Assembly (NCBI GenBank): GCA_922989275.2
Contig: OV277866.1
Span: 32,257,246 to 32,321,245, forward strand
From: Gari tellinella
Lineage: Eukaryota > Mollusca > Bivalvia > Cardiida > Psammobiidae
Length of the DNA stretch: 64,000 nt
Reading direction: 5' to 3'
The position numbers were made by a program, and so were the translations under genes. This document shows, in pieces, positions 1-64,000 of the stretch. Each line of letters begins with the position of its first letter. The first letter of the stretch is position 1. Under the pieces are notes generated by a model, which worked only from the letters and a program-made list of their open reading frames with translations, did not search any database and was not told the DNA's origin.

Positions 1-523
1 ATCTCAACAAGTTAAAACATATGAGTGTTTTCACTGCTAAAAAACATAACGCGCTTATTCTTAATAAAACGTCCCATTTGGGAAAGAAAGAAATCGAAAA
101 ATACCGACTTAATTGTATGTTTATAAATTATACTTAGTTTCAACAATCCCCCAACAGTTTTGCGGTAAGTGGTGTTAGGATAAGTGTACCTCAATTTAAT
201 CAAAGTTTTTGAGAGCACCGATGATGATGGTTTCAAACAGAGGTATTGGGTGAGAGCCTGAGAGGGTCTACACTCTGGTTGAACATGTCTAGACCCCCAT
301 GTCATCCAATCCGTGTCTCAAATGTGCTTAAATAATTGGACATGGTAAAGGAAGCCCTATAATTGTGTTGATTTAGCATGGGTGCTCGTGACTGTTGTTC
401 ACTAGAACAAGTTATCCAAATAATCGATACAGACATTGCCTCAGAATGTCTGGAACCGAAAGAGACGTCTAGGTCTCCTTAAACGGATTTGTGAAACGTA
501 GCTCGTTTTTTACAGTGATAGTA
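1..523. other. No recognised feature
   Basis: Non-repetitive, AT-rich sequence. Short open frames occur on both strands, but none has a recognisable domain, codon bias or splice-like context. Nothing else was identified. Confidence 0.5.
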
Positions 524-955
524 CAGTAGAGAAAACGTTATTCTTTCCCAATAGACACGTTTACGTTAAAACTATTATTTCCCGTGCAAACAGTTTGGAG
601 CCAGATCAGACGCCGGGTAACCCGGCGTCTGATCCGGTTCCAAACTTTTTGCCACTCAGATTAACATGATAAGTCAGAATTGCCGAAAAGTCGTATTTTT
701 CTACGTTTTATTGAGATGCGTTTGCGTTTTGTTTGCGTATAAACGGTAAAGAATAATAATAATAATAATAATATCGACTTTATTTCATGTGGATTACATA
801 TTTGGTATCGAAAAACAAACCAATTTTCAATATGGTCCACAAACAAAATTAACATATATACAACACGAAGGAATACAATTACAAATCAGTATTTTTTTTT
901 TTTTAAACTTTTGCAAACAGAGTGGACCCTGAAAAGAATAACGTCATCTCCACTG
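524..955 (-). mobile_element. A-family MITE split by a retroposon insertion
   Basis: The left end CAGTAGAGAAAACG follows TA at 522-523. The body runs in minus orientation (CCCAATA side on the left) through the class I hairpin at 583-650 to AAAGAATAA at 748-756. The missing right end, AAAGAATAACGTCATCTCCACTG, resumes at 933-955. The 9-bp AAAGAATAA is repeated on both sides of 757-932, as expected for a target-site duplication made by an insertion into this MITE. Confidence 0.75.
757..932 (-). mobile_element. Retroposon fragment with (ATT)n tail nested in an A element
   Basis: Read on the minus strand, this insert ends in an AATAAAGTCGAT stretch followed by (ATT)n, a microsatellite 3' tail like those of CR1/L2-group LINEs and their SINEs. 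It is flanked by a 9-bp direct repeat, AAAGAATAA (748-756 and 933-941). The insert is only about 176 bp, so it is either a short SINE or a heavily 5'-truncated LINE. No coding sequence remains. Confidence 0.6.
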
Positions 956-981
956 TTCTGTTCTGTTCTGTTCTGTTCTGT
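953..981. repeat. (TTCTG)n microsatellite
   Basis: About five tandem TTCTG units directly follow the CACTG terminus of the A element. They may derive from slippage on that terminus or from the tail of another retroposon. Confidence 0.8.
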
Positions 982-2020
982 AACCTTGTGGTGTTTTATC
1001 TAATATGACGTCCATCGAGTAGTAACAGATATATTATATATATATAGCCCTCCATGCCATAGAATGACATATCAAACAGAGATATTTGCTTAAATTGGTA
1101 AATATATGAGTGTATGTGAATACAACAGCATTTAATAAAATCTTAGTTACTTCAAGCATTTACAGTGCTGCTGATAAAAACAAAAATATAATTTCTACAA
1201 GAAATGCCACTTTTCAAATCTTGAAACAGTGCCTGTACGGAAAGGACTATATTTTACTGACTTTTCAAAATTCATTTTTGTGGTAATAAATGTATTGCAA
1301 ACCAGAAAATATATAGTAATTAAGGTATTTAAGAAGTTTGTTTTTCAACATTTTTTTTATTTAGGCAAGGATTTAATTTTATGACTAGATATTTTAACGA
1401 ACGAATGTGTGGATGCTGAACGAATGCATTATAGGTATGCAATTGTGGAGTAAAGATACCACTATGTTTTGTCTATACAGCAGAAAATCGGCAGAACTTT
1501 TCGTTCGTATGAAAGAGCAAACAGTACAGAATCGGATGAAACGCCGCGTACATGAAAGCCTAGTTTCTACTACAGTAGTAAAGGGTAAAAACGAGTTCGA
1601 AGTTTGAAGTATCGACTGTATACCGGTATTGTAACTTGTATGAAAAGGAGAAGAATTTATACAAGTTTTGCACCAAAACTTGATTTCTTATCCTAATGTT
1701 TATATGTGAAGGTGTATGTATTGTCAGCTATGACTGTAATTATATTGAAATAAAATACTGTTCAAACTAAAGCGACGCTCTTCAAAGGCAGGTAAATTGA
1801 CAATCGTTCTAATTTTCCGCACGTAACCCTTATCATGCTGAATTGTGATTTGATGAAAGTACAATGTATATGTATATGGTTTGTGAAACATCTTCAAAAT
1901 CTGTTTTTATGCTTCTTAAATTGAAGAAAGATTGAGCATGAGTGGTAAACAGTTAGGATTTAGATAACTGACGCCGCGCTTAGCAAATAAGTCAAGTCTC
2001 GCTTACATGTAGCATAAGAG
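982..2020. other. No gene recognised; one LINE-like 3' tail
   Basis: Mostly unique AT-rich sequence with a (TA)n stretch near 1030-1045. At about 1745-1775 a TGAAATAAAATACTG motif followed by TTCAAACTAAAG resembles tails near 6450, 13440, 24095 and 63720, so a degraded retroposon may end here. Confidence 0.4.
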
Positions 2021-2024
2021 TTAA

Positions 2025-2265
2025 CCCTTTAGCCGCTTAAGTCGCATAAAGTCGACTTTGCAAACAGTTTGAATCCATATCAGACGCCGCATGACGCGGC
2101 GTCTGATAAGGATCAAAACTGTTTGACACTCGTATCGATAATGCCTGAGTCATACTGACTTAAATCTAACTTTGGAATGTTCTTGCAGACGGCAATATTG
2201 AAGTAGACGGCAATATGGCGGTGAAGAGGTAAAAACCTCACGACTTTGGTCCTGAGAGGTGAAAA
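2025..2265 (+). mobile_element. B-family TTAA element with class I hairpin
   Basis: Begins at TTAA (2021-2024) followed by CCCTTTAGCCGC. The hairpin at 2059-2126 has arms ACAGTTTGAATCC / GGATCAAAACTGT around a GACGCCGCATGACGCGGCGTC centre. Downstream, two GCAGACGG/GTAGACGG motifs and an AAAACCTCACGA stretch match the intact relative at 26612-26828. The right TTAA is not clear. Confidence 0.6.
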
Positions 2266-2439
2266 GAAAATTTAAATGATATCAATTACGCTGTCTGGCG
2301 AGCAGGTACATGTACATGTACATGCAGAACACGTGTTTAGCGTACGAAACAATTTTGCATTCACCCCACAGAGACTTATTTGACGCAATTTTTGTACTAC
2401 ATGCACTTATACAAATGGTTTTGAATAACAATGGAAGGC

Positions 2440-4207
2440 TCGCATGTGCCTTTGTCTTTTGATAGTGTTTATCGTAATGGTCTTTGGTTAAAAATTTACA
2501 AACTTGGGATAATGGGTAAAACACTTAAGATAATAAGGGACATGTACACAAAAGTAAAAGCTTGTGTGAAGGGTTGTAGGGGTATTCGGAGTTCTTCGAA
2601 TGCGCAATTGGATTAAAACAAGGGGAGATAATTTCACCGATACTATTTTCTCTATTTTTAGAGGATCTAGAATTATTGTTACAGGATGATATAAACAGTG
2701 GCCTAACTTTTGATGACATAACATTTATACTTATGCTTTTTGCAGATGATATGGTCATTATAGGCCATGACCCGCAAGATTTACAGCATAGACTGGATCT
2801 ATTAAAGGTATATTGTGATGAATGGGGTTTGCAGGTTAATATAGAGAAAACAACAATTGTAGTCTTTAGAAAAAGGGGACGGGTATTTGCAAACGAAAAA
2901 TGATTATATGAAGATAAACATTTGGAAGTAGTTGACAATTTTAATTACCTAGGAACAGTTTTGAATTATACCGGCAGTTTTGCACTTAATCAAGAGACAT
3001 TAGCTGGTAAAGGTCTTAAGGCATTAAATATACTATTGAATAAGACAAAATAATTTGATTTTAAACCCAAAACACTGTGCCAACTCTTCGATGCCTTTGT
3101 CGGAAGTACATTAAACTATGCCTGTGAAGTCTGGGGATTTACAAAATCTAAAGAGATAGAGAGAATTCATCTTAAATTTTGTAAATTATTATTACATGTG
3201 AAAACATCGACATGCAATATGACAGTGTATGGAGACTTAGGGCGTTACCCGCTGTATATTAATAGGTATGTTAGGATGATTAAGTATTGGGGTAAGACAG
3301 TCAACACTGATAATATATTTATACAATATTTGTATAATGATTTAGTATATGATTGCAGCAGGGGTATTAAAAACTGGGCCAGCAATATCAAGCATCTGTT
3401 AGATGAATACGGATTTTCTCATGTATGGAAATATCCGAACGAAATAAATTTTAAAAGTTTTCATATTTTGTTTAAAGAACGTCTTATTGACGTCTTTAAA
3501 CAGCAATGGTGCGTATCGTTAAGTAATAGCCAGTCATTGTTAATGTATAAAAATTATAAATCCATATTTGAATATGAGGCATATTTAGACAAGCTACCTA
3601 AGAAATTGAGAATACCAGTATCGAGATTAAGATTATCCTCACATACCTTAAGAATCGAAACTGGTCGTTATTCTCAATCTAGAACTGAACGTAATCTAAG
3701 GTACTGCTTGCATTGTGATAAGCAGGATTTGGAAGACGAATATCATTTTGTACTTGTTTGTCCGGTCTATGATGATATACGTCGTACGTGTATCAAGTCA
3801 TTCTATCATAATAAACCTAGTGTTTTTAAATTTATTTCACTGATGCAAATTGAAAAGTCTAAAGAGCTATTCAACTTGAGTAGGTTTTTATCCGAAGCGT
3901 TTAAACGACGATTGTCAATATCAAATACTATTTAAGCATCTCTATTGAACTTAAATCATCAACTTTGTGTAAAAACCTACAGAGATTGAAACAAATTTAA
4001 CTGTTTAGAGTTCAACCTCTTTTTGTTCGATACAACATGAATTGACATACATATATATGTTACTTTAAAGTACAAAATGCAAGTGATGATTGTTTTGAAG
4101 TTCTTGACATGTGACTATGTTTATATTATTATGATTATATTGATGTAATAAGAAACACTATGTGTTTACATTACTGAATAAAGAAATCTTGAATCTTGAA
4201 TCTTGAA
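2440..4207 (+). mobile_element. LINE (non-LTR retrotransposon), 5'-truncated copy
   Basis: This remnant holds part of a reverse transcriptase, the C-terminal domain, about 250 bp of 3' UTR and a heptamer tail of ATCTTGA units (about 4186-4207) after AATAAAG. A short microsatellite tail instead of poly(A) is typical of CR1/L2-like clades; I cannot assign the clade more closely without a phylogeny. Everything upstream of the RT palm region (endonuclease, ORF1) is absent. The 5' boundary is set only by where the protein similarity begins and could be off by tens of bases. Confidence 0.85.
2455..3935 (+). pseudogene. LINE reverse transcriptase, C-terminal half, broken
   Basis: Ordered RT landmarks are visible: FDSVYRNGLW and an IRDMY helix (2458-2560), GLKQGEIISPILFSLFLEDL (about 2610-2670), catalytic FADDMVIIG (about 2740), GLQVNIEKT (about 2827) and FNYLGTVL (about 2937). 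The thumb/connection follows (LFDAFVGSTLNYACEVWG, about 3087). A C-terminal C-x2-C-x9-H-x4-C motif (CLHC...HFVLVC) lies at about 3705-3761. The first segment is in a different frame from the rest, and in-frame stops occur at 2901 (TGA) and 3051 (TAA), so the copy is dead. The stop at 3933 looks like the original C terminus. Confidence 0.85.
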
Positions 4208-4464
4208 CTGTACATAATATGACGTCATCAAGCGAGTGCAGTTCCCCTCCGATCTTAACTGTACAGTAAAGACAATCTAGACATGCATATCGCGGTTTTT
4301 ACATCTACAGCTGAAACAATGCATATATCTAGGTCCAAAGGGATGGGGTAGATCTAGATATAGATGTTGTGGGTCCAAATGGGAGTTTCTGGAGTATTAT
4401 CTGGTTTTCGGTCTCTTATAGAAATTTTAGTTATTTTCGCATGCTATTTTTCCTAGTTATGTTA
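4208..4464. other. No recognised feature
   Basis: Short spacer between the LINE tail and the next repeat block. No ORF with recognisable content was seen. Confidence 0.4.
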
Positions 4465-4920
4465 CATTGGGCGGCCTGCATATCAGTCGGCATAAAGAAG
4501 CCATTTGCTTCGTTGCTCTCGATTGTTGAGGTAGTGCAATCGCCGTTTTGGGGGCTGTCTTCTGTATGTTTAGTGGCCTTCATTGGGCGCTTTACTGTTC
4601 TTTCTATCAGTCCGCATAAAGAAGCCATTTGCTTCGTTGCTCTTGATTGATGGGGTAACGTGATCGCCATTTTTGGGGGCTGTCTTTTGTACGTTTATTA
4701 TGTTTATTTTATATCTAATTGTAGTTATTTGTCTTTTCCTGGCGGCCTGCATTTGGGCGCTCTACTATTGTTTCTATCGGTCGACAATCAGAAGCCGGTT
4801 GCTTCATTGCTGATTGATGGGAGTAATGTGATCGCCATTTTGGGGGCTGTCTTTTTATATGTTTATTCATGTTTATTTTAGATCATATTGTAGTTATTTT
4901 GTCTTTTCTTGTTTGTAGGT
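4465..4920 (+). repeat. Three degenerate tandem units of about 110-170 bp
   Basis: The phrases GAAGCCATTTGCTTCGTTGC and CGCCATTTTTGGGGGCTGTC recur three times (about 4465, 4590 and 4755) with GCGGCCTGCAT links. The block leads directly into the LINE-like tail at 4920-5022, so it may be the repetitive 3' UTR of that element. A 93-codon open frame across it has no recognisable domain. Confidence 0.65.
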
Positions 4921-5022
4921 ACATTTGTGTAACTTCATGTGAAGCGCTTTTGAACGCACAACCCCTGTGTGAAAAGAGCGCTATATAAATCTGGTATAAT
5001 AATAATAATAATAATAATAATA
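4920..5022 (+). mobile_element. LINE/SINE 3' end: GCGCTATATAAAT plus (AAT)n
   Basis: AAAGAGCGCTATATAAATC followed by about eight AAT units is a frequent 3' terminus of marine-invertebrate LINEs and SINEs. Only the terminus is certain; the body may be the repeat block immediately upstream. Confidence 0.7.
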
Positions 5023-5210
5023 TATTATTGATACTGTGAAATTACCGTATTGCTTTAGTTTGAATTCTTGATCTGGTGTTTATATCGATTATTTATCGTT
5101 AAGCCTACAGTGCAGGCAAAAGGTTTTCGCAGTGGCCCGCTCGGAGGATTGCTAGGGTTGTGACGTCAAATTGTCTTGAGATGACGGAAGCGTGGAATAA
5201 GTGAACAGTG

Positions 5211-5390
5211 TGTTAGTTATTTCATGGTTTTGTAAAATAAACGATATATTCACAGGTTTTTAGGCATCTGATTGGCCGAGAGCTCCAAGCCATGTATTAA
5301 AGTTAGTTATTTCATGTTTTGTAATTGAACGATATATCCACAGGTTTTTGAGGCATCTGATTGGCCGAGAGCTCCAAGCCATGTGCTAAA
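5211..5390 (+). repeat. Tandem duplication of an about 90-bp segment
   Basis: GTTAGTTATTTCATG through GGCCGAGAGCTCCAAGCCATG occurs at about 5211-5298 and again at 5302-5390 with about 90% identity. No coding content was recognised. Confidence 0.8.
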
Positions 5391-5463
5391 CACAATTATC
5401 GTCTGCTTATTTTCTCAAATTTTGAGTTCATGCAGTATTTCTATAGAAACATCGGTTCTAGTG

Positions 5464-5533
5464 CAAAACAGTTTGAGTCCTGATTAGACGCCGCGTCACG
5501 CGTCGTCCGATCAGGATTTAAATTGTTTGAAAA
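5464..5533 (+). repeat. Class I hairpin, degenerate B type
   Basis: Arms ACAGTTTGAGTCCTGATTAG and CGATCAGGATTTAAATTGT surround GCCGCGTCACGCG. Several stem mismatches suggest an old copy. Confidence 0.6.
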
Positions 5534-5739
5534 TAATCACTGTACACGTTAAAGCTTTTGTATGTTTCGCTTCCAGTTCAAATATGATACAATCTTTCTT
5601 CGCCAGATATATCAACCAATTGGTTATGCAGCGAATTCTCCATGTTTCTGACTAGTTTTCCGTCATAGATATACAATGGTGCTCTAAAGAAACTGCGGTG
5701 TTTTCCCAAACAGAGCAACATTTTATATGAAATTACCAA

Positions 5740-5812
5740 CAGTGCTGACTTAGGACCGGATGAGACGCTGCGGAACGCCGCGTCTTATCAGGGTCTACAC
5801 TGTTTGAGAATG
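5740..5812 (+). repeat. Class I hairpin, degenerate C type
   Basis: CAGTGCTGACTTAGGACCGGA / CAGGGTCTACACTGTTTGA surround GACGCTGCGGAACGCCGCGTC. No full-length element ends were identified. Confidence 0.5.
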
Positions 5813-5964
5813 TCCTCTTAAGTAGGCACTAAGCTTAAATGGGTCAAAGTTTTTATTAAGACAGACGGGTACAAAACAATATTATTCGACGACATTGAGA
5901 TAATAATCCTGTAACAAAGTGTAACTTCTATTCTTCGGTAGTTGCAATGAATCATTTCTGTGTA

Positions 5965-6200
5965 CAGTGGAGAAAACGTTATTCTTTCCCGTTTAAACGC
6001 AAACGAATAGCACTAAAACTTAGAAAATGTCAATTTTTAAATATGTCTTACTATTCATTTTTATCTGAGTGGCAAACAGTTTGGAGCCTGATCAGACGCC
6101 GGATTACCCGGCGTCTGATCTGTCTCCAAACTGTTTGCAGTGGAAATAAACGTTTTAGCGTAAACGCGTTTATTGGGAAAGAATAACACATTATTCACTG
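5965..6200 (+). mobile_element. A-family MITE, near-complete
   Basis: Flanked by TA; left end CAGTGGAGAAAACG, right end ACATTATTCACTG. Plus orientation here means the end carrying GTTTAAACGC is on the left. The hairpin at 6071-6138 has a GCCGGATTACCCGGC centre. The 3' terminus has lost CTC. Confidence 0.9.
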
Positions 6201-6526
6201 TAACTATCAATATTATTCTTCTATTCTTCGGTAGTTGAAATGAATCATTTCCGTGTACATAGTGAAATATTCCACGCTTTGATATGAAGACAATGCAACG
6301 TTGACCGATACAGACACTTGGTATGAAAGTGGGAACCGTGTAGACCGTGATGAGACGCCGCAAGTTGTGCACAGCGTAATATCAGGGTACTGTACGCTCT
6401 GTTCACCATTGTCCTCTTTCTGTTATCTGAACTTCTGTACAAACATTGGGCAATAAAATATGTTTAAACTAATCTAAACTATGTCCTCTTTGTAAGACAA
6501 ATTAATGTCTTAAAAAGATTAAGCTA
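6201..6526. other. Degraded hairpin and LINE-like tail
   Basis: A decayed C-type hairpin (GTGTAGACCGTGATGAGACG, about 6335-6400) is followed by CAATAAAATATGTTTAAACT (about 6450-6470), a recurring retroposon-like terminus. No gene was seen. Confidence 0.4.
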
Positions 6527-6772
6527 CAGTGGAGAATCTGTTATTCTTTCCCGTTTAAACGCAAACGTACGCAAACGCAAAACACTAAAACGTAGAAAAG
6601 TACAACTTTCGGACAATTCTGATAAATAATGTTTATCTTGGTGGCAAACAGTTTTGAGCCTGATCAGACGCCGGTTTACCCGGCGTCTGACCTGGCTCCA
6701 AACTATTTGCACTGCAAATAATAGATTTAGCGTAAACGCGTTTATTGGGAAAGAATAACACATTCTCCACTG
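6527..6772 (+). mobile_element. A-family MITE, complete
   Basis: TA on both sides; ends CAGTGGAGAATCTG and CACATTCTCCACTG, so the two termini carry different allele motifs (ATCTG versus ATGTG). Length is 246 bp, the modal length of the family here. The central hairpin begins at about 6644. Confidence 0.93.
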
Positions 6773-6883
6773 TATATCATGCTTTACCAAGGCTTTGTTC
6801 GTCTATTGAATGTCCTTTTCTTAACATCCTTTTATAAATATCGTAGGGATAACGTTAGATCTAAATATGCCGTCTGATTTTAA

Positions 6884-7104
6884 CCCATTTATACCCAGCA
6901 GATTCTTCAATGTTTATATATTGGATTAGTCCATTTTTTATCAAAGGGATGCCTGGTCAAAATTTTCATTTTCTTTCTGTTTTATATTGAAATTCCTATC
7001 AGCAAACAGTGTAGACTCTGATCAGACGCCGCATAATGCGGCGTCTGATCAGAGTATACACTGTTTGCCTATGTCCCATATATGGGGTCGTAGGTACAAA
7101 TGGG
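6884..7104 (+). mobile_element. C-family TTAA element, complete reference copy
   Basis: 221 bp between TTAA sites (6880-6883 and 7105-7108). Terminal inverted repeats are CCCATTTATACCCA and TAGGTACAAATGGG. The class I hairpin at 7002-7068 pairs AGTGTAGACTCTGATCAGAC with its near-perfect complement around CGCATAATGCG. The CCC start after TTAA resembles piggyBac-type termini; the superfamily call is inference, since no transposase is present. Confidence 0.85.
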
Positions 7105-7309
7105 TTAATTTTCAAATTTCAATTTTATTCCAGTTTAGTTCATGTGATAAAATATCGCCATGAATGAAAAGTGTATCGATCCTGCCAGTCTGGGGAAGGC
7201 ACACCGATGGTGGGCCGAAACTGTCATGTAAGTTAAAACTTGTTTGGATATGCGAATGAAAACTAACTTTATAAACGCTAAGTTTGCTTAAAACGATTTG
7301 ATTCAGATA

Positions 7310-7508
7310 AATCCTTATCTTACTGAAGTGTCGTCTGCTAAAATATATCGTCTGCATTAAAAAAAATTATCATTTTTTAACCAAAGAAAATATAAATATG
7401 AGTTGCAAACAGCTTGGAATAGATCAGACGCCGCGTAATGCGGCGTCTGATCTGGATCCAAGCTGTTTGCAAATATTAGCAAACTCGCGCTACAGTAAGC
7501 ACGCTAAG
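7310..7508 (+). mobile_element. B-family element with class I hairpin
   Basis: The hairpin at 7404-7470 (GCAAACAGCTTGGA...TCCAAGCTGTTTGC, centre GCCGCGTAATGCGGC) is preceded by GTCGTCTGC and TCGTCTGC motifs at about 7330-7355. It is followed by CGCTAAGGG and TTAA at 7509-7512. The left boundary is uncertain. Confidence 0.6.
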
Positions 7509-7634
7509 GGTTAAAAATGCATTTAGAAATACATTGTAACTCCTTATCAAAATATGTGGCTGTTGCATTATAGCTGGGAGTAAACAAATAAAACTTAATC
7601 TCATTGATCCCTGAAATTTCAAATGGTTCAATTA

Positions 7635-7885
7635 CAGAGGAGAAAATGCTGTTCTTTCCCGTTTAAACGCAAACGAAACGCAAACGAATAGCACTAAAAT
7701 GTAGTTCTAAAATGTCAATTTTTAAATATTTCTTACAATTCATTTTTATCTGAGAGGCAAACAGTTTTGAGCCTGATCAGACGCCGGGTTACCCGGCGTA
7801 AGATCTGTCTCCAAACTGTTTGCAGTGGAAATAAACGTTTTAGCGTAAACGCGTTTTTTGGGAAATAATAACACATTCTCCTCTG
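7635..7885 (+). mobile_element. A-family MITE, diverged copy
   Basis: Ends CAGAGGAGAAAATG and ACATTCTCCTCTG carry a mirrored substitution (CAGAGG/CCTCTG versus CAGTGG/CCACTG), so both termini share the variant. It has an extra AACGCAAACGAA-type tandem piece and a hairpin starting at about 7757. Confidence 0.88.
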
Positions 7886-7899
7886 TAACCTATATATTT

Positions 7900-8136
7900 G
7901 AGCCTAGTGGATTAATCGATATTGGATTAGTCTATTAATATATTTATCTAAATTTAGTGGTCTAAATAAATAAGGTCTAATTTTAGCCTGGTCTAAATTT
8001 TAATTATATTGGAGTTCCTATCAGCAAACAGTGTAGAATCTGATCAGACACCGCATAATGCGACGTCTGATCAGAGTTCATTTACTGTGTGTCCATATCC
8101 CTTTTATAGGACACTATAAGTATAGGCACAAACGTG
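7900..8136 (+). mobile_element. C-family TTAA element, degenerate
   Basis: The body phrase ATTGGATTAGTC (about 7920), a hairpin at 8025-8090 (CTGATCAGACACCGCATAATG) and a right end AGGCACAAACGTG before TTAA (8137-8140) match the family. The left end is not resolvable. Confidence 0.65.
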
Positions 8137-8394
8137 TTAAGTTCATTTTAATTATTTAAGGTTGTTTGTTACAATATGTTACCAAAACAACATCAGTGCA
8201 AATTCAGATCAGGGGATTTATTAAGGAACCCTTTGGTCAGGGTTTATACCGTTTGCATAAAACAAAATTACTCGTCATAGGTATATAGGCTAGTGTTGGT
8301 ATATATTACGAGTATATTCGTCACTAGGGTTGAATGTGTTCATCTTTTATCGTCAAATTCCATTGCCTGCTTGAATCTTCTACACGCTTAAAAA

Positions 8395-8660
8395 TTATCG
8401 TCTGTAAACATTAGTCGTCTTCAATAATGCTAAAAAAATATTATAATCCATTTCAAAACTTTTAAATTTCAAGAATGAACAATACCACACAGTTGAATTT
8501 CCACATGAATGCTCAAAAATGATTTAAAGATAGTTTCTCTGAAAATATCATCAAAATGCCAAACAGTTTGGATCCAGAAAAGACACCGAGTTACCTGGTG
8601 TCTCGTCTGGATCCAAACTGTTTGAAACAGCTATAGAAAAAATCGCAAACAGGGTGCAGA
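8395..8660 (+). mobile_element. B-family element with class I hairpin
   Basis: The hairpin at 8560-8626 (ACAGTTTGGATCCAGA / TCTGGATCCAAACTGT) has an altered middle, GACACCGAGTTACCTGGTGTC, with several changes mirrored in both arms. TCGTCTGT and GTCGTCTTC motifs occur about 150 bp upstream. Ends are not defined. Confidence 0.5.
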
Positions 8661-8765
8661 GTTAAACTCCTCAGCTTCATTAAAGCAGTTGTCTAAATAA
8701 GCATTTCAATGTTAGATTTAAAGCAGTTTCGCCGGTGATATACCAGAGAGAGACAGGGTCGAGAA

Positions 8766-9072
8766 ATTTGGATCCAGATTGGACGCCGCATAACGCGTTA
8801 TCTGTTCAGGAGCCAGTTTCATAAAACTTCGTACGACAAATGTTGTCGTAAGTCAGATAAGAAAAGTCTCAATTATTATTTATTTCCCCATCTAATCCTG
8901 TCTTGTGACATCTTTTTTTAATCGTCTTGACAAGACGTTTCCAAAAAGATGTCACAAGACAGGATTAGATAGAAAAATCAGAGATTAAATGTTTTTTAAA
9001 GGTTTGACTTACGACAACATTTGTCGTAAGATGTTTTATGAAACGGGGCCCTGGATCCGCATTGTTTGCCAT
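8766..9072 (+). repeat. Class I hairpin split by foldback M
   Basis: The left arm TTTGGATCCAGATTGGACG and centre are at 8766-8808, and the right arm GGATCCGCATTGTTTGCC at 9052-9072. The two halves are separated by the M foldback, which inserted near the tip of the right arm. Confidence 0.7.
8809..9053. mobile_element. Foldback element M, copy 1
   Basis: Two arms of about 110 bp pair: AGTTTCATAAAACTTCGTACG at the left with CTTACGACAAATG-type sequence reversed at the right, ending GTTTTATGAAACGGGGCCC. An inner stem AGATGTCACAAGAC pairs with GTCTTGTGACATCT around CGTCTTGACAAGACG. No ORF. Diverged relatives lie at about 42728 and 48019. Confidence 0.75.
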
Positions 9073-9148
9073 TCAGTTTTGCAATAAATCATCTACATTT
9101 TCAAGGGTTGTCAGTGTTATTGACTTCTACAACTGATTGAAAAAGTAG

Positions 9149-9501
9149 TACATAGCTCCCTCCTCAGAACGACCCTCTCAACAAAGACTCCCTCCTTACA
9201 ACAACGCTTGCCCCTGTCCCAAAAGAACAAGTCAACTAGTCCAACCTTTAACGGTTGCATATCGTCTGCTTATGACTATTGTCTGCTGTTTTTCTAAAAA
9301 TTACAAATTGGACATTTTGAAAAAATTAAACATAATGATGAGTAACAAACAGCTTGGATTCAGATCAGACGCCGCGTAACGCGCGTCTGATCTGGATTCA
9401 AGCTGTTTACAAATGGAAAGCAATTTACCTCCCAAGACATGTTACAACTCCCTCTGAACACCACACACACTCTTTGGTGTTGTTGTAGAGAGGGATTACT
9501 G
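9149..9501 (+). mobile_element. G-family element, degenerate copy
   Basis: Left end CTCCCTCCTCAGAACGACCC and right end GTTGTTGTAGAGAGGGATTACTG are diverged forms of CAGTGTTCCCTCTCTACAACG. The class I hairpin at 9347-9412 has CAGCTTGGATTC arms. GTCTGCTTATGAC and TGTCTGCTG motifs precede the hairpin. Confidence 0.75.
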
Positions 9502-9928
9502 TGGACACAAAACAGACTTATTTAGCATAGTAATTTAATTCATGGCCTTTTATGCCATTGTAAGATACTGCACTATCAAGTCCAAGCATATGTATCCAGG
9601 CGTTTGCAGGTACAGTTTAAATTCAGATCATACGCCAAGCAGTTGCTGGTCTGATCTGGTAAAAATCGTTTAACATGCATCTTAAGGTTACTTCGGCCAA
9701 AACGTCCGATAACTTGAGTTTGACATTTTAAAGGAGTACATGATTTAAAACCGGTCGTAATTGTGACAGTAAAAGGGACGGATGGGAAGAATCTGTTTAG
9801 TGTCATGGAAATGATACGCACCCAAGGGGACGAAAAAGTTGTTTTTCCCAAAAAGTAAATTGATGCGTTTGCTCTGGGAGTGATTTGGTTTTTACGATAA
9901 GCTTTAATTCCGATTAGATTACTAGTTA
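9502..9928. other. No recognised feature
   Basis: Unique sequence with a decayed hairpin-like piece at about 9610-9670. A 126-codon minus-strand open frame starting near 9956 runs out of the A element and has no recognisable domain. Confidence 0.4.
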
Positions 9929-10174
9929 CAGTGGAGAATGTGTTATTCTTTCCCAATAAACGCGTTTACGCTAAAACTATTATGACCACTGCAAAAAGTT
10001 TGGAGCCAGATCAGACGCCAGGTAACCCGGCGTCTGATCAGGCTCCAAACTGTTTGCCACCATGATAAACATGAATTATCAGAAGTGTCCAAAAGTTGTC
10101 CTTTTCTACGTTTTAGTGTTTTGCGTTTGCGTTTCGTTTCTTTTAAACGGGAAAGAATAACGTTTTCTCTACTG
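9929..10174 (-). mobile_element. A-family MITE, complete
   Basis: TA-flanked, 246 bp, minus orientation. Ends are CAGTGGAGAATGTG and CGTTTTCTCTACTG. Hairpin at about 9991-10058 with a GCCAGGTAACCCGGC centre. Confidence 0.92.
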
Positions 10175-10274
10175 TATGTAAGGGAATTGAGTTTTGTTCG
10201 TTGTGTTTTATACAACACACATACAGATAAATGTAGTATTGTCAGGTATCGTCAGATAGGCCAGTAAGTATCTT

Positions 10275-10292
10275 GATGAGAGTGGGGGAAAT

Positions 10293-10323
<31 letters not shown>

Positions 10324-11520
10324 AAGGGGAGATATGCACGGAGAAACAGAGACAACTACAACTTAGAGAGATATAAACCTATACAAAGAGACAGACAGAT
10401 CGACGGACAAGTCAGATATACAGACACACAGACATACAGACAGACACAGACAGATAGAAAGACAGAAAGGGGAGACATTTACAGATACCGAGATACACAG
10501 AGACAAAGCAGGTGATACTTAAGTCAAGACAGATAGCAGACAGACAAACACAAACTGATAGGGAGGGAGAGCGAGATGGAAAGAGAGATAGAGATATTGA
10601 GAGACATGCAGGAGGACAAAACAGAGATACAAAAGACATACAGTGGAGAAATCGTTATTCTTTCCCGTTTAAACGGAAACGAAACGCACACGCAAAGTAC
10701 TAAAATGTAGAAAATGACATTTTTTCACAATTCTGAATATTGGTTTTAACCTGGACGGCAAACAGTGTGGAGCCTGATCAGACGCCGGGTTACCCGGCGT
10801 CTGATCTGGCTCCAAACTGTTTGCATTGGAAATAATAGATTTAGCGTAAACGCGTTTATTGGGAAAGAATAACGTTTTCTCCACTGTACCGACACATGCA
10901 GAAATACATCAAGAGAGGGGATATGGGACAGAGCCAGAGAGAGGGACAGAGGCAAATATACTCTCAAAGGTAGAAACAACTAAAATGATAGGCAGACATA
11001 CATACAGTCAATACAGAAAGACGGACATAAATTTACACACACACTAACAGACAGACAGATAAACAACAAAACAGACACAAACAGATACAGAGAGAGGGGA
11101 GATAGAGATACACATAGAGACACAGAGAGACATACAGACAAACAAGGCGGTCAGTTCAGACAGACAAGAAAGAGTACAGATAAATAGGCAGACAGAAAGA
11201 CAGACAAACGGACGGAAACATAGACAGAGAGACATACACATAAGAATTAAACGACAGAGAAAAAGAAAACGAAATACAGATAGGAAAACAGACAAATTAA
11301 GAGAGACACACCAACACCCACATAGCCAAACACACAGACAGACAGAGTCGGTCATAGAGAACTTGGAAATAGAGACAGACAGAGGAAGAGACAGGCAGAC
11401 ATGGGCGCAGATACAGACAGCCAGACAGAGGCAAAGATAGACTGAGACAGCCAGACATAGACTTTCATAAGACACAGAGACAGCCAGACAGAGAGTCTAA
11501 AATAGATATAAAGACATACG
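10275..11520. repeat. Degenerate GACA/GA-rich simple-repeat array
   Basis: Imperfect GACAGA, GAGAGACA and ACACAGAC units extend for over 1 kb, with a (GA)n core near 10290-10325. The array is interrupted by an intact A element. Long open frames in several registers are products of the simple repeat, not genes. Confidence 0.9.
10641..10886 (+). mobile_element. A-family MITE inserted in the GACA array
   Basis: TA-flanked; ends CAGTGGAGAAATCG and CGTTTTCTCCACTG; hairpin from about 10759. The simple repeat continues on both sides, so this insertion is younger than the array. Confidence 0.93.
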
Positions 11521-11886
11521 AACATACAGACAGCTGAAAAGAGCCATACTAAAAGAAAAAGATAGAAAGAGAGCAAATGTAAGCCAGGTCGCGCTATAGC
11601 ATGATATAAATTAACCAATGACCCAATAAATGTACGCCTCTAATTTATTCCTGCATTAAAAAAACGGAATGGCTATTGACAGTCGACTGTCACTAGCGCC
11701 TTCCTTAACAAAAATAGTTTTCCTTTATACAATCATAAATGTGTACCATTAGAATTTAAGATAGGTGCTATATCATTATATAGCCTGAAGGCACATTCTG
11801 CTTTACTTTCAGCCTGCTTTAAGAGTTCACCTTTAAATGGCCACATATCTTCAATACAAGAAACAGACTAGTTACATGTAAAACAT
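11521..11886. repeat. Class II hairpin fragment in otherwise plain sequence
   Basis: AAGGCACATTCTGCTTTACTTTCAGCC (about 11789-11815), followed by TGCTTTAAGA, is one arm of the E-type hairpin; the other arm is missing. The rest shows no recognisable feature. Confidence 0.55.
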
Positions 11887-11888
11887 GG

Positions 11889-11960
11889 GTTACCACGTTT
11901 TACCTTTGGAATATGGGTATGTTCGAACTATATCGAGTTCGAATGATCGAGTTTAGACTG
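11889..11960 (+). mobile_element. P-family MITE, right half
   Basis: GTTACCACGTTTTACC...GGGTATGTTCGAAC...ATCGAGTTTAGACTG followed by TA is the right arm and terminus of the P family (complete copy at 60677-60870). The left half is absent. Confidence 0.7.
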
Positions 11961-11986
11961 TACTATCAAAAAATGGGTGTACTTAA

Positions 11987-12873
11987 GGGTGTACATGTAT
12001 CAATGTCATGAATTTGGGACATTTTCAAAGTATATGAAAACACTCTATGATGCTTTTGTATTGAAGAGCTATTTAAGATGAATGAAAAAATAGAAATAGT
12101 GTACATTTTGGTAAACAACAGTTGGCACTACAGCCATGTAAAATTTACCCCACCCACTTCCTCTTATTTTGTCCTTTTCAAACAGCCCGTTTCAATAAAA
12201 TCCATTTTAAATGAAGACAAAAATGATAATTTGGTTTTGTGTTGTTTATTTGCTATCTTTAGTAGTATTTCTTCATACAAAAACTAATTTAAGAAAAAAA
12301 AGGCACCAAATGTGAAATTTATTAAGCTCTAAATATCATCGATATGGTACTTTTTTGTAAATTTTGTAAGGGGAGATAACTCTTTTTACTTTAATATCTC
12401 ACAATTTTCAACACTGACCTTTCAATTTCTTTTCATATTTTGAACTGCCTTAATTAGCATGGTCATCATCTGGTAGAATATAAGAAAACGTTTAATACTA
12501 GAACTATTTCATTTTCAAACTGTTTTACTTTTTTTCATTAAATAAAAAAATCTGGTGCCTGTTTTGTCTAAATTTGGTTTATATATGTGAAAATACCACC
12601 ATAGACATGAAATAAATAAAGAAAACCCAAATTATCATTTTTGTTTTGTTTTGAAATAGATTTTACTGAAGCTTGTACTCTGAATGGGTAAAATTTGAAG
12701 AAAAAAATCCAAATTTGACATACCTTTTTCAAATCGCTGTAGCTCAAAAAAAGGACACCACCATATATATTTTTTTTGATTTTGTCATTCATCATAAACA
12801 GCTCTTCCAAAAAAACAATATTAGAAAAAAAGTTTGATACTTTGAAAAATTGGCTTATGACATTTATACACCC
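11987..12873. mobile_element. T element: 887 bp, TTAA-flanked, very long inverted arms
   Basis: TTAA flanks both ends (11983-11986, 12874-12877). Terminal repeats GGGTGTACATG and CATTTATACACCC extend into imperfect arms of roughly 300-400 bp: AGAGCTATTTAAGATGAATG at the left matches CATTCATCATAAACAGCTCT reversed at the right, and GACAAAAATGATAATTTGG recurs as its complement. The centre (about 12300-12540) is AT-rich. No ORF is recognisable, so the element is non-autonomous. Confidence 0.8.
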
Positions 12874-12971
12874 TTAATGTCCAGCTTATTAGATACTTCA
12901 AAGGGGCATTCCTTTTTTCTCCGATATAGTCTAGTCCATATTTGACTATTTGGGGTTGTTTATAACAATAA

Positions 12972-13158
12972 TGTCGAACTTCGATATCTCGAACTCGCTT
13001 ATCTCGAACTATCCGATAGTTCGACATATGAACTGCATTATTTCATGCTCGGTTAAGTCGAACAAACCCATATTTCAAAGTTAAAACGTGGCTTAGCCAC
13101 GTTTTAACTTCGAAATACGGGTATGTTAGACACAACCGATTTGAGATATCGAAGAGTA
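12972..13158 (+). mobile_element. P-family MITE, near-complete
   Basis: GTCGAACTTCGATATCTCG at the left pairs with TTTGAGATATCGAAG at the right, with a central TTAAAACGTGGC/GCCACGTTTTAA hairpin. The terminal CAGT and ACTG are eroded. Confidence 0.75.
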
Positions 13159-13463
13159 TATTGCAAAAGTACAAACAGTGTAGACTTTGATCAGAGCAAC
13201 CGTTTTCATAGGACAGTCGTACCTTTCGTACGAATGGTAAAATCTTTCTTTTACAACAAAATAATTGTACTAATTATTAGATGATTAATACAGGTGACTG
13301 CTTAAAGCAAGGGGACGGTAAAACAGACTGTCTAACGCCCGTTCTCTAATAGAATGTGTATTTGTGAACCTGTAGGGGAAGGACCGACTGTAAGTTGGTA
13401 GAACTTGTTGCCCAACCCCATTTTATGTATATAATTGAAGTAAAATATGTTTAAACTAAACTA
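13159..13463. other. Fragments: class I arm and LINE-like tail
   Basis: ACAAACAGTGTAGACTTTGATC (13170-13191) is a single C/D-type hairpin arm. GTAAAATATGTTTAAACTAA (about 13440) is the recurring retroposon-like terminus, preceded by GTTGCCCAACCCCATTTTAT. No gene was recognised. Confidence 0.4.
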
Positions 13464-13556
13464 CAGTAAAACAGAAAGCTCATTTAAGCTTGCTTTAAGC
13501 TGTCATCTGTCTTTTTCAGCCTTCGTTTAAGTGGTAGTAATAGAGAGATTTTACTG
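13464..13556 (+). mobile_element. H-family MITE, short/left-truncated
   Basis: CAGTAAAACAGAAAGC (class II stem) runs to the family right end GTAATAGAGAGATTTTACTG followed by TA. The left part of the element is missing; TA precedes 13464. Confidence 0.6.
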
Positions 13557-13582
13557 TACACTGTTTGTAACGGAAGCATATA

Positions 13583-13828
13583 CAGTGGAGAAAACGTTAT
13601 TCTTTCCCAATAAACGCGTTTACGCTAAAACTATTATTTCCAGGGCAAACAGTTTGGAGCCAGATCAGACGCCGGGTAACCCGGCGTCTGATCAGGCTCC
13701 AAGCTATTTGTCACTCAGATAAACATCAATTGTCAGAATTGACTATAATTTGTACTTTTCCATGTTAAAGTGATTTGCGTTTGCGTTCGTTTGCGTTTAA
13801 ACGGGAGATAATAACGCTTTCTCCACTG
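13583..13828 (-). mobile_element. A-family MITE, complete
   Basis: TA-flanked, 246 bp, minus orientation; ends CAGTGGAGAAAACG and CGCTTTCTCCACTG. Hairpin from about 13643 with a GCCGGGTAACCCGGC centre. Confidence 0.93.
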
Positions 13829-14660
13829 TAATTAGAGGCATTTGAGTGAATATTAAAGTTCAAAACACAACTTTTTGAATATTTTTTTGTATTCATAAAA
13901 AGACCCCACTTCAATCAGGCAAAATAAAAAAAAAATTCCTGTGCTTCCGGTAACCCGACCGACCCTAGCTTTTCCCTACTACCCTAAAAGGTTGTTTTTT
14001 TACATTTTTCGAAAAATGTTTCAGCGAATGTCGAAAATCTTTGCTTCGAATGTGACAGGTGTTTTTACAGAGCGTGTAATAGAAGCTTTTCTCCACTTAA
14101 TTGTTTATAAAGCTACTTTATAGTCGTTTAAGTGTTTAAAAATTAATTGTTCAATAAGATTTAGCAAATATCTATGTGAAATTTGATCTAAGTCTGTCAT
14201 AAAGTACCTTCCTTGCACATATGAAGGAAAAACAATTATGATCTGCTAGTTAATTAATCATTGACACATTCAACATACAAACAACACATTTCATTGAAAC
14301 AGTTGATATGCATTTAACACATTTCAAAACTTAATTAACTCAATTTATCATAATTTTATAAGATACTATAAAGTATTTTGCTGTTTTGGTACATCAATAT
14401 TGATCAACGATTATACCAGTTTAGATCTTAAAGGTAATTCTGGAAACGGGACCTACAAATAGAATCAACAATTAATTTTGAATGGATATTTATTATAGTG
14501 TTTATGAATAACCATAAGGCTATGCACAATAAAGTACTAAAATACAAAGTAAAGTTTTTGATGTATTAATATCATTATATAAAATACTCCATCAGAAAGT
14601 AAAATATAGAATCTCTACTATTATATAAAAAAAATCGTCGCTAGGACTCAACTCAATGTG
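13829..14660. other. No recognised feature
   Basis: AT-rich sequence with several A and T runs. The open frames are short and show no domain. No repeat shared with the rest of the window was noticed. Confidence 0.45.
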
Positions 14661-14664
14661 TTAA

Positions 14665-14920
14665 CCCCTTCACTGCCATGCCATCATCAGTTATGAACAA
14701 TCATCATCTCTTTTTTAACTCTAAGAGAACCGAGACACGTGTCCTGTGCAAACAATGTAGACCCTGATCATATGGATCCTTCAGGAGTCCTCTGAGCATG
14801 GTCTGCACTGTTTGCCATTTTCCAATACATTGCTTAAATCAACCTTTAATAGTCAAATATGGACTAGACTTTATTTGAAATTGGATTTTTCCATTAAAAG
14901 TTTCAGGGGTGGATGACTGA
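14665..14920 (-). mobile_element. D-family TTAA element, degenerate
   Basis: TTAA (14661-14664) plus CCCCTTCACTG, a hairpin at about 14748-14816 (CAATGTAGACCCTGATC / GGTCTGCACTGTTTGCC) and TTTTTCCATTAAAAGTTTCAGGG (about 14889-14911) match family D in reverse. The right TTAA is lost. Confidence 0.55.
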
Positions 14921-15294
14921 AACTTAGATCCGCCAGTGGATAATGTGTGTAATGACGGTGTATTGATTTTCACTGATCTCTTTCTCGTAATTATCATTTC
15001 CAACTCACAGTTTTTATCGAGTAAAAGCGCGGAAATGATAAAGTGTTAATAGGAGCGGGCCATTAATTTTATGGCATGAACTAAGACTCATAAATACTCT
15101 AATAAGTGAGGGGTGATATATAATTCATGACACAAATTATTGACTGTCACGTTAAATGGCAAATTATATGACCACGATTCTCAAGTTTGATCTAGGACTG
15201 CGTTTGGTATGGGGAAATTGTTAAACTCCCTAAAATCAAGTAAATCCCTTTCTTTTAACCCCATTTCTGTCTAACTTCGAGAAATTGTTTTATT
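14921..15294. other. No recognised feature
   Basis: Unique AT-rich sequence between two hairpin elements; nothing identified. Confidence 0.4.
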
Positions 15295-15295
15295 T

Positions 15296-15363
15296 GCAAA
15301 CAGTTTGGATCGTGATCAGACGCCGCGTAACGCAGCGTCTGATCAAGAACCAAACTGTTTGAG
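15296..15363 (+). repeat. Class I hairpin, B type
   Basis: GCAAACAGTTTGGATCGTGA / TCAAGAACCAAACTGTTTGA with a GCCGCGTAACGCAGC centre. Element ends were not identified. Confidence 0.75.
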
Positions 15364-15540
15364 ACTCGTTTCAACAATTCCTATATCAAAATATGTAACA
15401 TTTAAACCTGATGTAACATAGTTACTTTATAGCAGCCGACAGAAAATGCTATCTGCACAAGCATTATCTGTTCGGGATGTATCTTTAGCATTATGTTACT
15501 AAATTTAAATATTACTCAATCTACGTCACGCATTCTTGAA

Positions 15541-16077
15541 TGTGCGGGGGATTACGAAAGGTCAAACTACGTCACAGATTACTAAGACTTTGGTAACTCC
15601 CCTTATCCCGGAAAAGGCAACTTCCTGTCATCCCACGCTTTCGTTATGAAAATGTTACGTCAATCGACTAGGTTAATTACATATCTGGTTATGAGCCGGG
15701 GATAGATTCCCATATTAGGGAGCCAGAGACCGTAAGACTACGCCTGGTTACCTTGCTAGGACGAGGCTGGAATGTGCTTATGTAGCTCTAATGTTATTCA
15801 TTCGAGTTCCTACAGACTGTTTATAAAGAGCCTGCGCGCTCTGTGAGAGTAGAGAGACCTTGCGGTTGTAGTTGGAATAGAAAGGCGAACTGTACGGCTT
15901 GTAAAGACAAGAACTGGCGAGATGTAGGGATACAGTTATAACAGAACTTGGAGAGATGTAGGGGTGAAGTTAAATATGCTGGTTTATAGAGACTGTGCGT
16001 AGGAACACTTTAGGAAATAAAAGTTAACAGAAGCGTTTGCCTTGTTATAAAACAGATCCATGAACCTGGGTTACACA
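15541..16077 (+). mobile_element. Possible solo LTR
   Basis: The segment starts TGTG and ends CACA. It contains TATAAA (15822), a CTGCGCGCTCTGTGAG stretch just downstream, and AATAAA (16016) about 60 bp before the end, which is the usual order of an LTR. Its base composition is less AT-rich than its surroundings. No target-site duplication is visible and no second LTR lies in the window, so an ordinary host promoter region is an alternative. An alternative 5' end is the TGTAAC at 15394, which would pair with GTTACA at the right end. Confidence 0.35.
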
Positions 16078-16219
16078 ACGCGAAGTCTCCTTAAAACATC
16101 GGACTATGCTACACTGAGAAATAAGAGGACGTCACTTTATTTTATTTATACACGATGAACCCTACGTTTACCTGAGTAGACCAAGTGAAACTGTTAACTG
16201 ACCCTTGAAATTATATTTT

Positions 16220-16289
16220 AAAGCAGGCTGAAATTAAAGCAGAATGCGCTGTAAGGCGCATTCTGCTTTTCTTACAACCTGCTTTAAGT
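16220..16289 (+). repeat. Class II hairpin, E type
   Basis: AAAGCAGGCTGAAATTAAAG / TTTTCTTACAACCTGCTTT arms surround GAATGCGCTGTAAGGCGCATTC. Flanking E-family ends were not found. Confidence 0.75.
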
Positions 16290-16632
16290 GATCGCGCTTG
16301 AAAAATAAAAAAAATGGAATTCTTAGAATTTTCCGGATCAACTTATGGCAGCTCTAAATAAAATGTAGAACATTATGACCATTTGAAATGTCTAACGATT
16401 TATCCAAATCTGAGCAGCAAATATTTTGAAGCCGGATCAGACGGCGGGTCACATGTACCCAGAAATAATAGTTTAAGTGTAAATGATATTATAGGGAAGA
16501 ACCAGAAATGGGTGTCAAAGCCACCTGATGCTCGCCTGTTTAAAATTTTAATTCATCTTGTATCGAAACCAAATCAATTTTCAGTTTAGAAAGATTATTC
16601 AATGAATAGTGAGTCTTAGTCTAGTTATATTA

Positions 16633-17405
16633 AACTTTAAAATAACCCGTCCAAAAACTTTAATCTGGTGATTTGTTTTCAAAACAACTAAGTTCAAAAC
16701 ATGTCAAAAATTGAAAGAAATTAAAATCATTACTTTTTTTAATTTCAATTTCATTACCTCAATGATTGTTCCCAAATGAAGCTCAAAACAAAATGCCAGC
16801 ATCCTAGCACACATATTCAACTTTAAAACAACCTGTCAAATAAACTTTAACCTGGTGATTGTAGTAAAAAACATGTCTAAAACATGTCAAATATTGACAA
16901 ATATAAAAATAGTTTTTTTTTCAAATTCCAACTTCATAAAATCAATGTTTGACCCCGAAAGAAGCTTGATTCAAAATTTCAGTACTCTGGCACCAATATT
17001 AAACTTTAAAACAACCCGTCCAAAAAACTTTAACCTTGTGATTTGTAGTAAAAAAACCTAAGTCCAAAATATTTTAAATATTGACATAAATTGAATTTAT
17101 TTCAAATTCTAACTTTATAACATCACTGATTAACCCCAAATTAATCATCATACAAAATTTCAGTAACCTAGCACAAATATTAAGCTTTATTACAACCCGT
17201 CCAAAAAACTTTAACCTTGTGATTTGTAGTAAAAAAACCTAAGTCCAAAATATGTCAAATATTGACATAAATTGAAATTATTTCTAAATTCCAACTTTAT
17301 AACATCACTGTTTAACCCAAAATTAATCTTCATACAAAATATCAGCACCCTAGCACAAATATAAGCTTTAAAACAACCCGTCCAAATAACTTTAACCTTG
17401 GCCAC
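16633..17405 (+). repeat. About 183-bp tandem satellite, 4.2 units
   Basis: The landmark AACCCGTCC (with variants) recurs at 16645, 16831, 17014, 17195 and 17376, giving periods of 186, 183, 181 and 181 bp. Units share ACTTTAACCTTGTGATTTG and CATCACTG-type phrases. The array ends abruptly before CACATTCAAGCTCACGC. Confidence 0.9.
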
Positions 17406-17462
17406 ATTCAAGCTCACGCTCACTCACGCTAACGGCGGGGGTATGACATTAGCTCTAGGTCC

Positions 17463-17600
17463 AAGGTTATAAAGCTTTTCAGTTGAGTCTAAAGTTGTTC
17501 TCAAACATTTGATCGTTCAGATTTGAGCCTAGTCTCAAATCTGACCAATAAAATGCTTGAGAACTTACTTAGACTCAGCTCAAACGCTCTATAACCCTGA
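17463..17600. mobile_element. Foldback N-like element
   Basis: AAGGTTATAAAGC and GTTGAGTCTAAAG pair with CTTAGACTCAGC and GCTCTATAACCCT; the inner stem ATTTGAGCCTAGTCTCAAAT forms the tip. Its outer AGGTTATAAA matches the outer end of the N elements at 44080 and 51404. Confidence 0.65.
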
Positions 17601-17934
17601 ACCCTGCTGTTTTAAGAACAGGCGAGCTACAAATATCTTCTCTGCTGTACAATTTGAGGCGAAGAGAAAGACGGCACAAAATACACTAACTTGACATCTA
17701 ATCAAATACAGGACCAGATTACATCAGGGGACTGAGACGCCTGCACCGAACCACAGACTCGTCTGCCCGCAACAAAATTGTCCTCTGCTTCAAATGTTGA
17801 CATTTTGGTTTCAAACTCCGACCACTAAACCGTATCACTATTGACTTCGATTAAGCCAAAGGGGAATGGCTATTTCTAACCTGTTGTACTTGACTGTATA
17901 TAGAGTTTAAAGTTGATATCTATTTTGTTTTACA
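17601..17934. other. No recognised feature
   Basis: Unique sequence; no repeat or coding signal identified. Confidence 0.4.
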
Positions 17935-18291
17935 AAGCGTTCCCTCCCTACAACGACCCTCCCAACAACGAATTCCTCTCTACAACGACGCTTGCCGCTG
18001 TTCTCCAAGAAAACATTAATGTCCAACCTTTTCATGGCTGCAATACCGTCTGCTTGAAATTGCCGTCTGTTGTTTTTCTCAAAGTTACATAATGGACATT
18101 TTGACAGAAAAAAAACTTAATGTCAAGTGACAAACAGCTTGAATCCAGATCAGAAGCCGCGTTACGCGGCGTCTGAACAGGATTCAAGTTGTTTGCAAAT
18201 GTAAGCCAATGTCCCTCCCTATAACGACTCCCTCCGAACAATGAACACAAATTTCGTATCTCCTTGGTGTCGTTGTAGAGAAGGAACCCTG
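17935..18291 (+). mobile_element. G-family element
   Basis: Left end GCGTTCCCTCCCTACAACGA; right end GTCGTTGTAGAGAAGGAACCCTG followed by TA. Two GTCTGC/GTCTGT motifs (about 18046-18072) precede the class I hairpin at 18130-18198 (CAGCTTGAATCC arms, GCCGCGTTACGCGGC centre). The family layout (ends, CGTCTGC motifs, hairpin) is the same as at 24335-24665. Confidence 0.8.
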
Positions 18292-18434
18292 TACAGTATA
18301 TATTAGAGGTGTTCGTTTCTTTCCCTCTCTGGTGATGACTGAAAAAGCGGCCAATGAGGAATCAATACGAGTTTCCCAGAGAATTTATGGTGCGTATATG
18401 GACTAGTGCATTAATGGCTAGGTTGTTTTTTGTT

Positions 18435-18518
18435 CAGTGGAGAAAACGTTATTCTTTCCCATTTAAACGCAAACGAAACGCAAACGCACGGCAATAAAAT
18501 GTAGAAAATGACAACTTG
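18435..18518 (+). mobile_element. A-family MITE, left-end fragment
   Basis: CAGTGGAGAAAACGTTATTC through AAAATGTAGAAAATGACAAC, then the family sequence stops before the hairpin. TT rather than TA precedes it. Confidence 0.75.
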
Positions 18519-18741
18519 ATGACAAGTCTAAAGATTTATTTTAGAGCCGCATTGTGTTTTTGGGAAACCTTCATAAAACGGTTGTTTGGGATCCCATTAG
18601 AACTACATGGGACGTGATTCTTTCATAAAAAGCGGCTTTATCTAAGAAATTCGCTTTTAAATTTTTATTTATAATTTTTTTGTGCTAGCACAATTTAAAG
18701 AGCCTCCTTGTGAATGGAAAGAAGGACAACTCTGTAAATAC

Positions 18742-18930
18742 AGGGCTCCAGATAACGGAAGTATTTCGATTACTAAACTCTTTATTTCTGCTTTTAAACC
18801 CAATGGTGTCATACTCATTAGAATCGTCTCGAAGAGACGGTTTAATCAGTAGTAACACCGTAGCATTCGGTGCTGAAATGAGTGAGAACATGTTGGATTT
18901 GTTCAGTTTATTCCTCTTATCTGGAGCCGG
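18742..18930. mobile_element. J-family inverted-repeat element
   Basis: AGGGCTCCAGATAACGGAAG at the left and CCTCTTATCTGGAGCC at the right form terminal repeats; TAAACTCTTTATTTCTGC and GGTGCTGAAATGAGTGAGAA recur in the copies at 39564 and 40218. About 190 bp, no coding potential. Confidence 0.75.
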
Positions 18931-18948
18931 ATGAAATGAAGAATTTAA

Positions 18949-19135
18949 CCCTTATTCTGCTGCTAAGACGTCTGCTTTGACATTGTCGTGTGCAATATTT
19001 GTTCAGTTTAGATTTATGCATATTTTTGATTAAACAAACCTTAAGACGAGTGTCAAACAGTTTGGATCCAGATGAGACGCCGCGTTACGCGGTGTCTGTT
19101 TTAGAGTCAAACAGTTGCGACCAGTAGGCACAGGA
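18949..19135 (+). mobile_element. B-family element, partly decayed
   Basis: TTAA (18945-18948), CCCTTATTCTGCTGC, ACGTCTGC and GTCGTGTGC motifs, then a hairpin at 19052-19117 whose right arm has mutated to CTGTTTTAGAGTC. The layout matches the copy at 52198. Confidence 0.65.
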
Positions 19136-19204
19136 TTTAACTATGAGATAAGGTCCCCACGTGTAAACAATTAATCACGGTGGTAAACGTGTACAATCCA
19201 ATAC

Positions 19205-21275
19205 GGGGGATCTTGCTGAAAATGACTGTTTCAGCCTTGTCTTCTCTCTAACTCAACCACCTATTTTTGGATCTTCACCAAACTTGCTATAAATGTTTAT
19301 TAGTATAGAATCTAGCTCAATTTTGATAACTATTAAAGTCGCATTAGGCATGTCTGAGTTATTGCCCTTGAATAATTAAAAAATGACTGTTTCAGCCTTT
19401 TCTGCTCTCTAACACAAACACTTTTTATTGGATCTTCACCAAACCTGCTGGCATTGTGTATTTGTTTTAAATATACATTGTAGATCAAGACAAAAAACGA
19501 ATACAGCTGACTGAAAATCCTTTAAGAGGTAAAGGAGGTATGGAGTAGTCATTTATTACTTTACTTATTACCAACACGGCCAAGATGAAGCACATGCAAC
19601 TATTGACCAAATAGTTGGTTTAAATAGAACAAAAACAGTTCCTGTTACAGAGTTGACAGGGCTAAAATAAGGATGAAATAGCAAATTTTTAATAATTGAA
19701 GAACCGTAACTCCAACATGCCTTCGGCGATTTGGGTATTCATAGAACTGGACTAAGTTTTTATCCAATATTATTTTCAGCAAATTTGGTGAAGATCCAAT
19801 TAAAACCGTTTGAGTCAGAAAGCTGACAAGCCTGAAGTATGCAATCTATAATCATTCAAGGGCAATAACTTCAACATGCCTTGTGCGATTTTGGTAGTTA
19901 AGATTATGAACTTGATTTTATATTAATAAACATTTTCAACAAGTTTGGTGAAAATCACAAAAAAGTTATTTGTGTTAGAGAGCAAAAAATGGTGAAACAG
20001 GTATTTCTAAATACATAAAGGACAATTACTCAGACATGCCTTATGCGATTTAAGTAATAATCAAACTGAACCTAGATTTTGTATAAATAAAGAATTTCAG
20101 CAAGGTTTTGTTAAGATCCGAAAAGAAATGTTTGTGATAGAGAGCAAAAAATGCTGAAACATTAATTTTTAATAACTAAAGGGCAAAAAACTCAGACATG
20201 CCTTATGCGATATAAGTACTATTCGAACTGGAGATATATTTTATATTTATAAACTTGTTCAGCAAGTTTGGTGAATATCCGATAAAATCTGTATGTGTTA
20301 GAGTGCAAAAAAAACCTGAAACAGTCATATTTTAATAATTAAAGGACAATAACTCAGATATACATTATGCGATTTTAGTAATATTCAAACTTAATCTTGA
20401 TTTTATTTTAATAAACATTTTCAGCTAATTGGGTGAAAATCAATAAAAAGCATTTATGTTAGAGAGCAAAAAATGGTGAAACAGTCCTTTTTAATACATT
20501 AAGGGCAATAACTCAGACAATCATTATGGGATTTTAGTAATAATCAAACTGGACCTAGATTTTATATAAAAAAAGAATTTCAGAAAGTTTGTAGAAGATC
20601 CGATGAAAACTCTTTGTGTTAGAGAGCAACAAAGGCTGAAACAGTCATTTCTAATAATTCAAGAGCAATTACTCCGACATTCCTTATGCGATTTTACTAG
20701 TATTCAAATTTAACCATGATTTAATATCAATGAAAATTTTCAGCAAGTTTGGTGAAAACTCAATAAAAAGAATTTGTGTTAGAGATAAAAAAAACTGGCT
20801 GAAAACAGTCATTTTAATACATAAAGGGCAAAAAAACTTAGATATGCCTCATACGATTTTAGTAGTTAGTAGTAGATTTTATACTAATGAACATTTTCAG
20901 CAAGTTTTGTGAAGATAAATTTATTTGTGAAAGAGAGCAATAATTGCTGAATCACTCATTTTTAATACAAAAATGGCAAAAACGCAAACATGCCACATGC
21001 GATTTTACTAGTAATCAAACTGGACCAAGATTTTATAATAATAAACAATTTCAGTAAGTTTGGTGAAGATCAACTAAAAAATGCTTGTTTTAGAGAGCAA
21101 AAAATGCTGAAACAGTCAACTTTTAATACATAAAGGGCAAAACGTCTTACATGCCTTATTCGATTTAAGTAGAAATTTAACTGTACCTAGATTTTATATA
21201 AAAGAACATTTAATGCAAGTTTGGTGAAGATCCGATAAAAACTCTTTGTGTTAGAGAGCAAAAAGGGCTGAAACA
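19205..21275. repeat. About 160-bp satellite, about 12 units, internally inverted
   Basis: Two units at 19219 and 19380 read ATGACTGTTTCAGCC. From about 19680 to 21275 units read the opposite way (GCTGAAACAGTCATTTTTAA), at about 19990, 20148, 20310, 20468, 20628, 20790, 20940, 21100 and 21255. Each contains AACTCAGACATGCC, TATGCGATTTTAGTA and AGCAAGTTTGGTGAAGATC. The switch point is a non-repeat segment at about 19480-19675. Confidence 0.9.
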
Positions 21276-21559
21276 CCGTTGTGACGAAATGTGACTCATT
21301 TTATAGCAATCGTTCGCACCCGGTGATATTGAACCCAGCTGTTTCACGTGCCACTAATCCGTGTGGTAATATTTATGTCAGACGATCTACTTTCGGTTTG
21401 TTATGGTTTTAAATCGCTTTTTTTTTGGTGATTTAGGTCTGTCTTCAATATTTCATAGATCAGTTTGGCCCATTAGAATGTTCAAGCATTATTATTAACC
21501 GTTATTGTTTTTCGCACATTAATAAAAGGTCTGAAAACACAATGGGACTTTAATCTGCG
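21276..21559. other. No recognised feature
   Basis: Unique sequence between the satellite and a MITE fragment. Confidence 0.4.
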
Positions 21560-21694
21560 TGGCAAACAGTTCGAAGCCAGATCAGACGCCGGGTAACCCG
21601 GCGTCTGATCAGGCTTCAGACTGTTTGCACTGGAAATAATAGTTTTAGCGTAATGTTCAGCGTTTATTGGGAAATAATAACATTTTCTCCACTG
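21560..21694 (+). mobile_element. A-family MITE, right half
   Basis: Begins at the class I hairpin (GGCAAACAGTTCGAAGCCAG) and ends ACATTTTCTCCACTG followed by TA. The left third is missing; a TGTTCAG insertion disrupts the GTAAACGCG motif. Confidence 0.8.
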
Positions 21695-22429
21695 TAGAAC
21701 AAATATTTGTTAAATCGACACGTTCTATGGCGTAAAACAATGATTTGCGTTTTAACCTTTTAATCCATAGCCTGTTTTTAGTTTTGAAGACAAGTGGACA
21801 TACAAATCAGGTTGCAAGTAAAACAGAAAACCAACACGTTAACTATATACTGTCTTTAACCTTTGGCAAACTGCTAGTAAAATCAATATTCGTGGCAAAA
21901 TCAGTTTTGATATTACGCGGTTTTCGAAGACATAATTAATTATGACGTAAAGCAAGTTGAAAGTAAAGAAGAATGCACATATTATCCTAGAATATAGAAA
22001 ATATTTCTTGTGGTGCGTTTTCATAAATGTTTAAAGTGAAACTGTTTTCTCCAGTGGGGGAATAAGTTTAAAGAGAAAAAGAAGGATTTAATGAATATTG
22101 GGTCAAAGATGAAAAGAACAAACAGATGTTACTTTTTGGATCTCTCTTTCGAGTTGATGTCTTGCAACAGTATGAACACGTAAATAATAAGGCTGAGGAC
22201 CCCAAATGGAATCGGATGAATGTTAGTCAATTTCGGCACTCTACGGAGAGAAATCGGCCATTCTCGTCATCAGTCGGCTCGTTCCGTACCATGCTATACA
22301 TAGATACCGATTAATCCGAGATCAATAGGGGTCCACAACCTTAATTTCGGATAAAAAAATCAAAAGAAATGGCGAACATAAGCAAAACACTGTTACGTAT
22401 TTTCTGCAAAATTAAGCCATCATGTGTTA
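21695..22429. other. No gene recognised
   Basis: Includes TAACCTTTTAATCCATAGCC (about 21752), an E-family-like start. A 62-codon open frame at 22126-22314 has no recognisable domain. Confidence 0.4.
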
Positions 22430-22667
22430 CAGTGGAGAATCTGTTATTCTTTCCCAATAAACGCTAAAACTATTATTTGCAGTGCAAACAGTTTGGAGCC
22501 AGATCAGACGCCGGGTAACCCGGCGTCTGATCAGGCTCCAGACTGTTTGCCACCAAGATAAACAAGAATTATCAGAATTGTCCAAAAGTTGTTCTTTTCT
22601 ACGTTTTAGTGCTTTGCGTTTGCGTACGTTTGCGTTTAAACGGGAAAGAATAACAGATTCTCCACTG
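22430..22667 (-). mobile_element. A-family MITE, near-complete
   Basis: TA-flanked; matching ends CAGTGGAGAATCTG and CAGATTCTCCACTG. An 8-bp deletion removes part of the AAACGCGTTTACGC stretch near the left end. Confidence 0.92.
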
Positions 22668-22947
22668 TATGCCCATCTACTGCAATATTATAGTCTGCTT
22701 TAATGTTGCACAAGGCAAAATACTGCCCAAATTTATGTTTAAAACGCGCAGTTTCTTGTAAGTTTGCATTTCCAATGAATTTCAACTGAGTGAAATCGGC
22801 TGTAATATGCCTGGCATACGGTATATTATAATATTAGTCACATAACTGCTCGTAGATTTGATAACATGTACATGTAAGCATGTATGTTGTTAGTTTTCAG
22901 GCATATTTGAATTGCTCATATTGTTATGATAAACAGTAAAACTTATG
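22668..22947. other. No recognised feature
   Basis: AT-rich spacer without repeats shared elsewhere in the window. Confidence 0.4.
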
Positions 22948-22951
22948 TTAA

Positions 22952-23180
22952 CTCATTCACCCCTGAAACTTTTAATGGACAATTCCATTTTCAAAATAAA
23001 TCTAGTCCATTTAGGGTTGACTATTTAGGGTTGATGTTTACAATATATTTCAAAATGACAAACAGTGCAGACCCTAATCAGAGGCTCCTTAAGGATCAGG
23101 GTATACACGGTTTGCATAGGACATGTGTACTCACATGTACACGGTTTGTAAATGACGACGCATATTTTAGCTGACATCTA
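22952..23180 (+). mobile_element. D-family TTAA element
   Basis: TTAA (22948-22951), CTCATTCACCCCTGAAAC, then TTTAGGGTTG and an asymmetric hairpin remnant (CAAACAGTGCAGACCCTAATC / CAGGGTATACACGGTTTGC). The right end GACGACGCATATT is truncated without TTAA. Confidence 0.65.
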
Positions 23181-23219
23181 ATACAAAGGTAGCACAACAA
23201 AGGTAGATTAGCAAGCTCC

Positions 23220-23340
23220 TTTAACCCCTCTGTAGAGATTACTGATTACATGATTATGCAAACAGTGTATGCCCTGATCAGAGGGCTCCTGTAGGAGCCC
23301 TCTGATCAGTGTCTGCACTGTTTGATATTTTCATTGATTT
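23220..23340 (+). mobile_element. D-family element fragment with intact hairpin
   Basis: TTAACCCCTCTG at the left. The hairpin at 23257-23325 has a GAGGGCTCCTGTAGGAGCCCTC centre, the D-specific core, inside CAGTGTATGCCCTGATC / GATCAGTGTCTGCACTG arms. Confidence 0.75.
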
Positions 23341-23393
23341 TGTTGTCATATAAAAAATGCAATTCAACAGTAGACTGGTTCAAAATGCCTGTA

Positions 23394-23639
23394 CAGTGGA
23401 GAAAACGTTATTCTTTCCCGTTTAAACGCAAACGTACGCAAACGCAAAGCACTAAAACGTAGAAAAGAACAACTTTTGGACAATTCTGATAATTCTTGTT
23501 TATCTTGGTGGCAAACAGTTTGGAGCCTGATCAGACGCCGGGTTACCCGGCGTCTGATCTGGCTCCAAACTGTTTGCACTGCAAATAATAGTTTTAGCGT
23601 AAACGCGTTTATTGGGAAAGAATAACGTTTTCTCCACTG
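23394..23639 (+). mobile_element. A-family MITE, complete reference copy
   Basis: 246 bp flanked by TA. Order: CAGTGGAGAAAACG end, TTATTCTTTCCCGTTTAAAC, GCAAACGTACGCAAACGC, ACTAAAACGTAGAAAAG, then the class I hairpin (about 23512-23579) with centre GCCGGGTTACCCGGC, then TAGCGTAAACGCGTTTATTG, GGGAAAGAATAAC and CGTTTTCTCCACTG. The two ends are inverted repeats of about 24 bp. CAGT plus TA resembles Tc1/mariner-type elements; no transposase is encoded. Confidence 0.95.
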
Positions 23640-23757
23640 TAGGAGACCTTTGATCTGGCTCTACACTGTCTGCATCAGCCATAATTATGTATTTTTCAAA
23701 TGTTCACTGTTTGTTATTTATTACAAATAAATGTGTTGATGTGAAAACAAGTATCAA

Positions 23758-23944
23758 AAAGTATTTCCATTGCAAACACTTTGGAGCATAATCAGACGCC
23801 GGAAGATCCGGCGTCTGATCAGGCTCCAAACTGTTTGCCACTCAAATTAAAAGGAATCGCAAGAATTGTCAAAAAAGGTCACTTTCTATATTTGAAAGCA
23901 ATGCGTTTGCATTTAAACGGGAAAGATTAAAGTCAACTCCACTG
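23758..23944 (-). mobile_element. A-family MITE, left-truncated and diverged
   Basis: Starts within the arm before the hairpin (TTTCCATTGCAAACACTTTG) and ends GTCAACTCCACTG. The hairpin centre is GCCGGAAGATCCGGC: the GGAAGATCC core is itself symmetric, a mirrored change from GGGTAACCC. Confidence 0.75.
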
Positions 23945-24334
23945 AAAAAGATATTATGAATAACAATAGCGATTCATATTTCAAACAATTTCCCTGTTAA
24001 TCAATTCATTCTTTCTTTATCGTTTGTAGAAGCAACTGTTTGGAGAGGACTCTCATAGGCTTTGCCTGTTGTCCAATCTTTTTCTTCTGATTAAAATAGT
24101 GTTTAAACTAAGCAAATAGAATCTATCTATAGAATTGTTTTTACAGTAGATTCTGTATGTGCTTAGATTTTAAGATTTCTTCACAGTCAGAATTTAACTT
24201 AAACTGACATGGTAGACAGTTTAATATCCTAACTTGTTCTTCTTCTTAAATTATTTCTAGCGTTGGTATAGTTCTGCCGTCATTTCCTTTAGAAAATATT
24301 TTTCAGACTGACAATCAGTTTGGACTTAAGTCTT
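23945..24334. other. LINE-like tail in otherwise plain sequence
   Basis: GGCTTTGCCTGTTGTCCAATC followed by TTAAAATAGTGTTTAAACTA (about 24058-24110) is a diverged copy of the recurring retroposon-like terminus. Nothing else identified. Confidence 0.4.
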
Positions 24335-24665
24335 ACAGCGTTCCCTCTCTACAACGACATCCAATGGGAGATAAAAATCGTGTGCGTTGTTCGGAGTGAG
24401 TCGTTATACGGAGGAAAATTTGGTTACATTTGCAAACAGCTTGACTCCAGTTCAGACGCCGCGTAACGCGGCGTCTGATCTGGATTCAAGCTGTTTGTCA
24501 CTCGTCATTAAAAACAATTCTGTCAAAATGTCAAAAATGTAACTTTGAGAAAAACAGCAGACGACAAAAAGGTTGGACATAAATGTCTCGTTTGGAGAAC
24601 AGAGGCAATGGTCGTTGTTAGGAGAGAGTCGTTGTTGGGAGTGCCGTTGTAGAGAGCGAGCACTG
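24335..24665 (-). mobile_element. G-family element, complete reference copy
   Basis: 331 bp, TA-flanked. Terminal repeats CAGCGTTCCCTCTCTACAAC and GTTGTAGAGAGCGAGCACTG. Subterminal GTGTGCGTTGTTCGGAGTG and GTCGTTGTTAGGAGAGAGTCG resemble the terminus. The hairpin at 24431-24498 has GCTTGACTCC arms and a GCCGCGTAACGCGGC centre, followed by AACAGCAGACGAC at about 24550. The hairpin plus CAGACGA unit is shared with family B. Confidence 0.88.
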
Positions 24666-24765
24666 TATTTCAAAATGGGGCTTTAAGAAATATCTTTAGA
24701 CTTAATTCACTATTACCAATGAATGCGTGTAAATGCTAAAATACGTACAAAAATATTTTTTCCAT

Positions 24766-24919
24766 TGCAAATACTTTGGAGTCAGATCAGACGCCGGGTA
24801 ACCCGGCGTCAGGTCAGGCTACAAAATGTTTGCCACTCACATTAAAAGGAATCGCAACTATTGTCAAAAACTTGTCACTTTCTATACATAATTGCAATAT
24901 GTTTGTATTTTGTTTGCGT
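24766..24919 (-). mobile_element. A-family MITE, internal fragment
   Basis: From TTCCATTGCAAATACTTTGG through the hairpin (GCCGGGTAACCCGGC centre) to TGTTTGCGTTT. Both CAGTGG termini are missing; the right one is replaced by the TTAA of the next element. Confidence 0.7.
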
Positions 24920-24971
24920 TTAACTCTTTCCTCCCTGAAACTATAAATGGACAATTCCAGTTTCCATTTAA

Positions 24972-25509
24972 AGGGACTCGCAACCGGATGGTGTACTTGT
25001 CAAAATAAAATAAAATACTCAAATAAAAGCAAATTTGTGGCATTATTTGGCTTCTGACATTAAAAAAATATGATCAGTCCAAAAAAAGTCTCAAGAATCG
25101 TCACCGAATCTTAGATTTTTAGATATTTTCCATCGTTTTTCTATACCGACTAGTAGACGGTATAGTTGTTGTCGTTGCTTCTCTACACGGGCTTAGACAT
25201 AAACACGAGCCGAATTACGAAGTTGTATGCACTTTCGATAGCTACACATTGAAATACGTTAAATCGATCCGAGATAAACGGATAGTTCCGTGGTCCATTG
25301 GTCTAAGCGGTTTCCCCTATTTTGCCTTCTGTCCGCCAATGCCGGGGCCCCGGGTTCGAATCCCACCAGAGACCAATATTTTTTTTTATTGAAATACATT
25401 TTTTTAAACAGAATTTCTTATCCTAAACTAATTCTTTACCATTTATATAAGCGTTTGACACATATTTACAAATTACTATTTTTAATGCACCATCTGGTTG
25501 CGAGTCGCT
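24972..25509 (+). mobile_element. K element: 538 bp, TTAA target duplication, tRNA-like core
   Basis: Terminal repeats AGGGACTCGCAACCGGATGG and its complement at 25488-25509 agree at 20 of 22 positions. TTAA lies on both sides (24968-24971, 25510-25513). The D element at 56484 is the uninterrupted counterpart, with TTTA at the corresponding place. The first 111 bp are identical to 63890-64000. The interior holds a tRNA-like segment and T-rich runs. No transposase ORF. Confidence 0.88.
25290..25375 (+). tRNA. tRNA-like segment (pseudo-tRNA or SINE head) inside K
   Basis: An A-box-like TGGTCTAAGCGG lies at 25299-25310 and a perfect B box, GGTTCGAATCC, at 25353-25363, with pol III-like spacing and a T run at about 25379-25387. 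Acceptor ends pair over only five bases (TGGTC/GACCA), and the T stem has two mismatches (CCGGG with CCCAC), so a functional tRNA is unlikely. It could be an internal pol III promoter acquired by the element, or an old SINE insertion. Confidence 0.5.
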
Positions 25510-25795
25510 TTAAGTCTAGTCCATTTCTGACTTTTAAGGGTTGTTTTTGTCAACGTTTGGTATGACAAACAGTGAAGACCCTGATCAGAGGGCTCCTTTC
25601 GGAGCCCTCTGATCTGGGTCTTCACTGTTTGCATAGGACAAGTATACTATTCACATGTACACTGTTTGAAAAGGACGCCTATATGCGGGACTAGGGTTCA
25701 AAGGGTTAAACGGGAACAATGTAAGAGTAACCTTTTCTCAACTGTAAACTAACACAGTAGGCCCAATAACAAATACCAGGCCAAAATGTGATAAA

Positions 25796-25874
25796 GTTCG
25801 CATAATGCGGCGTCTGATCAGAGTCTACACTGTTTGCCTATGTCCCATATATGGGATTGTGGGCACAAATGGGT
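25796..25874 (+). mobile_element. C-family right half
   Basis: GCATAATGCGGCGTCTGATC to TGGGATTGTGGGCACAAATG, ending GGGTGAAC instead of GGGTTAA. Confidence 0.7.
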
Positions 25875-25879
25875 GAACA

Positions 25880-26034
25880 ACCAAAACGTTTTGGGCCAGA
25901 TCAAACGCCGGGTACACTCAGATTTTCATTTTCGTTAACATTTAAAAAAAAAAAAGACCAATTTCTGCGTTTAACTCATTTGCGTTTGCATCCAATTGGT
26001 ATAAAAGGAAAGAAAATAATATATTCTCCACTGT
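25880..26034 (-). mobile_element. A-family MITE, degenerate right part
   Basis: AAAACGTTTTGGGCCAGATCAAACGCCGG is a decayed hairpin arm; GTATAAAAGGAAAGAAAATA and TATTCTCCACTG followed by TA give the right terminus. Confidence 0.6.
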
Positions 26035-26334
26035 ATACCTATTAAACGTGTCCCATTTATTCCAACTGATTGTTAGTCTGATAATACTTCCTAAAGGAAA
26101 TGGCGATAAATAAATCAAGGCTAGGAATAGCAACAAGCTTCACATTTGCATACAGTACGAGAATTGTCTAGTCTGGTAACGTTTAAATTTCGACAGTGAA
26201 GAATACTTAAAATCTAACCTTAAAAAGAAAGGAGAGAAACGGAATAAGTTTACTATTTACGTTTCGGTGATTTATCGTAGAGTTACAGTCACATATCTCT
26301 ATTACGACCACTAAATTGTGTAAAACTACATGTA
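26035..26334. other. No gene; H-family left end
   Basis: CAGTCACATATCTCTATTACGACCACTAAA (26288-26317) is an H-family terminus. The remainder is unique. Confidence 0.45.
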
Positions 26335-26581
26335 CAGTGGAGAATATGTTATTCTTTCCCGTTTAAACGCAAACGTACGCAAAACGCAAAGCACTAAAAC
26401 GTAGAAAAGAAAAACTTTTGGACAATTCTGATAATTCTTGTTTATCTTGGTGGCAAACAGTTTGGAGCCTGATCAGACGCCGGGTTACCCGGCGTCTGAT
26501 CTGGCTCCAAACTGTTTGCACTGCAAATAATAGTTTTAGCGTAAACGCGTTTATTGGGAAAGAATAACACATTCTCCACTG
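26335..26581 (+). mobile_element. A-family MITE, complete
   Basis: TA-flanked; ends CAGTGGAGAATATG and CACATTCTCCACTG; one extra A in ACGCAAAACGC. Hairpin from about 26452. Confidence 0.93.
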
Positions 26582-26611
26582 TATTGTATGTTAAAACAAA
26601 TGACTGCTTAA

Positions 26612-26828
26612 CCCATTCACTCTTAACTGCTCCAAAGAGCGCATTTGCAAATAGTTTGGATCCTGATCAGGAACCAAACTGTTTGACACTTATACTAAGA
26701 AAATTATGTTTTAAGTCATACTACATTGACTCTTACTTTGCAACGATCTTGCAAACAGCAAAGTTGAAGCAGACGATAATGAAACGTTAAAGGGGTAAAA
26801 TCTCACGATTAATTTGACAATGAAAGGG
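26612..26828 (+). mobile_element. B-family TTAA element with collapsed hairpin
   Basis: TTAA sites at 26608-26611 and 26829-26832; ends CCCATTCACTCTTAAC and GACAATGAAAGGG. The hairpin retains only the outer arms (AGTTTGGATCCTGATC / GGAACCAAACTGTTTG); the GACGCC core is deleted precisely at the symmetric GATC. GCAGACGATAATG follows. Confidence 0.75.
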
Positions 26829-27525
26829 TTAAAGCAATGTGAAAGTGAAACAGAAAGCTCCTATAGTAACGGCGTCTCATCAGGATCTACACTGTTTGCT
26901 ATTGCATATGAAATGTTCTACTTATGGGAGAAAAAAACATAACAGTGCCTAAGTTCATAATTGTTCAATTTATAATGAAATCTCCGAGTAAGCACAATAG
27001 GGAGAGTTCATTGCAATATTCAGACCTAAATGGGTTTAAATAATTAAATAAAGTCGTTTTACTAAAATATAACGTCTAACTTATAACACGCATGTTCAGA
27101 CATTGCACGTGACAACGCACATGTTCAGTTTGAACCTCTGAAATCAAATTAGGTAATGTGTTACTCGCCTGTTAAGCGGGAGTGCAAGTGCATTTCACTA
27201 CAACTTCCCTTGTGAATTGGAACAATAAGATATTCCAAAGAATTTTGCCAATACAGTCAAACCAGTCCTCAGCGAAAACCCATAAAAACGGATGAGTGTA
27301 TCCTCTTAATGCAGAAACAAAATATTGCAGAAGGTTCAAATCGAAGCTCTCTGCATGACATTTGTTTGCATTAACCAGCATCTATTTAATTGACGGTGAA
27401 TGTATATTCTTTTGTACAGAACAAAGTTTGAATGTTCATTGTGATGCAAGTCTGTGCGTTTCTGCTGCACACTTTACAAGAACACTGCAAAAAAGAGTAA
27501 CCAATATACAAACAACATATTTAAC
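26829..27525. other. No gene recognised
   Basis: A decayed C-type arm (GGCGTCTCATCAGGATCTAC, about 26870) and unique sequence. Minus-strand and plus-strand open frames near 27172-27589 have no recognisable domains. Confidence 0.4.
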
Positions 27526-27752
27526 ACAATGGAGCATACGTTATTCTTTTCCATTTAAACGCAAGCGAATCGCAAACGCAATTGCTTAAAATAAAGATAT
27601 ATTAATTCATTTTCGTTTTCTATAACGATTTATTTAAATATAAGTGGCAAGCACTTTGTAGCCTTATAATCCGATATCTGATTTGGTTCAAATCTGTTTG
27701 TCGTGACCATCCTTATTTTAGTATAAACTCGTTAATTAGGAAATGCATATAG
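27526..27752 (+). mobile_element. A-family MITE, strongly degenerate
   Basis: CAATGGAGCATACGTTATTC and CATTTAAACGCAAGCGAATC at the left, a decayed hairpin (GCAAGCACTTTGTAGCC / GGTTCAAATCTGTTTGTCG) and TAAACTCGTTAATTAGGAA near the right end. Confidence 0.65.
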
Positions 27753-27789
27753 TATTAGTTCAACTTTTGATCTAAGGACAGCTTGGTCT

Positions 27790-27930
27790 TACTTTTCATT
27801 TTCGTTTTGTTTTATATTGAAATTCATATCAGCAAACAGTGTAGACTCTGATCAGACGCCGCATTCTGCGGCGTCTGGTCAGAGTCTACACTGCTTGTCT
27901 ATGTCCCATATATGATCGTGAGCACATATG
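27790..27930 (+). mobile_element. C-family element, partial
   Basis: TTCATTTTCGTTTTGTTTTA, then hairpin 27832-27899 with a GCCGCATTCTGCGGC centre and a right part CCATATATGATCGTGAGCAC. Outer ends are eroded. Confidence 0.7.
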
Positions 27931-27984
27931 GATAACACAAAAATGACAGTCACGCGTGTTAAACTGGACGGAGCGAGAGGATGG

Positions 27985-28125
27985 GTTATTTCCCAATAAA
28001 CGCGGCGTCTGATCAAGCTCTAGACTGTGTGCTGCTTATATTAAAATAAATCGACAATATTGCCAAGAACTTTTGTGAAAACCATTTTTCTGCAGTTCGT
28101 AGAAAAAACGTTTTCTCCGCTGAGA
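27985..28125 (-). mobile_element. A-family MITE, degenerate
   Basis: TTATTTCCCAATAAACGCG joins directly to GGCGTCTGATCAAGCTC (left hairpin arm deleted) and ends AACGTTTTCTCCGCTG. Confidence 0.6.
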
Positions 28126-28248
28126 TGGAAAACTGTTCTATTGCCCCAATATCACCTGCTTTAAAATCTGGATTCTCACTTTTTTTCTTTAATTAGAATA
28201 TATGCATATTTTTAAACTAAAGAAACCAAATGACGAGTTTCAAGCATT

Positions 28249-28313
28249 TGTTTGGATCAAGATCAGATGCCGACCTACTCAACATCTGATCTGGATCTAA
28301 ACTGTTTGTTAAA
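28249..28313 (+). repeat. Class I hairpin, B type with altered core
   Basis: TTTGGATCAAGATCAGATGC / ACATCTGATCTGGATCTAAAC around GACCTACTCA. The surrounding layout (ATGCATATTTTTAAACTAAAG upstream, AAGTCGCGAC downstream) matches the B copies at 18949 and 52198. Confidence 0.65.
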
Positions 28314-28534
28314 TTCAGCCAAGTCGCGACTGGCAGAGGAAGGTTTATTAGCCAATCAACAGCAGAGAAACACATCAACACCGCAAAACCATCTTGCAAA
28401 TTGGAATCTCACTGAAACATATTAAACTTCAGTGCTTCCATGACGTCATCTGCTGTACACAATTGTCGTCTGCTTTTTTATTTGTCAAATTTAAGTTAAA
28501 GGTAAATTACCTTACGCTCAATTGCTATAAGTGC

Positions 28535-28602
28535 CAAAACGATTGGACCCTGTTCAGACGCCGCATCACGCGGCGTCTGAACAGGGTCCAAACGTTTTGT
28601 AA
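28535..28602 (+). repeat. Class I hairpin with fully mirrored variants
   Basis: CGATTGGACCCTGTTCAGAC pairs with GTCTGAACAGGGTCCAAACG. The TTCAGA/TCTGAA change from the common TCAGA context is present in both arms, and the centre is CGCATCACGCG. Confidence 0.8.
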
Positions 28603-28664
28603 AGAACAACTGTATTCGCGTTATGAGAAGGGCCCTTTTTACTAGCGAGTACGCTGCATTGCTA

Positions 28665-28732
28665 TATGCAAACTGTTTTGATCCTGATCAGAAACGGAGT
28701 AACTCGGCGTCTGACCAGAATCCAACCTTTAT
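28665..28732 (+). repeat. Class I hairpin, decayed B type
   Basis: GCAAACTGTTTTGATCCTGATC / GACCAGAATCCAACC with an ACGGAGTAACTCGGCG core. Confidence 0.55.
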
Positions 28733-28938
28733 GACATGTTTATCGATGTTTCATCTATCAAAAAATGTCTAACCATTAAATCTGAGGAAAAGTACTGAAG
28801 ACGAATTTTAAGTAGATACTATCTTTCCATTTAATGGTTAGCAATATTCAAGAATGTACATGTTTTAAACTTGTTTTTTATATGCTTTCAGGAAATTGTA
28901 TATTTTCAATGTTCTCTGTGCAGAAAGTTTTCAATATA

Positions 28939-29421
28939 CAGTGGAGACGATGTTATTCTTTCCAAATAAACGCGTTTATATTCAAATCATTGCGTCAATT
29001 GCAAACGAATCGAAACAGATCAGACCCAAGTTACAGTGGAGAATCTGTTATTCTTTCCCGTTTAAACGCAAACGTACGCAAACGCAAAGCACTATAACGT
29101 AGAAAAGAACAACTTTCGGACAATTCTGATAATTCTTGTTTATCTTGGTGGCAAACAGTTTGGAGCCTGATCAGACGCCGGGTTACCCAGCGTCTGATCT
29201 GGCTCCAAACTGTTTGTATTGGAAATAATAGTTTTAGCGTAAACGCGTTTATTGGGAAAGAATAACAGATTCTTCACTGTACCAAAAACTGTTCAAATTG
29301 TTTGTCACTGAGATAAAATTAAATCGTCAAAAATTCCCAAAGGTTGAAATGTTGTACATTTTATGGCATTGCGTTTGCGTAAGTCTTGTTTGGACGGGAA
29401 AAAGTGACGTATTCTCCATTG
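28939..29421 (-). mobile_element. A-family MITE interrupted by another A element
   Basis: Left part 28939-29033 (CAGTGGAGACGATG...GCAAACGAATCG) and right part 29280-29421 (GTTTGTCACTGAGATAAAA...GTATTCTCCATTG) form one old copy. A complete A element sits between them at a TA. Confidence 0.75.
29034..29279 (+). mobile_element. A-family MITE nested in an older A copy
   Basis: Ends CAGTGGAGAATCTG and CAGATTCTTCACTG, TA on both sides, hairpin from about 29152 with one core mismatch (GGGTTACCCAG). It is in the opposite orientation to its host copy. Confidence 0.92.
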
Positions 29422-29589
29422 TAGTTTACTCGTTTTATTCGCATAATAATGTCGAATGCTGTTTGGAAAGTATCGTCTGAAAATTTCTATTCAAAGTCAA
29501 TTTATATGTTTTAGAAATTGGAGAAAAAGTTAAAACCAATCAATCGATACATGTACTATAATAAACATTTATTCAGGAAAAAAATAAAA
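29422..29589. other. No recognised feature
   Basis: Short AT-rich spacer. Confidence 0.3.
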
Positions 29590-29757
29590 CCTCTCAGTCT
29601 CTCTATCACGACCGCTAAATCGAAGGCGAATTTATTGTATAAAATACAGGTGACTACTGATACAATCAATTAGCCTTCAATTTAAGCAGTCATTTGTTGT
29701 AAACACCTTATATCTAACACAATTTTGTGGTCGTTTTAGAGATTTTAACTGTACCTT
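29590..29757 (+). mobile_element. H-family element
   Basis: CCTCTCAGTCTCTCTATCACGACCG at the left and GTGGTCGTTTTAGAGATTTTAACTG followed by TA at the right are inverted repeats. The interior has ACAGGTGAC and TTAAGCAGTCATTTGTTGTA, the flanks of a class II hairpin whose stem is mostly deleted. Confidence 0.65.
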
Positions 29758-29780
29758 GTGTATTACAACATGTTGACATA

Positions 29781-29992
29781 CAGTCGAGAAGATATTATTC
29801 TTTCCCAATAAACTCGTTTTTGTTAATTTATGTGCGTTAAAAGAAGACCCCAATCCAACGGATCTTAAACCTTTTTTACGATTAAATAAATATTTCTATT
29901 GCAAAAGCTTTGGAATCAGATCTTAATGAATTGCCAACATGATTAAAACGATTATTATCTATATCTTACTGCACTGCGCTGGCGTTTATATC
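29781..29992 (-). mobile_element. A-family MITE, degenerate
   Basis: CAGTCGAGAAGATATTATTC and CCCAATAAACTCG at the left; GCAAAAGCTTTGGAATCAG and ACTGCGCTGGCGTTTATATC further right. The hairpin core and right terminus are lost. Confidence 0.6.
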
Positions 29993-30005
29993 GTTAAACC
30001 CTTTC

Positions 30006-30770
30006 ACTCTCATTGACGCTTAAGACCAGGCGTCCACTAGGGTGCGGACAGGACGCGGAATACAAAATAAGTAAATCCGCAACCCTTCCGCATATTCTTG
30101 AACGCTTCTTTTCACTGTCCGTATCATTCCTAAACACTTCCCAATGATTCCGCACCTTCCGGAGGGGTAAAATTGTCCGCGTCGAAATTTTGGTCGAGAG
30201 CAAAATTTGGACGCGGAAATGAACTTCCTGACACCTTCCGCAACCAGTCTACATTGTCCTGCCGACATCACAAGGACATCCGGCCTTTCCTGATGCATTC
30301 CGGCTCTTCCGAAACCGCTCCTGAAAACTTCCGCGGTAAAGAGAGTTTCGCGGGTCGATAGGAAGACATGCGGAAGACAAGCGGAAGGTATCCCGAATCC
30401 TTCAGGAACGTGCGGAGCCGGTGCGGTACTGTATAAAGTGAGTGCGAGGAACCGCCGCGGACAAATTATCACGTGACTGTTTTGTCCTACTACGATCGGC
30501 ATATTCGATGGACATTCTGTGTCATTCCTGTTTAATTCCTAGGACTGTCTCAAGTATGTCTGCAGACAATATGCAGAACCCGGTGGCAGAGGTTCACAAT
30601 ATTGCAAAAAATCGGATATTGTTTCGTACCTGACGCGGAAGCTATGCCGAAATGCCATTTTTGATTCCGCAAACCTTCCTCATCTTGTCCGCACTTTAGT
30701 GGACGCCATGCATAAAGGCGCACTTGCAAACAGTTCGGGTCCTGATCAGACGCCGCGTAACGCGTTTGGA
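30006..30770 (+). mobile_element. B-family element split by a TIR element
   Basis: CCCTTTCACTCTCATTGACGC before 30029 and TAAAGGCGCACTTGCAAACAG with a truncated hairpin (GACGCCGCGTAACGCG) after 30708 are the two parts of a B-type element, as judged from the B ends at 31724-31934. Confidence 0.5.
30029..30708. mobile_element. 680-bp GC-richer TIR element
   Basis: GGCGTCCACTAGGGTGCGGACA at 30029 pairs with TGTCCGCACTTTAGTGGACGCC ending at 30708, one of the clearest TIR pairs here. Subterminal CTTCCG and CCGCA motifs recur throughout the interior. No target-site duplication is evident. A 160-codon minus-strand open frame (30020-30502) crosses the left terminus and has no recognisable domain, so I do not call it a gene. 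Superfamily unknown. Confidence 0.75.
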
Positions 30771-30781
30771 GCTTGTGTTTG

Positions 30782-30873
30782 GACGCAAACAGTTTGGAGC
30801 TTGACGGTTGCAATGAAAATAATAATTATAGCGTTAACACGTTAATTCGAATATAATAACGTTTTCTCTACTG
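30782..30873 (+). mobile_element. A-family MITE, right end fragment
   Basis: GCAAACAGTTTGGAGCTTGA, then TATAGCGTTAACACGTTAAT and AACGTTTTCTCTACTG followed by TA. Confidence 0.75.
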
Positions 30874-31030
30874 TATCTTTGTCAAGGAAAAGACAGGTGA
30901 AACTAAAAATGACTGTTAACTTTAAGAAGATATGCTTTTTACGAATTATATAATTATAGGAGACCAATTTCCTATAACAACTGGGGGCCAACGGAGTATC
31001 ACGAGGGTCGTTTCGCACAGAAGCCCTGTA

Positions 31031-31255
31031 CAGTGGAGAATCTGTTATTCTTTCCCGTTTAAACGCAAACGTACGCAAACGCAAAACACTAAAACGTAGA
31101 AAAGTACAACTTTTGGACAATTCTGATAATTCATGTTTATCTTGGTGGCAAACAGTTTGGAGCCTGATCAGACGCCGGGTCCAAACTGTTTATATGGGAA
31201 ATTATAGTTTTAGCGTAAACGCGTTTATTGGGAAAGAATAACAGATTCTCCACTG
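31031..31255 (+). mobile_element. A-family MITE with one hairpin arm shortened
   Basis: Matching ends CAGTGGAGAATCTG and CAGATTCTCCACTG, TA-flanked. The hairpin core is cut: GACGCCGGG joins directly to TCCAAACTGTTTAT, removing about 22 nt of the second arm. Confidence 0.92.
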
Positions 31256-31425
31256 TATACATAGAGTATACAGAATATGTATACGTTATCAAACGAAGTA
31301 CATTGTATGTTTACATTTGTCTGTATATCAGAAGACGGCTCATTAGGTCCAATTTGTGTGAAAGTCATATCGAGCTTTGCTCATTAAAAACGAATTCAAA
31401 ACCTTTCACTGTCTTAGCCCGAGTA

Positions 31426-31671
31426 CAGTGGAGAATCTGTTATTCTATCCCGTTTAAACGCAAACGTACGCAAACGCAAAGCACTAAAACGTAGAAAAGT
31501 ACAACTTTTTGACAATTCTGATAATTCATGTTTATCTTGGTGGCAAACAGTTTGGAGCCTGATCAGACGCCGGGTTATCCGGCGTCTGATCTGGCTCCAA
31601 ACTGTTTGCACAGCAAATAATAGTTTTAGCGTAAACGCGTTTATTGGGAAAGAATAACGTTTTCTCCGCTG
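31426..31671 (+). mobile_element. A-family MITE, complete
   Basis: Ends CAGTGGAGAATCTG and CGTTTTCTCCGCTG; TA-flanked; hairpin core GCCGGGTTATCCGGC. Confidence 0.92.
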
Positions 31672-31723
31672 TACAATAGTTATCTTTAAACAATTGTTTG
31701 ACACTCATTACAATAATCCTTAA

Positions 31724-31934
31724 CCTTTTCACTTCCAAGCTTTTCGTGAGATGTTTACCCCTTCGCCGTTTCATTGTCATCTGCTTCAATTTTGTTGTCT
31801 TCAATGTCATTTCAAAACTAAAAAATAAGGCAGAATGACTGAAGAAAGTTTAAAAGGAGTGGTCAAACGCGGCGTCTGATCAACATCCGAACTGTTTGCA
31901 AGCTCGCTTTTAGGCGTCATTGAGAGTGAAAGGG
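31724..31934 (+). mobile_element. B-family TTAA-type element, left hairpin arm lost
   Basis: TTAA (31720-31723), CCTTTTCACTTCC and, at the right, TCATTGAGAGTGAAAGGG before TTTAA. Only the right hairpin arm remains (GCGGCGTCTGATCAACATCC, about 31869). Confidence 0.65.
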
Positions 31935-32305
31935 TTTAAGTCAAATTATCAAAAAATTAAATCTTAGAAATAAAAGAAGACGATACTTCTTTAAAAATTA
32001 CGTCATGACAGCGAAGGGTATGCGTTATTTCGCAGACACCACTAGTAAAGCAGCCGATGTTTTCGTGCTAGAATACCGTCTGATTCATGCCTTAATTTAG
32101 CCATCGCTATCCATTTTCTAAGACCTTGTGCCTGAGAACAAAGTCATAAATAATGATTAAGTCCCGCGCCTGTTGACTAACAAGCGTGCAGAGATTAACG
32201 GCTTTGAACTCAAGGCAAGTTATCGATTTAATTCCACCAGATAGTAGCAAGTAATAGCAAGCTAACGTGTTGACCCTTATCTTGCCCATCGCGACTTGAT
32301 TGGAG
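31935..32305. other. No recognised feature
   Basis: Unique sequence; no repeat or coding signal identified. Confidence 0.4.
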
Positions 32306-32374
32306 TTTGCAATAGTTTGGATTCAGAGCAGACGCCGCGTAACGCGGCGTCTGGTCTGAATCCAAAACTGTTAG
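32306..32374 (+). repeat. Class I hairpin, B type
   Basis: TTTGCAATAGTTTGGATTCAG / CTGAATCCAAAACTGTTAG with a perfect GACGCCGCGTAACGCGGCGTC core. Confidence 0.75.
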
Positions 32375-33130
32375 ACACTGGTATTTATGTTTAATTAATT
32401 TAAAAATGTATAAATCGTATTTGAATATTCTTTATAGATGACCTTTTCAAAACTATAGGTTACGGACTAAGGGGTTCCATAAAGGACAATATCAAAGACC
32501 CGGCTGCAGAGAGCAAACATATAGAGTTACTGATCGGTTAGCCAATTAGTACCCGGATGCTGTCAGAGAATAATTCCGGTACTAGTATGTTTGTTTGGGA
32601 TTGTTGATTATCAATTATTGGGGTGGTATATAGGAAAATATGTATCCCTTCAATATGACTTGATAGCAAAATGTGCTGTATAAGACGCCGCAATTTGTGG
32701 AGTCTAATCAACGTCTGCATTGTTTTCTTGTCGAAATCGTGCATGACATACTTTAACGCTGAATATGAAAAATGACATGTGTTGGCGACTCGTTTCAATC
32801 TGACTGTTTGATTTTGTGCATTGTGACTGAACTGTTCGTGTGTCCGTGCGTGCTCGTAAATCGACACTGGTGTGGTCAATAAAACTAGCCACATAAGTGA
32901 AAAACATTACCCTAGCCAACCTGGTCATTTTTTGTGACATTAATCTACATTAACCTGGTCAATTATTTGTAACATTTGCCCGATCATTAGCGGGAATAGA
33001 GTAAGAATAACTTCTGGATCGTTCTTTTCCCAAGTTAGATCCACCAGACATTTCGGTTCTGTAGCCACGTAAAAAACAAATCAAATGAAATAGTCACATA
33101 TAACAAGCGAGTGAGTACGTGCGTTAGTCC
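32375..33130. other. No gene recognised; decayed hairpin
   Basis: A degraded C-type hairpin (GTATAAGACGCCGCAATTTG, about 32678) is the only feature. Open frames on the minus strand around 32538-32940 show no domain. Confidence 0.4.
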
Positions 33131-33348
33131 GTTGGTCAATCCGCTTCCCCATTGCCCATTTGAGGTATGTGCCCCCATTGAGCATATTTCCTGGGAGTGT
33201 TTTCGTTTTCATTAAGTATATACGTCTCATGATTTCCTATACCACATCAACTGAGTATACCAAATTTGTTGTGAGTACATCTTGGGAATGCGCAATGACC
33301 TGAACTATTTTCAGGTCATTGTGACCTTGGCCTTTGACAGCAATTATA

Positions 33349-33594
33349 CAGTGGAGAATCTGTTATTCTTTCCCGTTTAAACGCAAACGTACGCAAACGC
33401 AAAGCACTAAAACGTAGAAAAGAACAACTTTTGGACAATTCTGATAATTCTTGTTTATCTTGGTGGCAAACAGTTTGGAGCCTGATCAGACGCCGGGTTA
33501 CCCGGCGTCTGATCTGGCTCCAAACTGTTTGCACTGCAAATAATAGTTTTAGCGTAAACGCGTTTATTGGGAAAGAATAACACATTCTCCACTG
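33349..33594 (+). mobile_element. A-family MITE, complete
   Basis: Ends CAGTGGAGAATCTG and CACATTCTCCACTG; TA-flanked; inserted in the degenerate repeat region. Hairpin from about 33466. Confidence 0.94.
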
Positions 33595-33846
33595 TAGAAA
33601 TAGAACAACCATGCCCGGATGATATTTCCTATACATCATCAGTGTGGAACGACAGAGCGTGTCGTAACATTTTCAGGTAACCTCATTTATTCCAAAAGTT
33701 TTTTGGGGTACATTTTCTACTGTACACCAGCTAGACCTGTAAACATCGGCCCGTGTGTGTACATCGTGGTATAGCACAGTACAGGATGCATTTTGAGGCA
33801 TGTGTGATCTTAATATTTCTAAATTACATAAACAAATTACTTGTTT

Positions 33847-33905
33847 GGGCGTATTTCCACAGCCATACCAGATAGCCTATCTGATACGGCTGTGGAAATA
33901 CGCTC
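33847..33905. repeat. Isolated 27-bp-arm hairpin
   Basis: GGCGTATTTCCACAGCCATA pairs with TATCTGATACGGCTGTGGAAATACGC over most of its length, with a CCTAT tip. It is unrelated in sequence to the class I and II hairpins. Confidence 0.75.
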
Positions 33906-34737
33906 AAATTAGGGATATCAACTTTTGTGTATTAGTTCATCTTGGGATGTCCTAGTTATGCATACTATTTCCCGGTCACTGTGATTACTGTGAGGCATTG
34001 ACCTCAATGATAGAAACAGCCTTTCTGGAGAAAATTTACTGTAACACATCAGCTATATTCACCAAATCTTGTGAGTACATTTTTGATTGTAGAGAGTCGC
34101 GAACCATTGTAACCTTGGCATTACCTTTGCTCTCAATTATGTAATGAATTTGTCCAATGCATATTTCGTAAACCATATCAGTTGGCGAAACATGGTGCCA
34201 CACTTTGTTGAAGAGTACATCTTTGACATTTATGGTGTTGCTGTTACCTTGGCATTGGAAAGAAAAGAATTGTCCGCAGAATATTTCCTATACTCCATCA
34301 GATATGGTATAAGAAATAAACTTGCCCCGAATATATATTTCCTATACCTGTCAGGAAATTCAAACTATTGGGATGACGCAACGTCGTGTACCATTTTAAT
34401 ACAAACATGATATTCATATTTTACTCAGTTATACATGTAGCAAAAACCTGTCCCTGCCAAATAAAAATCATGTAACAAATTTAGAAAATGCTTCTTATCA
34501 TCTCAAGGTTAATGTGGCCTTGACAGTGATCTTTGCCCTCAATTATGGAAGAAGCTTGTCCGTATAAAATGTCCTATATCACATCAGCAGCGGATACCGA
34601 ATCTTGTTGGCGTGATGCAGTACATCATACGATTTCTAGATTATTGTGCCATTGATCACTTGTTACCTAAATTGTATAGAAATGCTTATCTAGAGCATAT
34701 TGCCTATGCTATACAGATCAGCTAGAGAAATATACTT

Positions 34738-35401
34738 GGGATGACGGAAGTGTCATGTACCATTTTCAATTCTAAAATGTAACACGCCGCGCAATTCCTC
34801 CCTTAATTTTATCATGTATTAACCAATGTATTTTACAGTTTATGTAACAACCAGACTATGACACTCGTAATATAAACCGATGAGTTTATAACATGTACGT
34901 AACTCATGTAACATTCGCAGTCCATCAACACTTTTTTTTAAGATCGGCAATGCCACAGCCAGTTTATTACAGCCGTAATGAACTTCAATAAAATTTTAGT
35001 GTGTAATGTACAGTGGAGAATGTGTTATTCTTTCCCAATAAACGCGTTTACGCCAAAACTATTATTTCCGGGATGACGGAAGTGTCATGTACCATTTTCA
35101 ATTCTAAAATGTAACACGCCGCGCAATTCCTCCCTTAATTTTATCATGTATTAACCAATGTATTTTACAGTTTATGTAACAACCAGACTATGACACTCGT
35201 AATATAAACCGATGAGTTTATAACATGTACGTAACTCATGTAACATTCGCAGTCCATCAACAATTTTTTTTTAAGATCGGCAATGCCACAGCCAGTTTAT
35301 TACAGCCGTAATGAACTTCAATAAATGTTTAGTGTGTAATGTACAGTGGAGAATGTGTTATTCTTTCCCAATAAACGCGTTTACGCTAAAACTATTATTT
35401 G
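34738..35401 (+). repeat. 332-bp tandem duplication including a half MITE
   Basis: GGGATGACGGAAGTGTCATG begins both 34738 and 35070, and the copies stay nearly identical for 332 bp. Each unit ends with the left part of an A element. In unit 1 the A sequence stops at 35069, where unit 2 begins; in unit 2 it continues as a complete element. One breakpoint of the duplication is therefore inside the MITE. Confidence 0.93.
35011..35069 (-). mobile_element. A-family left-end fragment created by duplication
   Basis: CAGTGGAGAATGTGTTATTC to CTATTATTTCC, identical except for one or two bases to the start of the complete copy at 35343. Confidence 0.9.
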
Positions 35402-35589
35402 CAGTGCAAACAGTTTGGAGCCAGATCAGACGCCGGGTAACCCGGCGTCTGATCAGGCTCCAAACTGTTTGCCACCATGATAAACATGAAATATCAGAAT
35501 TGTCCAAAAGTTTTTATTTTCTACGTTTTAGTGTTTTGCGTTTGCGTACGTTTGCGTTTAAACGGGAAAGAATAACGTTTTCTCCACTG
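35343..35589 (-). mobile_element. A-family MITE, complete
   Basis: Ends CAGTGGAGAATGTG and CGTTTTCTCCACTG; TA-flanked; hairpin from about 35406. Confidence 0.94.
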
Positions 35590-36545
35590 TATAACCAGCT
35601 TCAATTACCGTCAACGCGAAACAACAACAACAGCGTATTGCATCCGTAATGCACTAATTGGTTGATATCATCGTTGATGCAATACTAGCGTATTGCATCC
35701 GTACTGCATTGGCCATTTAAGGTACTTCGCAGGTGCGCTTAATTTTCATACAATGTGTATGAAACTAATAGCCTAAGAAACAATGTGTGAAAATATAGGC
35801 AAAATCTATCGTGTGGTTTGTCTTTTAGGTCTTTTAGGTCTCTTTTTCTGACAAAAACCTGGAATTTTGATGATTGTATTTTTCTCAAAAATAAATAAAG
35901 CTAATGACTACAAGTCTCGCCCAATAAGTAGTCCACAACATTCATTACAAGAAAAGCTAAAATCATTTTGAATAAAGGTATTCAGAAAGATGTTATCAGC
36001 TATTTAAATTTTGCATAATGGTAAAAAATTGAATTACAAAAAAATGACTCATTCAATGTACATTTGTTTTCATTTTATTCAAATATATGGTTGATGAAAT
36101 AGTTAGTCTGAAAAAATTAGAAAATATTACAGTCAGGATTTGTTGTAATAACAGTTTTTCTTATTAAAATGTGTGATATTTGAAGTTGAGATACAGTTAC
36201 CTTCCTTAAAATTATAATTCTGTCATTAAAATGCATTTTTATTCATTCATGGACTTGCATACAAGGTTAATTATATTATTTAAACATAATAATAATGGGC
36301 AATATCGATCTTGAAAAGATTGACGTATTGATAAGCTTCAATGTGTGGCTTTATAGTTCGATCAAATCGTATACATGTATACCGATTTTATTGACTTGTA
36401 AGTCATTAAACTAAAACGTACATGTAAGTGGAAACATAATTGGACCGTATATAACATCACTTATTCTAATCAACGAAGACAAAACATAACATGTCCCGTG
36501 ATCACTGCGTTATGGATTGAGAAGTCAATATATCGGACACTTAAA
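35590..36545. other. No gene recognised
   Basis: AT-rich. Two short copies of GCGTATTGCATCCGTAATGCA (35632, 35691) form a small direct repeat. The rest is unique. Confidence 0.4.
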
Positions 36546-36551
36546 AAATAT

Positions 36552-36623
36552 TTGGATCGCATGGGTCTCGAACTATGGCCTTTCAATTGCTAGTCAACCA
36601 CTGTACTGACTGTGCTATGAAGG
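36552..36623 (-). tRNA. tRNA-like segment (SINE head or pseudogene)
   Basis: On the minus strand CATAGCACAGTCAGTACAGT resembles a tRNA D-arm/A box, and CATAGTTCGAGACCC is a good B box about 40 nt later. Acceptor ends do not pair, so this is probably a tRNA-derived SINE head or a decayed tRNA rather than a working gene. Confidence 0.45.
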
Positions 36624-36759
36624 ATTATACTAATTCGTATCAACATTTCCTTTATATAAATTTTCTAGTAGAAGCGCGTACGGAAAAAGTCTGTGTCGTC
36701 CAGACGCATATCCGCTCGCCCGCAAGACCGACTTCCGGTAGCGAAAGGCCTTAACGAAT

Positions 36760-37330
36760 AAAGTTAATGCAACAACCAGTGTATAACACCCATAATGTTT
36801 ACACCAGTTTGTTACACAGTCCATGTACATGTAACGAGCAGCTTGCAATATTGTAAATCATTATCATGTTATAGCATCCTTAATGCAACAACCAGTTATA
36901 ATATCGTTAATAACCGGTTTATGAAACACCTTATGTCACAACCAACTCGTTACAGTTGCAGTGTATAAATCAGTTTATAACACTGTATAGAGAAAACCAG
37001 CTTAAAACACTAGAAATAAATATATGAGTCTATAATATCGTCAATGCAACAACCAGTGTGTTACACCCAATATGCATAAACACGTTTATATCGTGCAAAA
37101 CCAGCTAATAGTGCCGGTAATGCAGCAACAAATTTCATGACATCCGTAATGCAGCAACCAGTTGATGACACCATTAACTCAACCCCAAGTGTATTAAACC
37201 CATATTCCTTCAACTAATTTTCAACATCGTTAATGCAACAGCCAGTAATACTAATGGAACATCCAATATAAAAACAGGTTAATTCAACAATCAGTTTATA
37301 ACACAGTTATAACCCATTTTAGCATAGTGT
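36760..37330. repeat. Degenerate AACAACCAGT minisatellite, part 1
   Basis: Loose units of about 40-50 bp built from AATGCAACAACCAGT and TATAACACC/TGTTACACCC recur at least ten times. The related region 39000-39420 has different spacing. Confidence 0.7.
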
Positions 37331-37354
37331 CTTTCTCAAAGGGACATTGGCATA

Positions 37355-37600
37355 CAGTGGAGAATCTGTTATTCTTTCCCGTTTTAACGCAAACGTACGC
37401 AAACGCAAAGCTCTAAAACGTAGAAAAGAACAACTTTTGGACAATTCTGATATTTCATGTTTATCTTGGAGGCAAACAGTTTGGAGCCTGATCAGACGCC
37501 GGGTTACCCGGCGTCTGATCTGGCTCCAAACGGTTTGTACTGCAAATAATAGTTTAAGCGTAAACGCGTTTATTGGGAAAGAATAACAGATTCTCCACTG
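37355..37600 (+). mobile_element. A-family MITE, complete
   Basis: Matching ends CAGTGGAGAATCTG and CAGATTCTCCACTG; TA-flanked; right outer stem mutated to AAACGGTTTGTAC. Confidence 0.93.
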
Positions 37601-37707
37601 TACAATGAAGAACATAAGGAGACGCCGCATTGCACTGTTTGTTATTGCATATGAAATGTTCTGCTGTATCGAAAAATATTGCGGTGTCCTCAGACCACCC
37701 TTTTATA

Positions 37708-37953
37708 CAGTGGAGAATCTGTTATTCTTTCCCGTTTAAACGCAAACGTACGCAAACGCAAAGCACTAAAACGTAGAAAAGAACAATGTTTGGACAATTC
37801 TGATAATTCTTGTTTATCTTGGTGGCAAACAGTTTGGAGCCTGATCAGACGCCGGGTTACCCGGCGTCTGATCTGGCTCCAAACTGTTTGCATTGCAAAT
37901 AATAGTTTTAGCGTAAACGCGTTTATTGGGAAAGAATAACAGATTCTCCACTA
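37708..37953 (+). mobile_element. A-family MITE, complete
   Basis: Left end CAGTGGAGAATCTG, right end CAGATTCTCCACTA (terminal G lost). Only about 110 bp separates it from the previous A copy, in the same orientation. Confidence 0.92.
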
Positions 37954-38037
37954 TATCTTGTAAGCACATAGGGAGAATTCATTCCAATATCCAGGAATTA
38001 ATGGGTAACAACCCGTTTAGGAAAACGTGAATAGATA

Positions 38038-38464
38038 AAGTGCTCCTTCTCTACAACAACACCCAATGGCAGACAAAGATTATGTGTGTTGTTCGGAAAG
38101 ATTTGTTATAGGGAGGGAAATTGGCTTGCATTTGCAAACAGCTTTAAACCAGATCAGATCTACATGTATAGATTTAAGCTGTTTGTCACTCGTCATTTTT
38201 TTTTCTGTCAAAATGTCCGATATGTCAGTTTGAGAAACACAGCAGAGGATAATTTTAAACAGACGATATTGCAGCCGTGGAAAGATTGGACAAAATACTG
38301 GTTTAAACATGATATTTTATTTCAATAATCTACATATATTTTATAAACATGCAACAAAGTTTAGGATTTGAAACAAAAGAAAACTAGCTGTTGTATGGAG
38401 GGAATCGTTGTTGGGAGGGCCGTTTTTAGAGAGAGAGAGAGAGTGAGAGAGAGAGAGAGCACTG
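38038..38464 (-). mobile_element. G-family element, diverged
   Basis: GTGCTCCTTCTCTACAACAAC at the left; GAGCACTG plus TA at the right. The class I hairpin has lost its core (CAGCTTTAAACCAGATCAGATC / TAGATTTAAGCTGTTTG at about 38134-38190). A (GA)n expansion near 38430-38460 interrupts the right terminal repeat. Confidence 0.7.
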
Positions 38465-38579
38465 TATCCCAGCCATATTATGTTTGTGTAACGATCAAAT
38501 TATTGCAGCGTTACTGCAACAACTATTTCATTAATTATTTGTGTAACGATCAGTTTAATGCATCATGACTGAACAGCTA

Positions 38580-38982
38580 CAGAGGAAAAGATGCTATTAT
38601 TTCCTGTTTAAACACAAAAGAAACGCAAACGCATTGCCATAAAATGTAGAAAAGAATAACTTTTCGACTACAGCCGAACTTCGTTATCTTGAACTTGCTA
38701 AATTCGAACTATCCGATTTTTCGACACATGAATTGCATTATTTTATGCTCTGTTAAGTCACGTTTTAACTTTGAAATACGGGTATGTTCGACCATATTGA
38801 GTTCGAGATATCGAAGTTCAACAGTATTGTGATTATTAATGTTGATAATAGTGGCAAATAGTTTGGATCCTGATCATACGCCGGAATACCCGGCGTTTGA
38901 TCTGGTTCCAAACTGTTGCAATGGAATTAATAGTTTTAGCATAAACGCTTTTATTGTGAAATAATAACATATTTCTCCATGG
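38580..38982 (+). mobile_element. A-family MITE interrupted by a P element
   Basis: Left part CAGAGGAAAAGATG...AACTTTTCGAC (38580-38668) and right part TAATAGTGGCAAATAGTTTGG...ATATTTCTCCATG (about 38846-38982). The P element lies between at a TA. The hairpin core is GCCGGAATACCCGGC. Confidence 0.75.
38671..38825 (+). mobile_element. P-family MITE, shortened
   Basis: CAGCCGAACTTCGTTATCTTG at the left and GAGATATCGAAGTTCAACAG at the right, TA at both sides. The left arm of the central GTGGC hairpin is deleted. Confidence 0.78.
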
Positions 38983-38999
38983 TAGCTGATATACTAATA

Positions 39000-39420
39000 G
39001 CGTCCGGACTAGTGTGTTACATTGCTAATTGAACGACTAGTCAATTGCGAAATTAGTATAGCAACCAGTTTGTTTCAACGTTTATTATATAACCAACTCA
39101 TTAAAAAATTAATTTAGTGCGACAATAAATTTATAACATCGTTAATTGAACGGCTAATACATCACAGAATTAGTGCAACAACGAGTTTATGTCACCGTTT
39201 ATCATACAACAAGTTCATTACAAAATTTGTGCAACAATAATATAATTTTATTACATCGTTAATTGAACGACGAATCCATTACAAAATTAGTGCAACAATA
39301 TTGCATTGTTAATTGAACGACTAGTCCATCACTGAATTAGTGCAACAGTAGATTTATTACAAGAATAGTTCAACGACTGTATTAGTGCAAGAGTTATATT
39401 CATTACACAGCGTGAACACG
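39000..39420. repeat. Degenerate minisatellite, part 2
   Basis: Units of about 45-60 bp contain TTAATTGAACGACTAGTCCAT and AATTAGTGCAACAA, repeated six to seven times. Confidence 0.7.
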
Positions 39421-39563
39421 GTTTCCTGATATCGTTTTTTCAGCGGAGCTGAATGGTTTCTATTTCAACACATTTTCCTACATTTTCAACCAATCATATT
39501 TGATCAGAAATTTAGAATTAAGAGCACCTGTTGAAAACTGAATTGTCTGATTGGATAGAAGCC

Positions 39564-39753
39564 AGGGCTCCAGATAAGGGGGTTGTTTCAAAACTTAAAA
39601 TCTTTATTTCTGCATTAAACCCTATAATGATCTTCTCGTTTGAATTGTCTCTTCGATGCGATCAAAATGAGTGGTAACACCATATGGTTTGGTGCTGAAA
39701 TGAGGGAGATAATGTTAAATTTGTTCAGTTTACTCCCTCTTATCTGGAGCCCT
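39564..39753. mobile_element. J-family element, complete
   Basis: AGGGCTCCAGATAAGGGGG at the left pairs with CCCTCTTATCTGGAGCCCT at the right. Interior TCTTTATTTCTGC and GGTGCTGAAATGAGGGAGA are shared with the other two J copies. 190 bp, no ORF of note. Confidence 0.85.
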
Positions 39754-40217
39754 GGTCTAATTGTGAGACACAGTGCAGACTGTTTACTATACTGAGCTGA
39801 TGACATCATGCTTCTATTTTAAGATTATGACAATTTGTCTTTTTATAGATAGACAGGGGTAGCTATAAGGTGTTTTGTAATGGTTCACTACCAATTTATT
39901 CTAATTGTTAATTATTTGTACAAATTTACCATACATTGATAGCAATATAATAATTGGCCTCAAGTGAGCGAGATGGTAGAACTTGTTCAGTAGACTGCTG
40001 TTACAAAATTACTACAGTATCTCATAATCTGTATGAGAGTTAAATTATTGTTTTACACCTCTGTACATTATAGTTTTTTAGTCAGATGTATGCTATATCG
40101 TTGAATGTGTATTTTTTGCTTGTCAATCCAAGATATTACAACTATTTGAAAAACCCCAATTTCATACACTTTTGCACATTCATCTACAGCATGACTTAAT
40201 TCCACCACCCATTCCGC
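39754..40217. other. No recognised feature
   Basis: Unique AT-rich sequence. Confidence 0.4.
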
Positions 40218-40399
40218 TAAATATCTTTTTTGTGTTAGCGCATAACTTATTCGTTAAAGAGAAACTTTTCATTGTGTCTCCATTTAAACTCTATGGTTCA
40301 ATCGAGACGATTCTAATGAGTAGTATTACAATAAGATTTGGTGCTGAAATAAATGAAAATGTTGGCCATGCTCAGTTTTCTCCTTCTTATCTGGAGCCA
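40218..40399. mobile_element. J-family element, left end lost
   Basis: ATCGAGACGATTCTAATGAG, TTTGGTGCTGAAATAAATG and the terminus CTCCTTCTTATCTGGAGCC are present; the GGGCTCCAG left end is not. Confidence 0.6.
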
Positions 40400-40507
40400 T
40401 TTTCTTTCCAGCATCTTGACAGGTGAATGCTTAAAGCAAACTAATGGTAAAGCAGAAAATCCTGTCTGTTTTACCTTTAGTGTGCTATATGTCACCACCT
40501 ATTTTAA

Positions 40508-40727
40508 CCCATTTGTGCCCTGTGGATTCGCCAATGCGTATATAATGAATTAGTCCATTTTTATCTAAGGGGTGTCTTGTCAAAATTTTCATTTTCATTT
40601 TGTTTTATATTGATATTCCTCTCAGCAAGCAGTGTAGGATCTGATCAGTCGCCGCATGATGCGGCGTCTGATCAGCGTCTACACTGTTTGCCTATGTCCC
40701 ATATATGGGATCGTTGGCATAAACGGG
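40508..40727 (+). mobile_element. C-family TTAA element, complete
   Basis: 220 bp between TTAA sites (40504-40507, 40728-40731); ends CCCATTTGTGCCCTG and TTGGCATAAACGGG. The hairpin at 40624-40690 has a GCCGCATGATGCGGC centre. Confidence 0.88.
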
Positions 40728-40752
40728 TTAACAAGCTACGGGGAAAGGGTTA

Positions 40753-41000
40753 CAGTGGAGAATCTGTTATTCTTTCCCGTTTAAACGCAAACGTACGCAA
40801 ACGTACGCAAACGCAAAACACTAAAACGTAGAAAAGAACAACGTTTGGACAATTCTGATAATTCATGTTTATCTTGGTGGCAAACAGTTTGGAGCCTGAT
40901 CAGACGCCGGGTTACCCGGCGTCTGATCTGGCTCCAAACTGTTTGCACTGCAAATAATAGTTTTAGCGTAAACGCGTTTATTGGGAAAGAATAACAGATA
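40753..41000 (+). mobile_element. A-family MITE, right terminus lost
   Basis: Left end CAGTGGAGAATCTG; an extra ACGTACGCAA unit expands the subterminal repeat. The right side reaches GGGAAAGAATAACAGA, then turns into (TA)n. Confidence 0.9.
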
Positions 41001-41018
41001 TATACAATATATATATTC

Positions 41019-41150
41019 AGTGATGATGTTGTTTTATTTTCGTTTAAACGAAATTAAACGAATTGCAATGAAATTTAAAAAAAATAAGAAGTGCTTTTTT
41101 TAATTATTGACGATTTTTTAATATGAGCGACAAACAGTTTGAAGCCTAAA
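41019..41150 (+). mobile_element. A-family MITE fragment, diverged
   Basis: CAGTGATGATGTTGTTTTA, CGTTTAAACGAAATTAAACG and GCGACAAACAGTTTGAAGCC; no right half. Confidence 0.55.
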
Positions 41151-41194
41151 TGTAGTTGTCATTTTAAAAAAAAATACACCTATATACAGAACAA

Positions 41195-41352
41195 CCTCTC
41201 TATTACGACCACTAAAACGAAGACTTATTGATTGGATAAAAGACAGGTGACAGCTTAAAGCAAGGTAACAGTAAAACAGAAAGCTCCTGTAGGAGCTTTT
41301 TGTTTTACTGTCACCTTGATTTAAGCAGTCATCTGTCGTAAACACCTTACAA
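41195..41352 (+). mobile_element. H-family element with class II hairpin
   Basis: CCTCTCTATTACGACCACTAAA at the left; AAAGACAGGTGACAGC; hairpin at 41247-41322 (AGCAAGGTAACAGTAAAAC / GTTTTACTGTCACCTTG around AAAGCTCCTGTAGGAGCTTT). The right CAGT-type end is lost after AAACACCTTACAATG. Confidence 0.72.
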
Positions 41353-41549
41353 TGAACACACTACTGTATATGACATTTTTGGATCAACATGCAATATGAT
41401 AAATTAAAATTTTCGACATGGAGAAATTAGTGATAATGTAAACGTATTCATGTTTATTCATGTATATATTTTATTTCAAAGTAATAGTCAACCGTTACGA
41501 TCACTGACATTAAGCATTATCGATGACAATTAAGACATGTCACAGCTAA

Positions 41550-41622
41550 AAGTAAGTTGAAAGTAAAACAGAAAGCTTCTTTAGGAGCTTTCTGCTTAAC
41601 TTTAAACTTACTTTACGCGACA
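41550..41622 (+). repeat. Class II hairpin
   Basis: AAAAGTAAGTTGAAAGTAAAAC / TAACTTTAAACTTACTTTA arms around AGAAAGCTTCTTTAGGAGCTTTCT. Confidence 0.75.
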
Positions 41623-41783
41623 GCAACCATATAACTACAGATCAGCCCCTTTTTGTGGATTTAGTAAAAGTGGGGTTATACTGGATTGTGAATGTGATTC
41701 TCTTAAATGCATGAGCTTACCTTCAAACTGCAATGTGAAGAAATAATTCCCCAAAATCTATGTCACTGATACTATGAAATCGC

Positions 41784-41992
41784 TTAGGCTAATCTATGAA
41801 CCACAAGTATATCCATTGTTTTGCCCTTTACACGCTTGCCGTGGTCCATAATTTCCACTATCACATAAAATGTGTAATCAATGCATTATCATTTCCGTTA
41901 TTCAAATGTTCAGACCTAATCGTCACCGTCTTCTTACAGAATTCCACATCCTCGTTTGGCGTGTAAAAGTGGACACCATCGCTCGCATAAAA
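41784..41992 (-). pseudogene. Weak candidate host exon(s) or degraded coding fragment
   Basis: On the minus strand one frame reads DGVHFYTPNEDVEF and continues to SEHLNNGNDNALITHF. A second frame overlaps that end and reads YTFYVIVEIMDHGKRVKGK, ending at TAA (41784-41786). A GTAAGA donor-like site follows GAATTCT at about 41938. The residue composition is protein-like, unlike the repeat-derived frames elsewhere, but I recognise no family. It may be chance or a pseudogene with a frameshift. Confidence 0.2.
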
Positions 41993-42477
41993 TCATTAAA
42001 ACATTCTCATTCCCACCAAGACAGTGACAAAAATTCGATTACCCGGCGTCCCCCATTACAAGACAGGTTGTAAAACGATGGATTCTGTTTTATAGAACCC
42101 GAATCGTTCCCTATTGATCGATGCTAGCCTGCCTGGTTAAGTCATGCTTCACTAGAAATTTTGTCCTCTGAGAGTATGGGAAGCGCAGCCATTTCCGAAC
42201 ATCTTTCCCGCTCAATATCGGCAATCTCCGTGACTGGAACTATTGTTTGATTGCTGGAGCCGTAATTTTATTGCTGTTACTAGAGATATTGGAAGTGTCG
42301 TCTGCTTTTTGCAATGAGGGAGGCGATATGTTCCCCCTTTTTAACCCATTAATACCCCCAATGTACTGTACATTCTAAGCCTTTCATTTATTCCTTCACT
42401 AAGAAACTCACTAATTCCACGTTAAACAGTATTGAATATGCTCCATAAGACATGTATTTTTAATATTTCCTAGCAAA

Positions 42478-42562
42478 TGATAGCTTAAATCAGGATGTCA
42501 TAAAACAAAATGCTCATTGATGAGCATTCTGTTTTACTTTCAGCTTGCTTTCAGCAACGATT
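42478..42562 (+). repeat. Class II hairpin (duplication copy 1)
   Basis: TAGCTTAAATCAGGATGTCA / TTTCAGCTTGCTTTCAGC around AAATGCTCATTGATGAGCATT. The TTAACCCATTAATACCC at 42351 may be the left end of its element. Confidence 0.65.
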
Positions 42563-42727
42563 TGTGTTTTAAACTGTATATAGGCTATGCGAATAGGGTT
42601 AGATTAAACTAAACAAAACTTAAACACATTGCATTGAAATGTTTCAAGTATTAGCTTCTTCAAAACCGGGTATATTGACGATGCATTTACTAAATGGAAA
42701 TAATTAATAGTTTTGCAAGATGACTGT

Positions 42728-42972
42728 GGCTCGTCCTACGCAACGTCGTACGACTAAAATCGGTCGTAAGTCAAAACTTTAAAATACCTACAACTTCTGA
42801 TTTCTCCGTCTAATCTTGTTTTGTGACATCTCTTTGGAATCGTCTTTTCAAGACGATTCCACAAGAGATGTCACAAACCAAGATAAGACGGAGAAAAAAT
42901 AATAATTGAGAATTTTAGAATTTGATTTATGACAATATTTGTCTTACTATGCCTCGTAAGACGGACCCAAGG
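42728..42972. mobile_element. Foldback M relative (copy 1)
   Basis: GCAACGTCGTACGACTAAAATC, TCTCCGTCTAATCTTG and GACATCTCTTTGGAATCG pair with CGATTCCACAAGAGATGTC, CAAGATAAGACGGAGA and CTTACTATGCCTCGTAAG. Confidence 0.7.
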
Positions 42973-43254
42973 TTAATAGTGGCGGTCCGTCGTCTGAACA
43001 AATGCATACGTGTTTGTAATGAAAAGCAAATTTTTAGGATAATGCGTTTTAAAGGAAAACCAACGGCTTCCATACAGTGTTTCTTCGAGTGATAAAAACG
43101 CAAAAATGAGTCAAGTTCCTCGATGGTATATCATTCAAATAGTTTCGCATATTTGAGACATTTTCGTTCATGTCGTGAAAATTTATTCGAACCAAAATTA
43201 CAAAATGACTTTAAGCAGATTCCTTAATGGCAAAATAACGATTGTACACGGTGT

Positions 43255-43445
43255 ATAATGGATGTAGGGGTTATTCTGACCCGTTTAAATCGAAACCAAA
43301 GACAAAAGCAATTTCAAAACAGTCATTTTCTAGTTTTAATTAGATATTTTTTACAAGTGAAAGTTGAAAAGGACAGTTTTCTGAAATATTGATACAGTGA
43401 CAAACAGTTTGGAGCCAGATAAGACGCTAGCTTTTATCAGTTTTA
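43255..43445 (+). mobile_element. A-family MITE, highly degenerate (copy 1)
   Basis: GGTTATTCTGACCCGTTTAAA, CGAAACCAAAGACAAAAGC and GACAAACAGTTTGGAGCCAG keep the order of an A element; the termini are gone. Confidence 0.5.
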
Positions 43446-43560
43446 GTTTGTTTAAACATACTATATTTCGATAATATTACAAATGTACATGATAGAAATA
43501 CATGCATACGATGAGAAAGAATATTTATCAAGCTTTAAATCTATTTAGCGCTCCTCTTAA

Positions 43561-43804
43561 CCCTTTGCCTCATAGCCTGTTTCTAGTTTTGAAGACAGGT
43601 GACCACTTAAAGCAGGTTGAAAGTAAAGCAGAATGTGCCCTAAGGCACATTCTGCTTTACTTTCAGCCTGCTTTAAGATAAAATCTGCTAGGCTATATAA
43701 AATGTTTGTAATGGTTATTGTTCATGAGGGTATAAACTGGAACTACTTTCATTAGCGGAGGAATAAACTAAATATGCTAAAAGTCGCTTCTATGGGGGAA
43801 AGGG
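43561..43804 (+). mobile_element. E-family TTAA element, complete
   Basis: 244 bp between TTAA sites (43557-43560, 43805-43808). Ends CCCTTTGCCTCATAG and TATGGGGGAAAGGG. Class II hairpin at 43607-43676: AAAGCAGGTTGAAAGTAAAG / CTTTACTTTCAGCCTGCTTT around AATGTGCCCTAAGGCACATT. The interior TTGTTCATGAGGG...GCGGAGGAATAAAC also recurs near 59000 and 62650. Confidence 0.87.
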
Positions 43805-43907
43805 TTAATTGTTTGCTATGGACAATGCAGTTTTAGAAAACTAATGCGGCACTTTGAAATAAGTGTTATAACGACTTTCTCTTTTCTAAATCTTGTACAG
43901 TAAAGCT

Positions 43908-44079
43908 CCTTTTTTACGACCACTAAATATCTAATTAATTGTTTGTATAAAAGACAGGTGACAGCAACGACCATTAAAAATCTAACTAATTGTTTGTATA
44001 AAAGACAAGTGACAGCTAAAACCGAACGCTCCTACAGGAACTTTCTGTTTTACTGTCACCTTGCTTTAAGCAGTTACCA
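43908..44079 (+). mobile_element. H-family element, right end replaced by N
   Basis: CAGTAAAGCTCCTTTTTTACG after TA; an internal duplication of ATCTAATTAATTGTTTGTATA (43930 and 43979); class II arm CTTTCTGTTTTACTGTCACC. The element stops where N begins. Confidence 0.7.
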
Positions 44080-44306
44080 GGCCCTGAGGTTATAAAACTT
44101 AAAACGAACTCTGTGCTCAAAACTCAGAAGTTTTCTCAGCGCATAATACTTCGGCAAACTAGTACTTTCATGCAAAATTATATTGTAATAATGTATCCAA
44201 ATGAGGTTACAAAAATCAAATAAAACGTGTTTTGTATAAACTAGAGCCTGTTATCAAAACAGAGTTTGGAGCACAGAGTTCGTTTTAAGTTTTATAACCT
44301 CGGGCC
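44080..44306. mobile_element. Foldback N, copy 1
   Basis: GAGGTTATAAAACTTAAAAC and GAACTCTGTGCTC pair with GAGCACAGAGTTCG and TTTTAAGTTTTATAACCTC, giving arms of about 45 bp around an unrelated 130-bp centre. Copy 2 of the duplication has no N at this position. Confidence 0.8.
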
Positions 44307-44666
44307 CTGTTCTCAACACATAATAATTGACATGATTTAGTGATCGTAGTAGAGGGTTTTTACGCGACATGTATGTGATGCAAAAATCAACATACAAAAG
44401 TGTTTTAAACATTGTCACCTTAGAACGGCGAAGTGCGTAATAACGTTCTAACGTAAACCCCCATGACGGGTACATTATTAGACCGAAATTCCTAGTCAAA
44501 AACAAATCAGCTGCCCTTTGATCTGTATCTAAATTGATCGCAAATTTAAATTAACAATTGAGTACCCAGTCAGGTTAAGTCAAACACTCTATATTGGCAC
44601 ATACGCCACAGTCATTCGCCTCTACCTTTGGGCGGTTACAACCAAGTTTGTGACTGACGCACATAG

Positions 44667-45132
44667 TATATGGTGTCGACCTGGTCAGGAATCACTTCCG
44701 GGTCGCTGTGGGTCTTGCAAGTAGTACCTTGAAAGATTTGCACTGTTTAGTTTTGCCTGTGGGAGAGTTTGAATGGTTTTCTTGATGGAAACTGGTTATT
44801 TGTGGTCATTTCCACCAAAATGGCATTGTTTTAGGGATCTCATTTCAGGACTTTTTCCCCAGGCGGATGCATATTGAATCACAGTGAATGGGATGAGAGT
44901 GAAAGTTGTTTACCTTTATTTTGACAGTGACCTTAGAAAATCATTTATAGCAAAAATGCTATTGCCGATGTTATAAGTTGACTGGTCTCAATCAAAAGGG
45001 AAATGTCCATAGAATTAAAGGGTATGTCTTTAGTAGCCTAAATCCTGTTTTAGAGGGAGCTGTTGGCTCGGAAAGTTAGGCATTTCACTATAGATTATAT
45101 AGGGCGAAATTAGACCAGGCCGACACCATATA
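44667..45132. mobile_element. Q element: about 465 bp, TATA-flanked TIRs
   Basis: TATATGGTGTCGACCTGGTC at the left pairs with GACCAGGCCGACACCATATA at the right (19 of 20). The paralogous copy 2 has no Q: CACATTGTGTATATATGTCATG at 49431-49452. No recognisable ORF inside. Confidence 0.8.
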
Positions 45133-45134
45133 TA

Positions 45135-45381
45135 CAGGCGAGAATGTGTTATTCTTTCCCAATAAACGCGATTACGTTAAAACGTTTATTTCCACTGCAA
45201 ATAGTTTGGAGACAGATCAGACGCCGGGTAACCCGGCGTCTGATCAGGCTCCAAACTGTTTGCAACTCTGATAAAAATGAATTGTAAGAAATATTTAAAA
45301 ATTGACATTCTTAACGTTTTAGTGCTATTCGTTTGCGTTTCGTTTGCATTTAAACGGGAAATAATAACGTTTTCTCCACTG
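45135..45381 (-). mobile_element. A-family MITE next to Q, complete
   Basis: Ends CAGGCGAGAATGTG and CGTTTTCTCCACTG. Absent from the paralogous position in copy 2, so either Q and A arrived after the duplication or copy 2 lost both. Confidence 0.9.
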
Positions 45382-45769
45382 TATGTCATGCATGTAAAAT
45401 TACGGAGGATTACAATAAATACTAATATGGTATTAGATATAGTAACGTGTTACCTTCACCATAGTTTAATTAACACGAACTCACGTAAACACGCAAACAT
45501 TTCCAAAGTCCCTGAAAATATGTATACACATGTACGTACACATGTTTTTTAATATCTTAGAAAACATCTTCTTTTTATTCGTTTTTTAGGGGGAATCCTC
45601 AAATTCTTAGTTAAAATTGTCGAAAACTAAAAAATAATCATATTATTAGAGAACAATTTACACTAAGAAAAGTTCTTAGTTTTGTTGTTCTCATATAGAA
45701 TCATCAAATTCATAGTTGAAATTACCGCAACTATGAAAAGTTTGATTTTTTAACATTATTTCGTCTAAG

Positions 45770-45887
45770 AATGGGTTTTGTATACTGTCCGTGGTTATCC
45801 GACATCTGATTGTCTGAAAACTTTTTGCAATTGACATAACATTTTAGCATCTACGCATTTATCGGGAAATAACGTCTTCTCAGCTGT
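45770..45887 (+). mobile_element. A-family MITE, degenerate right half
   Basis: GACATCTGATTGTCTGAAAAC and TTTAGCATCTACGCATTTATC followed by AACGTCTTCTCAGCTG. Confidence 0.55.
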
Positions 45888-45888
45888 A

Positions 45889-46079
45889 CAGTGGAGAATC
45901 TGTTATTCTTTCTCAATAAACGCGTTTACGCTAAAACTATTATTTGCAGTGCAAACAGTTTGGAGCCAGATAAACATGAATTATCAGAATTGTCCAAAAA
46001 TTGTTCTTTTCTACGTTTTAGTGCTTTGCGTTTGCGTACGTTTGCGTTTAAACGGGAAAGAATAACAGATTCTCCACTG
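45889..46079 (-). mobile_element. A-family MITE, hairpin-deleted, minus orientation
   Basis: TA-flanked; ends CAGTGGAGAATCTG and CAGATTCTCCACTG. The hairpin is cut from GGAGCCAGAT directly to AAACATGAATT. The paralogous TA in copy 2 carries an A element in the opposite orientation (49795-50040). Confidence 0.93.
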
Positions 46080-46084
46080 TACAT

Positions 46085-46305
46085 TGCATTTACCCACGTG
46101 TGCACGTGCACGATCGCATGTATGCATAGGAAAACAGTGAAGACTCTGAACAGATGCTGCTAAATGCAGCGTCTGATCAGAGTCTACACTGTTTGCTGAT
46201 AGGAATTTCAATATAAAACAAAACGCGAAAATGCAAATTTAGACTATACACCCCTTTGATAAAAAAATGACCTAAGCAAGAACGAATCCATTGGGCACAA
46301 ACGCG
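46085..46305 (-). mobile_element. C-family element (copy 1)
   Basis: Reverse orientation: TACCCACGTGTGC...GATCGCATGTATGCATAGG, hairpin at 46130-46197 with core GATGCTGCTAAATGCAGCGTC (one unpaired position), then CACCCCTTTGATAAAAAAATG and CCATTGGGCACAAACG. TTAA ends are eroded. Confidence 0.75.
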
Positions 46306-46659
46306 GAGTTGTTTTGTTTGCTGCACTTTAAGGAATGGCACGCATGCTGCTTCCAATTTCACTACCAGACAAGATGACACTTTATTGTTTTAAATTGCAT
46401 CGCAGAGTCGAGAGCCTCGCTACAATTGCCCAAGGCGCTCTAGGCAAACGGAATCTTGCGTGCAAAAAACACATCGTAAGAATTGCGCTTGTCTTACGTA
46501 GCCAATATATTGGAAATTCGCTGATAGAATTCCGATAGACTTGTTCATGCCTTGCGATAGTGATTTGTTTATATATTTGTATCAATATGAAGTGGAACGG
46601 CGTACACACTCGCCTGAATTACTATAACTCCTTGCCACGCTAGCGGCGGAACACTGATT

Positions 46660-46815
46660 ACATTTGCAAACAGTTTGGATCCAGATGAGACGCCGCGTTA
46701 CGCGGCGTCTCATCTGGATCCAAACTGTTTGAGACATTGATTTTATTCTGAAAAGATTTTTTTTTTTAAATCTTCTTTTAGATAAATAGCAGACGATAAT
46801 AATTGCAGACGACAA
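46660..46815 (+). mobile_element. B-family hairpin unit (copy 1)
   Basis: Hairpin 46667-46734: GTTTGGATCCAGATGAGACG pairs with CGTCTCATCTGGATCCAAAC, where GATGAGA/TCTCATC is a mirrored variant of GATCAGA/TCTGATC. AGCAGACGATAATAATTGCAG follows within about 60 bp. Confidence 0.8.
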
Positions 46816-47280
46816 TATTTCTTATCATTCAAAGAGTTAATCAATACACGGTAAAGCCCGGATATAGCATTGCCAATGCTCAAAAGGAGGCTTTCGTTCC
46901 GTTTTTCAACCCTTTTCATACTGTATCTTTATGGAATATTCTATATTTGTAAAAGGACTAGCTTATGTTGATTCTAATTCTGTGTAGAGGGGTTATTTTA
47001 GAAAATATGGGATAAACAAACAGTGTAGATCCTGACCAGAGGTCCCTGGAAACAAGTGGTATACGTTGTTTGCAAAAGATACAAGTACATGTATTGTTTT
47101 ATTTACATCATGGAAAATTATGGCATGTATCATCAGCTGCAATGATGCGTTCGATATTTTTTTCTCAAACTATATTTGGCATCTTGACAAACTATGATAA
47201 AAGTTTGAAAAAAAAGGATTCCAACTCTTCCTGTATGCTCTGATATAATAAATAACCCGTTAAGTGTGCAACAGAACATA

Positions 47281-47311
47281 CAGTGGAGAATACGTTATTC
47301 TTTCCCAATAT
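47281..47311 (-). mobile_element. A-family terminus fragment (end of duplication copy 1)
   Basis: CAGTGGAGAATACGTTATTC and TTTCCCAATA only; similarity to copy 2 stops here. Confidence 0.75.
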
Positions 47312-47602
47312 TTACACTCGCCCCATTTTATTCCATTTGATAGTATTGCGTTAAATTCGTTTAGACGCGATTTCTCGATAGGGTGGGACTTGTTGATATC
47401 ATGCGGAGATGAGGTGGGACTTATGGATCTGCTCTTTGCGAATCAGTTTGTTGAATTGCTTCAGTAATGCGGGTTATGGCTGTTTCTTTTAGGCTACACA
47501 TTGTTCGTGTTAACAACCACTTACATGAATATGGATTAAACATACATGTATACTAATCAAATGTTTATTTAATATTAGAAATTACAGCAAATATAATGTT
47601 GA
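47312..47602. other. Spacer between duplication copies
   Basis: Unique sequence between the end of copy 1 and the junction foldback; nothing recognised. Confidence 0.4.
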
Positions 47603-47726
47603 TATAAGAAATGAACTGATTATTTCGTCGTTAAAGCGAAATAAACGACGGAAAATGGAATCTGCTGATCATTTTCTGTCGTTTATTTCGCTTAAATACC
47701 GATAAATTTAGTTCATATCTTAAATA
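47603..47726. repeat. Foldback hairpin at the duplication junction
   Basis: TAAGAAATGAACTGATTATTT and AAAGCGAAATAAACGACGG pair with CTGTCGTTTATTTCGCTT and AGTTCATATCTTA; the tip is about 15 nt. It ends five bases before similarity to copy 1 begins. Confidence 0.8.
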
Positions 47727-47774
47727 ATCGCTGAATATGCTCCATAAGACATGTATTTTTATTATATACTAGCA

Positions 47775-47862
47775 AATGATAGCTTAAATCAGGCGGTCAT
47801 AAAACAAATGCTCATTGATGAGCATTCTGCTAAATACTTTAAGCTTGCTTTAAGCAACGATT
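47775..47862 (+). repeat. Class II hairpin (duplication copy 2)
   Basis: TAGCTTAAATCAGGCGGTCA / TTAAGCTTGCTTTAAGC around AAATGCTCATTGATGAGCATT; counterpart of 42478. Confidence 0.65.
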
Positions 47863-48018
47863 TGTCTTTAATAGTGTATATCGGCTATGCGGAAAGGGTT
47901 AAACTAAACAAAACTTAATCGCATTGCATTGAAGTGTTTCAAGTATTAGCTTCTTAAATACCGGGTATATTGACGATGCATTTACATCTAAATGGAAATA
48001 ATTAATAGATTTGCAAGA

Positions 48019-48266
48019 TGACTGTCGCCCGTCCTACGCAACGTCGTACGACTATAATCGGTCGTAAGTCAAAACTTTAAAACACCTACAACTTCTGATT
48101 TCTCCGTCTAATCTTGTTTTGTGACATCTCTTTGGAATCGTCTTTTAAAGACGATTCCACAAGAGATGTCACAAAATAAGATAAGACGGAGAAAAAATAA
48201 TAATTGAGAATTTTAGAATTTGATTTATGACAATATTTGTCTTACTATGCCTCGTAAGACTGGCCC
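48019..48266. mobile_element. Foldback M relative (copy 2)
   Basis: Counterpart of 42728-42972; the inner tip is now the symmetric GAATCGTCTTTTAAAGACGATTC. The right stem reads GTCACAAAATAAGATAAGAC. Confidence 0.7.
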
Positions 48267-48524
48267 AAGGTTAATAGTGGTGGTCCGTCGTCTGAACAAA
48301 TGCATACGTGTTTGTAATGAAAAGCAAATTTTTAGGATAATGCGTTTTAAAGGAAAACCAACGGATACAGTGTTTCTTCGAGTGATAAAAACGCAAAAAT
48401 CCTCGATGGTATATCATTCAAATAGTTTCGCATATTTGAGACAATTTCGTTCATGTCGTGAAAATTTATTCGAACCAAAATTACAAAATCCTTAATGGCA
48501 AAATAACGATTGTACACGGTGTAT

Positions 48525-48690
48525 AATGGATGTAGGGGTTATTCTGACCCATTTAAATCGAAACCAAAGACAAAAGCAATTTCAAAACAGTAATTTTCTA
48601 GTTTTAATTGAATATTTTTTACAAGTGAAAGTTGAAAACGACAGTTTTCTGAAATATTGATTCATTGAGCCAGATAAGACGCTAGCGTTA
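48525..48690 (+). mobile_element. A-family MITE, highly degenerate (copy 2)
   Basis: Counterpart of 43255; the GACAAACAGTTTGG part is deleted here. Confidence 0.45.
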
Positions 48691-48815
48691 ATCAGTTTTA
48701 GTTTGTTTAAACATACTATATTTCGATAATATTACAAATGTACATGATAGAAATACATGCATACGATGAGAAAGAGTATTTATCAAGCTTTAAATCTATT
48801 TAGCGCTCCTCTTAA

Positions 48816-49059
48816 CCCTTTGCCTCATAGCCTGTTTCTAGTTTTGAAGACAGGTGACCACTTAAAGAAGGTTGAAAGTAAAGCAGAATGTGCCCTAAGG
48901 CACATTCTGCTTTACTTTCAGCCTGCTTTAAGATAAAATCTACTAGGCTATATAAAATGTTTGTAATGGTTATTGTTCATGAGGGTATAAACTGGAACTA
49001 CTTTCATCAGCGGAGGAATAAACTAAATATGCTAAAAGTCGCTTCTATGGGGGAAAGGG
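48816..49059 (+). mobile_element. E-family TTAA element (copy 2)
   Basis: Counterpart of 43561-43804 with TTAA on both sides (48812-48815, 49060-49063) and only a few substitutions. Hairpin at 48862-48931. Confidence 0.87.
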
Positions 49060-49149
49060 TTAATTGTTTGCTATGGACAATACAGTTTTAGAAAACAAAT
49101 GCGGCACTTTGAAATAAGTGTTAAAACGACTTTCCCTTTTCTAAATCTT

Positions 49150-49265
49150 GTACAGTAAAGCTCCTTGATTACGATCACTAAATATCTAATTAATTGTTTA
49201 TATAAAAGACAGATGACAGCTACGACCACTAAAATCTAACTAATTGTTTGTATAAAAGACCCAAA
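49150..49265 (+). mobile_element. H-family left end, truncated (copy 2)
   Basis: CAGTAAAGCTCCTTGATTACG and the two ATCTAA..TTGTTT.TATA units; jumps at 49262 to sequence equivalent to 44488 in copy 1. Confidence 0.65.
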
Positions 49266-49794
49266 TTCCTAGTCAAACAAAAAATCAGCTGGCCTTTGAT
49301 CTGTATCTAAATTGGTCGCAAATTTCAATTAACTATTGAGTACCCAGGTTAAGTCAAACACTCTATATTGGCACATACGCCACAGTCATTCGCCTCTACC
49401 TTTGGGCGGTTACAACGGCGGTGACTGACGCACATTGTGTATATATGTCATGCATGTAAAATCACGGAGGATTGCACACACGCAAACATATCCAAAGTCC
49501 ATGGAAATATGTATGTACACTTTTTTTAATATCTGAGAAAACATCTTTTTTTCGTTTTTTAGTGGGAAGCCTCTATTGTCGAAAACTAAGAAAATAAGCA
49601 TATTCTTAGAGAACAATTTACAGTAAGAAAAATTCTTCGTTTTGTTTTTCCCACATAGAATCATCAAATTCATGGTTGAAATTGCCGAAACTAAATATAT
49701 TAAAATTTTAATTTTTTGACATTCATCTTAGAATTGTTTAGAATCCCAAGATCTGATCTGTCTGAAAACTGTTTGCAATGTCTTCTCAGCTGTA

Positions 49795-50040
49795 CAGTGG
49801 AGAATCTGTTATTCTTTCACGTTTAAACGCAAACGTACGCAAACGCAAAACACTAAAACGTAAAAAAGAACAATTTTTGGACAATTCTGATATTTCATGT
49901 TTATCTTGGTGGCAAACAGTTTGGAGCCTGATCAGACGCCGGGTTACCCGGCGTCTGATCTGGCTCCAAGCTGTTTGCACTGCAAATAATAGTTTTAGCG
50001 TAAACGCGTTTATTGGGAAAGAATAACAGATTCTCCACTG
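49795..50040 (+). mobile_element. A-family MITE, complete, opposite orientation to its paralogue
   Basis: The same flanks as in copy 1 (TCTTCTCAGCTGTA on the left, TACATTGCATTT on the right) enclose a complete element in plus orientation. Ends CAGTGGAGAATCTG and CAGATTCTCCACTG; hairpin from about 49912. Confidence 0.95.
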
Positions 50041-50045
50041 TACAT

Positions 50046-50263
50046 TGCATTTGCCAATTTGTGCACATGTACGGTCGCATGTATGCATAGGAAAACAGTG
50101 AAGACTCTGATCAGATGCTGCTAAATGCAGCATCTGATCAGAGTCTACACTGTTTGCTGATAGGAATTTCAATATAAAACAAAACGCGAAAATGCAAATT
50201 TAGACTATACACCCCTTTGATAAAAAAAATGACCTAGCAAGAACGAATCCATTGGGCACAAAT
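50046..50263 (-). mobile_element. C-family element (copy 2)
   Basis: Counterpart of 46085; its hairpin core is fully paired (GATGCTGCTAAATGCAGCATC), whereas copy 1 has one unpaired position. Confidence 0.75.
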
Positions 50264-50624
50264 GCGGAGTTGTTTTGTTTGCTGCACTTTAAGGAATGGC
50301 ACGCATGCTGCTTCCAATTTCACTACCAGACAAGATGACACTTTATTGTTTTAAATTGCATCGCAGAGTCGAGAGGCTCGATACAATTGCCCAAGGCGCT
50401 CTAGGCAAACGGAATCTTGCGTGCAAAAAACACATCGTAAGAATTGCGCTTGTCTTACGTAGCCAATATATTGGAAAAACGTTGATAGAATTCCGATAAA
50501 CTTGTTCATGCCTTGCGATAGTGATTTGTTTATATATATTTGTATCAATATGAAGTGGAACGGCGTACAAACTCGCCTGAATTACTTTAACTATTTGCCA
50601 CGCTAGCGGCGGAACACTGATTAC

Positions 50625-50780
50625 ATTTGCAAACAGTTTGGATACAGATGAGACGCCGCGTCACGCGGTGTCTCATCTGGATCCAACTGTTTGAGACACC
50701 CTCCTTATTCTGAAAAGAAAGTTTATAAAATTCTATTTTTAGATAAATAGCAGACGATAATAGTTGCAGACGACAATATT
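50625..50780 (+). mobile_element. B-family hairpin unit (copy 2)
   Basis: Counterpart of 46660. The stem has lost pairing at several places (GGATACAGATGAGACG / CATCTGGATCCAACTG). AGCAGACGATAATAGTTGCAG follows. Confidence 0.75.
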
Positions 50781-50901
50781 TCTTATCATTCAAAGAGTTG
50801 ATCAATACACGATAGAGCCCGGATATAGCATTGCCAATGTTCAAAAGGAGGCTTTCGTTCCATTTTCAACCCTTTTCATGCTGAAATATCTTTATGGAAT
50901 A

Positions 50902-51055
50902 CAGTCGAAATCCGATACTACGAATTCGTTTAAATGGTTTTTACCGGTATTTCGTAAGTTAAATTTTGACAAGTCGATCTTAGCTTAGCCACGTTTTAAC
51001 TTTGAAATTTGGGTATTTTCGAACTAACGCAAGTTCGTAGAATCGAGGTTTTACT
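50902..51055 (+). mobile_element. P-family MITE with a paralogous empty site
   Basis: CAGTCGAAATCCGATACTACG at the left and TAGAATCGAGGTTTTACTG at the right with TA on both sides. Copy 1 has uninterrupted GGAATATTCTAT at 46933-46944, showing insertion at TA with TA duplication. Confidence 0.9.
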
Positions 51056-51403
51056 GTATTCTATATGTGCAAAAGGACTAGCTTATGTTGATTCTTGGCC
51101 TGTGTATTATTTTAGAAATAAATTGGATAAAAAAAGTGAAGATCCTGATCAGAGGATCCCTGGAGCTAAGTGATCATGGTATATGCTGTTTGCAAAAGAT
51201 ACAAATATTGTTTTATTTACATCATGGAAAGGGATTGCGGCATGTATCTTCAACTGCAATGATGTTGTGTTCGATATTTGTTTTCAAACTATCTTTGGCA
51301 TCTTGACAAACAATGATAAAAATTTTAAAACAAAATGAATCCAGCTTTTCTTGAATGCTCTGTTAAACAATTATTTAGCTTTTAAACGTTAACTGTGCGT
51401 TCT

Positions 51404-51647
51404 GGTCCCGAGGTTATAAAACTTAAAACGGACTCTGTGCTCAAAACTCAGTTTTGATCTCATGCTCTAGTTTTTACATAACATGCATGGACTTATTTCT
51501 GTTTCCTCATTTGGATATATCTTTACCGTATAATTATGTATGCAAATATTTGTTGTATATAAAATGTTCGCCGGAGAATTATGAGTTGAGAAAAGTTCTG
51601 AGTTTTGAGCACAGAGTTCGTTTTAAGTTTTATAACCTCGGGGCCTG
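51404..51647. mobile_element. Foldback N, copy 2-specific insertion
   Basis: Arms GAGGTTATAAAACTTAAAAC / GTTTTAAGTTTTATAACCTC and ACTCTGTGCTCAAAACTCAG / GAGTTTTGAGCACAGAGTTC. It sits at a different place from the N of copy 1. Confidence 0.82.
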
Positions 51648-51736
51648 GTCTATCTTTGGTTTAGCGTGGTGCGAAATTGTTGCAGCTTTTTCTGCAAGTT
51701 ATACATGTACACGACCACAGAACAGAACAGAACATA

Positions 51737-51795
51737 CAGTGGAGACTACGTTATTCTTTCCCAATACACGCATTTACGCTGAATTTATTATTACC
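51737..51795 (-). mobile_element. A-family left-end fragment
   Basis: CAGTGGAGACTACGTTATTC, then CCCAATACACGCATTTACGC; ends near a P right half. Confidence 0.75.
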
Positions 51796-51798
51796 ATT

Positions 51799-51867
51799 AG
51801 CCACTTTGTAACTTTGAAATACGGGTATGTTCGACAAAACCGAATTCGAAATATTGAAGTTCGACTG
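51799..51867 (+). mobile_element. P-family MITE, right half
   Basis: AGCCACTTTGTAACTTTGAAA, GGGTATGTTCGAC and GAAGTTCGACTG followed by TA. Confidence 0.75.
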
Positions 51868-52193
51868 TAGCATTGCGGTGAAAGAGCAACTGAACCATTA
51901 TTGACATCCCCATTGAGAAAACCGTCTAGCATGATGCGGAAATATATCGACATTTAATTTGTTCAGTTAAACCACATGAGAGTGCAGCGGATGAATATGT
52001 CGTGAAGCTGATGTGCGTGAAGTTGCGGCGCCAGTGCAATAATCAGAATGGACCTTTAACCAGTCTGCAGAAACACGGAAAAGTAGTTCCAGTGCGAAAG
52101 TATACATATTCAACACACTCTAGGAATGTTTTATAGTTTTAAAACATGTCATTTAGAAACATGTAGTTATATAATACCCTGTATTAACCCTTA
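51868..52193. other. No recognised feature
   Basis: Unique sequence; no coding or repeat signal identified. Confidence 0.4.
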
Positions 52194-52197
52194 TCCT

Positions 52198-52385
52198 GCG
52201 GTGATGTCGTCTGCTTCGACATTGTCGTCTGCAACGTTCGTTAAATTCAGATTTATACATTTTTTAAGTAAAGAAACCTAAAGAAGAGTGTCAAACAGTT
52301 TGGATCCAGATCAGACACCGCGTTACGCGGTGTCTGATCTGGATCTAAACTGTTTACAAAATTCAATAGAGTCGCGACCAGCAGG
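52198..52385 (+). mobile_element. B-family element, right end replaced by LINE 2
   Basis: TTAA (52194-52197), CCCTTATCCTGCGGTG, GTCGTCTGCTTC and GTCGTCTGCAAC motifs, then hairpin 52291-52358 (GTTTGGATCCAGATCAGAC / GTCTGATCTGGATCTAAAC) with the mirrored core CACCGCGTTACGCGGTG. AGTCGCGACCAGCAG follows, then LINE sequence. Confidence 0.78.
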
Positions 52386-53325
52386 CTTGTTAATAGCTAA
52401 ATGTAAATCTATTGGCGGACTTCCCTACGATGTTTTTACCAAACTTTATGATTCCGTTGTTTGGCCTGTTGTGAACTATAGTGCTCCGTTGTGGGGGTAT
52501 CGCACTTACTCCTGCATCGAAGCTGTTCACAACAGAGCGCAAAGATTTTTTCTTGGAGTTGGAAAGTACACTCCAAATGATGGGTTGTCTGGTGAAATGG
52601 GCTGGAAACCACCGGTAGTCCGCCAGTGGAAAAGTATTGCTTTGTATTGGATAAGGCTTAGTCACATGGACATGTTAAGAATAAATAAAAGAGTAGCTAT
52701 TTGGTCTTTTAACAAGTCTCGTCGTTCGTGTAAGAATTGGTGTTACAATATTTCAGCTTTTCTTATTGCAAATAACTTGGCTTGTTATAATTCACTAGAA
52801 GTCCCGATTGCTAGAATGTTTGCCAAAAAGGTCGAAGAACAAGTGCATGATGATTTTGTTAAAAATTGGCAAATAAAAATTAATAACAGTATTGGTCCAT
52901 CAGGACGTGGGCGAAACAAATTAAGATTATATAAAACATTCAAGGAAGAATTTGGTGTTGAGGCTTATTGTAAAAGAATTTTGCCACCGAGGCATCGTTC
53001 AGCTTTCACTAAATTTAGGTTAGGGGTGGCACCCATACGTTTAGAAACTGGAAGATATGAGGGTCTGGATGAAAAACTAAGAATTTGTCCTGTATGTGAT
53101 AAGAATGTTGTCGAGAATGAGGTACATGTTTTGTTACACTGTGAATTATATAACGACCAGAGAGAAGAATTGTTTTTAAAGGCGATACATTTTAATCAAA
53201 ATTTCTGTAATATGTCAGACTGTGATAAATTGAGATATCTCTTTTCTAACACGGATATGGTTAGAACGTGTGCCAAAACCTGTTTTAATATTTTACATAG
53301 ACGACAGCTTTTTGTAAGCAGATAA
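52385..53325 (+). CDS. LINE C-terminal region (post-RT), partial
   Basis: An uninterrupted frame of about 310 codons to TAA at 53323-53325. It begins inside the protein (LLIAKCKSIGGLPYDVFTK), just after the RT palm, then LYDSVVWPVVNYSAPLWGYR (the thumb/connection signature of LINE proteins) and RFFLGVGKYTPNDGLSGEMG. Near the C terminus FRLGVAPIRLETGRY leads into C-x2-C-x9-H-x4-C (CPVC...HVLLHC) at about 53086-53143. Codons upstream of 52385 that stay open are translated MITE hairpin, not LINE. There is no native start codon. The lack of stops suggests a fairly young insertion. It cannot act alone because the RT catalytic core is missing. Confidence 0.85.
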
Positions 53326-53838
53326 ACTTTAATACAGAATTGATCTATTTTTTATTGTAAGTAATGTATTAATTGATGCTTTAAATTTCAAATGTATTTT
53401 ATAATATATATACAAGTTCCATTAATCAGTTTATTTCAAATCTGATTTGATGTAATAATCGATGTTTTACAAGGTTTCTTAAGTTGACTTGTTTGGTCTT
53501 TTTTGTCTGTCAAAATTTAATGCGTTTTTTATTGCAGATTTTAAAGACAACCATGCCATTTTATTAAAATGTTATGATTGCCTAGATTAATGGAAGTGGT
53601 ATATATTTTAAGCTATCATGTTTATACAATAAACATGGTTGGTATCTTTATAGATGTATATACGCATGTGCAATAATTCGAAGGACAGTGAATGTTGATT
53701 TCACTGAAAATAGTCTCTTATAATTCAATTATGAATGGTGTGGTTACTTTGTATATTATGATGTATTTCTTGTTGTTTATTTATTTGATGTAACCATGAT
53801 GAGACTCAAATAAAGAATGAACTGAACTGAACTGAACT
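52385..53838 (+). mobile_element. LINE 2, 5'-truncated, open reading frame
   Basis: The coding end of a non-LTR retrotransposon, about 490 bp of 3' UTR with AATAAAG at about 53808, and a terminal (ACTGA)n pentamer tail (about 53817-53838). The microsatellite tail and the same C-terminal cysteine/histidine motif link it to LINE 1, though the proteins differ elsewhere. The sequence upstream is a B element, and the 3' flank is the last 30 bp of a C element, so it landed among MITEs. No clear target duplication was found. Confidence 0.85.
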
Positions 53839-53864
53839 ATATGGTATCGTGGGCACAAATGGGT
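53839..53864 (+). mobile_element. C-family right-end fragment
   Basis: ATATGGTATCGTGGGCACAAATGGG followed by TTAA (53865), immediately after the LINE tail. Confidence 0.75.
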
Positions 53865-53886
53865 TAATTATGTATGCATCATTTAA

Positions 53887-54130
53887 CTCATTGAGCCCTA
53901 GTGACGCATATATGCGTCCTCTATTTTAAGTGTACCAGTGAAAAGTACACTTTTCTTATGCAAACAGTGAAGTCCCTGATTAGAGGGCTCCTGCAGGAGC
54001 CCTCTAATCAGGGACTTCACTGTTTGTCATTTTGTAATATAATATAAAAAAAGCAACCCTAAATAGTCTAAAATGGACCAGCCTTTATTGTAAACTGGAA
54101 TTGTCCATTAAAGTTTCAGGGGACAATGAG
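53887..54130 (-). mobile_element. D-family TTAA element, complete
   Basis: TTAA sites at 53883-53886 and 54131-54134; ends CTCATTGAGCCCTAG and AGGGGACAATGAG. The hairpin at 53961-54028 is fully paired, including the mirrored GATTAGA/TCTAATC variant, with core GAGGGCTCCTGCAGGAGCCCTC. Confidence 0.85.
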
Positions 54131-54134
54131 TTAA

Positions 54135-55172
54135 CAAACAGTGTACTAGTGAAGAGAACGCTCGTCTTAGGCAAAACAGTTTAAATGTGATATTCCGAGT
54201 TCTTACAACATACAATATGGAGAAAAACTAGCGAGTTAGCTCATTATCCCCTGATATCGTGTAATTCCGAAAGCCCGAAAGCCCGATTTGTCGACAAACA
54301 TCTACAAACGGAAGAAAAAGAATCATAGATCTACGACGAAATACCGATAACGTCAAATCAATAAATCAGTGACGCAGACCAAAATGTCGCGAAAAGTTGT
54401 TCGGTGAAATTTTGGTGCTCCACACGGGATGCAATTTGCACTTTTGCTTTAAAATTGACAAACAATTTAGTTTTAAAACAAAAGTCGTTAAAAAGCATGA
54501 AATAAATCAAATAACTGTTTTTCAGTGAAAGATCGAAATGTATTGCATGCATGAACATCAGTCTGTTATATTTTCAGTAAAATTGACAAATGCCAAAACA
54601 AATCGGATGAGGTTAGAGAAAAGGCAAAATCAGACACTCAGACTTAGCACTGGTGCTATTAAATCAATTCCGATCATACCACCACTTTTGTCATAGAAAC
54701 TAATTTTACTGTCTGTATGCAAAGTTTGAAAAATTTGGTAATTACTCTCCAAAGGTGCACCTACCCCCTTAAGTCAAAATATCTAAAGTTTGAATTGAGA
54801 AATAAAGACAGACGACAATGTTTTAAAATTGATGACGTCACGAGAGTGAAGGGTTTAATGTACTATTTGTACATGGCAGGCTGAGGCGGTATTTGGTAAG
54901 CGAAACTTAGCATGGCAACACTCATTATAGAACCTTCAAGGCCAGTGAGTATGAGACTACAATATCGAGGAAAGTGAATGTGAAGTGAAAATCTCGCGAG
55001 ATTTGATGGTATTATTTCTTGTATGTTTTATTATTAAATCCACTGGTTCTGTATACATAATTGAAGGAAATGTCGAACACGATTTTGTGTGATAACAAAA
55101 ATGAGTTTTGTTAGACTATTGTTCAGTACTATGCCACATAATGACAGGTATACAACTGAAACATTGAAAGTA
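54135..55172. other. No gene recognised
   Basis: About 1 kb of mostly unique sequence. Around 54770-54860, AGACAGACGACAATG and CACGAGAGTGAAGGGTTTAA are the right end of a decayed B-type element. Open frames are short. Confidence 0.4.
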
Positions 55173-55418
55173 CAGTGGAGAATCTGTTATTCTTTCCCGT
55201 TTAAACGCAAACGTACGCAAACGCAAAGCACTAAAACGTAGAAAAGAATAACTTTTGGACAATTCTGATATTTCCTGTTTATCTTGGTGGCAAACAGTTT
55301 GGAGCCTGATCAGACGCCGGGTTACCCGGCGTCTGATGTGGCTCCAAACTGTTTGCACTGCAAATAATAGTTTTAGCGTAAACGCGTTTATTGGGAAAGA
55401 ATAACGTTTTCTCCACTG
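55173..55418 (+). mobile_element. A-family MITE, complete
   Basis: Ends CAGTGGAGAATCTG and CGTTTTCTCCACTG; TA-flanked; one stem change (GTCTGATGTGG). Confidence 0.94.
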
Positions 55419-55923
55419 TAGTTACAGTCATGTACAAAATATATCGAAAAATCAGTGTATAAGAAAAATAGATAGATCTGTCATAATTGTGATTTCAATT
55501 AAATCATATTTACGTTATACATGTATCTTGCTGTCAATGTTACAGACAGGCGGCTTATTAAAGCAGACTAAAATTAAAATGTCTTTACTGTTAGCCTGCT
55601 ATAATTCCTAAAATCTGACCTGGTCCTACACTGTTTTCGTAAGACATATGTACTCTACGCATGTACACAGTTTGTAAAGGGTGTAATATTGTGTTCATTA
55701 TTTGAGTTTGAATCTGAGAAGTCAGAAATAAACTCTTCCAAAACAGTAAACGACTTTGAAGAGTAACGCGAAAATTGGTGACAATAAGCTGTTGATTGTT
55801 TTTTTTAATTTCATCTTATGCGATGAAGGGTCAAGTCATTTCTACAAATAAAATTATGTCAAACTTGTCAAATATGGTATAAGTATAAGTTTGAAATAAT
55901 GAGTAAAGGGTTGGCTTGTCAAA
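55419..55923. other. Decayed class II and D-type fragments
   Basis: TTAAAGCAGACTAAAATTAAAA / TTACTGTTAGCCTGCTATAA (about 55557-55610) is an eroded class II hairpin. GGTCCTACACTGTTTTCG and CATGTACACAGTTTGTAAAGG (about 55621-55680) match the right part of D. No gene. Confidence 0.45.
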
Positions 55924-55927
55924 CTAA

Positions 55928-56127
55928 CCCATTTGTGCCCACGATCTCATATATGTGACATAGGCAAACAGTGAATACTCTGACTCTGATCATAGTCTAC
56001 ACTGTTTGCTGATAGGAATTTCAATATAAAACAAAACGAAAATGAAAATTGTGACCAGGCATCCCTTTGATGAAAAATGGACTAATCCAATATATAAACA
56101 TGAAAAAATCCACTGGGCGTAAATGGG
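55928..56127 (-). mobile_element. C-family element, reverse orientation
   Basis: Ends CCCATTTGTGCCCACG and GGGCGTAAATGGG, CTAA at the left and TTAA (56128-56131) at the right. The hairpin core is deleted (CAGTGAATACTCTGACTCTG / ATCATAGTCTACACTG). Confidence 0.8.
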
Positions 56128-56204
56128 TTAAGATTGTAAGCTATTTTAGGAAAGAGTCGTCGGTATGAGTGTCAACTTACTTGGATGCCTTACCCCGAGT
56201 ACAA

Positions 56205-56350
56205 TAGTTATTTGCAAATAGTTAGATCATTGTCAACAACCCGGCGTCTGATCAGGGTCCAAACTGTTTGACACTCATACAAAATAATTCTTAAGTAATA
56301 ATACATGACATTTGAAATTAAGAAATAAGAGCAGACGAGATTTGTTTTTA
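56205..56350 (+). repeat. B-type hairpin remnant
   Basis: GCAAATAGTTAGATCATTG and AACCCGGCGTCTGATC, then GGGTCCAAACTGTTTG and GAGCAGACGAGA. The left arm core is missing. Confidence 0.55.
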
Positions 56351-56483
56351 TTCTGTCACCACCACCTCCGCTGTTAACTGTTTTTCCCCTCACAGAATAA
56401 ACAAGTCTTATCTTATGCAATGAGATATAATTTTCTAAATAAATGACGTCATGGCAGTGAGGGTCTCTTCAACGACGTGTTAA

Positions 56484-56726
56484 CTCTTTCCTCCCTGAAA
56501 CTTTAAATGGAAAATTCCAGTTTCCATTTTAGTCTAGTCCATTTCTGACTTTTAAGGGTTGTTTTTGTCAATGTTTGGCATTATGACAAACAGTGAAGAC
56601 CCTGATCAGAGGGCTCCTTTCGGAGCCCTCTGATCTGGGTCTTCACTGTTTGCACAGGACAAGTGTACTATTCACATGTACACTGTTTGAAAAGGACGCC
56701 TATAAGCGGGACTAGGGTTCAAAGGG
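56484..56726 (+). mobile_element. D-family TTAA element, complete; empty site for K
   Basis: 243 bp between TTAA sites (56480-56483, 56727-56730); ends CTCTTTCCTCCCTGAAAC and GGTTCAAAGGG. Hairpin at 56585-56652 with GAGGGCTCCTTTCGGAGCCCTC core. The stretch CCATTTTAGTCTAGTCC (56524-56540) is the uninterrupted form of the K insertion point at 24968-25513. Confidence 0.9.
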
Positions 56727-56730
56727 TTAA

Positions 56731-57111
56731 TCGACGTCTGGCCTGGTTCAATACTGCCTGCAAGTACCAAAGAAAGCAATGATGAGGATACTCCAAACAG
56801 AAGCATAAAAACTGTGTTTATTGAACTGAAAAGTATGACTTCCTCGTCTCTTCCATGCAGCATAAAATTGTATTGACAAGAAATTAAGCCATATATCATT
56901 CTGTGGGTAAAGTTTCTTTAAGCTGTTTTCTAAATAGCTATTCCTCGTTGAGAAATGGATACAGAACGCGCTTTTAATAAACCTCTAAAGTAGGTTCCAG
57001 TTCACTCGTTTGCTATCAAAAATTAATAACTAGAATCTATTTCAAGTTTAATGAGTTTTCCATGCTTGGAGATGCAAGAATAAAGAAGCATTTACGCGTA
57101 CAGGCTCCTCC
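56731..57111. other. No recognised feature
   Basis: Unique sequence; nothing identified. Confidence 0.4.
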
Positions 57112-57115
57112 TTAA

Positions 57116-57321
57116 CCCATACATTGTGAAGCCAGAATATGCATGCACTTGCAAACAGTTTTGGACCCGATCAGACAGAGTGTAACTCGGTGTATGATAA
57201 GAGTCTAAAGTGCTAAACATTGTTTCTTAAACAGAAATGTCTAAAATCTGCATTTGAGAAACAAATTCAAATGACAACTTATAGAAAGATGATATGGTTA
57301 CGCCAATAAACACTGAATGGG
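57116..57321 (+). mobile_element. B-family TTAA element
   Basis: TTAA sites at 57112-57115 and 57322-57325; ends CCCATACATTGTG and CACTGAATGGG. The hairpin at about 57151-57213 is decayed (GTTTTGGACCCGATCAGAC / GTATGATAAGAGTCTAAAG). Confidence 0.7.
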
Positions 57322-57354
57322 TTAAAACTGTGCCTGCCGATCGCGACATGACTA

Positions 57355-57530
57355 GTTTTTGCAAACAGTCTGGATCCAGATCAGACTGTTTGATACTCGT
57401 CGTATATGTTCCTTAAACAAAAAGCACAAATCTGAATTTTAAATAAATTGCAGACTACAAATCCAAGCAGACGGTGTTACGGCAACATTAGGGTGAACCC
57501 TTGCCATGATCGATTATCATCTGTGTAAAA
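57355..57530 (+). mobile_element. B-family hairpin unit, core-deleted
   Basis: GCAAACAGTCTGGATCCAGATCAGACTGTTTGATACTCG: only the outer arms remain, joined at GATCAGAC. TTGCAGACTACAAATCCAAGC and GCAGACGGTG follow. Confidence 0.65.
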
Positions 57531-57945
57531 TTGTCCTCAGCATAATATTTTCTAAACATAAATATACATAGTTTAATTTGTTTTGATATCTTATAAATCT
57601 GCTAATTTTAAGATACAAACGTCATAAGGTTTTTATTCTGACCAAACCCAGAGTTTCACGTCATCCAAATTAGTGGTTACGCAAATATAATTGCGCTTTC
57701 CATAATAAAGGTTTTAACATGGGCCTTTAGAGACTCTTGTCTTCCATTAGAGTGGCTAGCAATCGACTTTTAATTCAGAGAGATTGCAGCAACATGCGCC
57801 CACAGGAACGTATCGCGAGTCTAGCGCTCGCAGTCTGGCGCCGCTGAATCGGAAAAAGTTCTTTATTTCAACAAATATCATATTAACTCATTTATCCATT
57901 GACATTGAAATGAAATCGCCTCCTTTTCGTTGCTGGAACCATTTT
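57531..57945. other. No gene recognised
   Basis: Unique sequence; a short open frame over 57784-58044 runs into the following G element and has no domain. Confidence 0.4.
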
Positions 57946-58262
57946 CAGCGTTCCCTCGCTACAACGACATCCATCGGGACACACAAAGTGTGTGCGATGT
58001 TCGAAATGAGTCGTTATAGGGAGGGAAATTCGCAAACAGCTTAAATCCTGATCAGACGCCGCGTAACGCGGCGTCTGATCTGGATGCAAGCTGTTTGTCA
58101 CTCGTCATTAAGTTTATTTCTGTCAAAATGTCAATTATGTCACTTTTAGAAAAGCACCAGCAGTATAAGCATGATACATGATTGTCGCGTTAAGGGAATT
58201 GCGGCAAGTCGTTGTTAGGAGAGGGTCGTTGTTGGGAGGGCTGTTGAAGAGAGGGAACACTG
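57946..58262 (-). mobile_element. G-family element, complete
   Basis: CAGCGTTCCCTCGCTACAACG and GAAGAGAGGGAACACTG with TA at the right. Hairpin 58033-58098: GCAAACAGCTTAAATCC / GGATGCAAGCTGTTTG around a perfect GACGCCGCGTAACGCGGCGTC core. Confidence 0.85.
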
Positions 58263-58343
58263 TATAACTAATAGGTAACAGTGCGTTAAGACATTGCAGT
58301 GTATGTACGGAAGAAAATTTCATATGAAGAAGCAAGCAGTGTA

Positions 58344-58394
58344 CAGTGCTGCCTCTCTACAACAACCACCCAATGAGAGACAAAGATGTGCGTA
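58344..58394 (-). mobile_element. G-family left-end fragment
   Basis: CAGTGCTGCCTCTCTACAAC and CACCCAATGAGAGACAAAG, cut by the next A element. Confidence 0.7.
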
Positions 58395-58640
58395 CAGTGG
58401 AGAATGTGTTATTCTTTCCCAATAAACGCGTTTACGCTAAAACTATTATTTCCAGTGCAAACAGTTTGGAGCCAGATCAGACGCCGGGTAACCCGGCGTC
58501 TGATCAGGCTCCAAACTGTTTGCCACCAAGATAAACATGAATTATCAGAATTGTACAAAAGTTGTACTTTTCTACATTTTAGTGCTTTGCGTTTGCGTAC
58601 GTTTGCGTTTAAACGGGAAAGAATAAAAGATTCTCCACTG
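58395..58640 (-). mobile_element. A-family MITE, complete
   Basis: Ends CAGTGGAGAATGTG and AAGATTCTCCACTG; TA-flanked; inserted at the end of a G fragment. Confidence 0.94.
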
Positions 58641-58899
58641 TACTTATCCTTTGCACAATAGTACTGAGTCTACTGACCTCTCAAAGCTGGTCAATTACCA
58701 ATCCTCGTCTAAATCATGTTTCAAGTGACTGGTCACGTTCACTATATCATTATAAAGCATTAACGAATGTTTAGTTTAAGTTATTCAGATGGGTTGACAA
58801 ATGAAAATAATATTTAAACAGGGTTATATATAATTTCCGTCATCCAGATATCAGTAAATATTATGAAAACAGAAGTATCTATTATATCAACGGAGCCTT

Positions 58900-59052
58900 T
58901 ACTACTTCAATGGAAAATTTAAGCTATCATGTGCTATAATATAGAAAATATTCCCTACCATAGTTATTCATTACTGATGAAATGGGAACTATGTTCTTCA
59001 GAGGATGAATAAATCATATCCGCTAAAAGGCGCTTCTAATGGGGAAAGGGTT
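58900..59052 (+). mobile_element. E-family right half
   Basis: AAGCTATCATGTGCTATAATA, TGTTCTTCAGAGGATGAATAA and TCTAATGGGGAAAGGG before TTAA (59053). Confidence 0.65.
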
Positions 59053-59115
59053 AAACGGGAAAGAATATCATCGTCTCATGTTTATGTCTAATATTTGACA
59101 GTCCGTTGTGTAGAA

Positions 59116-59265
59116 GTGAAGAAGACGTTATTATTTCCCAATAAACGCGTTTACGCCAAAACAATTACCATTGCTAACAGTTGGGGGCATGACCAGTACT
59201 CAGAGTTGTCGACAAGTTGTCCTTTCTATACGTTTTATTGTGGTCTGTTGCGCTCGTTAGGGGTT
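59116..59265 (-). mobile_element. A-family MITE, degenerate
   Basis: GTGAAGAAGACGTTATTATT, CCCAATAAACGCGTTTACGC and CTATACGTTTTATTGTG; the hairpin is reduced to GCTAACAGTTGGGGGCATGA. Confidence 0.65.
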
Positions 59266-59287
59266 TAGCTGACGCTGAAACGTAGTC

Positions 59288-59345
59288 AAATCAAATCAAA
59301 TAAATTTTATTTTGAGTCGGCAAGACACATAACAATGAACATAAG
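59288..59345 (-). mobile_element. LINE 3' end on the minus strand
   Basis: Read on the minus strand, GTCTTGCCGACTCAAAATAA then AATTTATTTGATTTGATTTG is a 3' UTR with a (GATTT)n tail. The body is not recognisable to the right. Confidence 0.55.
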
Positions 59346-59469
59346 CTGCAAAGCTTTTTAAACGACTAACAAACAAATGTAAGCAATAAAACAAATGTAA
59401 AACAGCTGCTAGGAGAAAGGACATATTAAAAGGATCACAGTGAATTTCTCTTTTGGCTTTTTGAATAAA

Positions 59470-59535
59470 AGCTTGAGACTGATTGAAGCTAAAGCAGAAT
59501 GCTCCTTAAGGAGCATTCTGCTTTATCCCCAACTC
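59470..59535 (+). repeat. Class II hairpin
   Basis: GAAGCTAAAGCAGAATGCTCC / GGAGCATTCTGCTTTATCCCC around TTAA. Confidence 0.75.
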
Positions 59536-60064
59536 ATCCCAAGTGGAGACCTGCTCAATATTTACCATTTAATAGTAATGATTTACATATTTGCTTAGAT
59601 TCAGACAGAGCTCAAAACCTGAAGCCGAATGAGAGCAGAGCAAAACGTGCATAGGGGCTCTCACTGAATTGCGCTACATCCGCCCCCAGGATCAACCATA
59701 TTAAGCCAGAGAACATATATATCAAAATTAATTAAAGTTTAAACCGAGTTTGATTCTTTATTCTGGCTGGGAATTAAACAGAATGCACCATAAGGCCCAT
59801 TCTGTCATACTTCCGCTAACTATCAGTATTAACATTTAAGACCACTTGAACTTATGTCATTAAACGTGGAATATGATATTTTGATTTGATAGGATTTCAA
59901 GTATTTATTGAGTCCTTATTAAAGTAGATTAGACGTGCTATATGAAAATGCTAAAATGTAAATAACAGATGAATAGTTTAGTCAATTGACAAATGCTTTT
60001 ATCTCTTTGTTAGTTTAAACATATTCGATTACCCAATATTTGTATTTCAACCCTTCGCCTGCTA
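59536..60064. other. No gene recognised; decayed class II hairpin
   Basis: AATTAAACAGAATGCACCATA / GGCCCATTCTGTCATAC (59771-59810) is an eroded hairpin. The remainder is unique. Confidence 0.4.
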
Positions 60065-60309
60065 CAGTGGAGAAAACGTTATTCTTTCCCAATAAACGCG
60101 TTTACGCTAAAACTATTATTTGCAGTGCAAACAGTTTGGAGCCAGATCAGACGCCGGGTAACCCGGCGTCTGATCAAGCTCCAAACTGTTTGCCACCAAA
60201 ATAAACATGAATTATCATAATTGTCCAAAAGTTATACTTTTCTACGTTTTAGTGTTTTGCGTTTGCGTACGTTTGCGTTTAAACGGAAAGAATAACGTTT
60301 TCTCCACTG
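60065..60309 (-). mobile_element. A-family MITE, complete
   Basis: Matching ends CAGTGGAGAAAACG and CGTTTTCTCCACTG; TA-flanked; hairpin from about 60128. Confidence 0.94.
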
Positions 60310-60384
60310 TATATAATTACGACAGGTACATGTAGCTGATGTTTGCGAACAGTTTGGATGCAGGTCAAGCACCGCGTGCATTGG

Positions 60385-60580
60385 ATATTTAAAACGCTAT
60401 TCTTTCCAATTTAAACCCAAACGAAACGCAACAAACTAGAATGTATAAAATGACAACTTTTCGAAAATTCTGCCTATTCGTTTTTATCTGAGTGGCAAAC
60501 AGTTTGACGCCGGGTTACAATTGAAATAACAGTTTTAGCGTAAACGTGTTTATTGGGAAAGAATAGCGTTTTTTCCACTG
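60385..60580 (+). mobile_element. A-family MITE, hairpin-deleted
   Basis: AAAACGCTATTCTTTCCAATT at the left (terminus eroded), GTGGCAAACAGTTTGACGCCGGGTTACA with the second arm missing, right end GCGTTTTTTCCACTG plus TA. Confidence 0.8.
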
Positions 60581-60676
60581 TACGCGCGGCGTCTAATCTG
60601 GAGCCAAATTGTTTGACGTTCATCATTAGGCTTCTTCAACTTACATGTAAATATGCAATAATCTAAAATCGAATTA

Positions 60677-60870
60677 CAGTCGGAACTTCGATATCTCGAA
60701 CTCGCTTAACTCGAACTATCCGATAGTTCGACACATGAACTGCATTATTTCATGCTCGGTAAGGTCGAGCATACCCATATTTCAATGTTAAAACGTGGCT
60801 CTGCCACGTTTTAACTTTGAAAAGCGGGTATGTTCGATTTATCTGAGTTCGAGATATCGAAGTTCGACTG
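60677..60870 (+). mobile_element. P-family MITE, complete reference copy
   Basis: TA-flanked, 194 bp. CAGTCGGAACTTCGATATCT / GAGATATCGAAGTTCGACTG terminal repeats of about 27 bp; subterminal TCGAACTATCCGATAGTTCG; central TTAAAACGTGGCTCTGCCACGTTTTAA hairpin. Resembles pogo/Tigger-type termini; no transposase is encoded. Confidence 0.9.
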
Positions 60871-61054
60871 TATTTTGAAGACGACAGTTTCAATGCAAAT
60901 AGTTTTACGGTAGGATAAGGGTAAGCTACATGTATATGTTCAAGAGATCGGCATACAGATTAGTAATTAGCATAATACAGAAGTATGTTTATTGTTTAGG
61001 TGATTGGCATGCTTGGATACTCGAAAAAACATTGACAGACAGAGTAGAACAGGA

Positions 61055-61071
61055 CCCCCCCCCCCCCCCCC
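61055..61071. repeat. Poly-C run
   Basis: Seventeen consecutive C; length may be unreliable in the assembly. Confidence 0.9.
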
Positions 61072-61103
61072 ATAAACACGTTTGTGGTATGTTTTTCTAT
61101 TTC

Positions 61104-61292
61104 CATTTCAAACAGTTTTGTGCCATATCAGCCGCCGTGTTACACGGTGTCAGATTAGACTCCTATATCTCTTTGCCAGTCCGATAAAAATGACCCGTTT
61201 ACATTTTCATAAACCTGTTATTTTCTGCATTTCATTGCGTTGCGTATTCGTTTATTTTCGTTTAAACAGGAAAGAATGGCGTCTTCTCCATA
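61104..61292 (-). mobile_element. A-family MITE, degenerate
   Basis: TTTCAAACAGTTTTGTGCC, a mirrored core GCCGCCGTGTTACACGGTG, GCATTTCATTGCGTTGCGT and CGTTTAAACAGGAAAGAATG then GTCTTCTCCAT. Confidence 0.65.
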
Positions 61293-61385
61293 TACGCTAG
61301 TGTAGAAATGTAAGTAGAAAATTCTACGAAAGTTTCAGTCTGCTTGAAGCTGATCTTGGTCAAAACTTTAAATAAGTATTTTTGA

Positions 61386-61444
61386 TGTTGTTGTTGTTGT
61401 TGTTGCTGCTGCTGCTGCTGCTGTTGTTGTTGTTATTGTTGTTT
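61386..61444. repeat. (TTG)n/(CTG)n trinucleotide repeat
   Basis: About 19 units switching from TTG to CTG and back. An open frame of leucines across it is a by-product. Confidence 0.9.
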
Positions 61445-61464
61445 CTACGAAGGATTTACGTCTA

Positions 61465-61810
61465 CAGTACTCCTTCTCTAAAACAAATCACAATAAAAGA
61501 CAAAGAGTATGTGCGTAATTCGAAGGGAGTTGATACAGGGAGGGTCATTGGCTTACATTTGCAAACAGATTGAACCCAGTTCAGACGCCGCGTAACGCGG
61601 CATCTGATCTGGATTCAAACTGTCTGTCATTCGTCATAACCTTTTTTCTATCAAAATGTTCAATACATGTACTAGTATGTAATTTTGAGATAACAGCAGA
61701 CGATAGTGCAGCCGTGGAAAAATAATAATTGTCTTATTTGGGGAACAGTGTCCAGCGTTGTTGTAAGGAGGGATCCGTTGTTCAGGGGTCGTTTTAGGGA
61801 GGGAACACTG
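61465..61810 (-). mobile_element. G-family element
   Basis: CAGTACTCCTTCTCTAAAAC and TTTAGGGAGGGAACACTG, TA-flanked. Hairpin 61560-61627 (GATTGAACCCAG / CTGGATTCAAAC; GACGCCGCGTAACGCGGCATC core). AACAGCAGACGATAG follows at about 61690. Confidence 0.8.
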
Positions 61811-61878
61811 TACTGAAATCCATGTAATGATGCAGCATCCCATTTCTGGCAGCTATTGCCTGAATCGGCTCATTGATA

Positions 61879-62124
61879 CAGTGGAGAAAGCGTTATTCTT
61901 TCCAAATAAACGCTTTTACGCTAAAACTATTAATTGCAGTACAAACAGTTTGGAGCCAAATCAGACGCCGGGTAACCCGGCGTCTGATCAGGCTCCAAAC
62001 TGTTTGCCACCAAGATAAACAAGAATTATCAGAATTGTCCCAAAGTTGTTCTTTTCTACGTTTTAGTGCTTTGCGTTTGCGTACGTTTGCGTTTAAACGG
62101 GAAAGAATAACAGATTCTCCACTG
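61879..62124 (-). mobile_element. A-family MITE, complete
   Basis: Ends CAGTGGAGAAAGCG and CAGATTCTCCACTG; TA-flanked; hairpin from about 61943. Confidence 0.94.
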
Positions 62125-62457
62125 TATCATAAGTATTGAAAGCAAGACATTCTAGCTTTCTTTGTAAACGCTGTAAAACTGGAGTTATAGGTTAAAAGTT
62201 TTAACTCAATCGGTAAATCGCCAGCCTATGAAGCGAGTTAGAACCTTGGTTTGGTCTGAATAAAAAGTAATCGCACCTAATGCTCCTTCGCTTGGCTTCT
62301 TTATCGATGCTTTATGCAGGGCCCGTAAACTGGTCAAACTGCTTTAAGCCATTTTTTGAAATAACAGTTTAGGCGTCTGGGTTTTTTTTTGTAAAGCAGA
62401 CGAAAATTGTATAGGAGGTGTAAAGTTTGAAGTCTATACATATCAACCCGAGCCTCG
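62125..62457. other. No recognised feature
   Basis: Unique sequence. A tRNA-like look around 62200-62260 was examined and not accepted. Confidence 0.4.
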
Positions 62458-62461
62458 TTAA

Positions 62462-62669
62462 CTCTTTACCAATGGCTTGTTTCTAATATTGAAGATAAGT
62501 GACCACGTAAAGAAGGTCGAAAGTAAAGCAGAATGCGCTTTCAGGCGCATTCTGCTTTCATTTCAGCCTGCGATCAGCTACAATATGCTAAAATATAGAA
62601 AATATTTCTTATGGTATACATATTCAATACTATAAACAGCGAAATTGCTTTCTACAGCGGAGGAGTGAA
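62462..62669 (+). mobile_element. E-family TTAA element
   Basis: TTAA at 62458-62461 and 62670-62673; left CTCTTTACCAATGGC; class II hairpin at 62506-62574 (AAAGAAGGTCGAAAGTAAAG / CTTTCATTTCAGCCTGC around AATGCGCTTTCAGGCGCATT). The right end AGCGGAGGAGTGAA has lost the GGGAAAGGG part. Confidence 0.75.
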
Positions 62670-62692
62670 TTAAACGCGTACAAATGCGTATA

Positions 62693-63059
62693 CAGTGAAA
62701 CCCCTCTAAACCGGACATGTGTGGGGACAACAAAAATGTCCGGTTTAAAGGGGTTTCCGGTTTAGAGGGGTTTTAACTTGTTTCTAGTATGGAAGATAGC
62801 TGAACACTTAAAGCAGGTTGAAAGTAAAACAGAATGCGCCTTAAGGCGCATTCTGCTTTACTTTCAACCTGCTTTAAGCTATCATTTGCTAGAATGTACA
62901 AACTATTTTCTTCAGTGTAAGAAAAAACCAAAGACGTAATAAGGCGTGTTGATGGTGTAATTGGTAAAAATAAAAAGGATTGGAAACGGGACCAAAGCTT
63001 TTGTCCGGTTTAGAGAGGATTCCGGTATTTAGAGGTTCCGGTTTAGAGGGGTTTCACTG
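62693..63059 (+). mobile_element. R-family TIR element holding an E-type hairpin
   Basis: CAGTGAAACCCCTCTAAACC at the left and GGTTTAGAGGGGTTTCACTG at the right, TA on both sides. Additional copies of TCCGGTTTAGAGG occur inward at both ends. The interior from TTAACTTGTTTCTAG (about 62773) to GCTTTAAGCTATC is E-family sequence with the class II hairpin at 62812-62880. This is either an E insertion or a chimera. Confidence 0.82.
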
Positions 63060-63136
63060 TATATGGAGTAAAGGGTTATACATATTTGGTGTCATCAAAA
63101 GTTGTTTTGTCTTTAAATGTTACCGGTAACAAGTGA

Positions 63137-63310
63137 TACGATGAGGAAATCGTTATTCTTTATATCAATAAACGCATTTGACTTAAAACAATCACTTGCA
63201 TGGCAAACAGTTTTTGATGCAAGGTCTGCCTGATCAATCTCCAAACTGTTTCCTATTCTGATTAAAATAAGTCGTCATTTTCAGTTTCTACATTTTATTG
63301 CAGTTTTTTG
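63137..63310 (-). mobile_element. A-family MITE, degenerate
   Basis: GAGGAAATCGTTATTCTTTA, ATCAATAAACGCATTTGAC, GGCAAACAGTTTTTGATGC / CAATCTCCAAACTGTTTCC and TTTCTACATTTTATTGC. Confidence 0.6.
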
Positions 63311-63770
63311 TTTCTTTCTTCTGTAAAATTCGTAGACCGTAAACTTTTACTAAACCTAAACGTTCACCATCTTTGTTCCGATGAGATGATATGCGTTTAT
63401 TTGCTTCCATTCTGATTTCAATTACCTGTGTGGTCTCCATATCAAGCAACATACGGATTACGGGTAACTTAGCAACAAGCTTTGTAGGAACATCCGGCGG
63501 AAATCACGCGAGTCGCGAGACTTTGTGGCAGATATTGCTTTGTGTATTTTATAATCAGAGACGCTGTCATTGAAAGCAAACTAAATAAACTCCATCCGTC
63601 ATTTGTTTGTATAGTAATGAAAAGGAAAATCGGCTCTTCTGTTTTCAATGACAGCTCACGGAATTACTCATTGATTTTTGCACGTTGCTCTTATCCTTTT
63701 TACCGTCGATCGCGAGAATGGAAATAAAATATGTTTAAACTAAATCGTCGATCGCGATTTAGCCGGTAAT
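63311..63770. other. No accepted gene; LINE-like tail
   Basis: A 60-codon plus-strand frame at 63391-63573 begins MRLFASILISITCVVSI, resembling a signal peptide, but nothing recognisable follows and no splice context was established. GGAAATAAAATATGTTTAAAC (about 63719) is the recurring retroposon-like terminus. Confidence 0.35.
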
Positions 63771-63838
63771 AACAAACTGTTTTGATCCAAATCAGACGCC
63801 GAATAATTCGGCGTCTGATCTGGATCAAAACATTTTTA
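63771..63838 (+). repeat. Class I hairpin with a distinct mirrored core
   Basis: CTGTTTTGATCCAAATCAGAC / GTCTGATCTGGATCAAAACAT around GCCGAATAATTCGGC, where GAATAATTC replaces the usual GCGTAACGC symmetrically. Confidence 0.82.
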
Positions 63839-63889
63839 AACTCACCTTTAGGTTTTACCATTTTGAAAATGCATAGCTACTGGATTTAA

Positions 63890-64000
63890 AGGGACTCGCA
63901 ACCGGATGGTGTACTTGTCAAAATAAAATAAAATACTCAAATAAAAGCAAATTTGTGGCATTATTTGGCTTCTGACATTAAAAAAATATGATCAGTCCAA
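63890..64000 (+). mobile_element. K element, second copy, cut by the window edge
   Basis: TTAA (63886-63889) then AGGGACTCGCAACCGGATGG; all 111 bp present are identical to 24972-25082. Confidence 0.9.

Follow-up and report, generated by a model that had tools for sequence, protein, structure and literature searches.

Hairpins of TTAA miniature elements carried into at least two TA element families by nested insertion in the bivalve Gari tellinella

Introduction

The central domains of SINEs (V, CORE, Deu and the like) are common to families with different ends, and their function is unknown. SINEs are retrotransposed, and these central domains are not known to be hairpins maintained by paired change. 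In Acropora corals, CMITE and CMITE-IN are short TTAA elements of approximately 100 bp with CCC-type ends (Wang et al. 2010, PMC2872659); A. millepora is estimated to carry 1,600 copies. Their internal region of approximately 75 nt is more conserved between families than the ends, for which the authors suggested a role in transposition, and a new element arose by nested CMITE insertion (PMC2872659). In addition, the Tc1/mariner-type MITE MER6 was amplified as a composite with a conserved foreign mobile-element domain (Luchetti et al. 2019, PMC6887750), and the abstract of that report also refers to the V domain of SINEs. What makes a few MITE families explode when others remain rare is still debated. 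Here, we examined two hairpins of approximately 66 to 70 nt that recur in the 1.6-billion-base genome of Gari tellinella, using a stretch of 64,000 nucleotides (the window) and 200 kb drawn from elsewhere in the same genome (264 kb together).

Results

The sequences GCAAACAGT and ACTGTTTGC were counted 40 and 31 times in the window, and AAAGCAGGTTGAAAG was located at 43609 and 62810, with its complement at 62861. The profile search of the window identified 76 class I hairpins and 15 class II hairpins, of which 61 and 10, respectively, were 56 nt or longer. For the 264 kb, the corresponding totals were 208 and 117. One shuffle of the 264 kb in two-base blocks gave no match to either class, and chance palindromes were rejected on this basis. 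The elements are listed in Table 1; their family letters follow the original prediction, and C may include both the C and the D of that description. Class I was internal to the TA/CAGT elements A (250 bp) and G and to the TTAA elements B, C, and others, and class II was internal to the TTAA element E and the TA element H. The same combinations of hairpin and ends were seen again in the 200 kb sample, so that the distribution first described for A, G, B, C, E, and H was confirmed in both data sets.

Table 1. Hairpin-bearing and related elements located in the window
Family	Position	Strand	Features
A	58393..58642	+	Reference copy; TA/CAGTGGAGAA ends; class I hairpin 58457-58523
A	9927-10176, 13581-13830, 22428-22669, 35342-35591, 45133-45383, 60063-60311, 61877-62126	+	Further copies
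A	33347..33596	-	Minus-strand reference copy
A	5963-6202, 6525-6774, 7633-7887, 10639-10888, 23392-23641, 26333-26583, 29032-29281	-	Further copies
A	31424-31673, 37353-37602, 37706-37954, 40751-40999, 49793-50042, 55171-55420	-	Further copies
A	31029-31257	-	Shortened hairpin
A	522..758	+	Degraded copy at the start of the 524..63838 range; hairpin 586-652
A	45887..46081	+	Most of hairpin deleted
G	24334..24667	+	TA/CAGTGTTCCCTC-type ends; class I hairpin 24432-24497 and captured TTAA-MITE tail
G	61463..61812	+	Hairpin 61561-61626
G	57946..58263	+	Hairpin 58032-58097
G	38039-38436		Degraded copy
G	17936..18293	-	Hairpin 18131-18196
G	9150..9502	-	Hairpin 9346-9408
H	62691..63061	+	TA/CAGTGAAACCCCTC ends; nested end-damaged E-type TTAA MITE; class II hairpin 62809-62876
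K	41549..41614	+	TA element; class II hairpin
K-like	near 41184-41350		Copy
B	6880..7108	+	TTAA/CCC ends; class I hairpin 7002-7068
B	40504-40731		Second copy
C	53883..54134	+	TTAA/CTC ends; class I variant hairpin 53960-54026
C	56480..56730	-	Hairpin 56587-56653
C	14734-14918, 22948-23164, 25509-25709		Partial copies
E	43557..43808	+	TTAA/CCC ends; class II hairpin 43608-43675
E	48812-49063		Second copy, within duplicated stretch
E	62459..62687	+	Hairpin 62508-62572
T	26608..26832	+	TTAA ends; shortened class I hairpin and tail
T	2024-2257	+	Further copy
T	31721-31936	-	Further copy
W	52187..52396	-	TTAA ends; class I hairpin 52292-52356; tail with two GCAGACGAYA motifs
W-related	near 18949-19140	-	Copy
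X	46626..46840	+	TTAA ends; class I hairpin 46666-46731 and tail
X	near 50590-50790		Second copy
U	57112..57325	+	TTAA ends; class I hairpin 57151-57213 and tail

The TA target was visible in the window as an empty and filled pair (46938 versus 50900-51058) of a hairpin-free, CAGT-ended TA MITE, and the TTAA target where H and G have empty sites for their nested TTAA elements. CAGT ends, a Tc1/mariner-type feature, were found in the TA elements, with direct proof of TA duplication at the hairpin-free 50900-51058 only. TTAA duplication and ends of the form CC[CT], which are piggyBac-type features, were found in the TTAA elements except C, whose ends begin CTC or CTA; Kolobok also uses TTAA. From the ends alone, we infer that the two kinds are moved by different transposases. 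The longest open reading frame listed in the window had 345 codons, and on this length and the 1.6-Gb genome size a prokaryotic origin was rejected. A Pfam search of four window reading frames detected no domain, a protein search with one translated A element gave no match, and the class I half-site had no match in scans of viral contigs and of genome contigs.

H and G, both TA families, gained the hairpin when a whole TTAA MITE inserted into a TTAA site of theirs. One H copy (L005:3664-4066) contained an E-type element, TTAACCC...GGGTTAA, that aligned with E from position 8 to the end, and the inner element of another copy (L041) aligned with the full length of E. The junction of H arm, TTAACCC, and E occurred at 1,081 places, with the inner end full or shortened by 8 nt among the matches listed. 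With as many as 3 mismatches allowed, the predicted empty site of H was found at 14 places (TTAA intact in 12; four inspected, with both ends found by motif in two), and a second pattern of the empty site matched exactly at 4 places; controls gave 0 in both searches. In addition, an H element of 180 bp without the hairpin was present in L043. The tail of G matched the TTAA family T through a relic of the TTAA end (0 of 1,000 shuffles were as good). TTAA lay directly left of the body at 21 places, 7 of which were read past the search pattern, and on both sides in L034. The predicted empty site of G was found at 30 places, seen as pattern matches rather than as whole elements (TTAA intact in 21; control, 0), against 23,802 places with the composite junction under the same limits on length and mismatches. 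Alternatively, precise excision may have produced the empty sites of H and G, and a chance burst may explain why composites are in excess. A elements were nested inside G copies in L032 and L034. The L037 copy was rejected as the founding nest of G; a complete W had inserted secondarily into its relic TTAA.

The original prediction regarded the hairpin as a transferable cassette, perhaps mobile itself. Because nested insertion explains H and G, the cassette idea fails for these two families, in which a whole TTAA element was moved. An independently mobile hairpin that enters MITEs by itself would account for the same hairpin between unrelated ends and for B and C, in which the hairpin was the sole part common with families N, T, and G (best flank scores: B/N right, out of register, 14 of 1,000; C/A right, 53 of 1,000). 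However, 315 of the 325 hairpins in the 264 kb matched a MITE body for at least 25 nt past the hairpin on one or both sides, and five of the remaining 10 were pieces shorter than 50 nt. A free mobile hairpin is largely refuted by this attachment, and we consider it highly improbable.

Nested capture fits K less firmly than H and G. K shared with E 12 nt beside the hairpin (0 of 1,000 shuffles), and 41 E ends lay inside K arms, 5 of them within the basal TTAA of the hairpin that K itself carries; these ends may postdate the origin of K, as later insertions. A, the most numerous TA family, showed no TTAA relic apart from 1 spurious place. Among the 63 pairs of A arms up to 400 nt apart in the 264 kb, 59 were spaced 60 to 95 nt with the hairpin present, 3 were spaced 23 to 40 nt and were read as hairpin deletions, and none was a clean empty site. 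The similarity of the A consensus flanks to the TTAA module was not significant. The tails of 11 old A copies, preselected partly on the first bases of the tail, were weakly similar to N (7 of 2,000 shuffles) and more weakly to T (43), G (113), and W (718).

Stem pairing was compared between families in 12 hairpins, some hand-picked and some from the 26 of 325 that passed a strict pairing filter, and copies chosen for good pairing were included. In these, 97.6% of cells were paired, 16 of the 31 pairs had changed on both sides, and covariation was 0.400 compared with 0.120 after shuffling (0 of 500). Such compensatory changes, together with a highly stable fold (-36.6 to -41.2 kcal/mol under DNA parameters, with z between -13 and -16, in the three hairpins examined), would suit a transcript that serves as a small-RNA precursor, decoy, or terminator and evades silencing or affects host genes. 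However, only 3 one-sided standard-pair cells were found between families, compared with 49 two-sided cells. Because G-U intermediates are so scarce, the hairpin resembles a DNA palindrome more than an RNA. Rfam at gathering thresholds also returned no family in the whole window, and we consider the RNA-level role unlikely.

Two-arm changes could also arise if the arms corrected each other by hairpin-templated repair or conversion, which would keep the palindrome without selection. Most differences between families lay on both arms, and rare double changes were more often paired (42 cells) than unpaired (26 cells). However, single-arm changes persisted, with 106 single changes in A against 2 double paired and 4 double unpaired changes, in a within-family count that leaves out G, N, and B because of poor alignments. 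By reasoning, unbiased correction would shift pairing and not the rate per site, yet shared substitutions were approximately 2.7 to 4.2 times rarer in the stems of A, E, C, and T. We therefore regard correction between arms as quite unlikely.

The constraint on the stems was examined in alignments of copies that spanned 85% or more of the family model, with up to 60 copies per family (67 were found and 60 aligned for A). The test was run without U (one copy), H (two copies), and N, W, and X, whose models overlap T, and the contrast of stem and spacer leaves out the outer 26 nt and the loop. Sites with common variants were rarer in the stem than in the spacer in A (1/60 versus 25/129), E (5/60 versus 47/127), and T (13/60 versus 83/123), but rare variants were approximately equal in the three families. 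This depletion was weaker in C and G and absent in K (p 0.67) and B (p 0.4). Compared with the outer 26 nt, the stems again had fewer such sites in E (5/60 versus 18/52), T (13/60 versus 27/48), C (6/60 versus 14/52), and B (3/60 versus 9/48). In G, K, and B, shared substitutions were 1.5 to 2 times rarer in stems, and private changes were also fewer. A tree-based count likewise gave fewer terminal changes in stems (ratios of 0.67 and 0.55). Because terminal and private changes are reduced as well, post-insertion events or unresolved trees may account for some of the deficit. In the best-sampled families (A, E, and T), and hence also in a TA family, stems are depleted of subfamily-defining but not of rare substitutions. 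This pattern suggests that the palindrome is selected in propagation irrespective of the transposase involved, and that the hairpin is apparently retained because it aids the spread of such elements. The compensatory changes and the stem depletion, strong in A, E, and T, agree with the original prediction of a shared functional signal, a function that we infer.

The hairpin might instead be a passive passenger, if abundant TTAA MITEs nest in TA elements that multiply by chance and the stem is conserved through recent common ancestry. Nesting is repeated (A inside G, complete W inside G), a single successful founder copy can yield a large burst, and the stem constraint was not significant in K and B. 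However, recent ancestry should shield stem and spacer equally, yet common variants were far rarer in the stems of A, E, and T. Stem differences between families were also mostly paired changes, and the same sharing between TTAA and TA elements was found in two unrelated hairpin classes. We consider this explanation rather unlikely.

Discussion

Our explanation, which we hold to be probable as a whole, is that the palindromic core of TTAA MITEs was captured by TA elements through nesting, that the composites multiplied, and that the stem was selected in cis. Large groups of short TTAA elements, non-autonomous and with ends of the piggyBac type, would have the two palindromes as their conserved core, and this set of TTAA MITEs would be the home of the hairpin. 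Because they are so numerous, the TTAA elements would have inserted at TTAA sites within short TA/CAGT elements, Tc1/mariner-type by their ends. The inner TTAA ends would then be deleted or mutated, and the composite would multiply as a TA element with the palindrome retained. Stem pairing would be kept mostly by changes on both arms, and substitutions would be resisted in spreading lineages, namely the TTAA families and at least A among the TA families; single copies would decay freely in the best-sampled families. The palindrome may act in cis during propagation with any transposase, most simply as DNA. An extruded cruciform could shorten the element and help its ends meet, or the palindrome could expose the element during replication. 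More tentatively, the palindrome could be a transposase-independent amplification signal that raises the spread of any short element capturing it. Hairpin-free TA elements would then stay rare, composites would reach thousands, and stem pairing would be selected across enzymes.

In at least two families (H and G), a mini-transposon jumped into an element of the other kind, and the hybrid went on to multiply. The core of a short element can thus be handed to elements of a second kind, whose ends point to a different transposase. The genome offers a near-natural experiment, with TA elements before and after capture of the palindrome and exact junctions, and stem conservation extends from the TTAA families to a TA family. 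The role of internal DNA structure in transposon success is therefore directly testable.

Like the present hairpin, the central domains of SINEs are a core common to families with different ends. The domain captured by MER6 is derived from a SINE and not from a TTAA MITE, and the abstract of that report describes no palindrome (PMC6887750). We found no printed account of the present system in the literature searched, mostly outside subscription journals, and pieces of the hairpin DNA and of translated peptide were absent from the full-text literature searched. The original prediction that no described system resembles this one was nevertheless too strong, since coral CMITEs have a conserved internal region and a nested origin (PMC2872659). 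CMITEs are all TTAA elements, and in the main text of that report, transfer into TA elements, compensatory change, and constraint at the level of propagation are not reported, and "hairpin," "palindrom," and "secondary structure" are absent (PMC2872659). Their published 60-nt core had no match longer than 12 nt in the 264 kb, and none of its matches to the family consensuses had an E value better than 0.56. Unlike the present hairpins, this core shows no clear gain in folding over shuffled sequence (z -0.65). The two systems are alike in the TTAA target and in the CC-rich ends of the present TTAA families, with the ends of C beginning CTC, and in an inner region more conserved than the ends, which here holds within families and for the stem only (E, T, C, and B).

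Hairpin-bearing element families

Searching the window with a profile built from the originally described hairpins, two types of about 66 to 70 nt recurring inside MITEs, gave 76 matches to class I and 15 to class II. In a 200-kb sample of the same genome (twenty 10-kb stretches from 14 contigs), 132 class I and 102 class II matches were found, and one two-base-block shuffle of the sequence gave none in the same profile search. At face value, these densities would put class I at about one million and class II at about 0.8 million matches across the genome (1.5976 Gb, 80 contigs), an estimate resting on 20 stretches with between 0 and 17 class I matches each. Under a stricter pattern, in which the 9-nt arms were exact and the middle was limited to 10 to 40 nt, thereby excluding the full 49-nt middle, 11,526 places were found genome-wide and none in the reversed control. 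No Rfam family was matched at its threshold within the window. The longest ORF among those listed for the window has 345 codons and no Pfam match, and we take it to resemble the terminal part of a retrotransposon's reverse-transcriptase region. From the ORF length, the Rfam result, and the genome size, the window is taken to be eukaryotic DNA; a mollusc source is suspected.

The families were delimited by looking on either side of each hairpin for inverted ends bearing TTAA or TACAG, and the elements found by this search were uniform in size. Consequently, each hairpin class sits between both kinds of ends, TTAA with CCC/CTC and TA with CAGT, as the original prediction had stated. The models of the N, T, W, and X families recovered 39, 23, 31, and 24 copies in the 264 kb of window plus sample; these models overlap, and the copies come from one common pool.

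Families carrying the hairpins, with copies in 264 kb (family models, 85% coverage) and sites with common variants
Family	Target	Hairpin	Size	Copies	Stem	Spacer
E	TTAA	class II	~252 bp	52	5/60	47/127
B	TTAA	class I	228 bp	9	3/60	8/107
C	TTAA	class I	~250 bp	18	6/60	34/129
N/T/U/W/X	TTAA	class I	~200-240 bp, varied			
T (of this group)					13/60	83/123
A	TA	class I	250 bp	67	1/60	25/129
G	TA	class I	~334-364 bp	13	3/60	41/241
H	TA	class II	371-403 bp	2		
K	TA	class II variant	~209 bp	11	7/60	9/83

N, T, U, W, X, and G have in common a polar tail that follows the hairpin and is about 85 nt long, and tail-only alignments of G/N, G/T, U/N, and U/G scored above all 1000 shuffles. The two GCAGACGAYA motifs in which it usually ends are possibly a subterminal protein-binding site. 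Families B and C have only the hairpin in common with other families; their best flank score (B/N, 14/1000 shuffles) was out of register. The consensus tail of A showed no significant likeness to the shared tail when aligned against shuffles. For 11 old A copies, preselected partly on the first bases of the tail, the shuffles that exceeded the alignment numbered, out of 2000, 7 for N, 43 for T, 113 for G, and 718 for W, and kinship of the A tail to the shared tail is therefore uncertain.

Features of the window and of one sampled stretch (L005)
Feature	Position	Observation
345-codon ORF	52288-53325	starts at a hairpin
Shared tail (N/T/W/X/G), example	52205-52290	usually ends in two GCAGACGAYA motifs ~17 nt apart
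H copy	62691-63061	same nest as the L005 copy, both inner ends damaged
H copy	L005:3664-4066	nested element starts TTAACCC, ends GGGTTAA
Segmental duplication	46044-46938; 50006-51058	one copy with a ~155-bp TA/CAGT MITE, the other with an empty TA site
Second duplicated block	42433-44006; 47732-49260	93% identity, 1.58 kb, carries both E copies
TTAA elements	44099-44288; 51423-51626	20-nt ends perfect or near-perfect (TTAAAACGAACTCTGTGCTC), no class I/II hairpin
Tandem arrays	16627-17400; 19772-21275	units of ~181 and 160 bp
Tandem duplication	34738-35067; 35070-35400	98.5% identity, contains left end of an A element

Capture of TTAA elements by TA families

The hairpins reside in TTAA elements and were captured through nesting by at least two TA families, as follows from the nesting evidence within the families. 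In family H, a TTAA element of family E lies nested within a TA element. In the L005 copy, the nested element aligns to E from position 8 through the end, its left end being the shortened form, and in another sampled stretch (L041), it aligns across the whole of E with one internal gap and TTAA at either end. The left H/E junction was found at 1,081 places genome-wide (reversed control, 0) and, among the matches listed (about 100), in two sizes, with the full E end and 8 nt shorter. If H is a nested composite, an empty site lacking the TTAA element is predicted. This site was found at 14 places (≤3 mismatches), 12 of which had an intact TTAA, and a second empty-site pattern was found at 4 exact places, with none in the reversed control for either. 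In addition, one complete 180-bp H element (L043) had an empty TTAA and no hairpin.

Family G shows the same nested capture with more decay. Its consensus right of the tail, GCAGCAGTGAAAGNGTTAG, matches the right part of the TTAA family T; AAAATTAAC adjoins the left of the hairpin body at 21 places, and one G copy (L034) keeps TTAA on both sides. The empty site predicted from these three observations was found at 30 places (≤3/33 mismatches; control, 0), known as pattern matches rather than whole elements, and TTAA was intact in 21 of the 30. With the same length and mismatch limit, the composite junction occurred at 23,802 places. The nesting process was seen directly in another G copy (L037), where an entire W element, bounded by TTAA on either side, lies within the relic TTAA. 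This W element was rejected as the founding nest of G and represents a later, second insertion. MITE-in-MITE nesting recurs, with A elements inside G elements in L032 and L034.

Capture by nesting is less firm in K. K and E have 12 bases beside the hairpin in common (AAGACAGGTGAC; 0/1000 shuffles), and the left end of E lies within K arms at 41 places. Fourteen of these 41 joins fall at GTGTTTAACCC, where the K consensus, GGTGTTTA directly followed by CGACAGG, would fit a deletion of the E end. Some of the 41 E ends clearly stem from other events, such as the five located at the hairpin base of K itself, inside its TTAA. In family A, which has the most copies of the TA families sampled, no TTAA relic was found (one spurious place only), nor did any of 63 arm pairs in 264 kb enclose a clean empty site.

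The original prediction had also suggested that the hairpin may be mobile by itself. This was not borne out by the hairpins seen: of 325, 315 match a family body for at least 25 nt past the hairpin, and 5 of the other 10 are pieces shorter than 50 nt. The filled and empty copies of the segmental duplication are direct evidence for TA target duplication, and the inserted MITE has no hairpin.

Evolution and probable constraint of the stem

The consensus hairpins of the families are near-perfect, and most interfamily differences affect both arms. For example, stem pairs changed on both arms versus one arm numbered 6 versus 1 between A and B, 9 versus 1 between A and C, 6 versus 1 between E and K, and 2 versus 2 between A and N/T. 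In 12 hairpins of different subfamilies, which were partly selected for good pairing and are thus biased toward this result, unlike the consensus comparison, 97.6% of cells pair; of 31 stem pairs, 16 changed on both sides, 13 are invariant, and none varies one-sidedly only. Their covariation score was 0.400, versus 0.120 when shuffled (0/500) and at most 0.107 when slid. Between families, G-U intermediates were scarce (3 one-sided versus 49 two-sided cells).

Within families, widely shared variants, which originated while lineages were spreading, were contrasted with rare ones, which are mostly postinsertion. Common-variant sites were depleted in stems relative to spacers in the pooled TA families (11/180 versus 75/453; P = 2e-4) and TTAA families (27/240 versus 172/486; P = 5e-13); the depletion was not significant in K or B alone. 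In A, it was repeated in window-only copies (P = 8e-4) and sample-only copies (P = 7e-7), and the stem also had fewer such sites than the outer 26 nt (1/60 versus 6/52). For the three families of largest size, stem and spacer had about equal numbers of rare variants per site and copy (A, 0.0229 versus 0.0242; E, 0.0373 versus 0.0335; T, 0.0615 versus 0.0654). The stems of G, K, C, and B had fewer of them than the spacers, with a similar pattern in private changes, and so did those of the window-only copies of A (0.0189 versus 0.0335). On trees built without the hairpin, the stem/spacer ratio of internal-branch changes was 0.25 to 0.32 in A, E, and T, in which terminal changes were also reduced (0.52 to 0.65); the deficit in G was intermediate, and K, C, and B showed no stronger stem deficit on internal branches. 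For the well-sampled families, our reading is that the stem was constrained while the elements propagated, with the reservation that postinsertion effects may contribute.

The observed course comprises nesting, the loss of the inner ends, amplification of the composites, and a stem evolution that is mostly paired; the palindrome is inferred to aid propagation. A role at the DNA level, independent of the transposase, would be our first choice, because both TTAA elements and one TA element show the constraint and because few G-U intermediates occur between families; for example, cruciform extrusion could bring the ends of the short element together. The ratio of composites to empty sites is roughly 800 to 1 in G and, for exact patterns of 25 set bases each, 270 to 1 in H, in line with a palindrome that aids spread. 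These ratios would also be affected by a chance burst, by precise excision, or if the hairpin-free elements were older and more decayed.

Comparison with known systems

A study of bivalve transposons (PMC10294476) reports that MITEs make up a considerable fraction of these genomes; its main text does not contain the word "hairpin." According to the portion of PMC6887750 consulted, MER6 is a TA element with a captured SINE domain. The 60-nt core published for coral CMITEs is not a long hairpin, and its sequence differs from the hairpins here. CMITEs are the closest known system: TTAA elements with an internal region better conserved than their ends, and with a new element formed via nesting (PMC2872659).
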